NCBI GenBank assembly: GCA_030765065.1
Contig: CM060990.1
Coordinates: 279,709,341-279,773,340, forward strand
DNA length: 64,000 nt
Origin: Deroplatys truncata
Taxonomy: Eukaryota > Arthropoda > Insecta > Mantodea > Mantidae
Reading direction: 5' to 3'
Part shown: positions 1 through 64,000 of the stretch, one piece after another
How positions within the stretch are numbered: the first letter of the stretch is position 1
Layout of the letters: each line of letters starts with the position of its first letter
Program-made: the position numbers and the translations under genes
Notes under the pieces: model-generated
The model's database searches: none
What the model was told of the DNA's origin: nothing
The model's input: the letters and a program-made list of their open reading frames with translations, nothing else

Positions 1-3000
1 GCTTCAACCTGTATCTAACCCACATCCTCGGCTGTGATCGTCGGAAAAGGGGATATGAGGCATGCATTTGGGTGTTGAGTCTCTGGTTAGTTGGAGTAAA
101 ACATGCTTGGGAAAGGAACATCGGGCACATCTGTTGCAGCTTCTTACCTGACATATCTAGTCGAACAAATAATTCTGCAGGCGATAGAATTGTTGCAAAT
201 TGAGTGGTAAAGGACTGTGAAAATTGCGGTTCTTTTTGTCTAAATAGACTTTTATATCTTTAATGTTTAGAATAAGTGAAAGTCTAAACTATAAATTTCG
301 TGGCACAATTAGACCACTAGTATTCTTGTTGGCATATTTAAATGGCTGTTCTTTGATCAGGACTATAAAAAGGGGCATGCCGTCTAACAAGGTCTCTTCT
401 TTGCTGTTTTTGTGGGGGTTTCCATTTCATTGGTTACTAAGCCATTGTGATTGAAGTGAAGGAACGGGTGTGTTTCTCTTTACTGTAACTATATTTCAGA
501 ATTAAATAAATGACTACTGAAAGCGCACTTTCACAAGTACTCTGATTAAAAGATATTCAAGGAACATTTTGATGTTGAGATCCTGGTGCGTATTGGTGTT
601 TTGTTAACAAAGGTTTGCGGGAAATTTATTCATTTGCTTCTTCAGTAGTTATCGGTTTCCTTTCAGTTAGATATTTTTTCATTTAGCATTCATTTTCATT
701 TTACATTAGACGTAGTATTTTTGGATTTAGTAAGTTACGTTTTTCGGATAAATTTCATTTTAGCAGAGTTTGTGTTACATACTGTAATTTTATTAGTGTT
801 GTATGGTAGACATACCGTTTCTCATAGCAAGGACTAAAAAGGTAGTATCAAACAAAGCAGGTGCACCAAAACGTCATTAGGAAAAGAAATATATAGTATG
901 TATAAGTATGTGCAAGATGGACAAAGAAGAAGGAAATTCCTGCTCCTTCTGAACTGTCAGTTCCTCTAATGGAACAAAACGAAATAATTGAGCAGGCTAG
1001 TTCATCCAGTTTACAAAACAAAATGTAAAAGTTATTATCACAGGTGGTTGTAATTATGGTGAGGATGAGGATATCCTCTTTGTTCATTAATTGTAATGAC
1101 TATTTGGACTAATAAGCAAGTTTACATGCAAATTGCGTGGGTATAAAACACTGAATTTTAGTGTTAGTGTCTTCTCGGGCTCTACTTGCATACTTTCTTT
1201 GAAATGGAAAAACTAAAATAGTTTTAGTACTTAAGTGATGATGTCTAATTAAAATAAAAGAGAACACGGCTCATGGAGATCCTTTTGACATAAACAGAAA
1301 AATATTTCAGCAATTTAGTACAACAGATAAGTGCAGAAATGGTATTGAACAGTTTTCAGTTATGAATATGTTGACCTAGTCTTCATCCATTAAGGAGCCA
1401 TTCAAAGTCCCAGTACATTAGCAGTAAGTTGCTCGCTGAATGAAGTTAGAAAATAAGTGAGAATGACACATCAAGAAGGTTTACCTAATAGCCATATCAA
1501 TGACTGGATTATAGAGTTTGGTGGGAGTTACGATGGGTTATGGCGCAAAAGCAGCCATACATCTCTCTACGTGGTAAGGGGTGCTTACTGGTTATGGGAT
1601 AGTTCAATGCGTACGAACAAAATGTTTTCAAGCCTATTTGCAACCAGAAAAAATATTGGCAAGGAAAAGGCCAGTTCCATTTCTTGAAGGCTGGCCAGCA
1701 ATGAGAAAGCCAAAAGACTATATATAAAGCTTCTTCAGGTGACTGGAAAGTGACTGCAGCAGAAAACCTGTGGAGAAGATTAGAGGCACATAGCTTCGAT
1801 ACATGGTCATGTTCTTCGGTGATGACGGCAAGACATTTTTGTATCTTGAGCTGAAGAAAGAATACAATGTTAATCGCCTGGGAAAGAGGCTGAAAACAAG
1901 GTTGCTGCAAGTAGCAAAAACACATCAATTAGAGGGCAAAGACCTGAAGGTCCCCCAATCACCAAATTCCAACGATACTTTGGCAGTGCCCTATAAAACA
2001 ACAAAATACATGTATATCTTTTGGAGACAGCAGTTTTACCAACACCATGTGACCGTTCTTCCTCAGAGAATAATCCACTACATTCTAAGTGCCCTACTGA
2101 TACTCATAGTTGTTTTTACAAGAAAGTAATTCCTTTAGGAAAAGAGACTGGTTTCCATAAAACATATTTGTACCCGAATATTCGTACATGAGCTAGAAAA
2201 AGTACCCTGTATGCTACAGACTGACATCTAATGTTCTTCTGGAGAGGGTTCTTGATGGGAGAACACCAAATTCAAAATAATTTCTACACAGCATGATACG
2301 GAACCGATGTCCTAAGAATAAATTGGCTTCAAAACGAAGGGTTGAAGTGTAGTTACATCAGCTGTTACGGAGCTTAATTAGGAATAATGCCTCATCATTT
2401 TAAACCCACTCTTGAAGGGTGAAATGTCTTCTGGGTCCAAAGTGTCTAACAATAGGCCTAGAAAAGATATTAGCCGTACGGAGCAACAAGCGCTGCGATT
2501 TACGGAAGCTTCGGTGGTATCGTAGACAAGTTAAACGGGCTAAACTCAGACAGGCAAGCTAAGCGGCAGTAATAGGAGTGAAATTACTCACCAGGTGCCT
2601 TATTAACAGGATTAGATACACAATCATTGACTGATATTCTAACTTTGTGATTATTTCTCACTGAACTTTTTACACTTTCCTTAGCCAGAGAACAAATTTC
2701 TTCAAATTCGTCTCACATAGAAGCTTGAAATTTTGCACATACACTCTAAGGAGTGCATTCTGCGTTCATTTTGATAGATTAGTATGAAGGTTAAAACAAA
2801 ATTTTTAATTTGAAGTATCATCCTTGGGGGGTGGTTGGTTGGCAGTGTCTCATATTAAGTTGTACCGTTGCATAGCTGCTCACTATAGTGATATGAAAAT
2901 TCCCTTAGAGGATTCAATATGGAATACTTATTATTCGAAAAAGTGGAAAACTCAATACTCCGATACATTCACATGAACGTTTTGTATCGAATTCATATAA

Positions 3001-6000
3001 AAATTCAACATTTTATCTCGATTTTAAATGCAAATTCGTTTAATCGGGAAGACGGCTTATTTTATGATATGCAAATCAAACTACCAAAGACATGCTTATC
3101 TGTTGGAATGTTTCTCCTCGATATGTAGATTAAGGTAGCGGAATCCCTTGTGTGTTTTAAAAATGGGCATATCAAGTGAGAAAAGGGTTAATGCAGTGTT
3201 TCAGCAACCTTTGTGGGTTTAGAAAAACAAGGAGGCGTAACCGGTGACCACAGGGTTTATTTAGTGGAGGCGTCCTTTGTGCTTTTTAAATGTAAAGGTA
3301 TCCTATATAATAAGCTAACCAGAAGGTATATTCTGTAATCAAAGCGGCAGTACTTTTATATGCAAGTTTTCGGAACCCCGTTGTGTGTACAAAGCCACGT
3401 TTTATGCAACTCACGGGTTACAGTGCTCTCGCAAATAGCACAGACATAATTAACCACTGAAGTCTTCCTAAAAATTAAGGAAAAGTCTTTATAAAGCTTA
3501 AAATTTTACCGAATACGGACGTATGATATACTCAACGAGTGCATAATTAAGGAAAGCAGCAATTACTTTTAGAAGCGATAACAGTGTACTCAAGGAATGT
3601 ACCCAAATAAGTTGCATTACAATTTGAACCATTTTGGCAGTTTACTTACGTAGCAACCGCATCACTTCGAAGAAGAGGTATATGGTTGAAACAGTGGCGT
3701 ACAGTGTACAACATAATTCGAAAAAAATATGGGATAAACATCAAAGTTGGTATTTAAGTCCAATAACTTCCCAAGCTACGACAAGAAGTTTTTCAAGAAA
3801 ATCCCATCACTCCTAAACTGCCGGTTCCATGGCAGTTAAATTTGATTTTTTATAAAAAATACTATAAAGTTTCTGATTAAAATGCCACATATTTAAGATA
3901 TTTATATGAGAAATGCACAACTGGAATGTTTCTGGGAATAGCCGGAGAAGTTCTTCCCATTCCGAATGAATTTTGTTAAACTATCAGAGATAGGCAAAAC
4001 TTCACTTCACGAAATACTAACATGTCTAAGCCACATAGTATATTTGAAATAACTGTTTGATATTCATTATACTTGGTTTAAATAATTTAATAATTCGTCA
4101 TTTTTAGAAAATCTCTCAGCATTCCATTATTTGTCACAATATTGCGAAAACAGCCTGGAATTTCAAAGCCAGTATACGTCTACTTGCTTATGGAACATCT
4201 GACTATCGTTTCGGTCTACTTTATCACCCTGTACATTCAACAAAATGTGCAATGAAATACCTATTTCTGCAAACTTTTATCTTGATAAACAAGAACTAGA
4301 TAGAAAAATAAGATTTTGCAAGATTGGTTTTGAAAGGTTTTATAAAAAAGAAACCATTGCGGCTTGGTAAATTCGTGAGAATATAACAGAATTTTTAGTT
4401 TCTTAGTCTTTTATTTTTAACTGAACACTACAAAATACAGTGAAGATAGAAAATAACAAACTATCATTGTTTGAGAAATACAGTGACAACTGTTAATTAT
4501 AAATATTTGTGAAAACAAATTTAGGAGTTAATTTTGTTCATCAAATTCAACATTTTAGTTTTTTTAGCTGCGATATCTGCTATAAAAATAACAATAACTA
4601 AATGATATCAAACTACACATGAACTTAGGAAATGGAAATTTTGGTTAACAAGAAAGGATTTACATTTAAGTTTTTCTAATTTCTTGTATAAACCTAAGTA
4701 TATTGGGCTGACACACGAAGGATATAAAAGAGACAAAACACGTACGTTAATTTCCAACAGCAATTAAGACTGTAGAAGTCAAAAGAATATAAATAAGAAA
4801 CAATTTGGTCATCGTTTGAATGAATATGAATCTGGGCTAGTAAAAGAAAAAATAATCAATCAGAAACAAAGGAACGTTAAAGACTTCATACTAACGGCAC
4901 TGCAGCGTCGTCAGACCCAGATATTTAAAATTTTCTACTGCAACACCACGGTAGTATGCTAAAAGAATCTCTACTGGAGGATCACACTAGTGCGTAAAAT
5001 TTGGCTCAAAATGAGACAGGCATTCATTCTCCCCAGGTATCTGCTGTGTTAGGCTGGGCAGTAGCGTAGATAACATTCTTTTGGAGTGTCTAGTCTGAAC
5101 TCATTAACTACTACTGCTTCTTCAAAGTGCTAAATGGGAACGGAACACAAAAATTAATATTTTAGTCAGCGCACTAGTTTATCTGTCGTCAGGATCAAAC
5201 AACAACGCACGCAATTTCACCATCCCAAGGTATATGGTTATCGAGTAACGGCCTGTTGTTGGGTTGACGCGTGACGTCATGAGAGCCACACTGCACCCAG
5301 ACAAGACGTACGCAGCAAAAGTGTTCTAAATGACTAACAAGTTAACGTGTTAAGTTCACTAGAAGTTCATAACTTCTCTGAATAACAAAGAGTAAAGCTA
5401 AAGCTAACCAATGACTCTTCATAATCCAGCTAATACCTACTAGGCGATAAAACAGTAAGTAGTCCAACATCTGCTTTAAAAATGAGTGAATGTGGTATGC
5501 GACTTTATCAGTTGAAACAAAAAAGAGCCATTTTGAAGATCTACACCATCCTGACAGCGATTTCGAGACAGTGTAAACACAGAAAACCGTGCTGTTTCCA
5601 TCCATTGGTGTAATAGTAAGGAATGTATACCTATGAGCAATGTTGAAGAAAGTGTGTGCTGCTCGGACTATGAAAACACAAAGTTGGTGAAGGGTGATCT
5701 TGTCTGTATCACAAAGCATCCTAATTTTCACACATTAGTTATAGATCGTGATGTTTTGAATGCTGCGAGGTATAACAGCGTTAAAAACAAAATGTTGGGC
5801 TAAAAAGAAATTATTCACCGCCAACAATCCTGCTAGTAAGACCAGGCACTATTGCTGCTACAAACAATATTAATTACAACCTGGATTAATTCATGGACTG
5901 CTATTAGACACAGAAAAAGGGTTTCCATATCATCATGTGTAGCGCATAGTATTAAAATGCTTTTCCAGAGCCCAGCGAAGTAAACATAGGCTTCAAACTT

Positions 6001-6753
6001 CACTAACAAACACACAAATTAAAAATAGCACGTTTTAATTTCAACAATTATTCCTATAGCCCAATATATAGCGTTCGTATTATTTGTGCTTCTATTTCGT
6101 ATTTCGGCTGTTTATTATGGTCGTTAGAGATCTTTATTTGTTATTTTCCCGCTCTTGAGATATCATGAATCTACAGATCAAGGTGTGTATACTTATTTTT
6201 TATTTTGAATTTAGCAGGCTACACTATTGCTTTACTATTATTTGCAATTGTGATTTATGCTCGCATTTTTATTCTTTTCGTTTTTTTTCGGGGGGATGCC
6301 CGGTCCCCCTGGACAACCCCCTTTATCTATGCCACTGAGGCTGTGACCACACATTCCAGTTTTGCTACTTTCGTATTCCGAAATGAATACGATACATTGC
6401 TTTAAGTGACCAAGTCCAAACACCACCACTGAACAGGAACCGTGCAGCATGCTGTATTTTCACTGGATGCTTACAGCGGGACAAATAACAACAACTCACA
6501 CTATTATATGGTGGCGTCCATACATTCGATTTTTCACGCTGGGGCCGTGGGTTTATCTAGTTTAATCAGGAAGAGCCGGCTTTATACGAAATTGGCTGCA
6601 AGAAGTACATTGGCAGAAGACTAAGAGAGGGGATTTGGAATATTATAGGGAAAATATGTTTCCTTAATATATGAAATTACAGAGGAGCAGAAGTAGGAAG
6701 AGGGTTAGAAAGAATCACATTTTGTTATGCATTGAAACAACATATTATGGAAT
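1..6753. other. AT-rich region without recognisable genes
   Basis: I see no convincing gene here. Open frames are short, on both strands, and lack known domain motifs or a convincing promoter and splice arrangement. The only structure I can support is a stretch around 3880-4020 that resembles part of the arms of the palindrome at 40-63 kb (43441-43570). An ancient, decayed transposon or a distant host exon cannot be excluded by eye. Confidence 0.5.
3880..4020 (+). repeat. Diverged copy of a repeat also found in element B
   Basis: The stretch aligns without large gaps to 43441-43570. Shared blocks include TTAAGATATT, ATGAGAAATG, TTCTGGGAAT and AGAGATAG followed by CAAAA, at roughly two thirds identity. 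The same sequence is present in both arms of element B. It is therefore either an older dispersed repeat captured by element B or a relic of a related element. The boundaries are approximate. Confidence 0.5.
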
Positions 6754-6763
6754 TATGTGCATA
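6754..6763. repeat. TSD of SINE, left copy
   Basis: TATGTGCATA is repeated exactly at 7315-7324. The two copies bracket the tRNA-headed SINE, as expected for insertion by a LINE-encoded endonuclease. Confidence 0.8.
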
Positions 6764-7314
6764 GTTTTTTCCTGACGAGGGGACTCGACACTGTTCCCTT
6801 GAGGATACATTACCTATGCCCCAAAAGGGGCGGCCCCAAGAGGGAGGAAGAGGTGAGAGGAAACATGGGGCGACCGGAATCAGGAGCGACGGCACAGCAA
6901 TGTCAGGTTCCTTAGAGTTTAGAGATTGAGGCGCCCGGCTCACACAGAGGGCCCAGCGTTCCCCCTCCACCCTTCCGAAGGAGTGGTTCATATACCCAGT
7001 CAACCAGCCGAAAGCTGAAGGACTGAGAAAGTTCCACAGAGAGCATCTTTTTTCCCTGCCATGCCGCAACGAAGCACCATCATCGATATTTCCAACCCTG
7101 AAACAGACCTACGGAGCTGATAAATGAAGCGGCGGATGGAACGAAATGGAGGGACAGGAAATTTTGGGGCTGAAAGACACCACCCCAGCATTCGCCTGAT
7201 GACCCGGGAAACCACCGAAAAGACCCATGGGCCAGAGTGGGCCATCGCCGAGAATCGATCCCGGGACCTCCGGAATGCGAGTCGCACACGTTACCGCGGC
7301 GCCACCTCACTCGG
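6764..7314 (-). mobile_element. tRNA-derived SINE, family 1, full length
   Basis: Read on the minus strand, the element starts CCGAGTGAGGTGGC and continues with a tRNA-like head containing an A-box-like TGGCGCCGCGG and a B-box-like GGGATCGATTC. A body of ~480 bp follows, and the element ends in a short A tract (the T run just after 6763 on the plus strand). Perfect 10-bp target duplications flank it (TATGTGCATA). At ~550 bp it is long for a SINE, so the body may be composite. The body around 7140-7260 resembles the fragment at 32770-32955, which makes this a family present at least twice in the window. Transcription would be by RNA polymerase III from the internal boxes. Confidence 0.75.
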
Positions 7315-7324
7315 TATGTGCATA
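7315..7324. repeat. TSD of SINE, right copy
   Basis: TATGTGCATA, identical to 6754-6763. Confidence 0.8.
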
Positions 7325-7946
7325 ATTGAATATCAATCATGAGTATTTTAATCTGAACTCAGAAATAACGTTTTATGGTACAACGAAAGTGATGATACAA
7401 TATTAATGTTAATGCGACTAGTATGGATAATGTACTGCACAATATCTCATAACATATCCTGCAAAACAGTCCGTGTTTCCATTCTACCTACTCGTAGCAC
7501 ATAGTGCTCCATATTCATAAATGAATGAGCACCAGCATCATCAACATTAACACCATTTATTTTTCAAACCAACTTGTTTAATGTGCAACATGCCTTACTA
7601 TTCTACTAAGGAAATTGCAGTACACAACAACGGGAGAGTGAAAATACCGCCATTTTTGCCACAATGCCAAATGCTTTAACTCAAATAGACAGTCTGTAAT
7701 TAAAAACCCTACGGTGAGGAGTGAGCTTATGCGGGAAACAACGGGCAAGCATTTGCATTCCGTCTTAACGCTTCATCTCCAACCTAAACTAAAGAATGAC
7801 AATTCAGTTCTATGCCCTGAGAAAGCACTAAAGTGTAGACAAGTGCAAAGTACTAAAGTACAGCTTCTTCCCAAAAGCAATATCTGGGAATAAAGTCGAA
7901 TTTATTTCCTTTCAATAAATGCTAACGTCTATTGTAATGAAAATTT
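7325..7946. other. Intergenic, nothing recognised
   Basis: AT-rich sequence between the SINE and the LTR retrotransposon. I see no gene or repeat in it. Confidence 0.5.
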
Positions 7947-8582
7947 TGAGGCAGTGTTTTTAACACTTATATGATTTCAGTCAAATTATATAATATAAAT
8001 TCAATAACAGCCCGCCTTAAAGCAATATGTGTATAATATATAAATGTATGTAACAGACATTGTATTAATTTTTATATTATTGTATACCTGTATAATTATT
8101 TTATGTGAATGTATTACATAATTTAATAATGTAGGAGCTGTGAGAATAATAGGTCAAAAGTTGCTAACACTGAGGTAAGAATGAGGTAACATCGAGGCAA
8201 TAATGACTTGGAAAGTTTAATAATGCTACTAGTAATTCTTGGGTCAACAATAATGTAATTTTTGAGACAGTTTATAAACAGCCAATCAACAACCAGAAAA
8301 AAAGCTTAAGTTAAAGCTTAAGGATTAGCCAATCAGAAACTGAATTGGAGCAAAATTAACAAATTCAGAAGTCAGTTGCTAGCAGACAGCGTTTCTAACT
8401 GGACGCGTGACGCGTCCTCGAGAAGTTTAATACGTATTCAGTGTGAGACAAAAATAGTTTGCGTGTTAAAAAGTGCAAGTAATTAATAAATAATCTCACA
8501 GCTTTCTATATCAGTGAAGTGTTATTTAATAGTGCGAAGGATTAATAAAAGGAGTGGGACTTTTTTCAGGTCATGCTCCGAG

Positions 8583-9756
8583 ATGGCGAGGAAGAAGGGT
8601 CGCTCTGTCGCCGCTCCTGCTAAGGCAGGAACCTCTTCATCTCCTCCGGCATCCGCCGAGGAGATTTCGCAGCCGCCGCAGCCTAGGGCAACCTATGCCG
8701 CAACCGCCGCTTCGCCGCCAGTCAGCGCAGCTTCGCCGCGATTGCCTCCGCAGTCGCCGCGTCACTCACCGGCATCCACGCTGCCGATTCTGGGCACTTC
8801 CCAGCCACCGCAAGAGCCAGCCTGTGCCTCATGGGAGGTACAGCGCCGTCGTCCGTGGGGTCCCCAGGGACCTGCCAGCCAGGTTTCTCGTCACCGCAGC
8901 CCACCAGCAGTGGTCTTCAGCCTTGAAGGCCACCAGGATTCACGGAGCTCAGGGATCCACATCGCTCGTCAGGTTGGAGTTTACAGATCCTGGCGACTGC
9001 GAAGCTGCTTTGAGGGCGGGCCTGCCCTTGTTAGGGCGGTGCTTACGTATCGAGGCCAGCCGAGTGGAACGCCAGGCTCCCTGCAGACACTGCTGTGCAT
9101 ACGGGCACAATGAGACGACCTGCGCAGCTCAACCCAGGTGCCACTACTGTGGAGCAGCCTGCACCACCGCATCGTGCACCCAGCACGACCTTCGCCGCCG
9201 ACGCCGCTACTGTGCGACCTGTGGAGGGTCATCCCACTACACCGGCCAGGCGCTCTGCCCCCTGCATCCCCGCAGGAAGGCACCGCCGAAGCCACCTGCA
9301 CCAACATCGCAGTCATCAGCACCTCCACAGACACCTGAACCATCACCAGCGCCGACACCATCATCTACTACGCCGATCCACGAGGAAATCCAGGGTTTGC
9401 GCGACGCCGTTCAGGATCTCCACGCGGAGGTCCTGGACATAGGTGTGCGCATCGCGGCTCTGGAAGACTTCATCACCACCACCACCGAGAAGCTCCAGGA
9501 TTTGCAGACCGCCGTCACTGCTGGCACTTCCCAGCAACAAACCACCGCCGCTGACCTGTTGGCAAAACTGCACCTCATCTCTACACGGCTACAAAACCTG
9601 GAGACCAGCTTCGAGGAAGGAAGACCTTCACCACCATCACAACCACCAGATAGGACACCGCTGGTCATCTCCGAGAGCCAGCAGCGGATTCTTGCACAAT
9701 GCCGTGCGCTTGTGCAAGACCAGTCCAAACGACGACGGCATCCAGCGCCAGAGTAA
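8583..9756 (+). pseudogene. LINE ORF1 (gag-like RNA-binding protein), one frameshift
   Basis: ORF1 proteins of R1/Jockey-type LINEs bind the element RNA. The start at 8583 (MARKKGRS) opens an Ala/Pro-rich N-terminus. Near 8835-8850 the coding signal moves to the +1 frame, where an RRM-like region (YSAVVRGVPRDL onward) is followed by three cysteine/histidine knuckles at ~9085-9245. The first is a clear CX2CX4HX4C, the others are looser (CHYCG..., CATCGG...). A Pro/Thr linker and a heptad-rich coiled-coil segment follow (~9380-9620), and the basic C-terminus ends at 9756. The frameshift makes this copy a pseudogene. Family assignment rests on the knuckle pattern and layout. Confidence 0.75.
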
Positions 9757-10113
9757 GTCCACCTTCATCACCATCCCTTTGTATTATCTCCTTTGTAACC
9801 CCCTTTTCTATTACCACTTTCTAACCCCCTAGGCTGCAGTCAGGGCAATTTGTTATGGCTGTAGGCTAGGACCGCACTTCACGCCGCTCCCGCCCATTGG
9901 GCGGCAGCATAGAATCTTTCGTTTGACTAACACGGGTGCTATGCGGGACCGTGCTACCTTTCCCTTGAACTTCCTTTCAAATCCACGACCTAACCGGTGG
10001 AGGAGTTTTTAGTGGGTATGCCGACGCTCGGAGATTCCCACACTCTCAGTCCCGACTCCCATCGGGGCTGGGGTTAGTGATTAAATCATTTTCTCCTCCA
10101 CTCGAAAAAAAAA
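9757..10113 (+). other. LINE 3' UTR and poly(A) tail
   Basis: Noncoding tail following ORF1 directly. It contains a motif block (GGTGGAGGAG, TTTTAGTGGGTA, then short CCCAC/CCCATC segments near 10000-10070) of a kind I associate with R1/Jockey-group 3' UTRs. It ends in an A run of about ten at 10104-10115. The 3' UTR is the likely recognition site for a LINE reverse transcriptase acting in trans. Confidence 0.65.
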
Positions 10114-10400
10114 AATAAAAGGAGTAAAGTAAAAAATTATAATCTGTGTAAGCCTACATTCTTCAGCCGCACCACACCCTGTTAAGGAATTCATGTCTCA
10201 ACAAAATAATACTGATGCAGCCGAGGCAAACGTAATATATATATAATATTTAAAGAAACATTCAAAATACAAAGTTGATTCTTAAACATTGGGGCGAAGG
10301 CCACCGGGTACCATACGTGCGGTTGCAACTACTTCAAGTTCGGCTACCCAACAGTTGAAATACGATACAACACCTACACAAACAAAACTTTCCCTCATTT

Positions 10401-10416
10401 TGGCGCCCAACGGGGG
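10401..10416 (+). promoter_or_regulatory. Primer-binding site (tRNA-Lys type)
   Basis: TGGCGCCCAACGGGGG begins 3 nt after the end of the 5' LTR. TGGCGCCCAAC is the classic complement of a tRNA-Lys 3' end used by many retroelements. This fixes the LTR boundary and the direction of the element. Confidence 0.75.
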
Positions 10417-10712
10417 CCAGAACAGGCGAGAATAGCTGAAAAGAAGAGATCAACAAACCTCATAGAACTACCAGAATTGACGATACTACAAGACTTCAAT
10501 TCAGAGAACTTCAAAATGATCATCATCCAAAGACAGCAACAATTCTTTCAGGAGTACGGGGCACACAGTCAACAATTTAACTACAATCTACGAGGGAACA
10601 CCAGAATAAAAAGGTTCACCAACAGCCACAGAAAAGGTCAGAAAATTCCAATATTAAATACGTATATATTTGTCAAAATACTTAACAAATATATTGTTAT
10701 TAAGATAATTTC

Positions 10713-11964
10713 ATGCTGTTAAGAAGTGGTAAATTTAATTTGAGAAATTCCAAACCAAAGATAACAAAAGAAAATATACAAGATAAAATGGAAACAGAAA
10801 ACAATGAAAATATGGAAGTAGGAGAGCATAGGTCAGCCATTACAGATTACAATGTAACTTTACAATCAGAGCTAGAGGAAACAAATAGGTTAGAAGTAGA
10901 AGAACAATCATCTGTAAATTCACAGTTAGGTATAGAAAGAGATACTATCCCTCACACATCTAGGACACAAGAGCAAGAAAACTTCTCACAACAAAATATT
11001 ATGTGCATTCTAAAACCAATAAATTAATTAAGTAATAGGTTAACTGAACAAAGTAATAAGTTAACTGAAACTAATACAGAGCTATCTAGTATCAAAAATG
11101 GTCTAGCTAAGCAAATAGAAAATTGTATGAAAGAAAATAAAGCTGAAAGTAGGAGAGTAGAGATAAAACTAGAACAATCTTTTAAAGCACTTAAAAAGAT
11201 ATAGATTTAAAAGTAAATAAAGGTTGTAAACAGCTAGAACAGAAATAGTCAAATCATATTGATAAAAATATAATTGAAATGGAGTTAAAACTCACTAATA
11301 CTAAACAGGGTATTTCTAACAAGTTAGATAAACAGGGTGAAGAATTAAAAACAGTGGTAGAAAATACAAATGCACATCTTGTACAAGTACAAACACATTT
11401 AACAGGGAAATAAATCAAATGCATGAAATGGCTAAAACAAATGCAGAAGCAATAAAAGAAGCAAATACAGGGCAAGGACAAGTAAAGTCAATGATAGATG
11501 AAATTAAGGATAAATTACAGGAAAGTAGCAAAGAAACAGATAAACTTAGAAATAGTTTTGAAAATTTAAGTACCAGTGTACCAAAAGTCAATGCAAATGT
11601 AACTAATTCTGTAAATGCCAATCAAATGCATGACATTAATACAAGTGCAGAAAGAAGTGTATTACCTTTGTTAACTAATAATACAAGAGACGCTACTGCT
11701 TTTTCCATAGCATCAGCCTCTCAAACACAAAACAATAATGATGACGCACATGAACATTTACCAAATCAGATGTCAAACTATTATTCTGTGCTTAATGAAT
11801 TGCCATTACCTAATTTTAAAGCTTTCTCAAGTCCAGTACAATTTATACATGATCTAGTAGAATATTTTAAATTGAAAAATGTGCCTAAAGCATTAAAGAT
11901 GATAGTTGTTAGAAAATGCTTGGATAACAAAACCTTAGAATGTGTTAAATTTGCTAGCAGATAG
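10713..11964 (+). pseudogene. gag of LTR element, broken
   Basis: Reading starts at 10713 (MLLRSGK...), a basic N-terminus seen in Ty3/gypsy gags. A long polar, Asn/Gln/Glu-rich and probably coiled-coil region follows. The C-terminal part (11419-11964) contains a capsid-like segment, LPLPNFKAFSSPVQFIHDL then VEYFKLKNVP, typical of the start of gypsy capsids. There is a stop at 11025, and the frame changes near 11200 and 11405. No zinc knuckle or pol follows the stop at 11964. The gene is dead, and its Lys/Asn-rich composition matches the local AT bias. Confidence 0.65.
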
Positions 11965-12739
11965 TGAAATGAATTTTGAAACATTTACAGCTTTAATTAT
12001 GAATAAGTTTTGGAACACAACTGTGCAACATAAGATTAGGCAGGTCTAAAAATTCTGAAGAAGAAGAAGAAAAAGAAAATAAAGTATGCACGTTATGTGT
12101 GTCACCAGAAGAAAAAGAAAATAAAGTAACTGGAACATAAAAAAGGGAAAGCTATGTAATTTAAAAATGTATAATAATATCTTTACTAAATGTAATAAAT
12201 TGTCAATATAACAAAAGAGTTTAATAAAAAGATATAATAGAAAAAAATCCATTGTTAGTAAAAAAACATAAAAAATCTGAATAGCAACTGCATTTATATT
12301 GTATGAGGTTGAATTGTTAGAACTTATAGGAAATATAAAAATGCTTAAGAAATAAGTTGTAAAGACAGGGTAACAAGTGTTAATATGTGTAATTAAATGT
12401 TAAATGTCTAGAAAATAAAATACTTAATAGTGGCTGTGTTAGTGAATGAACAAACTTCACTAAGGTCATTGACCACCAGATCATTGACCTTACATCGGGT
12501 CGTTGACCTTAAGGTGTCGAACAAGTGGAAACACAAAATAAGTATGAAGTATTCTGCTATACACGAGTGTAGTAAAAATCCAGTGAGTGTTAAATAAAAG
12601 TGACAGTGAAAAGTAAGAAGTGTTATAATAAAAATGTTATGCTTCTTTCTTTCAGGAGACTTTCAGAAAATATTTAAAAATTTTAAAAAGAACAAAATAA
12701 AAAAATATTTTTTTAAAATATTTCTAAAAGGGGGCAACT
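11965..12739 (+). other. Remnant internal region and polypurine tract
   Basis: AT-rich sequence without coding signal where pol should be. It ends in a purine run, AAAAGGGGGCAAC, around 12727-12738, immediately before the 3' LTR, which would prime plus-strand synthesis. Confidence 0.55.
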
Positions 12740-13617
12740 TAAGGCAGTGTTTTAACACTTAAATGATTCCAGTCAAATTATATAATATAAATTCAATAAC
12801 ACCCTGCCTTAAAGCAATATGTGTATAATGTATAAAATGTATGTAACAGCCATTGTATTAATGTTGATATTATAGAATACGTGTATAATAATGTTATGTG
12901 AATGTATTACATAATTTAATAATGTAGGAGCTGTGAGAATAATAGGTCAAAAGTTGCTAACAATGAGGTAACCTTGAGGCAATAATGACTTGGAAAGCTT
13001 AATAATGCTACTAGTAATTCTTGGAGCAATAATAATGTAATATTTGAGATAGTTTAAAATAGCCAATCAACAACCAGAAAAAAATTAAGTTAAATAAAAC
13101 TATTCTATTGTAGTAGGATTAGCCAATCAGAAACTAAAATGGAGCAAAGTTTACAAATTCAGAATTCAGTTGCTAGCAGACAGCGTTCCTAACTGGACGC
13201 GTGACGCGTCCTCGAGAAATTTAATACGTATTCAGTGTGAGACAAAAATAGTTTGCGTGTTAAAAAGTGCAAGTAATTAATAAATAATCTCACAGCTTTC
13301 TATATCAGTGAAGTGTTATTTAATAGTGCGAAGGATTAATAAAAGGAGTAAAGTAAAAAATTATAATCTGTGTAAGCCTACATTCTTCAGCCGCACCACA
13401 CCCTGTTAAGAAGTTCATGTCCCTGCAAATTAATACTGATGCAGCCGAGGCAAACATAATATACATAATATTTAAAGAATCATTCAAAATAAAAAGTTGA
13501 TTCTTAAACATTGGGGTGAAGGCCACTGGGTACCCTACGTGCGGTTGCAACAACTTCAAGTTCGGTTCCCCAACAGTAGAAATAAGATGCAACACCTACA
13601 TAATCAAAACTCTCTCA
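12740..13617 (+). repeat. 3' LTR, uninterrupted
   Basis: Matches the 5' LTR along its whole length of ~878 bp, starting AAGGCAGTG and ending CTCTCTCA. It contains the intact target sequence for the LINE inserted in the other LTR. Confidence 0.8.
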
Positions 13618-14652
13618 AACGTTGCATTAGCAGTAACCACTTACACAAGCGGAAAAAAGTTGTTAAAATTGAGAAACTGGGATTCAGATTTATTTTTAAT
13701 CATCATACGATCACCACCTCAGGAATCAACACACCTAGAGAAATTAGTTTTCAAGTGAAACGTTTCCGCTATTTTCAACCGTATTTCCTCTTTTGGATCC
13801 AAAATTTCGGCGTCCTTCAGGCAGGACAATCAGACTTGGAAAACTTCTCACTTTTCGCACGTCAAAATAAAAAGGACGAACCCAATATCCTTTTTCCACG
13901 GGCTATCACATAAAACCACCAGCTTCAACTAACCATGAAGATTATTCCAATTTTGACATCATACTTCCACTACAGCAATCTAGACTAGCATATTTTTCCT
14001 TCAAAACCGCAATGCGTCGTCGCACAAACACTACTTCTCAAAACTGCAACATATTTTCCCAACCTTGCAGCTATCTCCTGCTACCGAAGCCACTACAGTT
14101 AATTCAGTACATATACTTTATAAACTTGTCAGATCCATTATTGTTTTTTGGTCAGTCAGTCGAACAGCAATCAAGATGACGCAACGTGAACGATGAACCA
14201 AGCAACTTACCAGCAGTGATTACAATGTAATAATGTGAGATGAAGCACCCATTTTGGGAGCAGCAGTAGAAGGGCAGCGTGGTCTTCAGTTCGAGTTCCG
14301 CAGAATTTTCTGGAAAGGTACAACTCTTCTGCATGGGTACCCTAGAAGATAGACTGACTGGTCATAGCCCGTAGTTACATTTTACCAGGCTGGAAGCTAC
14401 AGTGATTTAAAATACGAAAAATAGGAAAGAAGAATGTAGGAAGGCAAATGAAAGTTGGCTTTGAGGATGAAACAGCTAAGCAATTGTATTTTCTGTAAAC
14501 ATGGAAAGAAAACAATATGTATTAAAGACTTCGAATGATAATACAGGCATTGTTAGTTGTACCTTTAGCAGGTTAATACTATTCTGAGTTGTAGGCTAAA
14601 TTTAATGTAATTATTTAAAATATATGGACCCGGCAATCAAATACTTCGGTCA

Positions 14653-14700
<48 letters not shown>

Positions 14701-14894
14701 AAAAGCTAAATTAGCATAAGTACTAATTTAAATAAGGTTTGGATGTAGGATGTGTGTATCGGAGAGGGACACTTCGCGCACTGCGCCCAGCTTCATCTAT
14801 TGTGACTACACTCCCCGGAAGGCAGGGTGAGGTAAAGGAGCCTTAGGAGGTCTCAGGTCCGCAGATAGACAGGATCACAGAAATGCGCAGAATT
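13618..14894. other. Intergenic, nothing recognised except a TA microsatellite
   Basis: No gene seen. A (TA)n run of about 20 units lies at 14657-14696. Confidence 0.5.
14657..14696. repeat. (TA)n microsatellite
   Basis: About twenty uninterrupted TA units. Confidence 0.95.
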
Positions 14895-14900
14895 CCTAAT
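14895..14900. repeat. 6-bp TSD of element A, left copy
   Basis: CCTAAT, repeated exactly at 32594-32599. Six-bp duplications next to AG/CT ends are the hallmark of Polinton/Maverick integration. Confidence 0.8.
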
Positions 14901-15540
14901 AGTGGAATATAATAGAGATATCTGGCTCACGTTTTGAATTTATATGGGGGAGATACGGAAACGAGGGTAGATGATAGGTTGGGAGAGAATTCCAGAAAGA
15001 AAATGCGTTTATATGGGAGAGATAGGGAATATGAGGGTAGATCCTAGATAGAACAGAACCTGAAGGAGCGGGTTGTGCTTTATATGAGAGAGGTAGTGCA
15101 CACAAGGAGAAGTGCTATGCTAGACAGAGGTTGAGGAGTAGAGTATGCGTTTATATGGAAAAGATAGGGAAAGCGTGGAGAGATGATAGTTTAGACAGAG
15201 GCTGAAGGATGGGAATGCGGTTTATACGAGAGAGGTAGGGAATACGTGGGGAGATGCTAGGCTAGGTAGGGTTCACGGTAGAAAGTGTTTTATAAGAGAG
15301 AGGTGGGGAAAACGTGGGGATACGCTAGGCTAGGCAGGGTTAAAGGTAGAATGTGCTTTATATGAGAGATATAGGAAACCAAGGAGAGATATTAGGCTGG
15401 AATGGTTGAATGGTAGGGTATGCGTTTATATGGAGGAGGCGCGAAAACGAAGTGAGATTCTATGCTAGAAGGGAGTTGAAGGAGGTGGAAATGCGTTTAT
15501 ATGGGTGAGGTAGGGAAAAAGATGACAGGTTTTAGTGAGG
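14901..15540 (+). repeat. Left subterminal tandem repeats of element A
   Basis: About eight diverged units of ~70-75 bp built around TGCGTTTATATGGGAGAG, AGATAGGGAA and GATGCTAGGCTAG. The mirror-image array is at 31740-32593. Arrays of this kind next to protein-primed ends may bind replication or integration proteins; that is inference. Confidence 0.75.
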
Positions 15541-15589
15541 TTAGTATTGATGCATATGTAATGCCCAGTCTTCTCCAGGATAGCTCCAT

Positions 15590-16010
15590 GCAGCATTCAG
15601 CAGGCGAGCAGATCCCATGGGGTTGAGTGCAGCATAGTTGTGCATGATTTCACAGATAATTGAAGTAGTATCATGAGGGTTTAGGGTAATTCGGATAGTA
15701 TCAAAGGAGGGTGGATTCCATGGTTTAGGGGTGTATAGCTCCGTATGATTTCACAGATAATTCAGCTAGTATTGGATGTCATTTAGGGTAATTTGAGTAG
15801 TTTCACAGGTGTTGGCGATAATTTTGATCAGTGATTTGTATCACAGCTATTTAATGTAATTTCAGGTGATTCAGTAGTATCAAAGGTATTTAAGTCATCT
15901 TAACAAGTAACTCAGATAGTATCGTTAATATTTAAGGTAGTTTTCAGGTGATTCGGATAGCACACGTGGTATTAATGGTAATACGGGGAGTAATTCAATA
16001 ACATATAAAC
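15590..16010 (+). repeat. Second repeat array of element A, left arm
   Basis: Diverged ~35-45-bp units based on TTTAGGGTAATTCGGATAG plus TATCA/TTTCAC. The inverted counterpart lies at 31020-31690. No coding potential. Confidence 0.65.
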
Positions 16011-17541
16011 ATTTCTTATCTAATGTTACAACACCTTTATATACTTCCTGTTTTTCTAAAGTTTATAAACTTTTATAAGTTAAACAGCTAGTGTGTGTGA
16101 CGGAGAGGGTTAAACAGTGTATAGGGTTACAGTGAGGGTATATAGAAATAGTATAAACCCGCCCATCAGCATGGTTGAGGGGATATTGTAACGTTTTAGT
16201 CAGATTTATTGTTTTATATGGTTACAGATTTTATCCAAGTGTAGCAGCTTTATCAGTTAATAATTGCTTAATTACATAAGGATTTTAAGGTTAGAAGTCT
16301 CTCCTCTTTATCTACGCGTGAGCCTAGCACTAGGATTTGCTCTTAATGGCAGGGTCAACGGCGCCCCTTCCATCTTCTTCTTTCTTCATCAGGTATATGC
16401 TGGGTGTATACACTGCACATGAGTAACCTTCAATTTTTTCAAGATTGTAGACTCGCTGAGAAAGTATTCATCTTGAGATCCAGGTTACATTTTAACCACT
16501 GTTTGTAATACGATAATGTCCATACGCATATGCAGTTTTTCCAACCTCGGTAACAACACTTTTATCAACAAAAGGCGTCAATGTGATTTTATTCACTTGC
16601 ACGGTAGTAAAAGCATGCTCTGGTGACAGGATCAGATTCATGGGCGTTCTTATTATTTCACGGGTTTTAAGATAGTCTGTATAGCTGTGAAGTGTAACGT
16701 ACTGCTTAATAGCACTATGTTTTATACCTTTAATTTTTTTATTATCGAACCTTGAATATCTAATGCACACATCTTAAGTCATAGTCCAAGAAAGCGTACC
16801 ATGATTTTGCTATTGGACCCATCTTATTTTCCCAGCACGTTTTTGTTCTGAGTAGAGTGACATATATAGTTGACAGGGTAATCAGCTGTATCCAGAAGCT
16901 CGAGAAAACGTAGCTTCTCCTGGTATACATATTCAGTTGTTACATGATGAATGAATGAATCAGTGTCCATATACTTAAGCTTCGGTTTTTCAGCCCCATA
17001 ATATGGCAAGAACACGTCGTAATTGTAGTGATACATGAAGGCCTTGAAGATGTCCAACACTCTCATACCAATAAATATAGACTTAATGAATACAATCTGA
17101 CGAGAGGCCAAATGAACAGCAGCTAGATTAGCAGCATATATTGTCCTATCGATAAACGTAGGCTTGGCGATCAACTTCTCCATAGCTTTCTCATTTATAA
17201 ACGGCCATATAGGTTCTCCGTAGTTTTTCTAAACATGGCATTCCTAAAGAGCTTATAGAGGCCGTTCTCGATATAATTTGCAGCCTGTTGTGGAACTTAT
17301 TCTTAAATTTCAGATAAGGTTTTAACCATTGAGACTGTCGGAATTATAGCACACGATGGAATTTACTCAAACGTAACCCAAAATTAAGAGCTTGCCTCAA
17401 AGGCATGCAATGTACTACATGCTTCTTCCTAGGTCCAAGATGGGGTATCAGCTTCTTTATAGATGATTCCTTGGGCTTCATACACTCAGGCAGGAAAGGT
17501 TGATCGTGAAGTTCTGCAGGATACTCGATTTCAACTTCTAA

Positions 17542-17543
17542 TA
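17542..17543. repeat. TA target duplication of mariner, left
   Basis: The TA dinucleotide is repeated at 18832-18833. The right arm shows the empty TA at ~29440. Confidence 0.8.
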
Positions 17544-18831
17544 CGAGGAGCACTATTTATATTTTGAGCCTTGGCAACCCTGAAAGCTGTAGGTGTCATC
17601 TGACGTTTCCAATGGAAGGTTTGAAATTTTTGATCATAATCTACTTCAAACATTTTGTCAATACAGCATCATTTGTTTTTTCACACTTACATGAAAATTG
17701 TGTGTCAACAAAAACATGGAATTAACTCGTGAAAATGTTCCAGCAATGATTTATTACGACCTTCGACGTGGATTATCAAGACAAGAGTGCAATGATCAAC
17801 CAATCTCCACGTTTGGCGACGAAGCTCCGTTCTTTGTTACTGTGAAACACTGGTATAACGAATTTAATCGTGGCCGCTGTTCGCTCAATGATGAAGTTCG
17901 TGAAGGTCGTCCAAAATCAGTTTTTGTGCAAGAAAACATTGATACTGTGCAGAAACTAATAATGAAAGATCGTCGTGCGACATATTGTGAGATTGAGGCA
18001 AACCTAGGCATTAGTTCTACCAGCATATATAAAATATTGCAGGATTATTTAGCCCTGAAAAAGGTTTGCTCTCGTTGGATCCCACATAATTTGATACAAT
18101 CTCAAAAAGATGCTCGTGTCGATTGGTGTACAAAAATGCTCAAGAAATACAATAGCGGTGCCTCAAAACACGTATATAAGAATGTAACAGGTAGCGAATC
18201 ATGGACCTATGCGTAAGAGCCGGAACCTAAACAGCAGTCGACTGTATGCGTGTTTCAAGATGAAGCAAATCCAACAAAAGTTGTTCGCACTCGAAGCACT
18301 TCGAAGCAAATCGTCGCCTGCTTTTTCATCAAAATTGGCCATGTGACAACTCTGCCTTTAGAGGAACGTATAACTGTCAATGCCGAATGGTACAGAACCA
18401 TTTGTTTGCCGGAAGTCTTCGGTGAAGTAAGAAAAACCAACAACCGTAGGATCGTTCTTCATCAAGACAATGCCAGCGCACACACATCTCGTCTAACAAC
18501 AGAGTATCTGAAGGCTCAAAAAATCGAATTGATAGGACATCCGCCATACAGTCCTGATTTGGCACCCAATGACTTCTTTTTGTTCCAGAACATCAAGAAT
18601 AAATTTCGTGGACGACGATTTTCTTTGGCAGAATAAGCCGTTGATGCCTTCAAAAACCATGTTTTGGAGGTGTCTCAAGAAGACTGGAATAAATGCTTTG
18701 ACAAATGTTTCAAACGGATGCAAAGGTGTATTGATCATGAAGGCGAATATTTTAAATAACAATAAAGCAGTCTTCAATCAGAAATTAGTTTGTTTTAATT
18801 ATTAGGCTCAAAATATAAATAGTGCCCCTCG
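17544..18831 (+). mobile_element. Mariner element inserted in left-arm PolB
   Basis: The 27-bp terminal inverted repeats (CGAGGAGCACTATTTATATT... and CGAGGGGCACTATTTATATT...) differ at one position. The element is 1288 bp, the usual mariner length. It lies in the PolB coding sequence of the left arm only, with TA duplicated. The homologous site in the right arm is empty, so the mariner arrived after the palindrome formed. Confidence 0.9.
17716..18759 (+). pseudogene. Mariner transposase, inactivated
   Basis: The Tc1/mariner transposase cuts and pastes DNA at TA sites through a DD34D triad. The start at 17716 (MELTREN) precedes a helix-turn-helix N-terminus. The linker shows WIPHNL, a form of the mariner WVPHxL motif. 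The second and third catalytic aspartates are present in LHQDNASAHT and PPYSPDLAPNDFF. The region of the first aspartate reads TGSES, so that residue is lost. In-frame stops occur at 18214-18216 and 18634-18636. The reading frame is otherwise continuous to ~18759. The copy cannot encode active enzyme. Confidence 0.85.
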
Positions 18832-18833
18832 TA
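18832..18833. repeat. TA target duplication of mariner, right
   Basis: Partner of 17542-17543. Confidence 0.8.
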
Positions 18834-21429
18834 TGTATCCATGATCATCTTCTTGTAGTTTCTCCAAGACGATTTCTTCAGATGAAACACACTCAAATCC
18901 CCCATAAGGGATGGAAAAGGACTTTGCCCAACCATATTGTTTATTGGCGTCGTCGTATGTAATAAATTGGGGTGGTCTCAACGGATCATGCTTGCCCATG
19001 TATGTGTTGTTTGCTTCGGCATACCGGTGGGAAATTTGGCATAAACCTCCTGTTATACCGGATTCTATCATGAGTAATTGATTATAATCCTGTAACAATT
19101 CCAGTTGAATTCCGGTATGCAGTAACATGGCATTCCATGTAATTCCTGGAGGGTTGAAATAATGTGCGGGGTCGACTTTGTGCGTTTTGATGGCATCACT
19201 GATTTATTATTCATTTAATCTATTGTAGGAGGAGAAATTCGTTCAAACCACCCATGAAAAGACGTAATCATAGGGAAATACTCCCTTACGAGTATTTAAC
19301 TTCAACTTGTCTTCTCCGAAGCGCTTGCGCGTTTCAGGATATGATGTTAGATTTTTCACCAGCTTATCCAACCTTGCACTCAGGAACCAAAAGCTATCAA
19401 CAAACCGAAGCTTTATATCTGCTACATACTTGGAAAATGATATATAGCTTTATTCAGAGCTAGGAATTAGCTCCATCCGCTAATTTCTACATCCCAACTC
19501 CTTAATAATGAAATGCGAGTCATAGCCACTAGGTTATACATGAAGACCGGAATATATTTAGGTGCTTTGCAGGCTAAATTGCATTCATTATGTAGACTTA
19601 CACGGTATTCACCACTGATATGATCATAGTCGCCGACTTTGTAGTTCTGTTCAGTAAAGGTTTCTCCACACAAGTAACATACTGTAGAGCAGTCAAAATC
19701 CTGCTGTTGATGTGTAAGTTTCAGGGTCATGGTAGATTTGTATATATTATCAATTTTCTTTGCAAGGGATGATAGGTGTACCATAAACTTCTGAGCAGCG
19801 TTAACACCACGATATACATAGGGACGCTTAGGAAGACCAGTTTCCAGATATTCAACATATTGAACAGGTTTCACGTAAACACAGAAACTGATAGGTACAT
19901 GTTGCTGATAAGAGGTTGTATATGAAGTTTCAGGATTGAGGATGCACGTATAACACGCAGCAAGGATGATTTCAAAGTCTGCATAGATGACGTAAGGTAG
20001 TTTCAACATCCTCTCAACATTTTATACTGAACAATCGGTTTCTACTCGGCAGGCATAACTACCCTTGTAGAATCATGTTGATTACAGACGGCAGCTAGTT
20101 CTTGTAGTTTTTGCAGTCCACTGCGTTCACGCTGATCGTCAAAATGTGTAAAGCAGCACTGCCTGGTACCTGTCGCTCCATTACGCTTAGTTTTCTGACA
20201 TCGAATAAGTTATTCTAAATTCTTTATATGTACATAGTGATGTTTTCCTCTCCTGTCACTCAATAGTAACAGGTCACGGTGCTCTGGTAGTTCAGACTCT
20301 GCAACCTTTATTGGATACACTTCATGCTTCTCATCCAGTCCGCAAACGTTGATAGACACCCTCTTAAGCTTTTCAAACTTAGATATATGAGAAAGCGGAG
20401 TAGGGAAAGAAACACAGCTGAAGTCATGCTTATCTTGAAGTATTTTCTCACGCGTAGGGCATTCTTCCCTATGTATTTGGCTAATACGGAATACATGAAG
20501 CATTTCTCGTCGAAATAGTTCTGGATGTTTATGCAGGCTTTTCTTGCTTCAACAGTCGTGGTAGTGATATATAGCTACTTCTTTGTAACGGGTTATACTT
20601 GTTGATACGAAGTCGACTTCTTGCACAGCAAGCAGAGCCCAGTTGCTACGCTTAAGCTGTAATTCCTCCATTTCTGTAGCCAATTTCTTGAATTTCGTTT
20701 CCAACATAGCGTTCAGATCCGTTTCAAGAAAAACGGGTTGATTCCGTTTATAAATGTTTTGTCACAGGGTTCTCCGATACTGTTAACACATTGACACTCA
20801 GCCAGCAGATTAATTTTCACACTCTGGTGAATTCCAATCTCTTTATATACAGCCTGGATTATCCAATGTTTTGCCTCATGTAGATACATATTCAGCTCCT
20901 TAGATGATTCGCATCGTATAAAACAGGATTTCAAGCCGCCATCGAATGAAGTTTCAACTTCTTTCCTTATTACAGTCCTCCATTGTAAATAATAAATAAT
21001 TTTTAGTAGGTTCTAATCTGCTTCTGTTCTCAGGAATGCCTATTTCGCATAAATCTTCATGACGCTGACCCTTATAACTATCATTGAAGGTCACAAGAGA
21101 ATCCTTAGGTTTGAAGAGCTGCTTACAACCCATCTCGTGTCTTCTTTTATCGTAACCTCACAGGAATCTCTTCCCGCATTTACAGCAAGCGTATCCGGTA
21201 GCGCTTGGAATAATATCCTTATATGCAGAGTTATTCAGCTTTATTCTGGATGTAATAACGTATTGATCCTTGTTCAAGAAAATGTAGACCTCCTCACGTT
21301 GATAAAACTTACGAAAGCTGTTAATGCTCAATGTGTACACGATATTAACACCTCAAGACTAATTTATATAATAAATATCAGTAGATGAAGGTACTATATT
21401 TATAGAGGATGCACGTACCTTTTAGATCA

Positions 21430-23100
21430 ATTTAATACTGAATTTTAATAAACAAACCGATTAAGCGGCTAATCTCTTATATCACAATACGTGTTTACAC
21501 AGGGGTTCGGGTATGTTCGCATGTTTTCTTGCAGGTTCGTGTGTTAGGGAGGAATTTCGCATATTTTATACAAGTTTGTGTGCGTGGGTGCTGAGTCTGC
21601 TCGTGCGTAAGTGTTTTTGAGCATTACTTCTATTCACGACATAACACCCAACCTAAATATTACCACTAGCACAATTCCCTGCTTTCATAATCATCATCAC
21701 AAACACCATTACTTACATTTACATTACAACTCTACACTGTGACCACCCCCATCGCTCTCATGAACACCGTAACACTCTAAAACCACCATCAACATCCAGA
21801 GCATTAGTCGCTATCACAACGTGCATTTACACCATAACTCTACACTGAGATCACCACCATCACTCTTATTAACACCATAACTCCCTAAGACCACTATCAA
21901 CATCCACAGAATTCATCGCTATTACAAACTACATTATTTGCATTCATACCATAACTCCAAACAGCGACTACCACCACTCGCGCATTTACCCAATAACTCC
22001 CTAAGACCAGCATCAACACCCACACCATTCGTGCTATATCCATCACCATAACCAATATCACATTCATTTACACTTCAACTCTACACTGCAAACACTATTA
22101 TCGCTTCAGTTAACACATAACTCCTTAATCCAAGCACTACCACCATCGGCATTCGCGCAATCATCATCATCATCATCATCATTAACACCATTACTCATTA
22201 AAACCATCAGCAATAATCGCACCATGCGCTACTATCACAACAACCATTACTCTCATTAACACCATAACTCTAAAAGCACAGAATTAACACCAATACCATT
22301 CGCTTCTACATGCATCACCTTAACTATCCTCATGTTCGTTTACACTTCAACTCTACACTACAAACACCATCACTACTTCTAGTTACACTATAACCTTGTA
22401 CTAATACTACCATCACATGTATTCATGAATACCATGCCTACACTGACGGCATCACCACTCTATTAACACCATAACTCACTCATCCCTTAGGTCAGCCTTC
22501 GCCAACATTGCTACATTAATCTAAATACAACCCCCAATATGTACTCCTTCATCATATATCAGGCTATGTTGTAACAGCGATGTACCTATAAGTTAAAGTG
22601 CCTGTCACTATTAGCGTTTTTGCTCGTTTCTGTATGTATGTATCCATGCATGTCGGTGTTTCTAAGTGTTTTCATGCATGTATGCGTATATGTAACCGGT
22701 CCCTGTTAGTGTTTGACTGTCTCACTGTCTGTGAATGTGTCTGACAAGTGTTTTAGCGTTTCTTTATTGTATGTTTCTGTTTATATGGACCTTGCTTCAT
22801 GCATGGGTTTGTAAGTATGTTTATGCCTATGTGTATAAGTGAGCGAGTATTTGCATGTACGCATGATGTGGGCATGTAAGCGTTCCTATATCTTCGTGCA
22901 GGTTCGTATGCTTGGAGAAGGGCAGAGTTACTCCGCATATGTATCATTATGTTCGGAGGTGTTCGTAGGTTTTCGTACACTTTCGACTGTTTGGAGGAAG
23001 TGATAGATTGTGTTGAGTATGTATATCTATGTTCACAGATGATCGGGAGCCATCGTGCAGGCTCGTGTGCTTGGAGTAAGAGTATAGGTGTTACCTGTAG
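21430..23100. repeat. Inner part of left arm of element A, noncoding
   Basis: Contains a satellite-like block (21650-22500) of diverged ~30-bp units based on AACACCATAACTC and CATCACCAC, including a CAT/ATC run near 22170. Repeats of TTCGTGCAGGTTCG type follow to about 23100. The right arm carries the complement at ~23870-25430. I see no coding sequence. Confidence 0.7.
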
Positions 23101-23870
23101 TTCTCTGTAGTAGAAAATATTGTTCAATGAAACCTGGAAAGAAGAGACATAAATTTTCGTGTATATATGCACAGTATTTTAAGAGTTAAATATTGATGTA
23201 TTTGACTACGTTTCTTAAGCGGGTTACAAGAATGGAAAGCCTTTTCTGAATGCTGGCTGGTCCCTACTAAGTTTCGATTCTGGCAGCATGTCCTATTTTG
23301 TGAAAGAATGTTTAAGCCAGAATCCCTTTATATATCACAATGGAGTCTTAACGAAGCACGTTCTCAGGTATCCGGCGGCCCGACTTCAGCCCTGAGCGTA
23401 ACAAAACGCGTTTAACAAATATATTTATCTATATTAAACCCTTCTGTATGCTCAGCTATCTCAAGAACTAGTATAGATTGTTTATTTTCTTTCTTTCTCT
23501 CTTTCTTTCTTTCTTTCTTTCTTCATTCCTTCTATATATTTCTTTCTTCCTTTCTTCTTGACCTATTCACATCCAAGCACGCGTATATACACGCGTACGT
23601 ATACGATTGTACGTACACATAAACATACACGCACATAGACGCACACACAGACACATACGCCTTCACACGGACCTACATGCACCAGCCCTTACATACACAT
23701 AACAGCACGCTTACACTTAAACATTCACACATATAAGCAATCACGTATAAATACATACGAGCACACTGAAACATCTAGATACATGCATGTAAGATTCTTA
23801 ACACATCCCTCCAAGTACACGAAGCTACACAAAGACTTACGAACACCTCCGAAAACAAAGACACATACGC
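23101..23870. other. Loop (spacer) of palindrome A
   Basis: Single-copy sequence between the arms, with approximate boundaries. It includes a CTTT microsatellite at ~23486-23540 and a stretch around 23216-23420 without recognisable coding signal. It represents the turn of the palindrome. Confidence 0.55.
23486..23545. repeat. (CTTT)n microsatellite
   Basis: Imperfect TTTC/CTTT run in the loop of palindrome A. Confidence 0.85.
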
Positions 23871-25430
23871 GTAACATCTCTAACCTTCCTCCGAGCATAA
23901 GAACCTGCACGATGACTCCCGAACATCTCCGAACATAGATATACATACTCAACACAATCTATCACTTCCTCCAAGCAGCCGAACCTGCACGAAGATCCAC
24001 GAACATCTCCTAACACAAAGATACATACACACGCTTACATGTTCACATCATATGTACATGCACATACCCGCTCACTTACACACGCATGTATAAACATACT
24101 TACAAACCCATACATGCAGCAGCGCCCTAATACACAGAAACAAAGAAAGAAACGCTAAACACTTGTCAGACATGTTCACAGACAGTGAAACAGTCAAACA
24201 CTAATAGGGACCGTTACATATACGCATACACGAATGAGCACACATAGAAACACCAACATGTATGGATACATATATACACAAATGTGCAAAAACGCTAATA
24301 GTGACAGGCACTTTAACTTATAGGTACATCGCTGTTATAACAGCCTGATATATAATGAAATGGTATATATTGAGGGGTTGTATTTTGATTAATGTAGTAG
24401 TGATGGTGATGGCTGAACTGTAGAATGAGTTAGTTATGGTGTTAATGGAGTGGTGATGCCGTCAGTGTAGCCATGGTATTAATGGAGACATGTGACGTTA
24501 GTGTTAGTACAAGGTTATGGTGTAATTAGAGGTAGTGATGGCGCTTGAAGTGTAAATGAACATGAGGCTAGTTAAGGTGATGTATATAGCAGCGAACGGT
24601 ATTGGTGTTAATTGTGTGCTTAGGGAGTTATGGTGTTAATGAGAGTAATGGTTGTTGTGATAGCAGCGAATGGTGCGAGTGTTGTTGGCCTTAGGGAATT
24701 ATGGTGTTAATGATAGTGATGTCGGCTGTTGCATTATAGAGTTATGCCGTAAATGCAAGTAATGGTATTTGTGATGATGATGATGATGATGAGGACAACG
24801 ATGGCTGCGAATGCTACTGGAGGTAATGCTTGGATTAAGGAGTTATGTGTTGGTTGAAGCGAAGATGGTGTTTGTATCGTAGAGTTGAAGTGTAAACGAA
24901 TGCGATATTGGTTATGGCGAAGGATATAGCAGCGAATGGTGTGGGTGTTGATGCTGGTCTTAGGGAGCTTTTGTGTTATGCGAGTGGTACGTGTGGTGGT
25001 GGTCTCAATGTAGAGTTATGGTGTGAACGCAAGTAGTGCAGGTTTTAATAGCGACGAATGCTCTGGGTGTTGATGAGGGTTTTATCTGTTATGGTGTTAA
25101 TGAGAGTGATAGGGTTAGTCATAGTGTAGAGTTATGGTGTATATGTAAGTAATGGTGTTTGTGATGATGATTATGATAGCAGGGAATTGTGCTAGTGGTA
25201 ATGTTTAGATTGGGAGTTATGGCGTGAATAGTAATAATGCACTATAACACTTACGCACGATTAGACTCGCAGACAGACAACATGTACACAAGTCACAAAC
25301 GCGCACTCACACCCACGAACATACACTTGTATAAGCATATACGTCATTCCTCCCTAACACACGAACCTGCAATAAACCTGCGAAGATAACGGAACTCCTG
25401 TGTAAACACGTATTGTGATATAAGAGATTA
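23871..25430. repeat. Inner part of right arm of element A, noncoding
   Basis: Reverse complement of 21430-23100. It contains GTTATGGTGTTAATG-type satellite units at 24390-25230 and a GAT run near 24780. Flanking blocks such as AATAGTGACAGGCACTTTAA are mirrored exactly around 22610. Confidence 0.7.
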
Positions 25431-26678
25431 GCCGCGTAATCAGCGTTTTATCTTAAAGTTCAGTATATAATTAAGCTAAAAGGTATGTGCCCCTCTATAA
25501 ATGGAGTACCTTCATGTACTGATATTTATTGTGCTAATTAGTCTTGAGGTGTTAACCTCTTGTTCACTCTAAGAATTAAAAGCTTTCGAAAGTTTTATCA
25601 AGGTGAGGAGGTCTATATTTCCTTGAACAAGGATCAGTACGTTATTGCATCGAGAATAAAGATGAATAACTCTACATATAAAGGTATTATTCCAAGCGCT
25701 GCTGGAAACGCTTGCGGTAAGTGCGGAAGAAATTTCTGCGAGCTTACGATAAGAGAAGACACGAGATGGGTTGTAAGCAGTTCTTCAAACGTAAACATTG
25801 TAGAGTGACCTGCAATGACTGTTATAAGTTCAATGTCATGAAGTTTTATGGGAAATATAAATACCTGCGAAGAGAAACAGATTTGAACCTACTAAACATC
25901 ACTTATTATGTACAATAGTGCACTCTGATATGAAAGAAGATGAAGCTTCATTTGATGGTTGCTTGAAGTCATATATTCTACAATGTGAATCATCTAAGGA
26001 GCTGAATATGTATGTGCACGAGGCAAAACAACGGATAATCCAAACTGTACATAAAGAGCTTGGTATTCACAACAGTGTGAAAATTAATCCGCTGGATGAG
26101 TGTCGATTTGTTAATTGTATCGGAGAAACCTGTGACAAAACATTTAAAACACGGAATCAAACTCTATTTCCACAAACGGATCTGGACTCTATGTTCTAAA
26201 CGAAATTCAAGAAAACGGCTACTGAAATGGAGGAATCAGCTTAAGGGTAGCAACTGGGCTCTTCTAGCTGTGGAAGAAGTTCGACTTCGTATCGACATGT
26301 AAAACCCGTTACGAGAAAGTAGCTACATACATCCACCACCATGTGTTGAAGCAAGAAAAGCCTGCATAAACATCCAGAGCTATTTCGACGAGAAATGCTT
26401 CATGTATTCTGTATCAGCCAAATTCATAGGTAAGAATGCGCTACGGGTGGGCAAATACGAACAACTTCAAGGTAAGTACGTCTTCAGCTGTGTATCTTAC
26501 CCTACCTCACTTTCTCAAATACCTAAAATTGAGAAGCTTAACAGGATGTCTATTAAAGTTTCCGAACTGGATGAGAAACATGAAGCGTGTCCAAAGGAGG
26601 TTGCTGAGACTGAACTAACAGAACACTGTGTCCTGTTACTATTGAGTGACAGTAGTGGAAAAAATCACTACGTATGTA

Positions 26679-27915
26679 CACTAAGTGATCAACAGTATCC
26701 GGACACCCCACAAACATACGTTTTTCGTCTTAGGCGCATTGTGCTGCCACCTACTGCCTGATATTCATTATCCGCGACCTCAGTAGTCATTAGACACCGT
26801 GAAACAGCAGAATGGGACACTCCGTGGAGCTCACGGACTTCAAACGTGGTCTGGTGATTGGGTGTCACTTGTGTCAGAAGTCTGTATGCAAGATTTCCAC
26901 ACTCCTAAACATCCCTAGGTCCACTGTTTCTGATGCGATAGTGAAGTGGAAACGTGAAGGGACATGTACGGCACAAAAGTGTACATACCGACCTCGTCTG
27001 TTGACTGACAGAGACCGCCGACATTTGATGAGGGTCGTAAAGGGTAATAGGCAGACACCTATCCAGACCATCACACAGGAATTCCAAACTGCATCAGGAT
27101 CCACTCCTGACAGTTAGGCGTGAGGTGAGAATCCTGGGATTCCATGGTCGAGCGGCTGCTCATAAGCCACACATCACGCAGGAAAATGCCGAACGACGCC
27201 TCGCTTGGTGTAAGAAGCATCAACATTACACGATTGAACAGTGGCAAAACGTTGTGTGGAGTGACGAATCACGGTACACAATGTGGCGATCCGATGGCAG
27301 GGTGTGGGTACGGCGAATGCCCGGTGAACGTCATCTGCCAACGTGTAGTGCCAACAGTGAAATTCGGAGTTGGTGGTGTTATGGTGTGGTCGAGTTTTTC
27401 GTGGAGGGGGCTTGTACCCCTTGTTGGTTTGCGTGGCACGATCACAGCTTACACCTACATTGATATTCTAAGCACCTTCTTGCTTCCCACTGTTGAAGAG
27501 CAATTTGGGGATGGCGATTGCATCTTTCAACACGATCGAGCACCTGTTCATACTGCAAGGGCTGTGGCGGAGTGGTTACATGACAATAACATCCCCGTAA
27601 TGGACTGGCCTAAACAGAGTCCCGACTTGAACCATATAGAACATCTTTGGGATGTTTTGGAACGCCGACTTCGTGCCAGGCCTCACCGACCTACATAGAT
27701 ACCTCTACTCAATTCCGCACTACGTGAAGAATGGGCTGCCATTCCTCAAGAAACCTTCCAGCACCTGATTGAAAATATGCCTCCTAGGGCGAACGCAATC
27801 ATCAAGGTTAAGCGTGGGCCAACACCATATTGACTTCCAGCATTACCGATGGAGGGCGCCACGTACTTGTACGTCATTTTCAGCCAGGTTTCCGGATACT
27901 TTTGATCACGTAGTG
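26679..27915 (+). mobile_element. Tc1-like element inserted in right-arm PolB
   Basis: The terminal repeats CACTAAGTGATCAACAGTAT and the complement of CACTACGTGATCAAAAGTAT share most positions and continue with TCCGGA. TA is duplicated on both sides (26677-26678 and 27916-27917). Length is 1237 bp. The left arm at ~20230 has the uninterrupted target, so this insertion post-dates the palindrome. Confidence 0.85.
26812..27698 (+). pseudogene. Tc1-like transposase (DD34E), frameshifted
   Basis: The N-terminus (MGHSVELTDFKRG) has a helix-turn-helix with IPRSTVSDAI. Catalytic blocks are VWSDESRY (first Asp), FQHDRAPVHTA (second Asp) and WPKQSPDLNHIEHLWD (Glu), a DD34E spacing typical of Tc1 enzymes. 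The coding signal changes frame near 27110 and again between ~27290 and 27390, and the last segment ends at 27698 just short of the usual C-terminus. The copy is inactive. Confidence 0.85.
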
Positions 27916-30900
27916 TATAAAGAATTTAGAAAAACTTATTCGATGTTAGAAAACTAGGCTTAATGGAGTGATAGGTCCTGTAAGAGCTGCTTTGCACATC
28001 TTGACGATCATCGTAGACAAAGTGGACTGGAAAAACTACAAGAACATGCTGCTGTCTGTAACAAACATGATGTTGCAAGGGTAGTTATGCCTGCCAAGGA
28101 GAAATCGATAGTTCAGTTTAAAAATGTTGAGAAGATGTTGAAGCTACCTTACGTCAGCTATGCAGACTTTGAAAGTATCCTCGCTCTGTGTCATACGTGC
28201 ATCCTCAATCCTGAAACTTCATATACAACCCTTTATCAGCAGTATGTACCTATGAGCATATGTGTTTATGTGAAACCTTTTCAATCTGCTGAACATCTGA
28301 ACACTGGTCTTCCTAAGCATCCCTGTGTATATCGTGGTGTTGATGCTGCTCAGAAGTTTATGGTATACCTGTCATCCCTTGCAAAGAAAATTGATAATAT
28401 ATACAAATCCGCCATGCCTCTGTAACTTACTAGTCAACAGCTGAAGGATTTCGACTTCTCTATAGTATATTACCTGTGTGGAGAAACCTTTACCGAAGGG
28501 AACTACAAAGTAGTCGACCATGATCATAACAGTAGTGAATATCGTAGAAGTCTACATAATGAATGTAATTTAGCCTGCAAAACACCTAAATATATTCCGG
28601 TCTTCATGCATAACCTCAGGGGATATGACTTGAATTTCATTGTTAAGGAGCTGGGATGTACAACTGAGCAGATGAAGGTAATTCCTAGCTCTAAATAAGG
28701 TTATATATCATTTTCGAAGTATGTAGGAGATATAAAGCTTCGGTATGTGGATAGCTTTCTGTTCCTGAGTACAGCTTGGATAAGCTGGTGAAAAATCTAA
28801 CATCGTATCCTGAAACGCTTAAGCAATTCGGAGAAGACAGTTGAAATTAATGGGTCGTAAGGGAGTATTTGCCTATGATTACGTCACTTCATGGGATGTT
28901 TTGAATGAAGCCTACTTGTCACCTAAGGACTCCTTCTAGAATACACTACATAAGAAGTTAGTGATGGTGACTACAGTTATGCTAAAAATGTATGGGAGCT
29001 GTTTAATGTGAGAAACCTGGGAGGGTAGAGCGACCTGTACTTAAACTCAGAAGTTCTTCTAGCTGATGTCTTTGAGACATTTAGAGATTAAACACTCAAA
29101 ACGCACAGTCGATGTCTCTCATTATTTCACCTCGCCTGGATTTACATGTGATACCATGTTACTGCATGCTGGAATTGTTACAGGATTATGATCAATTACT
29201 CATGATAGAATCCGGTGTAACAGGAGGTTTATGCCAAGTTTCCCACCGGGATGCCGAAGCAAACAACACCTACATGGATAAGCATGATCCGTCGAGACCA
29301 ACGATATTTATTACATACGACGACGCCAATAAGCAATATGGTTGGGCAAAGTCCCGTTCCCTCCCTTATGGGGGATTTGAGTGGGTTTCATCTGAAGAAA
29401 TCGTCTTGGAAAAACTACAAGATGATCCTCATGGATACATATTAGAAGTTGAGATCGAGTATCCTGCAGAACTTCAGGATCTACACAACGATGTACCTTT
29501 CCCGCCTGAGTGTATGAAGCCCAAGGATTTGTCTTCAAAGAAACTGATACCCCATCTTGGACCTAGGAAGAAGCATGTAGTACATTACATGACTTTGCAG
29601 CAAGCTCTTAATCATGGGTTACGTTTGAGTAAAGTCCATCGTGTGCTACAACTCCGACAGTCTCAGTGGTTAAAGCCTTATGTGGAATTTAAAAATAGGC
29701 TACCACAACAGGCTGAAAATGATTTCGGGAAGGACCTCTACAAGCTCTTTAAGAATGCCGTGTATAGATAAACTATGGAGAACCTACGTAATCGTATGGA
29801 TATACGACTCGTTACAAATGAGAAAACTTTGGAGAAGTTGATCGCCAAGCTTACGTTTATCGATAGCACAATATATTCTACTAAACTAGCTGCCGTTCCT
29901 TTGGTCTCTCCTAGGATTGTATACAACAAGCCTACATACATTATTACGAGAGTGTTGGACATCTCAAAGACATTAATGTATCACCATCATTACGATGAGT
30001 TGTGGCCTTATTATGGAGCTGAAAACCTGAAGCTTATGTATATGGACACTGATTCATTCATTCATCGTATAACAACTGAAGATGTGTACCACAACAAGCT
30101 ACGTTTTTTCGAACATCTGGATACAGCTGATTACTCTGTCCTACATATGTGCCACTCTACATAAAACAAAAAGATGCTGGGAAAATTTAAAAATGAGGCC
30201 AATAACAAACTCATCCTATGCTTTCTTGGATTATGACCTAAGATGTATGCATTAGATATTCAAGGTTCGATGATAAAAAATTAAAGGTATAAAACGTAGT
30301 GTTATTAAGCAGTACATTGCATTTGACCGCTACACAGACTGTCTTAAAACCCGTGAAATAATAAGAATGCCCATGAATCTGATCATGTAACGAGAACATG
30401 CTGTTACCACAATGCAAGTGAATAAAATCACATTGACTCCTTTTGGTGATAAAGGCGTTATTACCGAGGATGGAATAACTACATATGCATATGGACATTA
30501 TCGTATTACAAACAGTGCTTAAAGGACTGTAACCTGTATCCCAAGATGAATATTTTCTCAGCGAATCTACAATTTTAAAAAATTGAAGGTTACTCGTGTG
30601 CAGTGTACACACCCCGCATACACCTGGTGAAGAAAGAAGAAGAAGAGGATGGAAGGGGAGGTATTAACTCTGCCATAAGTAGCAAATCCTAGTGCTAGTC
30701 TCATGCGTAGATAAAGGGGAGAGACGTCTACCCTTACAATCCTTATTTAAGGAAGCAATTATTAACCGATAAAGCTTCTACACTTGGATAAAAACTGTAA
30801 CCATATAAAACAATAAATCCGAGTAAAATGTTACACTGTCTCCTAAACTATGCGGATAGGATAGTTTATACTTCTATAGACCCTCAGTGTAACACTATAC

Positions 30901-31019
30901 ACTGTTTAACCCTATCCGTCTCACACAGTAACTGTTTAACTTATAAAAAGTTTATAAGATTTAGAAAAAAGTACATAAAAGTGTTGTAGCATGAGATAAG
31001 GGATGTTTATAGAGCATTG

Positions 31020-31690
31020 AATTACTGTCTGCATTACCATGAATACCTGTGATACTATCTGAATTACCTGTTAAAGTGACTTAAGTACCTGTGATACTAC
31101 CTGAATCAGGTGAAAATTACCTTAAACATTAACGATACTATTTGAATTACTTGTTAAAATGGCTCAAATACCTTTGATACTACCTTAGTCACCTGAAATT
31201 ACATTAAAAGCTATTACACAAATCACTTATCAAAATTATCACGAACAGATGTGATACTACTCAGATTACCCTAGATGGCATCCAATATTACCTGAATTAC
31301 CTGTGAAATGATACGGAACAGTGATAGATACACCCTACTCCTGAAATCTGTCTGTCTATGATACTATCTAAGATACCCTAAATACTATGATATTAGCGCA
31401 ATTATATGTGAAATGATACGGAGCTACACACGCTTAAACCGTGGAATCTATCCTCCTGCGATACTAACGGAATTAACATAAACACCAACGATACTACCTG
31501 AATTACCTGTGAAATCATACGGAGCTATACACACCTAAACCATGGAATCTACCCTCCTGTGATACTATTTGAATTGCTCTAAACCCCTGATAATAGCTGA
31601 ATTATCTGTGAAATCATGCACAACTATGCTGCACTCAATCCCATGGGATCTGCTCGCCTGTTGAATGCTGGTTGGAGCTATCCTGGAGCA
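31020..31690 (-). repeat. Second repeat array of element A, right arm
   Basis: Inverted counterpart of 15590-16010, with units such as GATACTACCTGAATTACCTG. Somewhat longer than the left copy, indicating unequal expansion. Confidence 0.65.
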
Positions 31691-31739
31691 GACTGGACAT
31701 TACACATGCATGAACACTAACCTCCCTAACACCTGTCAT

Positions 31740-32593
31740 CGTTTTCCCTACCTCACCCATATAAACGCATGTCCACCTCCTTCAACTCTCTTCTAGCATA
31801 GGATCTTACTCCGTTTTCTCGCCTCACCCATATAAACACATACTCTACCATTCAACCCTTCCTAGCCTAATAACTCTCCTCGGTTTCCTATATCTCTCAT
31901 ATCAAACACTTTCTACCTTTAACCCTCCCTAGCCTAGCATCTCCCCACGTATTCCCTACCTCTCTCGTATAAAGCGCATTCCCCTCCTTCAGGCTCTGTC
32001 TAAACTATCATCACTCCACACTTTCCCTATCTTTTCCATATAAACGCATACTCTACTCCTCAAACTCTGTCTAGCCTAGCACTTCTCCTCGTATGCACTA
32101 CCTCTCTCATATAAAGCACAACCCCCTCCTTCAGGTTCTCTGTCGTCCTCCGTGGACTAGTGGTACCGTGCTAGCCTCTAGTTCCCAACGTCGCGGGTTC
32201 AAACCCGGCGGAGGACGATGGATTTTTTCGGGCGTAAAAATCCTTAGCATGGCTTCCTTCGGAAGGGAAGTAAAGCCGGTGGTCCCGTGTCGTAGATTTA
32301 CGGCATGTAAAAGAACCCCAAGCCTGATAAAGAGGTCTCTTAGCAAAATTATCTGTATTTCACGCCCAACATAGAATGGGACCACAGCAGTTAAAGAGCG
32401 TCCATAAATAAAACTCAATTTCATTTTTTTTCAGGTTCTGTTCTACCTAGAATGTACCCTCGTATTCCCTATCTCTCCCATTTAACGCATTTTCTTTCTG
32501 GAATGCTCTCCCAACCTATCATCTACCCTCGTTTTCCGTATCTCACCCATATAAACGCATAAAGTGAGCCAGCTATCTCTATCATATTCTACT
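31740..32593 (-). repeat. Right subterminal tandem repeats of element A
   Basis: Mirror of 14901-15540, with ~70-bp units containing CTCTCATATAAAGCGCA or CACCCATATAAACGCAT. It is split by a SINE at 32140-32429. The outermost bases end in CT. Confidence 0.75.
32140..32429 (+). mobile_element. tRNA-derived SINE, family 2, full length
   Basis: The head is a clear tRNA-like sequence: GTGGACTAGTGGTACCGTGC (A-box region) and GGGTTCAAACCCGG (B box). A ~210-bp body follows, including CTTCCTTCGGAAGGGAAGTA, and the tail is A/T-rich. TTCAGGTTCT is duplicated at 32130-32139 and 32430-32439. The matching site in the left arm (~15055) is empty. A second copy of this family lies at 37419-38580. Confidence 0.85.
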
Positions 32594-32599
32594 CCTAAT
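32594..32599. repeat. 6-bp TSD of element A, right copy
   Basis: CCTAAT, identical to 14895-14900. Confidence 0.8.
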
Positions 32600-32769
32600 A
32601 TTTCCACTTTGAGCACCCGGGCATCAGTAGAGGCGAAGAATGCCGCGAAGCGACCACAACGAGCGGGACAACGCACCCTCGCGTTCACGGGGAGAAATTT
32701 TATCCAATATACAAACACCCTCGCCTTCCGCCCGACTCCACTAGTACAGTAGGATCTGAAAACACACCT

Positions 32770-32954
32770 GAAACGTGAAAAGGTGAGAGGAAATGTGGGA
32801 AAGGAGAAATCATGGTAGAATACACCACCCCGGCATTCGCGACCAGGTGAAACCACAAAAAATCCCATGGTTAGTGTGGGTGGCAACCGGAAATCGAACA
32901 CAGGACTTCCTGAATGTGGGTCATAGGCCTTGCCGCCTGAGCCATTCCGCTCGG
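32770..32954 (-). mobile_element. SINE family 1, fragment
   Basis: On the minus strand it starts CCGAGCGGAATGGCTCAGG, with A-box TGGCTCAGGCGG and B-box TGTTCGATTTCC, a convincing tRNA-like head. The body resembles the SINE at 6764-7314 (shared block CACCACCCC.GCATTCGC). The 3' end and TSD were not identified. Confidence 0.65.
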
Positions 32955-35190
32955 TTAAATAAGAGTAAATCGTGGAGTCTGCTTAGATCATTTCCATATT
33001 CCTACATCCTGATATTACAAATAATATCAACATACTTAACTCTAAAGTAGAACATTGCCTTTGGCCTTTTCAGGTTTATGATCGTAGATTTCATGGTATT
33101 CATTTTATGTGAAGGAACCCTTTATGGCTTCGTTGTGCTTATGTGCGTTTCTTAGATTGTTGGTGTTAGAATAATTATTATGGGCTGATTATCTAATGGT
33201 AACGTTGTCATCTAAATCATCTAAACAACCAAAAGCAGAAAGTACATTTTGCGCGCTATGTTGTCTTGAATGTACAGCGGTTTTGAAACATATTTAGTAT
33301 AAGGAATTAAATATTTTATAATCTATAGTACAACTTACAGCTCTTTGCGAAGAACACACGGTTGCCAAATGCAATCCGTTATAAATGGGAAAATCCTCTA
33401 GAACAATGTAAAGTACATTTTGAACGCGATATTTAGGTTTGCAAAGTTTAACTAGTTTTATTACTAATATTGCCATAATTATGTCATATAGCTGTCATGC
33501 ACCTAGTACCTGGTATCTCACATCTCTTTCTACGCCGTTACCACATTATTTATACACCGTCGAGAAAGTATTAGTCTACACTTAAAACAATTCTAGCAGT
33601 CAAATCAATTGAGTGTAAAATCCAATTTTTTGAAATGTAAAGATCAAATGGTAATACAGTTTACGTATTTTGCGGTTTTTTAAGATCGTTGATATTTATT
33701 AGTGTTATAAACTTTTTAAAAATATGGGGAACTACAATTTTTTGTTACGTGGTATTTTCAAAATTATTTCCAATGCACTGGGTGGAGCATTTTTTGTGCA
33801 TACATCCATACACTTTCATCGACATGTGACTTAGACTGGTGGATAAATAAATTCGAGAAGTTGTAAAAGTGAGCCGAAAACGAGGAATTATGGCAGAAGC
33901 GTTGAAAATTCGCTACTTTGACATTTTATTCTTCCGTCAAATAAAATCCTATTCTCACCGTAACATCAAGTCATACACAAAAAAATCCCGTCGACTTAAC
34001 TATTATGGCCATTATTCGGTCGGAAAACAAGTTAGGGTAACGTTTTTCTGTCTTTCCCCCGAAAAATGTTCCATTACATTAAAAGGGTCACAGAATTTTT
34101 CCCCGTTAAAATGTAAAAAGGTTTGGAAATACGCTCTATCACCTTGAATGTTATTCCAGGAAACCATAATATGTATATTTTTAACATTAACAGTTCACAA
34201 TTTCAAGTAAGTGAACCTGCATATAAGATAGTATTTGTGTGTGTGTGCGCGCTCTGAAAGTTCTTGAGATGCTATACACTTGACCAGCACAGTATCACGT
34301 GCCTGTAAGTGTATCTTATCTTTGCGCCACACCCACATAATTAGATCTTTACACCGCGTTAGACTGCTCTGAATTGTTAGTTTTATTTCGACGTTTGAAG
34401 GATACAGGAGCATATTAATTCATGCTTTGGTAGAATGTCAGCCAAAATTAAGCGGAAAACTAAAAGACGTGGTGGTGTATGGGTAATAGCACATACACAT
34501 AATGCCAGCGCACGAGTACGCTTCCTTCAAACCTCTAAGCTCCAGCTAGATTGTTTTAAATTTGCACATTAATAAAAGAAAACAATTCAACAAAGTGTTA
34601 TATTTACAACATTGGGGGGTCACTTATTTCTGGAATAAGGCAAATGTACCAGCTCGTACGTAGTATTCTCAGTCAAGTAAAAGTGAGTTGCTCTCAAAAA
34701 AATTACAGCCGACATACTGCAACACAGGAGCAAACAGAAGACTTTTTTTGAATCTTTGATAATTTATTTGATTGTGCACACAAGGATACCACGAGTGTAA
34801 TAAAAGTTAAGAATATAGAATGTTACTGCAAGCACAGCGTTAAAAGCGTAGAAGTCGTTGCTTAGGAGGAATGCGTAGGAAGCTCTCAAAACTAGAAGAG
34901 AAGTCGGAAAAGGCAGATCCAAGAAGAAAAGTGGAGGAAGGTGGAAAACAGAGAAACAGAAGTGAAACAGTAGATTTACAAGGGAGCAGCAGCAAAAAGC
35001 GGCAATGGTGAAGAGACCAGTGCATTTATTCTCCTGCCCCGGATCCGGTAAATCTCTGCTTGAATAAAGTACTTCTAGTCGCCCCAAGAATATATAATAT
35101 ATAACAACTCAGGAGACAGCTTCTAGCCTTAATTGTTGTAAAGTTAGTTACAGAAAGGTTTCTTATATTTTGGCACATACTGCGAAATCA
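32955..35190. other. Intergenic, nothing recognised
   Basis: AT-rich. Short open frames only, with no domain motif or clear repeat boundary. Confidence 0.5.
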
Positions 35191-36535
35191 TTTAAAAAAG
35201 ATCAAAATTGGATCAAAAGAAAGAGTCCGCCAAAAAAGTCTGCCAACGTCACCACAGAAACTTAGCGTTGGAAATCAAGAAAATATTTGCACCTCAAGCA
35301 TCTTTGATACACTGGGATGGCAAACTGTTACCTTGTCTGACAGGAGGAGTGTACTCAGATCCAAAAGAAGAGAGACCTGCTGTTGTAATGTCTGAAGAAG
35401 TTGTGATGAAACTTTGACAGTTCACAAGTTACCCAAAGAAAGTGGAACAGCTCAGGCAACAGAAGTATATGAGGCACTGCAAGATTGGAATATAATAGAC
35501 AAGGTCACATCAATGTCACTCGATACTGCAGCAAGTAACATCGGAAGTAAAAATGGGGCGTGTACAATGCTGGAAATGAAGATGCAGAAACCTCTGCTAA
35601 GTTTAACCTGCAAACATCATATCCATGAACCATAATTTCAAATGTATTTGGCTCATTAATAGAAACTTTAAAGAGCCCACAGATGCTTATACTTAAGCAA
35701 TTTAGGAATGTCTAGAATTTTATAAACCCGGGACAGTTTAAAGGTGCAATGAATAACGACTTCATAAGAGAACATATAGAACCTCTTAGGGAGGAGTTAC
35801 TTAATTTCTTCGCGGGTCAAATGATCATTCGTCATCCAAGAGAAGACTACAGGGAGTTACTACAGTTAGCGGTTATATTGCTTGGTGGTTTCACTTCAAC
35901 ACCCATTCATGAACCAAAAGCCTATCACCCTACAAGATGGATGGCGTATCTTATCTACTGCTTAGAAAGTACTTGCTTTGCTTACAGTTTCCTTTGAAAG
36001 ATGAAGAATTGCAAGGGCTAGGGCAATTGAACCACTTTGCTATGGCAGTGTATTTGAAGGCTTAGTTTCTAAGCTCATCTGCAGTATCAACTCCGCGTCA
36101 AAATAGACTCTTGAAGATACCAGTAGACCATAGACGAGTAAATGAAGGTATCTCCAAAATTGCTTTCAAAATATGTCAGTGCTATGTGTGGTATTTGAGT
36201 GATTGCTTAACTGTTTAGGCACTTTTTGATGACGAAGTTCCATCTCAAGTGAAGTCTTCCATGATTAAAAATTTCAAGCGACAAGGTCATAATAAGCCAC
36301 CTAAACGAGCTGAAGTGAAAAACGCTTCAACTTCTTTTCTGTAACTCAGTGATTTTATAACATCAAATCGTGTGAATTGTTTGTGGCATTATACCTTTCT
36401 CAAAACTTTCATGTAAATCACAATGAAACGTGACATGCAAATGAATATGTGAAAGGCAAAAGATCTCAACATACAAAGCTTATAAATGATGATGCAGAAC
36501 GTGGCATATCACTAATTCAGCCCTATAGTGAGAGT
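35190..36535 (+). pseudogene. Remnant of an unnamed TE-associated protein (transposase-like)
   Basis: Broken pieces in several frames share the order of a protein family I recall as widespread in arthropod and cnidarian genomes. They are IHWDGKLLP (~35310), VVMSEEV (~35385), a MSLDTAASNIGSKNGAC block (~35520), a CKHHIHE block (~35615), REDYRELLQLAVILLGG (~35845), YHPTRWMAYLIYCL (~35925) and NDDAERGISL (~36490). Asp in the WDG and LDTAASN blocks could be RNase H-fold catalytic residues, but that is inference. Stops and frameshifts occur throughout. I cannot name the superfamily. Confidence 0.5.
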
Positions 36536-36733
36536 GATATCATAGCGTGCCAGAGACGGCCGTATGGGCCAGAAAGGGCCGGGCCCTCCCTAAAACTATC
36601 TGAACATTAGATCTGTTTTGCGCGGGCGCCAGGTAAAAAAATTTACTCTCCGTGATAGCGTGTTGCCGTGAGCCACTCCGGAACACCTGGCGCAAAGATT
36701 GTTTAAACTACATTTATTTATTGTCCTGGGTAT

Positions 36734-36741
36734 CTTTACAA
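36734..36741. repeat. 8-bp TSD of hAT, left copy
   Basis: CTTTACAA, repeated at 40150-40157. Confidence 0.85.
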
Positions 36742-37418
36742 CAGGGCCGTCCAACGGCCCGCGGGCAAGATATAGCCCGCCAATATTTTTCCCTGTCCCG
36801 CCTGAACTGATTTAAGAGAGACGCAGAAAATGAACAAGGCCACGCAAACGTTTTTCCGTCAAAACATAAGGCCAAATAATGCTTGAGAAATATCAGGCCG
36901 TTTTGGATATCCTTGTCCAGCAGAGAGTAGTGAAAACATACGATCCATTGTTAGTTTGAAAGTCCACCCTCCCCCGGACAGCAACCAAGGACACCTCCAG
37001 CAGGTCATTCCTCCCTAATGGAGCATTATCAATTGAAGCCTTTCAATGCGCTGGAGAGCGCCGGTATTTTCCATCGGTAATTGTTTGTTCTCAGTGGATT
37101 TGCTTGTGTAATACAGTTGCAAGAAGGGAAAATACTTGCGAAATAGCGCAAAATTGACACTGAGAGCAGGAAATATGTACAATTAATGCAGGCTCGGTAA
37201 TTATTTTGTAAAACACAGCGTGAAAAAGGTGATTTTCGTGATTTGTAACAATGTGATTGCAGAAATTCCGAAAACAATCTACGAAAGCAAGCTACGAGGT
37301 TTCAAACTTATCTCTGAGCATGCAAAACCGTTTGCTTTTGATGAATTTGTAAAAAGCGTCTCGTGGCTGTTGCTGAAACTTTGTGTTCCGAAAACTGTTC
37401 ACATCGGTTTCTCTTCTT

Positions 37419-38580
37419 GTCGTTCTCCGTGTTGTAGTGGTTACCATGCTAGCCTCTAGTTTCGCAGGTCGTGGGTGTGAGGCAGTATTTTATATCACAA
37501 CACTGTGAATGCCAGAGTGATTGTATTGTAAATTAACATTATTGTATGACAAATATTTTAGATGTTTGTTAGCTATAAGCATTGTTAGGAAATAAATTTA
37601 CACGGCCTCACTGAAACTGACAATAGGAGTGGGAAACAATGGAGTGTTGGGGTGAGTTGTTTATCAATTAGAAGAGACAAACAAATGACGTCAGGGTAGC
37701 GTGCCTTTCGTTAGAAATGGAGGGAATATCTTCCCTAGAGCATATGTTTTAGTAATTATGATTGGCTTATAAAACAGACGCTAATGTTGGCGCGATTTAT
37801 TAACCAATAGCAGCTCTGTTAGAGTGTTTAGGCATATCGGGGTGAGGGAGTATAAATTCTTGAGCCAAATATAAGTATCGCGCAGTTCTACAGAATCGTT
37901 CACAAGGTAAACGTCGCGCATTTCTAAGAAGTCTCTCTCGCGAGTTACACGTCAGGCAGTTCTAAGGAAGCATTCATGAGGTACAAATTACGCAATTCTA
38001 CAGAATCTCTCGCGTAGTAAAGTTAGTTACAAAATGTGAAATACGCGAATTAATAGTGCGCGGAAAATAAGTGATTGTAGTTACATTCGAAAATATAACA
38101 GTTTCAGTCAGGCGTGTATCAAGATTAAATATGTGAAATTAATTAAGTGTGACGGCATAAAAGTGTAAAAACAAATTCTTTCATCAGTGTTATCTTTTAG
38201 TAACAACTCCTTTCCGTTTACACGCCCTGCTCAAGAGATATTTGCTCGAATGAGTAATAATAGCTAGCCTGAGGACAAAGAACCCAAAATTCAAAATAGT
38301 AAAACAATAACAGGCGCTCAGCAAATAAGATAACACGAACAGATTACCGCGACAGGTTCAAACCCGGCGGAGACCGATTGATTTTTTCGGGCGTAAAAAT
38401 TCTTAACATGACTTCCTTTGGAAGGGAAGTAAAGCCGGTGGTCTCGTGTCATAGATTTACGGCGCGTTAAAGAACCTCAAGCCTGATAAGGAGGCCTATA
38501 AGCAAAATTTACGGTCTTTCACGCGCAATATAAAATGGGACGCTACGGACCACAGGAGTTAAAGAGCGTCCATAAATAAG
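37419..38580 (+). mobile_element. SINE family 2 copy split by a solo LTR
   Basis: The head (37419-37477, CTCCGTGTTGTAGTGGTTAC...) and body (38355 to ~38580, GGTTCAAACCCGGCGGAG...) together match the intact SINE at 32140-32429. The split falls inside the B box. The SINE sits inside the hAT transposase remnant; its own TSD is unclear. Confidence 0.8.
37478..38354 (+). mobile_element. Solo LTR
   Basis: An 877-bp unit starting TGAGGCAGTATTTTA and ending GCGACA inserted in the SINE B box. The flanking 4 bp are GGTG and GGTT, a TSD with one mismatch; the intact SINE has GGTT at this point. Length and first bases (TGAGGCAGTRTTTTA) match the LTR at 7947/12740, suggesting a related family. It has four ~40-bp tandem units (37880-38020) around GCAGTTCTACAGAATC and CTCTCGCG. 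No internal region is present, as after LTR-LTR recombination. Confidence 0.65.
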
Positions 38581-40149
38581 AAAAAGGTAAAAAGAACTCT
38601 TTTTCTCTGTAAAGAAAGATTATAAGCAGGCGTGTGGATGAACCATCGACTAGTGTTTGCCACCAAGTGGTTGAGAAGGAGAAAACGTTTTGTTGTTTGT
38701 CTATTGCGTGTGATGACAGTACTGATGCAATTGATACTCCACAGTTACTAGTGTTTGTTAGGGATGTAGATATGGATTTAAAAATTACAGAATAACTTAT
38801 AGGGGTGAGAAGTATGCATGGAACCACAACAGCTAGTGACTTATTTCATGAGGTTGTACTAACTATATAACATGGAACTTAAATGTAAAAGACTGTGTAG
38901 TGTTAACTACAGACGGTGCACCCAGTATGCCAGGAGTTAACCTCAGAATGGCAGAGCTGACCAAGAAAAAAGCTGAAGCTTATGGGGGCAAACCGGATAA
39001 GTTACATTGCGTTATACATCACGAGGCTCTATGCGTAAAAGCAACTAATCTCCGTGATGTTATACAGATGGTCACAAAATTAATTAACTGCATCCAAAAT
39101 ATGTGTTTAACCCACAGGCTTTTCTGGTTCAATATGCTGATGTAATTTACCATGCAGAAATAAGATCGCTAACCTATGGTCAAACGTTAGCTAGATTTTT
39201 TGCTGTGCAATAGGACATTCACAAATTTCTAAAAGAGAACGGGTATGCGTGACCCCGACTCTTTGTCCTGCTTAGCATTTCTAGTTAATATGGCCAAACA
39301 CTTTAATGACTTGAACCTGATATTAAAAGCTAAAGAACTCATCAGTGATGCGTATTGTTCAATTAGATCGTTTCAGTTGAAATAGAAATTGTTCCACAGA
39401 CAATGACTTTACAGAACTGGGCACATTTTCTAACGCTTAGTACTGATAAAAACCAATATACGGAAGTATCTTTCGATATTAATTGGTTTAAAAACTTATT
39501 GGGGACATTGAAGAAGAGTTTACAAATAGGTTCACCGGTTTTGTTAAATTGTGATCATAGGTTTCTCTGTTTCCATTACTTTAACTTTTGATGTTGATAG
39601 AGCATCAGAGCTACTGCAACTAGAGCTGTTAGACTAGCGGTGTGAAGATAAAATGAAAGGCGCGTTTAGTCCTAGAGACATCAAGTTCTAAAGGTTATTG
39701 CCAGAAGAAAAATATTCAGCCCTGAAGAAACAAGCCCCACATTTCATTTCCATGTTTGCATCAACAAACATTTTCCAAAATGAACCTGCAAAAATTAGCG
39801 CTAACATCCAGCTTGAGTGATGGTCATCTCCAAGATATGGATATGTTTTTCCTAAGTACATTCGGGCAAAAACAAGACATCAACAACTTATTAAGTTCAA
39901 AACATCGGTTCCACACCTCTTATTACGTGAGTTGAATGCACTTTTACAGTTATAGCGCAAAGATCTTCAAAACTGGCTAATACGTACACCGTGTAAAATA
40001 TAAATGTATTTAAAATATTACGTTAACCATATTTTGACATTCCATAAAATATTACATTTATATAATTTTGTGAAGCTGTGCACATAGCCCACGACCAATT
40101 TTCTAAGTTAATTGCTGGGTCTGTATGTGAAAACATTTGGGCGGCCCTG

Positions 40150-40157
40150 CTTTACAA
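40150..40157. repeat. 8-bp TSD of hAT, right copy
   Basis: CTTTACAA, identical to 36734-36741. Confidence 0.85.
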
Positions 40158-40211
40158 GGACTTATAGTTACCTTCTCTTAAGAGGGAGTTGCCTTCTCTC
40201 TCTTTCACTTG

Positions 40212-40217
40212 GAACGT
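40212..40217. repeat. Putative 6-bp TSD of element B, left copy
   Basis: GAACGT lies directly outside the AGTAG end. The partner at 62912-62917 is GATCGT, a 5/6 match. Confidence 0.45.
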
Positions 40218-40284
40218 AGTAGAAAATAAATCAGAGAACGGAGCCTCAAAGGATATGCCGACATCTGATATGCTTCTTTGTTCT

Positions 40285-40700
40285 ATGCCGACAAGCCCCG
40301 CCCCCTCCCTTTGAGGCCTCACATGCCGCCCTGATCGCGTGCCGCTAGCCCCGCCCCCTCCCTTTGGACCTCACCTAAGACCGACTGGTTCTGTGCCGAC
40401 AGGTCCTCCCCCCTCCCCCATGTGGTCTGGTCACGTGCCGGTGGCCCGCCCCCTCCCTCCCCCATACGCTGGGTGCGTACCCTCCCTCCCCTTTGTGTTC
40501 TGGTTGGTTCCCTGTGGATAGGTGGGAGAATGTGTATTGTTCCTATACGGTGACTACATTCCCCCCTTCATTGTGACTTGTCTAAATCTCTGCCGTGTGA
40601 TTGGTTCCCTGCGGATATGTGGGAGAGTGTGTATTGTTAGTATACGCTGGCGTCGTCACCCTGCTCTCATAGCGTCCTGTCTAAATCCCGCCCCTGGTAA
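40285..40700. repeat. GC-rich subterminal repeats of element B, left
   Basis: Diverged ~65-bp units around GCCCCGCCCCCTCCCTTTG occupy ~40300-40505. Two ~105-bp units follow (GGTTCCCTGYGGATA...GTGTATTGTT) at ~40507-40700. The mirror image is at ~62430-62850. They contrast strongly with the AT-rich surroundings and resemble GC-box arrays. Open frames here (Pro-rich) look like by-products of the repeats. Confidence 0.7.
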
Positions 40701-40849
40701 GGTGTGTGGTAGGGAATGTGATTCTCGATGCCTGCCACACATCGGCAAATCGTTTGAGTACATAGTTGTGTCAATCAATTAGATAATGTTCGTCCATGCA
40801 TAAAACATAATTGAAAAAAAAGAATCGCCATCATATTATTACTAATGTC

Positions 40850-41060
40850 CTCACATTGCATATCTAATGAATCGATGCTCCTCGATCGATGAAAACAATT
40901 AAGTATTTTTGATTGATTAATTGTATATGAATTGACTTGCGCACATGTATCTAAACTCCCATTTTTACATCTACTAATGTCCACACTTACACTTCTAATG
41001 AAACGCGGCTAGTCGGTCGATGAAAACAATTAAGTATTTTTTTGATTGATTAATGTAATT
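40850..41060. repeat. Iterons of element B, left
   Basis: Two ~120-bp units share TCGATGAAAACAATTAAGTA followed by a T run and GATTGATTAAT. A third, degenerate version lies near 42165-42212. The right arm has the complement at ~62070-62280 and ~60955-61005. Such spaced repeats may be protein-binding sites. Confidence 0.6.
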
Positions 41061-41291
41061 GACTCGCGCGCCCCTGGTTGTCATCGTATATGTGTGGTAG
41101 CATGTGTATAACTATTACGAGTAATAACATTTGTTTAATTCTACTTTTGAGGGAAAATATATTTTGGATTTATAAGAATATTACAACACTTAGATGAATC
41201 CATAGCTGAAAGGACAGAGTTGTCGTAACACTCGTTATGGCGTGATAATTACGGTGAAAACCCGCGCACAACCCTTCTTCCACGAAGCGTC

Positions 41292-41486
41292 TCACTCGAA
41301 TGAGCGGCTCTCGGTAATTGCAGTGGCAAGTCGACTACGGTACCCCCTCCACTCGCATTTCAGTTTGCGACCTACACCAGCGCGCCCGGTGGTAATATGA
41401 GTGAAACTGGTTTTTTCTCTCTGAACCAGCATGGGTTTCCTCACGGCGCACCTGGCGGTCATATCCGAAAGTTGTGAATTCGCCAT
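41292..41486 (-). CDS. Small basic protein of element B, left-arm copy (64 aa)
   Basis: Start at 41486 (MANSQLSD), reading outward. A TATA-like ATTATATAG lies ~40-50 nt upstream (~41525-41535, minus sense). The protein is rich in Arg/Lys (RCAVRKPMLVQREK, VGRKLKCEWRGYRSR). No domain is recognised. The right-arm copy has the same start and sequence but stops after KLKC, so the C-terminal 20 residues are not conserved. It could be a genuine small DNA-binding peptide, a first exon, or chance. The conserved start context in both arms is only weak support because the arms are young. Confidence 0.35.
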   Translation of the reverse strand: MANSQLSDMTARCAVRKPMLVQREKTSFTHITTGRAGVGRKLKCEWRGYRSRLATAITESRSFE

Positions 41487-41639
41487 ATTGAAGGTCAAGG
41501 TGTGCGCAAGGCGGGCACCTTAACTCTATATAATTCAGCGAAATATGATTCTGGAAAAAACATAAAGGCGAATTAACATTTTAGTTAAATAATGCTCGTT
41601 TAACATGCGAGGTGCGTTCATATTGTCTCATTATAATTC

Positions 41640-42160
41640 CGGAGGAATTGATTATGAAAAAATAAATACGGTTAACATTATAGTCACATATTATAAATGT
41701 TATTAAAAATAAATGATTCGGTTAACATTGTAGGTGAATATTACATGTTATAAAAATAATAAATACAGTTAACATTATAGTTAAATATTATAAATGTTAT
41801 TAAAAATAAAATAAATACGGTTAACATTATAGTTAAATGTTATAAATGTTATTAAAAAAATAAATGATTCGGTTAACATTATAGGTGAATATTACATATG
41901 TTATTAAAAATAAATAAATACGGTTAACATTATAGTTAAATATTATAAATGTTATTAAAAAAATGATTCGGTTAACATTATAGGTGAATATTACATGTTA
42001 TAAAAATAATAAATACGGTTAACATTATAGTTAAATGTTATGAAAAAATAAAATAAATACGGTTAACATTATAGTTAAATATTATAAATGTTATTAAAAA
42101 TAAATGATTCGGTTAACATTATAGTTAAATATTACATACGTTATTAAAAAAATAAATAAG
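41640..42160. repeat. AT-rich minisatellite, left arm of element B
   Basis: About ten ~45-50-bp units alternate two variants: AATACGGTTAACATTATAG then TTAAATATTATAAATG, and ATGATTCGGTTAACATTATA then GGTGAATATTACATATG. The GTTAAC core recurs in almost every unit. Two more units flank 42985-43110. The inverted array is at ~61010-61480. Confidence 0.85.
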
Positions 42161-42289
42161 CGTCCCGCTGATCGATGACTACAATTAATTTTTTTTTTGA
42201 TTTATTAATTGAGAAATGTATATAGGTAGAGACATTCGAGGAAAAATAAAGAGCAGGGAATTTCAAAACCACACTTCGTCTCCAACACG

Positions 42290-42530
42290 CAAACTCTCCC
42301 TCTCTCCTTTCAGAACCTTCACTCTCTCTCTCTCCCTCTCTCTCTGTCTACCTCTCCTTACAAGAAATTCGAAACATGCGCGAAGACCTCAAATATAAAT
42401 TTGATATTCGTTTTTAAATGTTCTCTCTCTCCCTCTCTCTCTCTCTCCTTACAACAAATTTGAAACATGCGCGAAGACTTCAAATATAAATTTGATATTC
42501 GTTTTTAAATGTTCTTTCTAAAGACGTAGC
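42290..42530. repeat. (CT)n tracts with ~85-bp duplication, left arm
   Basis: CTCTCT tracts at ~42297-42350 and ~42420-42450 are each followed by a copy of a block containing GAAACATGCGCGAAGAC and AATTTGATATTCG. The mirror is at 60650-60880. Confidence 0.8.
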
Positions 42531-44450
42531 GAACTTTGAGAAATTCAACGAATTATTCACTTGCGTACCCTGCTTGAAAGAAATATGCTGTACACTCCTG
42601 AAGAACGCATAGGTCTTCTCTCGGAAGAAATGCCCATGGAGACACTCATTAGAGGACAATTTTCCCCGATAATTAATATAAATACTACATGAACATTATT
42701 AATGATTAAGTTTCACAAATCTTATTTCTTTCAATAAAATATTGAATATGACTCAAGCGTTAGGAAAATTAAACGGTGAGAAGCAATTTTATAATTATAA
42801 TTAAACGTATACTGTATAGATTCTGTACTTAAGCATTCGATTGTATCTTTGTTATTATTTAAATACTCACATACAAGAATTGCATGCATGATATCAAAAA
42901 CTAAACTGATTTTTTTTTCGGTATGTTAAACAAAGAAATATGATTTGGCGAGAGTAATATGAAGAATAAAAAGTATTCAGAACGGTGAATATTAGATATG
43001 TTATTAAAAATAAAATAAATACGGATAACATTATAGTTAAATATTATAAATGTGATTAAAAATAAGTGATTCGGATAACATTATAGGTGAATATTACATA
43101 TGTTATTATGAGTTTTACTTTCTCTACTACGTATAGTAAGTAGAGGAAGTGTTCTATTCCACCCAAAGAAATTCGATACCGAGATTTCATCGGAAATACA
43201 TGTTTTTAGACCCTCTGAATCCAAAAAAGCATGGCTGAGTGTGTCTGTGTGCCTGTGAAGCATAACTCAGAAACAAAGAGTCGGATAAACACCAAACTGG
43301 GTATTTAGTTTCAGTATCTTCCAGAGATGCAACACGAAGGTTTTAAAGAAAATGCTCCGCACCAGACTACCCTTTACATGGAACATTTTCGAAAATCTTA
43401 AGTTTCTCAAAAATGACTCTAACGATATTGAATAAAATATTATATGTTTAAGATATTGTAATGAGAAATGAAATGTATATCTCGAATTTTCTGGGAATGT
43501 CTCCAAAAAGTATTCTTCATTCTGAACGACTTTTGCAAAACTGATAAACCATAAGAGATAGACAAAATTTTACTACACAAAAAATGGAGATCGCGTTAAA
43601 ATACATAATTTATATCATATACATTCTTGTTGTTGAGTAAACCGTTTTCGAGATATTGCTTGTTATTCCCTTAAAATTTCCAATACTTATACTTTTTCTC
43701 AAATTCGTTATTCTTGTTTTTATGTCCTGGACATGCAAAGAGAATGGAATGCGTCACATAGCAACCAGCGTTAAAAATATTTGACTATCGCTTAAAACCT
43801 ACCATATTCCCCTTGCATCGACATGAAAATTACCAATAACATTGACATCTCGATATCTCGATTAACATGAAGCATATGGGGAATAAGTGTTTGTAAAAAT
43901 AGTTTGTACAAGAGTAGAGAAAGTCATGTGAGTGTAACACATCAGATTTTTGATATTGGTTTAAATTTTCAAATACTTTTAACTTTTCTCAAGTGGTAAC
44001 TCGCTATTCGTTTTTCCCGTGGTAATGCATAGAGAATAGAATTCTAAAGCCATCACATAGCATCAGGCTTTTTTTAAACATCTGTGACGTGTCTATTCGC
44101 AATCGAGAGGTCGCTGGTTCGAGGAAAATTATATCAACAGAAACAATACATTATTTTCACCCTGTGATTATTTTGGTAATGTAACAATAATTAACAATGA
44201 ATTTTAGCGGTACATGTAAAAAATAAAATATATTTTTTATTTCTAGCGTCATATGCAGAAGCATTCCCCTTAAGGAGCGCTGGCGTGATCGATGGATTTC
44301 CCCATAACAGGTTTAGGCTTGCTTACGAAATGCCCCTGTGCGAGACTAGCATTTTCCCTCTCCTACTCGAATTTTTGGAGTAGCCAATCAAAATCGTTGT
44401 ATTATATACCATCACACCTCTCACCCCTTCAGCTTTTATCGGGGAAATGA

Positions 44451-44458
44451 TATAAAAG
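44451..44458 (+). promoter_or_regulatory. TATA box of left-arm spliced gene
   Basis: TATAAAAG lies ~30 bp upstream of a plausible initiator (TTTTCACTGTATT, ~44478-44490) and ~100 bp upstream of the start codon. The same box is in the right arm at 49008-49015. Confidence 0.6.
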
Positions 44459-44556
44459 CAGTAGCTTCTCCGACGATTTTCACTGTATTGTGACAACACA
44501 GCGAGCTAAGACCTCTGCAAACTTTTCTCATTAAAAGTGAAATTTCAACGAACATC

Positions 44557-45555
44557 ATGTCTGGTAAGTTGTAACAAAACACTTCATTTACTTTAAAAGT
44601 TAAATTATTACTCTGTACATTTAACTTATATTTGCGTTCTTGTTTTTAATGTATGGCATTTATATGCGAATAGCTGAGCATTCTAAAAGTTAATAGCTAG
44701 ACAGGTGAATTTTCTGAAATGTGAACAGTTTAGTTAAGTATTCATTTTAGGCAAGCTTATTCTACATTTAATAGCTAACTGCGCGAATTCTCAAAATGGG
44801 AACAATTTAGTTAAGTATTCACCTTGTTGAGTAATTATTATTACAGATATTTAAATACAGGATTTCACAGAGTGAATTATATTCCTTTTGGAGAAAATAC
44901 AATTATTTGAATACCTTATTAACGTTTTTGCTTTAGAATATTACAAAAAGTCTGTTGCGCGAATCAATCGCTCTAACAAAGTAAATATTTACATTATATT
45001 AAAACATTTAAATCGAAAAATACAGTACTTAATGAACTTCATTAGTGAATCAGAACCTCAATTATATTTACACATATTATCATTTTCAGAAAAAAGTTAA
45101 TAATTTTGTAACTTTCAAATAAATGAAATTTTGTTATGCAACACATTCTCTAATAAAGAATATGTTTTTTTTCTCTTCCTAATGCAGCAAGTTTAACATC
45201 TCAACTTAACACATTGGTTGAGGGTAGCATTTACCCTGCCGTTCAAAGACTACAAGATCTTCAGCCAGAGGAGCCTTATAATATAAAATCCTTAAGAAAA
45301 ATTGATACGCGATACGGTGCTAGAGTGGTTGCGCTTTTAGACGATAAGCAAGTGTTTCTACCGACAAGATATTCAACCCTAACAAGCCAACAGCTGGAGG
45401 AAATGCCCGGGAAGTTTCAAATGGTTTATCATGGAGTAGTACCAGTCGGCAAGTTTAAGACATGTAAATTGTCTTTTCTTCCCGTTAAGGTTTGTAGAAA
45501 TAATTCAGCTATCCTTACAAAGCTTCATTTAGAGTTACATTCGTTGAGTTTATAA
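44557..45555 (+). CDS. Spliced gene of element B, left-arm copy (~124 aa, OB-fold-like?)
   Basis: Exon 1 is 44557-44563 (ATGTCTG) followed by a strong donor GTAAGTT. The intron ends in a pyrimidine tract and TGCAG at 45187. Exon 2 is 45188-45555. Splicing keeps the frame and gives a ~124-residue protein beginning MSASLTSQLN. Features are RKIDTRYGARVVALLDDK, VFLPTRYS and MVYHGVV. This alternating beta pattern (TRYG, VFLP, YxG) reminds me of small insect ORFs linked to mobile or viral DNA and could be an OB-fold single-strand DNA-binding protein. That is inference; no domain is certain. A further exon may lie at 45901-45997. The right arm carries an intact twin. Confidence 0.6.
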
Positions 45556-45559
45556 ATTC

Positions 45560-45880
45560 ACACTTCACTAGGATAACATTTGTCTAAAGTATACATCACT
45601 ATGTAAAAAAATAACGCCTAGGATGTAGTCTGGGCGAGGATCTGCAGAAAGAAGTTTAATAGTCTATTCACTGATTCTTTACCTCAAAGCAGATACCTGC
45701 AGCAAGTTTCAAATAATTTCCAGTAGGATAGCAGTTGTCAAAAGCATGCATTACTGTATTAAAAAAATATGTGTAAATAATGTCTAGATTGTACTCTGAG
45801 TGATTTCGTGCACAAAGAAGTTTAATACCCCTTGCAATGATTCTCCACATCGAAGTATATACCTACAACATGCTGCATAT
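45560..45880. repeat. Two ~160-bp diverged tandem units downstream of the arm gene
   Basis: Units 45560-45715 and 45715-45880 share AGTAGGATA-type starts, AAAGAAGTTTAATA, and GCAGATACCTGCAGCAAG / GTATATACCTACAACATG endings. Mirrored at ~47585-47905. Noncoding as far as I can see; possibly the 3' UTR or second intron of the arm gene. Confidence 0.55.
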
Positions 45881-45900
45881 AATGTGAATGTGTGTTACAG

Positions 45901-45997
45901 GAATGCCCAAATGAATGTAAATGAAGAGGAAGAACGAGATAGCTTAAAACATCATAAACAGAAATGTGCTAGGAACATTCTCAACACCTCCCAGTGA
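45901..45997 (+). CDS. Possible extra exon of the arm gene, left
   Basis: A good acceptor (TGTGTTACAG, ending 45900) precedes an open stretch coding a charged tail (NVNEEEERDSLKHHKQKC...) to a stop at 45995-45997. The right arm keeps the same acceptor and frame at 47563-47467. The matching donor in exon 2 is not evident, so this may be an alternative 3' exon or not an exon at all. Confidence 0.3.
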
Positions 45998-46308
45998 TCT
46001 CAATCAATGAAGAATTGAATGTTTCCAGAGAGCATACTTTTTCCATGCTCGAACTCGCCATGTTCTGTTTACGCGGTGTTGTAATGTAATGTTACGCTGT
46101 TAGGATGGTTTAGGAGACATAGCAGGCAAAAAGGCGGGGCCCGTACCCCTTAAAGATTTGAACCTGAGGTCTGTCCCATTCAACCTGACGTCCACTGGCT
46201 CTGTGAACAATAGTTGTCTAGATGACTAATGTTTCAAGAGAGTATCCTTTCCCGCCGCTATGCATAGATCGCGATTCCCTCCGCCGTCCTCACCCGGGAT
46301 ATATACAT

Positions 46309-46318
46309 AGTTGCGTAT
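46309..46318 (+). promoter_or_regulatory. Candidate TATA box of loop gene
   Basis: GATATATACA lies ~80 bp upstream of the ATG at 46396, on the same strand. No CAAT-type element is evident. Confidence 0.35.
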
Positions 46319-46395
46319 TATGAATTCATTCATTCGCTTTTAATTCCTTCGAGCGTTAGCATTCACGTATTCATTTAATTTCTTTTAGTTTTAGC

Positions 46396-46863
46396 ATGAG
46401 CTACTGCCGGAGAAAACCTGTGCAACTAGCGAATGAGAAACTCAATTTTTCATACATTACACATGGAGGAAAACGCGTTATTAGATGCTGTATATGCGCG
46501 CGGATTTTTAAGAATCGTTCTTTGTCAAGATTTAAGCTTCATAGAGCAACATGTTTTACTGGATCGACTCTCTCTCCTACACTTGAAGATCCGAAGATGT
46601 ATAGAGGGGGATCTTATACCGGATCAAACCTCTGTCCTTCACTGGAGACTACTGTTGGTGAAAAATCTGGATACAGCGGAAGTCGCGAGAATATGAAATC
46701 TTCATATGATGATGATTCAGTGATATCTACGCTTGAAAATCCAAATAGACTAGTAAATATATTGAGGTTACTAATTGCATCGAGGAACGCTGGTAATAAT
46801 AGTCACACACAAGAGATTGAGGAAATTATAAGTAAGCTGAAAGCTTCTAAAGTTATAGCATGA
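46396..46863 (+). CDS. Loop gene of element B: putative zinc-finger protein (155 aa)
   Basis: Starts MSYCRRKPV. Residues ~28-55 form a Cys/His cluster, RCCICARIF then KLHRATC, spaced like a single C2HC or BED-like finger with basic residues between. The middle (residues ~60-95) has two imperfect repeats, FTGSTLSPTLEDP and YTGSNLCPSLETT, and the C-terminus is a helix-forming, Leu/Ile-rich segment ending KLKASKVIA. It may be a DNA-binding regulator of the element. No family recognised. The uninterrupted frame of 155 codons in AT-rich DNA and the AATAAA downstream support a real gene. Confidence 0.55.
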   Translation: MSYCRRKPVQLANEKLNFSYITHGGKRVIRCCICARIFKNRSLSRFKLHRATCFTGSTLSPTLEDPKMYRGGSYTGSNLCPSLETTVGEKSGYSGSRENMKSSYDDDSVISTLENPNRLVNILRLLIASRNAGNNSHTQEIEEIISKLKASKVIA

Positions 46864-47118
46864 CAGGATCGAGAAATTGTGTTAATCAATTACGGTCATG
46901 GTTAACAGGAACTTTGAAATATCAAAAACTTGTACTTATAAAATACATCATCCAGACATTCTTGAGATGTTTAGTTTTCTATGGATAATGCAGGTCTCTT
47001 TCTGTGTGATGTATATGATTATATAACTGAGTGTTTAGAATGTCTAGACTATAACCTTTGTCTTTAGGAAATATGTATGTTTTTTGTATAGGAATGTAAT
47101 AGGATAATGTTTATAAAA

Positions 47119-47124
47119 AATAAA
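47119..47124 (+). terminator. Polyadenylation signal of loop gene
   Basis: AATAAA ~255 bp after the stop codon, followed by a T/G-rich stretch. Confidence 0.5.
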
Positions 47125-47466
47125 TGTTGTTTATGTTACATAGGCCTCATTTTTTATTAATCTTTTTATACACCTCATATCATACAGTCCAATATTAAGA
47201 TGGTTCTGGCTTCTAGATTCCCATTTATTCAAGTTTCTTTCAGTAACAGTTCAATAATTTTTTTTTGTTTATATTTCATGTAGCATCAATGTTTTTTAAG
47301 ATAGGCATTCTCCTTAAACAATTATGAAAGTATTTATGAAATCAATGGTATAGGTGGGTATAGCAGTAATAATGAGTACATAATTTATATATTATTGCTA
47401 TATTCTACACACGCGAATGTTTTTCCTTGCATGTTCCAGGCTGCTGCAATTCTTCATTGATTGAGA

Positions 47467-47563
47467 TCACTGGGAGGTGTTGAGAATGTTCCTAGCACAT
47501 TTCTGTTTATGATGTTTTAAGCTATCTCGTTCTTCCTCTTCATTTACATTCATCTGGGCATTC
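47467..47563 (-). CDS. Possible extra exon of the arm gene, right
   Basis: Mirror of 45901-45997 with the same acceptor and reading frame, coding NVNEEEERDSLKHHKQKC.... Evidence is as weak as for the left copy. Confidence 0.3.
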
Positions 47564-47909
47564 CTGTAACACACATTCACATTATTTGCAGCTTGTTGTA
47601 GGTATATACTTCGATGTGGAGAATCATTGCAAGGGGTATTAAACTTCTTTCTGCACGAAATCACTCAGAGTACAATCTAGACATAATTTACACATATTTT
47701 TTTTAATACAGTAATGCATGCTTTTGACAACTGCTATCCTACTGGAAATTGTTTGAAACTTGCTGTAGGTATCTGCTTTGAGGTAAAGAATCAGTGAATA
47801 GACTATTAAACTTCTTTCTGCAGATCCTCGCCCAGACTACATCCTAGGCGTTATTTTTTTACATAGTGATGTATACTTTAGACAAATGTTATCCTAGTGA
47901 AGTGTGAAT

Positions 47910-48909
47910 TTATAAACTCAACGAATGTAACTCTAAATGAAGCTTTGTAAGGATAGCTGAATTATTTCTACAAACCTTAACGGGAAGAAAAGACAATTTA
48001 CATGTCTTAAACTTGCCGACTGGTACTACTCCATGATATACCATTTGAAACTTCCCTGGCATTTCCTCCAGCTGTTGGCTTGTTAGGGTTGAATATCTTG
48101 TCGGTAGAAACACTTGCTTATCGTCTAAAAGCGCAACCACTCTAGCACCGTATCGCGTATCAATTTTTCTTAAGGATTTTATATTATAAGGCTCCTCTGG
48201 CTGAAGATCTTGTAGTCTTTGAACGGCAGGGTAAATGCTACCCTCAGCCAATGTGTTAAGTTGAGATGTTAAACTTGCTGCATTAGGAAGAGAAAAAAAA
48301 CATATTCTTTATTAGAGAATGTGTTGCATAACAAAATTTCATTTATTTGAAAGTTACAAAATTATTAACTTTTTTTCTGAAAATGATAATATGTGTAAAT
48401 ATAATTGAGGTTCTGATTCACTAATGAAGTTCATTAAGTACTGTATTTTTCGATTTAAATGTTTTAATATAATGTAAATATTTACTTTGTTAGAGCGATT
48501 GATTCGCGCAACAGACTTTTTGTAATATTCTAAAGCAAAAACGTTAATAAGGTATTCAAATAATTGTATTTTCTCCAAAAGGAATATAATTCACTCTGTG
48601 AAATCCTGTATTTAAATATCTGTAATAATAATTACTCAACAAGGTGAATACTTAACTAAATTGTTCCCATTTTGAGAATTCGCGCAGTTAGCTATTAAAT
48701 GTAGAATAAGCTTGCCTAAAATGAATACTTAACTAAACTGTTCACATTTCAGAAAATTCACCTGTCTAGCTATTAACTTTTAGAATGCTCAGCTATTCGC
48801 ATATAAATGCCATACATTAAAAACAAGAACGCAAATATAAGTTAAATGTACAGAGTAATAATTTAACTTTTAAAGTAAATGAAGCGTTTTGTTACAACTT
48901 ACCAGACAT
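47910..48909 (-). CDS. Spliced gene of element B, right-arm copy
   Basis: Exon 1 is 48909-48903, the intron is 48902-48278 (GTAAGTT...CAG) and exon 2 is 48277-47910. The predicted protein matches the left copy except for one residue near position 14 (Val to Ala). The splice sites, the TATA box (49008-49015, minus sense) and the frame are intact. The two copies converge on the loop gene. Either they are under selection, or the palindrome is too young or too homogenised to have decayed. Confidence 0.6.
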
Positions 48910-49007
48910 GATGTTCGTTGAAATTTCACTTTGAATGAGAAAAGTTTGCAGAGGTCTTAGCTCGCTGTGTTGTCACAATACAGTGAAAATCGTCGGAGAA
49001 GCTACTG

Positions 49008-49015
49008 CTTTTATA
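49008..49015 (-). promoter_or_regulatory. TATA box of right-arm spliced gene
   Basis: TATAAAAG in minus sense, ~100 bp upstream of the start codon at 48909, mirroring 44451-44458. Confidence 0.6.
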
Positions 49016-50202
49016 TCATTTCCCCGATAAAAGCTGAAGGGGTGAGAGGTGTGATGGTATATAATACAACGATTTTGATTGGCTACTCCAAAAATTCGAG
49101 TAGGAGAGGGAAAATGCTAGTCTCGCACAGGGGCATTTCGTAAGCAAGCCTAAACCTGTTATGGGGAAATCCATCGATCACGCCAGCGCTCCTTAAGGGG
49201 AATGCTTCTGCATATGACGCTAGAAATAAAAAATATATTTTATTTTTTACATGTACCGCTAAAATTCATTGTTAATTATTGTTACATTACCAAAATAATC
49301 ACAGGGTGAAAATAATGTTTTGTTTCTGTTGATATAATTTTCCTCGAACCAGCGACCTCTCGATTGCGAATAGACACGTCACAGATGTTTACAAAAGCCT
49401 GATGCTATGTGATGGCTTTAGAATTCTATTCTCTATGCATTACCACGGGAAAAACGAATAGCGAGTTACCACTTGAGAAAAGTTAAAAGTATTTGAAAAT
49501 TTAAACCAATATCAAAAATCTGATGTGTTACACTCACATGACTTTCTCTACTCTTGTACAAACTATTTTTACAAACACTTATTCCCCATATGCTTCATGT
49601 TAATCGAGATATCGAGATGTCAATGTTATTGGTAATTTTCATGTCGATGCAAGGGGAATATGGTAGGTTTTAAGCGATTGTCAAATATTTTAACGCTGGT
49701 TGCTATGTGACGCATTCCATTCTCTTTGCATGTCCAGGACATAAAAACAAGAATAACGAATTTGAGAAAAAGTATAAGTATTGGAAATTTTAAGGGAATA
49801 ACAAAAAAATATCTCGAAAACGGTTTAATGAACAACAAGAATGTATATGATATAAATTATGTATTTTTACGCGACCTCCATTTTTTGTGTAGTAAACTTT
49901 TGTCTATCTCTTATGGTTTATCAGTTTTGCAAAAGTCGTTCAGAATGAAGAATACTTTTTGGAGACATTCCCAGAAAATTCGAGATATACATTTCATTTC
50001 TCATTACAATATCTTAAACATATAATATTTTATTCAATATCGTTAGAGTCATTTTTGAGAAACTTAAGATTTTCGAAAATGTTCCATGTAAAGGGTAGTC
50101 TGGTGCGGAGCATTTTCTTTAAAACCTTCGTGTCGCATCTCTGGAAGATATTGAACCTAAATACCCAGTTTGGTGTTTATCCGACTCTTCGTTTTTGAGT
50201 TA

Positions 50203-50760
50203 TGCTTCACAGGCCCACAGACACACTCAGCCATGCTTTTTTGGATTCAGAGGGTCTCAAAACATGTATTCCCGATGAAATCTCGGTATCGAATTTTTTT
50301 GGGTGGAATACAACACTTCCTCTACTTACTATACGTAGTAGAGAAAGTAAAACTCATAATAACATATGTAATATTCACCTATAACGTTAACCGAATCATT
50401 TATTTTTTTAATAACATTTATAATATTTAACTATAATGTTAACCGTATTTATTTTATTTCTTAATAACATATGTAATATTCACCGTTCTGAATACTTTTT
50501 ATTCTTCATATTACTCTCGCCAAATCATATTTCTTTGTTTAACATACCGAAAAAAAATCAGTTTAATTTTTAATATCATGCATGCAATTCTTGTATGTGA
50601 GTATTTAAATAATGACAAAGATACAATCGAATGCTTAAGTACAGAATCTATACAGTATACGTTTAATTATAATTATAATATTGCTTCTCACCGTTTAATT
50701 TTCCTAACGCTTGAGTCATATTCAATATTTTATTGAAAGAAATAAGAGCTATGAAACTTA
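50203..50760 (+). repeat. 0.56-kb tandem duplication in right arm, copy 1
   Basis: This unit recurs as copy 2 from 50761, interrupted by the gypsy element and resuming at 59816 to ~60195. Both start ATGCTTCACAGGC and end GAGCTATGAAA. The left arm has a single copy (~42725-43265), so the duplication happened in the right arm only. Copy 1 keeps the empty target site of the gypsy element. Confidence 0.8.
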
Positions 50761-50929
50761 TGCTTCACAGGCACATCGACACATACAGCCATGCTTTTTT
50801 GGATTCAGAGGGTCTCAAAACATGTATTTCCGGTGATATCTCGGTATCGAATTTTTTTTGGGTGGAATACAACACTTCCTCTACTTACTATACGTAGTAG
50901 GGAAAGTAAAACTCATAATAACATATGTA

Positions 50930-50933
50930 ATAT
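50930..50933. repeat. TSD of gypsy element, left
   Basis: ATAT, repeated at 59812-59815. Confidence 0.7.
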
Positions 50934-51417
50934 TGTGGCATGTGCACAGAGTCTTGTTAAGACGCTCTCTGGATACCGAAGCATGGCAGTTTGTCTGTGA
51001 GTAGGGGCGATTCAGGGGAAACAGTGTCATTGGAAGGGATATGGCGTTACTGACGCTTGGGGTGTTAGCGTGGCTTCTGTGTCGTTCAGTGAGTAGGCTT
51101 CGGGTCAGACAGACGGGAAAACTGATAACACACGATGTCCTCGTCGGCAGGCAATGGGCAAAGGTATGTAACTAACTTCATCCAATAAATTGTGTGCCAT
51201 CCACGCCTTTTAACTTTTAATTATGGTAGAATAGAATCCTTTCCTCTCCCTTAAGCCAGGCATTGTGTTGGTGTAGTAAATATTTTGTGAGTTAACTTAG
51301 CTGCATCCTCGTCGTTGCCTCGTAATGTAAAGTGCTTTGTTTGATTTAACGATCCCTCTCGCAAGCGAGTTGCTCCCATCTGCATTTCTAACTTAATATA
51401 AAGTGAGGCATACGACA
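50934..51417 (+). repeat. 5' LTR of gypsy element
   Basis: 484 bp, TG...CA. Immediately followed by ATTGGCGGTGGCGCC, which should contain the primer site (TGGCGG...), although I cannot name the tRNA. Confidence 0.85.
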
Positions 51418-52536
51418 ATTGGCGGTGGCGCCAGGTATAATTGAATTTGTTGTGAGATTTCCAAGTGCAAAATTTTTTTCCCCTTTAAAATGTAACGGTT
51501 GTGGTCCTCCACGTGGTCGCGAAAACTCTAAATTTGTTTCTGGCTTAAGGGTAAGGATTTTTATGCTTTAATTTGTGATTCTCTTATTATAAATTTTGTT
51601 ACTATCATATCTGAAAGTCTGGTTTCGAAATTTTAATTTTGAGCTCATTTTTACATTTTTTCCATTGTCTGCCGGCGTGACGCTAAAACTTCCGACTCCA
51701 TATTTCCCCTTGTTTTGGCTTCACTTCCTTTAAATTGTATTGCTGTGCTAAGTGGTTCGTGCTGGTTATGTTCAAAAATGTTTTTGTGAACGTTGCGTTG
51801 TGAAACGAGTGAGATAACGAGCGAGATAGTTGTAGCTTTGAAAATGTGCTCGTCACGTGTTGGCCATCTAGTTGAAAATCTTGTTTTCTGTGCTTATTAG
51901 CTGTGGTTTGGAAACGTATAACTTTATATTCCAGTGATTGTGATTTCTAGCTGTTTATTATACTTTTCTGGGACATTTTTCGTGTAACTTTTATGTACGC
52001 ACGTGTGTTATGTAATTCCCGCGTGGTCATGCATTTCAGCAATAATTTTAGCTTGTGAAACCAGTCTTCCTCAGCACGTGTTTTGGCGCGTTTATTTGCG
52101 TGTGTATATCAGATCAGATACATTTGTTTTAAGAAAAAAAGAGAAGTTTTGTGTGCTACGTATAAATTACAAGTCTGTATTCTGCTCCTTTTGAGATAAT
52201 GTTAGCGGTGGTCACAGTAGGTGTGACGTGGTTTTTTTTAACTTCCAGTTCGAGGTTTCTCACTGAAGCTATCATTTTGTTTTCTTCCATGTGTTCATTC
52301 TGATTAAAAATCTTGGTATTGTGTCCAAGTGGCTTGTGTAGACCATATGTTAGTATAATTTTCTGATATTTCGCCGCGGGCGCTTAATTGTATTCTTTCT
52401 GGAACTGTTTTATTTGGCTATGTTCTGATCTTGCTACTTTCATTCATGTGATGCTATAAGTGTTTAGTTTGGTGTAATCTGTGTCGCTCTGTCCTACTGT
52501 TTGTTTATTGGTTGCGTTATCTTTTGTGCTGCAATC
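51418..52536 (+). other. Leader (5' untranslated region) of gypsy element
   Basis: About 1.1 kb between LTR and gag without a long frame. Probably holds the primer-binding site and packaging signal. Confidence 0.6.
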
Positions 52537-53592
52537 ATGCCTAAGCGACGTACTGCACAGAAATCTGATATAGCAATTGCTCCAGTTAGCGAGCACAGTG
52601 AAGTAGAATCTATGTCCAGTGTTAGTACGCCTGTTGTTACTCAGTTACTAGCGATGTCTAATCCGCCTGTCGTGGCCCATGCAACGCAGCCAGCTGTCTG
52701 CCGCCCGGTCATTGTTCCCTCTTACTTTGAGAATTCCAGTAGGTTGTCGGCGCATGAATTTCTGCAGAACTTTGAAATGGTCGCTGCTGCTAATGGCTGG
52801 TCAGAAGAAACGAAATTGAAATGCTTTCCATGCTATTTACGAGATACTGCTTCATCATGGTTTCAAACTTTTCGCCATCGGCACCCTCACCGTGATTGGG
52901 TTTTCTTGTCTACACAATTTTTAAATGCATTTCAGATAACAAACCAGAGTGATATTCTGGAAATGAAACTCAGACAGCGGGTACAGTTGGATGATGAACC
53001 TGTTATTAGTTACATCTATGACGTGCTATCTTTATGTGACCAAGTCAACCCTGCTATGTTGCAGTTGGAACAAATTAAACACTTGCTTAAAGGTCTTAGA
53101 CCTCTGTATGTACAATCTTTATTGCCATTAAATCCTCAAACTGTTGATGAGGTAATACAAATCATTCGACGAGTGGACAAAGCACAGTTTTACATGCAGA
53201 ACCGTGAACATCTAGTGTCTGCTCAATCTCGGGCTGCAGTGGTTACGCCACCCTCTGTTCTATTTAATACTGCATCTGTTCCTGCTGTTACTTTACCAGC
53301 TTCTCCTCAGCCTTCTCAGGCTTCTTCTCTTGTGGGCGTACCTATCGATCCTATGCATCAGCTGATTGATCGTGTGGAACAGTTATGTAACAGAGTTAAC
53401 CAGCTTCAGTTACCATCTTCGGAGAGAACTTCCCAGCATTCACAGCTTCCACGGTCATCTGACTTCAGCCGGAGGGATCCACCCGTCACCTGCTATAGAT
53501 GCAACAGGCAGGGCCACCTGGCTCGCTTTTGCCGGAGCCGCCTCCCGCAGTCAAAAAACGACTGGCGCCGAGCCTCGCGCGACGAGACGTAG
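52537..53592 (+). CDS. gag of gypsy element (351 aa)
   Basis: The start at 52537 (MPKRRTAQ) is chosen as the first ATG of a basic N-terminus. A capsid-like region includes HEFLQNFEMVAAANGW and RDTASSWFQTFRH (residues ~75-125). A CCHC knuckle CYRCNRQGHLARFC lies at residues ~319-332. The frame is intact. The protein should package the element RNA into cytoplasmic particles. Its 3' end overlaps pol by ~94 nt. Confidence 0.85.
   Translation: MPKRRTAQKSDIAIAPVSEHSEVESMSSVSTPVVTQLLAMSNPPVVAHATQPAVCRPVIVPSYFENSSRLSAHEFLQNFEMVAAANGWSEETKLKCFPCYLRDTASSWFQTFRHRHPHRDWVFLSTQFLNAFQITNQSDILEMKLRQRVQLDDEPVISYIYDVLSLCDQVNPAMLQLEQIKHLLKGLRPLYVQSLLPLNPQTVDEVIQIIRRVDKAQFYMQNREHLVSAQSRAAVVTPPSVLFNTASVPAVTLPASPQPSQASSLVGVPIDPMHQLIDRVEQLCNRVNQLQLPSSERTSQHSQLPRSSDFSRRDPPVTCYRCNRQGHLARFCRSRLPQSKNDWRRASRDET
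53553..53559 (+). promoter_or_regulatory. Slippery heptamer for -1 frameshift between gag and pol
   Basis: A_AAA_AAC read in the gag frame (codons AAA at 53554, AAC at 53557) inside the 53499-53592 overlap. It leads exactly into the pol frame. This matches the known consensus X_XXY_YYZ. A GC-rich, potentially structured stretch (CTGGCGCCGAGCCTCGCGCG) follows within a few bases. Confidence 0.7.
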
Positions 53593-56500
53593 CAGCACCA
53601 CCACCGCCCACCAGCATGGCTGCACCTCAACGGGACATAGCTACACCTCAACGGGATGTGTCTGCATTATCAGGTCAGATATTGCACGTTCCTGGTCGTA
53701 TTGCCCAGACAGAGCTCTCCATCTTGCTTGATACAGGAAGCGCAGTGAGTATTGTGAATGCTGCACATGTTCTTGATCATTCTACATTAAAACCTATAGA
53801 GATGATGCTCCGCACTGCAGGAAACAAGTTACTTGATGCGCCTTACAACACTGTGTTAGATTTCCATATTAATGATGTTCTTTTTCAGGAGGATGTACTA
53901 GTTGTGAAAGAGTTGTCCCATGATTTGATTTTAGGCAATGACTTTTTGCAGACCCATGATGTTATAATTGACTATGCACATAATCCGATAACCCTGAAAT
54001 CTTCTAAGAATGATGCGTTCAGTATACCAATAACCCTAACACAAGGACCTTTTGTTGATATGGCAGTAAACACTCTCCAAGATGATGATTGTACAGATTC
54101 TGGTGTTAAAATGGCAGTTATGAATGATGTTAAAATTCCACCTCTGTCTACATGCTATATATCAGTTAAGCCTTTGTCAGCCATTAGCAATGAGGTTATG
54201 TTTGAACCTGCTCTTAACATAATGCAAAAGAAGAATCTTTCCATTCCACCGTTAATGTGTCATTCTGCCTCTGAACTTACTATTCCAGTGCATAATAATA
54301 CTTCAGTTCCACAAACATTGTTTGCAAATACAGTCTTAGCTAAAGCTTATGATGTTGCACTCGTTCAGAGTAATTCTGTTTTGTCATCCGATGTTACTCC
54401 TCTGCCAGCTCCAAATTGTAATTTTAATGTTAATGGTAAACTCCTGGAAACCCAAAAGGCTGACTTACATGCTTTATTATTGAAATATAGTGATCTTTTT
54501 GCCACAACATTACAAGAACTTGGTACTACGGAAGTTGCAGAATTTGATATCAAAGTAAATGACCCTAAGCCAATTAAGCAAAGACCATATAGAGTTCCTC
54601 ATAAACAAAAGGAAATTATTGCTGAGCAAGTTAAAGAGATGCAAGATGCTGGCATTATCAAGGAATCACAGTCCTCCTGGGCTTCTCCTGTAGTACTTGT
54701 CAAAAAGAAAGTTGGCTCCATGAGATTTTGTGTCGACTATAGAAAACTGAATGCTGTTACAGAGACCACCTCTTTCCCTTTACCATTGATAGATGATTTG
54801 TTAAGTTATTTGGGGTAGGCTAAATGGTTTGTCTCATTAGATTTACTGTCAGCATACTTTCAGGTACCTATTGCAGAGGATAGCCAGAAGTACACCTCTT
54901 TTGTCACATTTCAGGGTCAATATCAATTTACACGCTTGAGTTTTGGGTTGGCAAATGCCCCTAGGTTTTTCAGTTACATCGCAGACAAGTTGTTAGGCGA
55001 TTTGAATTTTAAAAAGGCTATTGCATATCTATATGACATTGTTGTTTTTGCTAAAACCTTTGAGGAGTTGTTACAAAATCTTGAGGCTGTTTTTCGACGT
55101 TTGGATCACCACAAGTTTAAACTTAAACCAGAAAAATGTTTCTTCGCCATGCAAAAGATCAAACTCTTAGGCTTTGAAGTTTCTAAAGATGGCATTTCAC
55201 CTGATTCTGACAAAGTTGTTTCCATTCAAAATTTTCCTCGTCCTAAAAATGTTCTAGATGTGAGAAAGGTTTTGGGATTGTTTAATTTTTACAGGAAATT
55301 CATCAAGGACTATGCTAATATTGCTCAACCACTAATTCAGTTGATTAGGAAGAATCAAAGTTTTATTTGGGGATCTGATCAGCAAACTGCATTTCAAAAT
55401 TTGAAGGACTTATTAGTTTCGGCCCCTGTCTTAGCTCACTATACTCCTGGTGCTTATACCGAACTACACTCTGATGCCAGTGGATTAGGGGTTGCCTCAG
55501 TGTTGTATCAGAAGATTGATAATGTGTTGAAACCAGTGGGCTATGCTTCAAGGACACTATCTAAGTGTGAACGTAATTACAGTGTTCCTGAGTTGGAATT
55601 GTTGGCCATCCTGTTTGGACTTCCCACTTCCGCAGTTTTGTTTATGGCTACAAGGTTCATATTGTATCTGATCATCACTCCCTTTGTTATTTAAATAATT
55701 TGAAAGATTTGACTGGGCGTTTGGCACGATGGAGTTTGAAATTGCAAGAGTTTGATTATACCATTTCTTATAAATCCGGCAAGAAACATCATGATGCTGA
55801 TACACTATCGAGATTTCCTGTGTTACAACATACAGAAAGTGATCTTGAACAGCTTGATGAACTCCCCACATGTTTGCTGTCATCAGTTGAAGTTGCTGAC
55901 CATCAGAAGAAAGATACTGGGTTACTTGAGCTTATTAATGCTCTCCATGATCCTCCGTCGGCCCCTGCTAAGCTCCAGAGACAAATTTCCAACTACACAC
56001 TCAAATCAGGTGTTCTTTATCGTAAAAATGCTGGCTCTACTGGCCCTCTCCATCTGTTGGTTATTCCAGAAGCTCTAAAACATGAAATTCTTTCTTCATG
56101 TCATGATGATCCTCTTTCAGGCCACTTAGGATTCTCAAAAACATTTGCCAAAATTCACTCCAGGTATTACTGGATTGGTATGAAGAAAGATATTGAACAT
56201 TTTGTCCGAAACTGTCCCAGCTGTCAAACAAGAAAAGGACCGAAGAATCAGAAACCAGCAGGCTTATTACAACCAATTCCGGTTACATCTGTAGGCGAGC
56301 GGTGGGGTATTGATTTGCTTGGGCCTCTCCCACGCTCCAATTCTGGACACAAGTATGTTGTCGTTGCGACCGAGTATGCTTCTCGCTGGGTCGAGTCTGC
56401 GTCGCTTTCTTCAGCAACAATCCCTCAAGTTGCTAAATTTATTTTGCATAACATCATCTGTAAGCATGGAGCCCCTGCTGCCTTGTTATCTGATCGTGGC

Positions 56501-57145
56501 TCAGTTTTCTTAAGTGAGGTGACACAAGAATTGTTGAGATCTTTATCAGTGTCTTCCAATTTCACCAGTGCTTATCATCCAGCTTGCAACGGACTTACTG
56601 AAAGATTTAACCAAACCCTCTTAAATATGCTCAGCCATTTTGTGGACAATAATCAGAAGAATTGGGACTCAATTTTGCCCTATGTCGTCTTTTCATATAA
56701 CTCAAGTGTTCAAGAGTCTACGAAATTTTCACCCTTTTTCTTGATATATGGTCGAGAACCTTCATTACCTAACCAGGTTCAGTTACAAGCTACGTCTAAT
56801 GACCTTTTTGTGAGACAGACATTGCAAGAGATTCAGAAGGCACGGGAGGTTGCTGTTGCTAACATTACAAAGCAGCAGGTGAAGCAAAAAGAAGCATTTG
56901 ATGCTAAACATAGAGATGTGGTTTATAATGTAGGTCAATTAGTTAAAGTTTTCACTCCCATTAGGAAGAAAGGTAAATGTACAAAGTTGCTACATAGATA
57001 TTTTGGCCCTTTTGAAATTATCCGACAGAACACTCCTGTTACCTACCTTGTTGGTCGACCTCATGCTCCCCGTACCAAACATCAGAGTGTTCATGTGTCA
57101 CGCCTTTACCCTTACTATGATCCTGTGGGTCCTTATAGACTGTAA
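53553..57145 (+). pseudogene. pol of gypsy element (PR-RT-RNaseH-INT), disrupted
   Basis: Protease shows LLDTGSAVSIV (~53730). Reverse transcriptase runs from ~54540. It has an in-frame TAG at 54816-54818, and the catalytic YxDD box reads YLYD (~55027-55040), losing one catalytic aspartate. RNase H starts at LHSDASG (~55465) and is followed by a one-base frameshift near 55620. The later frame (to 57145) encodes the end of RNase H, the integrase HHCC zinc region (HLGF to CPSCQ, ~56110-56230), the DDE core (GIDLLGP, LLSDRGS, GLTERFNQ) and a GPF/Y-like C-terminus (RYFGPFEI). Integrase looks intact, whereas reverse transcriptase does not. Confidence 0.85.
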
Positions 57146-59325
57146 AGTCTGAGTTTCTGATGCTTAATTAAGCTTTACTTTTCAGGAATATGTAATATGA
57201 ATGTATCTGCTAAATTACAAGTGTATTATTATTTTGGGTGTAACTTAAATTTTAAATTATGTTTTGGGAACTGCAAATCATTTGTTTTGTTGTATTATGC
57301 TGCATGAATGTGTTTCATGTGTACTATGTGCTTAATTGAGCTTTCATTTTCAGGAATGTTATGTGACAATATTGTTTTGAGTAATGATGTGATGTTGTTT
57401 TGTTGCATTCGATTTGATTTGATATGATTTGATTTGATTTGACTCGATTTGATTTTGGGTTTCATAATGATGCTTTGATTTTTATTTGCAGAAAATTGTT
57501 GCATGAATAGTGTGTGTATGTATGTGTGTCTTTGAGGTTATGTGATATATGTGAGATTTTCCTCGGTGGGTGTGCCAAAGAGTAACCCCGATGGCGTAGT
57601 GTGAGTTTATGTGAGAAATATGAGTTGAGATTTGCCTCGGTGGATGTGCGTAAGAGTAACCCCGACGGTGTTAATGAGATGCGGAGAGATGAGAAGAGAC
57701 GAGATGATGTCAGCTTCGGTGGAAGTGCCACAGTGTAACCCCGACAGTTGTATGATTTCAGAGATTTTGGCTTATTGGTGTTGCTGTAACGTGCCCAGTA
57801 TAGCGTGTGTGATGAATTCACACGAGAGATTAAATGGATGGAAGTGAATGTAATGTGAATAATTTTTTTTCTGTTTATGCAACAAGTTTATTACCATCTT
57901 AGATAGCAAATTTTAATACCACCTGTTTTCCAGCTTAATTTTCATTTGGAGGATGTGGATGCAACAGTATAATGTCATGTTATTTGTGTCATTCCTGAAT
58001 TGTTAATGTGATTTCTTGAAGTTTATGCCTATGTTAGATGTTTTGAATTTGCAGCATGTTAAATGAGACTCGTCAGTGTAGATGTTTTGTTTTGAAGAGA
58101 AAATTGAAAGTTGCGATAAAGATGATGATGATTGAAGTAATGATCGAGATTGCACTATTACTGATGATGATTATGAAAGATGTTGATAATAATGAGATGA
58201 GAAAGATAGTGATGTGGACGAGAAGTTGTATTAGTGACAAGAGTAGGATAATAGTAGTTGAAAGCATGTCACGTGGCGTAGTTTGGAGATGTATTGTGGA
58301 TGTAGTTTGTAGTGATGCATACACTAGTTTGAGTAGATAGTTAAGTGACTGTTGTGTGTAATTTGGGCCATGGTCAGCGTGAATGAGTTCATTTCATTGT
58401 CATGTGTGATTGTCTTGTAAGTGCAGTTACTTTCTTTTGTTAGTGATACCAGCTGGTTATTAAGATTTAATATTGGAATGCCAAAATAAGGTTATGTTTC
58501 ATTTCTGTCATGTTCATGTATTCTGAGTCTGTTTTACTGTTTTATTTGGATTGTGAAGCATTGTAAGTTAAATTTTGGATGGCAACTCTGTAAAATTTCG
58601 TTCTTATGCCAATTTGTACTTATTTTTTTCTCTTTCTTTGCCCATGTCAAAAGAATTTTTAGTGTAAACTTTTCAACCTTTAAAATCTTTAATTGTACAT
58701 GACATACCGTTCTTTTTATGTGTGATTGTTTGTGGGAGCACCTTTTTTTATTGTTTGGTGGTTTTGTTCTAGTCTTTTGCTGTGGCGGAGCTCGAGAACA
58801 TCCAAGAGCATCCCCGGAGCACACCAGAAGTCAAGAAACACCACAGGGAAGCTGTCGGGCAGCCACTACACTGCCGTGGCATAAGGAGCCACTATGTCGG
58901 GGGGCAGTCCAAGCCAGCGACTGCCCACCCTGTTGTCATCACCAGAGATCTGCAGTGATAATTCTACACCAGGACAAATCGTCGTTGTGGGCACTGTATA
59001 AAATCACCCACAAACAGTTACAGCAGACCATCGATATTTTGCGCAGTGTAGTGTGCCTGTGAACTGAGGCAGCGTGGTGTGTGCGTGTGCGGGGTGCTCA
59101 CGTATAAGTGCATTAACAATATTAGTCGACAGCACTTACGTCTCTCGTGTCTCCACATCGCCCAACAATATTGTGTCGTCGTCTGGGTGCTTATCACACA
59201 TGTATATTATTGTTATATTTTGGTTCATCACACATGTGTATGTCATTTTTTGTTATTTTCATGTTTCTTGTTATATTTATTTTCCTCATGTCGACGAGGG
59301 CGTCGACTTCAAGGCCAGGGGGAGA
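57146..59325 (+). other. Long 3' untranslated region of gypsy element and polypurine tract
   Basis: 2.2 kb without a convincing gene and no envelope. It includes a (GATTT)n run (57411-57455) and three ~70-80-bp repeats around CCTCGGTGG...GTAACCCCGA (57560-57750). The purine tract AAGGCCAGGGGGAGA (59311-59325) abuts the 3' LTR. Confidence 0.7.
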
Positions 59326-59811
59326 TGTGGCATGTGCACAGATAGTCTTGTTAAGACGCTCTCTGGATACCGAAGCATGGCAGTTTGTCTGTGAGTAGGG
59401 GCGATTCAGGGGAAACAGTGTCATTGGAAGGGATATGGCGTTACTGACGCTTGGGGTGTTAGCGTGGCTTCTGTGTCATTCAGTGAGTAGGCTTCGGGTC
59501 AGACAGACGGGAAAACTGATAACACACGATGTCCTCGTCGGCAGGCAATGGGCAAAGGTATGTAACTAACTTCATCCAATAAATTGTGTGCCATCCACGC
59601 CTTTTAACTTTTAATTATGGTAGAATAGAATCCTGTCCTCTCCCTTAAGCCAGGCATTGTGTTGGTGTAGTAAATATTTTGTGAGTTAACTTAGCTGCGT
59701 CCTCGTCGTTGCCTCGTAATGTAAAGTGCTTTGTTTGATTTAACGATCCCTCTCGCAATCGAGATGCTACCATCTGCATTTCTAAGTTAATATAAAGTGA
59801 GGCATACGACA
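59326..59811 (+). repeat. 3' LTR of gypsy element
   Basis: 486 bp, ~98.5% identical to the 5' LTR. Confidence 0.85.
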
Positions 59812-60195
59812 ATATTCACCTATAATGTTAACCGAATCATTTATTTTTTTAATAACATTTATAATATTTAACTATAATGTTAACCGTATTTATTTTATTT
59901 TTAATAACATATGTAATATTCACCGTTCTGAATACCTTTTATTCTTCATATTACTCTCGCCAAATCATATTTCTTTGTTTAACATACCGATTAAAACTCA
60001 GTTCAATTTTTGATATCATGCATGCAATTCTTGTATGTGAGTATTTAAATAATGACAAAGATACAATCGAATGCTTAAGTACAGAATCTATACAGTATAC
60101 GTTTAATTATAATTATAATATTGCTTCTCACCGTTTAATTTTCCTAACGCTTGAGTTATATTCAATATTTTATTGAAAGAAATAAGAGCTATGAA
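59812..60195 (+). repeat. 0.56-kb tandem duplication, rest of copy 2
   Basis: Continues the copy begun at 50761-50933 after the gypsy insertion; starts with the right TSD copy (ATAT). Confidence 0.75.
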
Positions 60196-60649
60196 ATTTA
60201 ATCATTAATAATCTTCATGTAGAATTTATATTAATTATCGGGGAAAATTTTTTTTGTGGTAAGCTTAAAACATGACTAGACTTGGTTTTCCACGGTTTGT
60301 GATGGAATTTCTGCACAGAGGAAGCATTAAGAAAATCTATTGTATCGCTAATAGTTATTTACTCAGAGGGTCTGGGGTTTTTCAGAGCACTAAGGATGTT
60401 TAATGAAGGGAAAACGTCTGCCATTGTCCGCTAATGGCTCTATACAGGACCCTGTTTGCATTCTTCAAACCCTCTTAAGCTGTTTAATGACGTGGAAGCG
60501 TCTGCCATTGTCCTCTAATGAGTGTCTACATGGGCATTTCTTCCGAGAGAAGACCGTATGCGTTCTTCAGGAGTGTACAGCATATTTCTTTCAAGCAGGG
60601 TACGCAAGTGAATAATTCGTTGAATTTCTCAAAGTTCGCTACGACTTTA

Positions 60650-60880
60650 GAAAGAACATTTAAAAACGAATATCAAATTTATATTTGAAGTCTTCGCGCA
60701 TGTTTCGAATTTCTTGTAAGGAGAAAGAGAGAGAGGGAGAGAGAGAGAACATTTAAAAACGAATATCAAATTTATATTTGAGGTCTTCGCGCATGTTTCG
60801 AATTTCTTGTAAGGAGGGGTAGAGAGAGAGAGAGGGAGAGAGAGAGTGAAGGTTTTGAAAGGAGAGAGGGAGAGTTTGCG
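60650..60880. repeat. (GA)n tracts with ~85-bp duplication, right arm
   Basis: Inverted counterpart of 42290-42530. Confidence 0.8.
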
Positions 60881-61004
60881 TGTTGGAGACGAAGTCTGTT
60901 TTTGAAATTCCCTGCTCTGTATTTTTCCTCGAATGTCTCTACCTATATACATTTCTCAATTAATCAATCAAAAAAAATTAACTGTATTCATCGATCAGCA
61001 GGAC

Positions 61005-61490
61005 GCTTATTTATTTTTTTAATAACGTATGTAATATTTAACTATAATGTTAAACGAATCATTTATTTTTAATAACATTTATAATATTTAACTATAATGT
61101 TAACCGTATTTATTATTTTTTATAACATATGTAATATTCACATATAATGTTAACCGAATCATTTATTTTTAATACCATTTATAATATTTAACTATAATGT
61201 TAACCGTATTTATTTATTTTTTAATAACATATGTAATATTCACCTATAATGTTAACCGAATGATTTATTTTTTTAATAACATTTATAATATTAACTATAA
61301 TGTTAACCGTATTTATTTTATTTTTAATAACATTTATAATATTTAACTATAATGTTAACTGTATTTATTATTTTTATAACATATGTAATATTCACCTACA
61401 ATGTTAACCGAATCATTTATTTTTAATAACATTTATAATATTTAACTATAATGTTAACGGTATTTATTTTTTTATAATCAATTCCTCCGG
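61005..61490. repeat. AT-rich minisatellite, right arm of element B
   Basis: Inverted counterpart of 41640-42160, about ten units with the GTTAAC core. Unit number and order differ slightly between arms. Confidence 0.85.
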
Positions 61491-61642
61491 AATTATAACG
61501 AGACAATATGAACCACCTTGCATGTTAAACGAGTATTATTTAACTTAAATGTTAATTCGCCTTTATTTTTTTTTCCAGAATCATATTTCGCTGAATTATA
61601 TAGAGTTAAGATTGCCGCTTTGCGCACACCTTGAGCTTCAAT

Positions 61643-61777
61643 ATGGCGAATTCACAACTTTCGGATATGACCGCCAGGCGCGCCGTGAGGAAACCCACGC
61701 TGGTTCAGAGAGAAAAAACCAGTTTCACTCAGATTACCACCGGGCGCGCTGGTGTAGGTCGCAAACTGAAATGCTAG
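61643..61777 (+). CDS. Small basic protein of element B, right-arm copy (44 aa)
   Basis: Same start (MANSQLSDMTARRAVRKP) as the left copy at 41486, reading outward, but ends at TAG after GVGRKLKC. In the left arm this codon is GAG. Either copy could be the original length. Function unknown. Confidence 0.35.
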   Translation: MANSQLSDMTARRAVRKPTLVQREKTSFTQITTGRAGVGRKLKC

Positions 61778-62069
61778 TGGAGGGGGTACCGTAGTCGACT
61801 TGCCACTGCAATTACCGAGAGCCGCTCATTCGAGTGAGACGCTTCGTGGAAGAAGGGTTGTGCGCGGGTTTTCACCGAAATTATCACGCGATAACGAGTG
61901 TTACGACAACTCTGTCCTTTCAGCTATGGATTCATCTAAGTGTTGTAATATTCTTATAAATCCAAAATATATTTTCCCTCAAAAGTAGAATTAAACAAAT
62001 GTTATTACTCGTAATAGTTATACACATGCTACCACACATATACGATGACAACCAGGGGCGCGCGAGTCA

Positions 62070-62850
62070 ATTACATTAATCAATCAAAAAAATACTTAAT
62101 TGTTTTCATCGACCGACTAGCCGCGTTTCATTAGAAGTGTAAGTGTGGACATTAGTAGATGTAAAATGGGAGTTTAGATACATGTGCGCAAGTCAATTCA
62201 TATACAATTAATCAATCAAAAATACTTAATTGTTTTCATCGATCGAGGAGCATCGATTCATTAGATATGCAATGTGAGGACATTAGTAATAATATGATGG
62301 CGATTCTTTTTTTATCAATTATGTTTTATGCATGGACGAACATTATCTAATTGATTGACACAATTATGTACTCAAACGATTTGCCGATGTGTGGCAGGCA
62401 TCGAGAATCACATTCCCTACCACACACCTTACCAGGGGCGGGATTTAGACAGGACGCTATGAGAGCAGGGTGACGACGCCAGCGTATACTAACAATACAC
62501 ACTCTCCCACATATCCGCAGGGAACCAATCACACGGCAGAGATTTAGACAAGTCACAATGAGGGGGGGAATGTAGTCACCGTATAGGAACAATACACACT
62601 CTCCCACCTATCCACAGGGAACCAACCAGAACACAAAGGGGAGGGAGGGTACGCACCCAGCGTATGGGGGAGGGAGGGGGCGGGCCACCGGCACGTGACC
62701 AGACCACATGGGGGAGGGGGGAGGACCTGTCGGCACAGAACCAGTCGGTCTTAGGTGAGGTCCAAAGGGAGGGGGCGGGGCTAGCGGAACGCGACCAGGG
62801 CGGCATGTGAGGCCTCAAAGGGAGGGCGCGGGGCTTATCGGCATAGAACA
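62070..62850. repeat. Iterons and GC-rich subterminal repeats, right arm of element B
   Basis: Inverted counterpart of 40285-41060, in the same order. Confidence 0.7.
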
Positions 62851-62911
62851 AAGAAGCTTATCAGATGTCGGCATATCCTTTGAGGCTCCGTTCTCTCATT
62901 TATTTCCTACT

Positions 62912-62917
62912 GATCGT
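62912..62917. repeat. Putative 6-bp TSD of element B, right copy
   Basis: GATCGT, compared with GAACGT at 40212-40217 (5/6). Confidence 0.45.
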
Positions 62918-64000
62918 CTTAAAACCATCGGCATCGCATACCTGACTTACAGTCATTAGAGCGGTACAGTAGAAAGTCAAAGCAGCATTTACCCGTTCAC
63001 TTCCATTCTCCTAAGAATAATGAACACACCTGTAATGTTTTTGTCAATTAAAAATTACAAATGAATTTGGCCCACATTAATTGTAAACGCTATGTTTTCC
63101 CTCTGGAATGTGTAGTAATAGTGATTAATTATTAATGAAGAGAGAACAAACATCTATCAAGTCACGTCTTTGTTTTGAACTTATTGCGTCTGGTGGTTTA
63201 TGTTTTATTTTCCCAGGTTTTGCTCATAAAAAGTAGATTTGTTTCACATTTCGTTAAGATGCAGCAAAAATTATGCATACACTATGTGCCTATGTATTTC
63301 GCAATATAAGAAACCCCAAAAATGAAAAAGTTACAAACAGGTGATTAGCTGATTACATTTTCGTTGTGTAACTGTGAGATATTTCCATGATCGCAATACA
63401 GTCATTTTTATCGTGCTTTCAACAATTTGTTTCCCGTCAGTAAAAATATATATTCCTTTTTTCAGAGTATCCTGGCTTTTAATGGATAGCAAAATGTAGA
63501 GAAATTTAAAGCTCTCTAATAATTGTCATTGTATTGGCTAGCATATTTAGGCTAACGCATCCAAATTTCTACATATTCTTTTATTAGAATGTATCACATT
63601 TAGTACAAGTAATTAACTTTTGTTATTCATTCATTTAAAAAAAAGCTTAAAAAGCTATATCTCATTACAAATCTAATATAGTTTTACACAGGTACATTTA
63701 CAGCTAAAACAATAAAGCAAAAATAAAAATAAGTAACGAAAAACGAATAATATAATTTGTACTCATGGCTCTCTGAAAATCAGTTTATTTGAACTTTAAA
63801 GATATTCTTTGGGTTTATGATATTATAAACTCTATTGCTTATAAAAATTCAACGGGCACAGCACGGTGAAACTAGCATAGCTTTAGTAAAGTTTGCAACA
63901 CTTTACGTGCCTTTGTAAATTAATTAGTTAACTCGACACTTAATGGCTGTAATTTCTGACAGCATGCTACTAAATAATCCAAATGTACATTTATCGATAA
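62918..64000. other. Flanking region, nothing recognised
   Basis: AT-rich, with no gene or repeat that I can support. Confidence 0.5.

Follow-up and report, generated by a model that had tools for sequence, protein, structure and literature searches.

Architecture of the palindrome

The window analysed here is a 64,000-nucleotide stretch of the genome of the mantis Deroplatys truncata (contig CM060990.1, positions 279,709,341 to 279,773,340), within which positions 40218-62911 form a large palindrome. Self-comparison of the window delimited a left arm on the forward strand (40218-46017) and an inverted right arm (47447-62911), 98-99% identical to one another and separated by a single-copy loop of 1,429 bp (46018-47446). 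A sequence-only reading of this DNA had described near-identical inverted arms of 5.8 kb around a loop of 1.43 kb. The inversion, the identity and the loop were borne out and the arm size was correct for the left arm; the right arm is enlarged by a retrotransposon, a tandem duplication of approximately 560 bp and a segment of approximately 258 bp. The span of 22.7 kb exceeds twice 5.8 plus 1.4 kb because the right arm holds these additions.

An AT-rich tandem array of approximately 50-bp units occupies 41660-42159 of the left arm, with its mirror copy on the reverse strand at 61007-61478. The first copy of the ~560-bp duplication lies at 50200-50760 on the forward strand and the second is divided between 50758-50933 and 59812-60200. 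The ~258-bp segment (60250-60506) has no left-arm counterpart and represents either an insertion in the right arm or a deletion in the left. The outer parts of the arms (40218-42660 against 62911-60507) exhibited 50 differences over 2,395 aligned bases and the inner parts (42707-46017 against 50760-47447) 45 differences over 3,308, yielding a total of 95 substitutions in addition to 23 gap events. At 1.7% divergence between the arms, the earlier suggestion that the element is young is moderately supported.

A Ty3/gypsy LTR retrotransposon of approximately 8.9 kb (50934-59811, forward strand) is nested in the ~560-bp tandem duplication of the right arm. Gag, protease, reverse transcriptase, RNase H and integrase domains were identified, the two LTRs show 7 differences over 480 bases as well as 3 gaps, and the junctions, read by eye, indicate a 4-bp target duplication (ATAT). 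This element, which was overlooked in the sequence-only reading, is not among the palindrome's own genes. The statement that no transposase or polymerase is recognisable consequently holds for the arm and loop and fails for the span as a whole, where the retrotransposon contributes a reverse transcriptase and an integrase. Translation of the arm and loop in six frames (40218-47447) yielded no Pfam match at E 0.1 or better, and hence neither the protein-primed DNA polymerase (PolB), retroviral-like integrase, capsid or packaging ATPase of Polintons/Mavericks nor the SF3 helicase and parvovirus capsid of bidnaviruses.

Predicted genes of the arms and loop

Each arm carries a predicted spliced gene. 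In the left arm, exon 1 (44557-44563, forward strand) reads ATGTCTG followed by GTAAGT, with a TATA-like box discerned by eye upstream, and exon 2 (45188-45489) is open; a possible third exon (45901-45924) was predicted by eye from the splice acceptor TTACAG. The right-arm copy lies on the reverse strand, with exon 2, also open, at 47976-48277 and exon 1 at 48903-48909. The length of the reading frame is in itself weak evidence for a gene, since 48, 44 and 14 of 500 simulated sequences reached it, depending upon the stretch simulated. Variants across copies comprised 15 distinct synonymous and 21 distinct non-synonymous changes (omega 0.41, p=0.009), which are signs of purifying selection. Among eight palindromes sampled elsewhere in the genome, the gene is present in both arms of five, on one side in L030/31 and L038/39, and absent from L044/45, where an N-terminal piece of PolB occupies its place.

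Searches of protein databases with the arm protein gave no significant match, PDB sequence searches gave chance-level matches only, and a hand-made pattern found 19 loci in viral contigs, none of them related. Scans of viral contigs and a PHROGs search with two proteins were likewise without a match, as was, at the level of significance, a protein database search with the PolB piece. The strand order of the predicted model fits an OB fold at low confidence (pLDDT 49), and the top matches of a fold search with this model include single-stranded DNA-binding proteins at E values of 0.25 or worse, which are not significant. Judged from this model, the product is perhaps an ssDNA-binding OB-fold protein. 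A basic reading frame had also been proposed as an arm gene; its longest candidate (49711-50025, 104 aa) is not supported because the left arm holds no open counterpart of at least 60 aa.

The loop carries a zinc-finger-like gene of 155 aa (46396-46863, forward strand; C-x2-C ... H-x3-C by eye), the C-terminal tail of which (46737-46863, forward strand) matches the final 127 bp of a 273-aa frame in a capsid-bearing relative, described below, at 86% identity. Selection on this gene was not significant across copies (omega 0.66, p=0.1), and its frame is broken in four of them (L031, the single copy spanned by L036 and L037, L041 and L045). Of the eight palindromes sampled as 10-kb pieces, four carry the zinc-finger segment to either side of the centre, one has it with a partial second copy and three have it once; central repeats were present in all three centres inspected. 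Since the segment flanks the centre on both sides in half of these palindromes, the loop of the window copy is probably a deletion remnant.

Termini, target duplications and copies elsewhere in the genome

The termini of the palindrome read AGTAGAAAATAAAT and AGTAGGAAATAAAT. As reported previously, AGTAG is found at both ends, flanked by GAACGT on the left (40212-40217) and GATCGT on the right (62912-62917), which agree at five of six positions. The terminal motif published for Mavericks is (AGT)2//(ACT)2 (PMC8097293); where that source gives AGTAGT, the window copy has AGTAGA and AGTAGG, which retains an AGT-type terminus with inverted repeats. The termini of the two palindromes in the window show a weak sequence match, with 21 of 127,936 positions scoring equally high, self-overlaps included.

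Searching the 4.29-Gb genome with the end sequence returned 2,841 first-look candidates, and all 40 scored matches were 92-100% identical. All 15 other end-pairs among the matches listed were compared: 14 are flanked by perfect 6-bp target duplications and one by a duplication agreeing at five of six positions. Mismatched pairings of flanks, used as a control, gave no perfect agreement in 210 and agreement at five or more positions in two. Long inverted arms were found in 10 of the 15 copies and repeats of only ~0.7 kb in the remaining five. Of ten pairs sampled as 10-kb pieces, eight show long inverted arms, whose main blocks are 97-99% identical, and two show the short repeats alone; of five sampled as 2-kb ends, two are inverted throughout the piece and three only over roughly 0.7 kb.

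Large palindromes can arise by segmental inverted duplication of host DNA or as assembly artefacts. Long inverted arms bounded by target duplications recur at 10 of the 15 other sites, which leaves this account next to no probability here. A host inversion was rejected on the multi-copy 6-bp duplications, and an assembly or missed-adapter artefact on that recurrence, the 95 substitutions and 23 gap events between the arms and the retrotransposon present in one arm only. The copies examined had no differing ends, and the palindrome is not a unique host inversion. The earlier proposal of a mobile element with Polinton-like integration is strongly supported by the recurrent duplications, the Maverick-like ends and a PolB/integrase-bearing relative with the same ends.

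That relative, the short-repeat copy L032/L048/L033, encodes DNA_pol_B_2 (6e-21; L032 piece) together with a retroviral-type integrase (rve, 5.5e-10), a Pox_A32 packaging ATPase (8e-7) and a double-jelly-roll capsid (7e-111), all three in the L033 piece, as well as PLA2 (1e-12). On its domain content it is a complete-looking Polinton/adintovirus. A second relative (L034/L049/L035) has the same proteins, the main pieces matching at 81-98%; one of the two relatives has some of its frames fragmented. Positions 1-724 of the palindrome arm (40218-40941, forward strand) correspond to the short terminal repeat at both ends of these relatives (L032/L033 and L034/L035, 86-92%). Common sequence extends in order, with gaps, over arm positions 1-4698 (40218-44915, forward strand) at the left end of both (L032, L034), with identities of 89-94% in the main blocks and 84-86% in the last. 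The palindrome shares termini, 6-bp target duplications and 4.7 kb of subterminal sequence with enzyme-bearing copies in the same genome.

Foldback and Galileo elements also have inverted repeats that are long and internally repetitive (PMC3573991), and some of their copies consist almost wholly of repeat; the palindrome could be such an element that has lost its transposase and is Polinton-like in its ends alone. Galileo is described in that source as having 7-bp duplications and a P-superfamily transposase, whereas the duplications here are 6 bp and the same-ended relatives encode PolB and integrase. Foldback and Galileo elements have no Polinton kinship. This identity is highly improbable and was rejected, being largely refuted by the 4.7 kb common with the Polinton.

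Descent of the arms

In a tree of arm sequences, the two arms were sisters in five of the seven elements for which both were included. The arms of L038/39 fell into different supported clades and those of L030/31 had no resolved placement; these are also the two elements with the arm gene on one side alone. Both capsid-bearing relatives are placed within the palindromes, which makes exchange or repeated formation likely and is compatible with more than one direction of descent.

Defective adenovirus genomes in palindromic form are known, and the palindromes could similarly be decayed Polintons: dead by-products of faulty replication or repair, each inserted once and with no life as a satellite. 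Such an origin would be consistent with the broken zinc-finger frames, the nesting of the capsid-bearing relatives and the mixture-like appearance of L030/31 and L038/39. Set against it are the common loop, conserved at 94-97% among the palindromes, and the presence in seven of eight of a small arm gene under apparent purifying selection, for which a search of the two capsid-bearing relatives gave no convincing homolog, although the threshold was relaxed (best E 2.4). We regard this origin as unlikely, since a new gene would not be common to, and conserved among, dead by-products that arose independently.

The missing homolog would also suit a multipartite, virus-like system of mutual dependence, in which the palindromes supply an ssDNA-binding replication protein that the polymerase element lacks. 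Bidnaviruses, described as Polinton-derived linear genomes that can be segmented (PMC4061559, PMC11071296), offer a parallel, differing in their parvovirus-type helicase and capsid. Polintons are, however, described as self-synthesizing (PMC4046053), and nothing points to a dependence of the relative on the arm protein; mutual dependence is accordingly considered very unlikely.

A probable palindromic satellite of a Polinton

The palindrome is probably one copy of a non-autonomous, palindromic satellite family of a Polinton/adintovirus. The earlier designation as an undescribed type stands in part: the element is not of an unrelated kind, but derives, as a non-autonomous form, from a Polinton lineage in the same genome. 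It resembles that lineage in its 6-bp duplications, AGTAG ends and shared left-end sequence and differs in having its own arm gene and no detected PolB, integrase, ATPase or capsid domains. The inverted repeats comprise nearly the whole palindrome, compared with the 46-1,447 bp given for intact vertebrate Mavericks (PMC8097293). No description of palindromic Polintons was found in the open-licence literature searched, which does not prove their absence from print.

Mobilisation in trans, packaging and the protein functions are inferred. Insertion would be performed by the integrase of the relative and replication by its PolB. Both ends would be copies of the relative's left end, and every sequence required in cis, namely the origin and possibly a packaging signal, would therefore be present twice; the left-end packaging signal of adenovirus provides a model for the latter. 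One strand would fold back and the second arm be copied from the first, restoring near-identical arms, with the small arm protein, possibly an ssDNA-binding OB-fold protein, assisting the single-stranded stage. This protein would be expressed from the region that lies upstream of PolB in the relative. The full unit probably consists of an end, the arm gene, the zinc-finger gene, a central minisatellite and the mirror image of these, from which an off-centre deletion would have taken the centre and one zinc-finger copy, leaving the 1.43-kb loop of the window copy.

Palindromic defective adenovirus genomes, such as Ad12 SYREC, are likewise large palindromes with both ends derived from the left end and dependent upon a protein-primed helper; the palindrome described here differs in being genomic and multi-copy, with target duplications and conserved genes. 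Virophage- and transpoviron-type satellites are dependent elements mobilised by a larger DNA virus, whereas the presumed helper here is itself a transposon of the same lineage. More tentatively, it is possible that the family is an animal satellite virus-transposon: self-complementary, employing the polymerase, integrase and capsid of a co-resident Polinton, encoding in both arms an ssDNA-binding-type protein of its own, sharing a C-terminal tail with a helper protein and having its arms re-copied by fold-back in every cycle.

If the satellite interpretation is correct, animal Polintons have satellites, and a palindromic form that is to our knowledge otherwise known only as a defective adenovirus by-product has become a gene-bearing mobile family. 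The family would also serve as a natural test case for the proposed replication of Polintons via a single-stranded, protein-primed intermediate, since fold-back at a single-stranded stage would render the arms of one copy near-identical at birth, as the arm tree largely indicates. A further caution is that a giant palindrome in a genome assembly can be a mobile element and not an inversion of host DNA.

Architecture of the palindrome

Inverted arms around a 1.43-kb loop had been claimed from the sequence alone for the second palindrome of the window (40218-62911). Self-comparison of the window bears this out, placing the arms at 40218-46017 and 47447-62911 on either side of a loop of 1,429 bp (46018-47446). 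The termini are AGTAGAAAATAAAT and AGTAGGAAATAAAT, the flanks GAACGT and GATCGT agree in five of six bases, and each arm carries an AT-rich ~50-bp array. The second copy of a ~560-bp tandem duplication within the right arm houses a Ty3/gypsy retrotransposon (50934-59811). The latter encodes gag, protease, RT, RNase H and integrase domains, its LTRs differ at 7 of 480 positions, and its junctions show a 4-bp duplication, ATAT. Without this insertion and its duplication the element measures 13.8 kb, calculated from the coordinates. The sequence-only reading had recognised no transposase or polymerase; this holds for the left arm and loop, where six-frame Pfam scans gave no match, but not for the nested retrotransposon, with its RT and integrase.

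Alignment of the two arms gave 50 differences in 2,395 bases for the outer parts and 45 in 3,308 for the inner parts. Their distribution is uneven: the block 43750-45749, which contains a small gene predicted to be spliced, the arm gene, has 10 in 1,998 bases, as against 85 in 3,705 for the remainder (Fisher p = 5e-8). This unevenness may stem from selection, from gene conversion or from both. A repeat at window 3712-4014 is ~68% similar over 0.3 kb to arm stretch 43261-43582.

Copies in the genome

The palindrome is a mobile, multi-copy, Polinton-related palindromic element, non-autonomous by gene content. A search of the 4.29-Gb genome with its first 301 bp yielded 2,841 first-look candidates. 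The 40 that were scored all show 92-100% identity: the window itself accounts for two, another 30 are the members of 15 inverted pairs with 15-26 kb between partners, and the remaining eight are partnerless in the list. All 15 pairs, each comprising the left and right ends of one element, were retrieved (ten with a 10-kb piece per end, five with 2-kb ends) and target duplications were read from these. The flanking 6-mers are identical in 14 pairs and agree in five of six bases in the other (L034/35), whereas among 210 mismatched left/right pairings none were identical and two reached five matching bases. The proposal that further insertions exist, with recurring 6-bp duplications, is thereby upheld.

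Eight of the ten pairs with 10-kb pieces have long inverted arms, with main blocks 97-99% identical and first collinear blocks of 2.3-8.0 kb, continued in some by further blocks. The inverted repeat of the other two (L032/33 and L034/35) extends over only ~0.7 kb. Among the pairs with 2-kb ends, L058/59 and L062/63 are inverted to about the piece end, and L054/55, L056/57 and L060/61 over roughly 0.7 kb only, shifted in the last.

The window-loop segment occurs twice, inverted, flanking a centre in four of the eight palindromes with 10-kb pieces (L028/29, L040/41, L042/43, L044/45); its second copy is partial in one (L046/47), and three (L030/31, L036/37, L038/39), like the window element, have just one copy. 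The three centres inspected, those of L028, L042 and L044, span about 2.0, 2.8 and 2.0 kb and are mostly minisatellite, the translations of which repeat, by eye, every 7 residues (21 bp). Since the segment is doubled or partial elsewhere, the most suitable interpretation of the window loop is as the remnant of an off-centre deletion, with L046/47 resembling an intermediate.

Genes of the arms and loop

Exon 2 of the arm gene lies at 45188-45489 and, in the other arm, 47976-48277. Among the same eight palindromes the gene is present in both arms of five, in one arm of two (L030/31, L038/39) and absent from L044/45, the arms of which carry instead a PolB N-terminal piece (72% identical, 321 aa), possibly a stand-alone terminal-protein-like part. 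The exon-2 open frame is not remarkable for its length alone: when three stretches were simulated with a Markov model, 48, 44 and 14 of 500 runs reached it. Eleven full-length copies, one with a stop, gave a pN/pS of 0.31; 13 aligned copies gave an omega of 0.41 (p = 0.009), the distinct variants, scored against the window copy, being 15 synonymous, 21 non-synonymous and 1 stop. A divergent relative in the flank of L042 (L042 259-498; 30% identical at E 3e-10, 36% in the alignment) has KYGAR and LP.R in common with the arm protein, pointing to a wider family of such proteins in the genome. A single-sequence structure model (pLDDT 49, strand order b-b-b-a-b-b) found its best PDB fold matches, at E 0.25 or worse, in a RecG structure, Sulfolobus SSB, PrgE, LEF-3 and PRD1 P12, together with unrelated proteins. 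An OB fold is plausible, and the arm protein is at most a candidate OB-fold, ssDNA-binding-type protein.

The 155-aa loop frame, a zinc-finger gene (46396-46863), is remarkable in length, being reached in 2 of 500 simulations. Its omega of 0.66 is not significant (p = 0.1; 15 rows, two of them one locus in overlapping pieces), and the frame is disrupted in four copies.

Capsid-bearing relatives

Gene content was inspected in two of the five short-repeat pairs; both are Polintons. The first (pieces L032/L048/L033) is 20.6 kb long with target duplication TACGTA. Its proteins, each in its own reading frame of the unedited genomic sequence, include DNA_pol_B_2 (E 6e-21), an rve integrase (E 5.5e-10), a Pox_A32-type ATPase (E 8e-7), a phospholipase A2/adenovirus PX-type protein (E 1e-12/2e-7) and a double-jelly-roll capsid protein (E 7e-111). 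Frames of 273, 369, 283, 132 and 161 aa had no family match above cut-off; judged by motif, the 132-aa frame resembles a cysteine protease and the 283-aa frame a penton-type protein. The second (L034/L049/L035) has the same gene set, the main pieces of which are 81-98% identical, with some genes fragmented.

Arm bases 1-4698, counted from window 40218, align with gaps to the left end of both relatives (89-94% identity over main blocks, 84-86% in the last), and bases 1-724 additionally match both right ends. Exon 2 of the arm gene (arm 4971-5272) has no counterpart in either, even at a relaxed threshold. The predicted first exon lies at arm base 4340, so that the promoter region of the arm gene would be the region upstream of PolB in the relative. 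The zinc-finger gene finishes with 127 bp that match, at 86%, the end of the 273-aa frame adjoining the integrase. The 41-aa C-terminal tail that the two proteins share (window 46737-46863; L033 843-969) might serve as a tag for interaction or packaging.

An arm tree was built from a 1.6-kb stretch (18 rows, 17 different, the window left arm being entered twice). Both arms are sisters in five of the seven elements represented by both arms in the tree (window, L028/29, L040/41, L042/43, L046/47), and in these five arms diverge less within than between elements; the first arm therefore usually serves as the source from which the second is renewed, as would be predicted for a fold-back stage in every cycle. 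The arms of L030/31 have no resolved placement and those of L038/39 are split between two supported clades. Both of these exceptions also carry the arm gene on one side only, which points to recombination between kinds. The PolB-bearing relatives are nested among the palindromes, with L042/43 (support 100/99); thus either palindromes arose more than once, or both kinds swap ends.

The first palindrome

The first palindrome (14901-32593) has a perfect 6-bp duplication, CCTAAT, and ends AGTRGAATAT. Identity between its arm blocks is roughly 69-90%, and mariner and Tc1 elements have inserted; both arms contain decayed PolB pieces (30-37% against L032 PolB), and there is a fragment of a capsid protein at 15568-15705 (49% over 55 aa). 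It is a second, older palindromic Polinton lineage. Its relatives include a 21-kb copy (L064/L065, C16:442673162-442694592), inverted over at least 1.7 kb at 88%, and a 4.75-kb miniature copy with short repeats (L068, C6), the flanks of each matching in five of six bases by eye; L066/L067 had no clear ends. Around window 23109 the start of the first palindrome's loop lies near the 10-mer AGTAGAAAAT, with which the second palindrome terminates; this may be chance.

Replication and packaging

The casposon paper (PMC4046053), with reference to a previous Polinton model, describes a model of Polinton replication by the element's own polymerase via a single-stranded stage, and Polinton insertion is attributed to a retroviral-like integrase in PMC6431247. 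The adenovirus DNA packaging domain is described, in PMC5033970, as AT-rich repeats near the left end. The motif of the palindrome's array that was searched for occurs 0 times in L032 and twice in L034, a result that does not favour reading the ~50-bp array as a packaging signal inherited from the relative. Palindromic adenovirus genomes, such as that of Ad12 SYREC, follow a two-left-ends logic, which the palindromes described here also fit: two left ends on one molecule would retain every cis element. Packaging of the palindrome in Polinton capsids is possible, and it is likely that the palindrome would be mobilised by a Polinton and replicated by fold-back copying.
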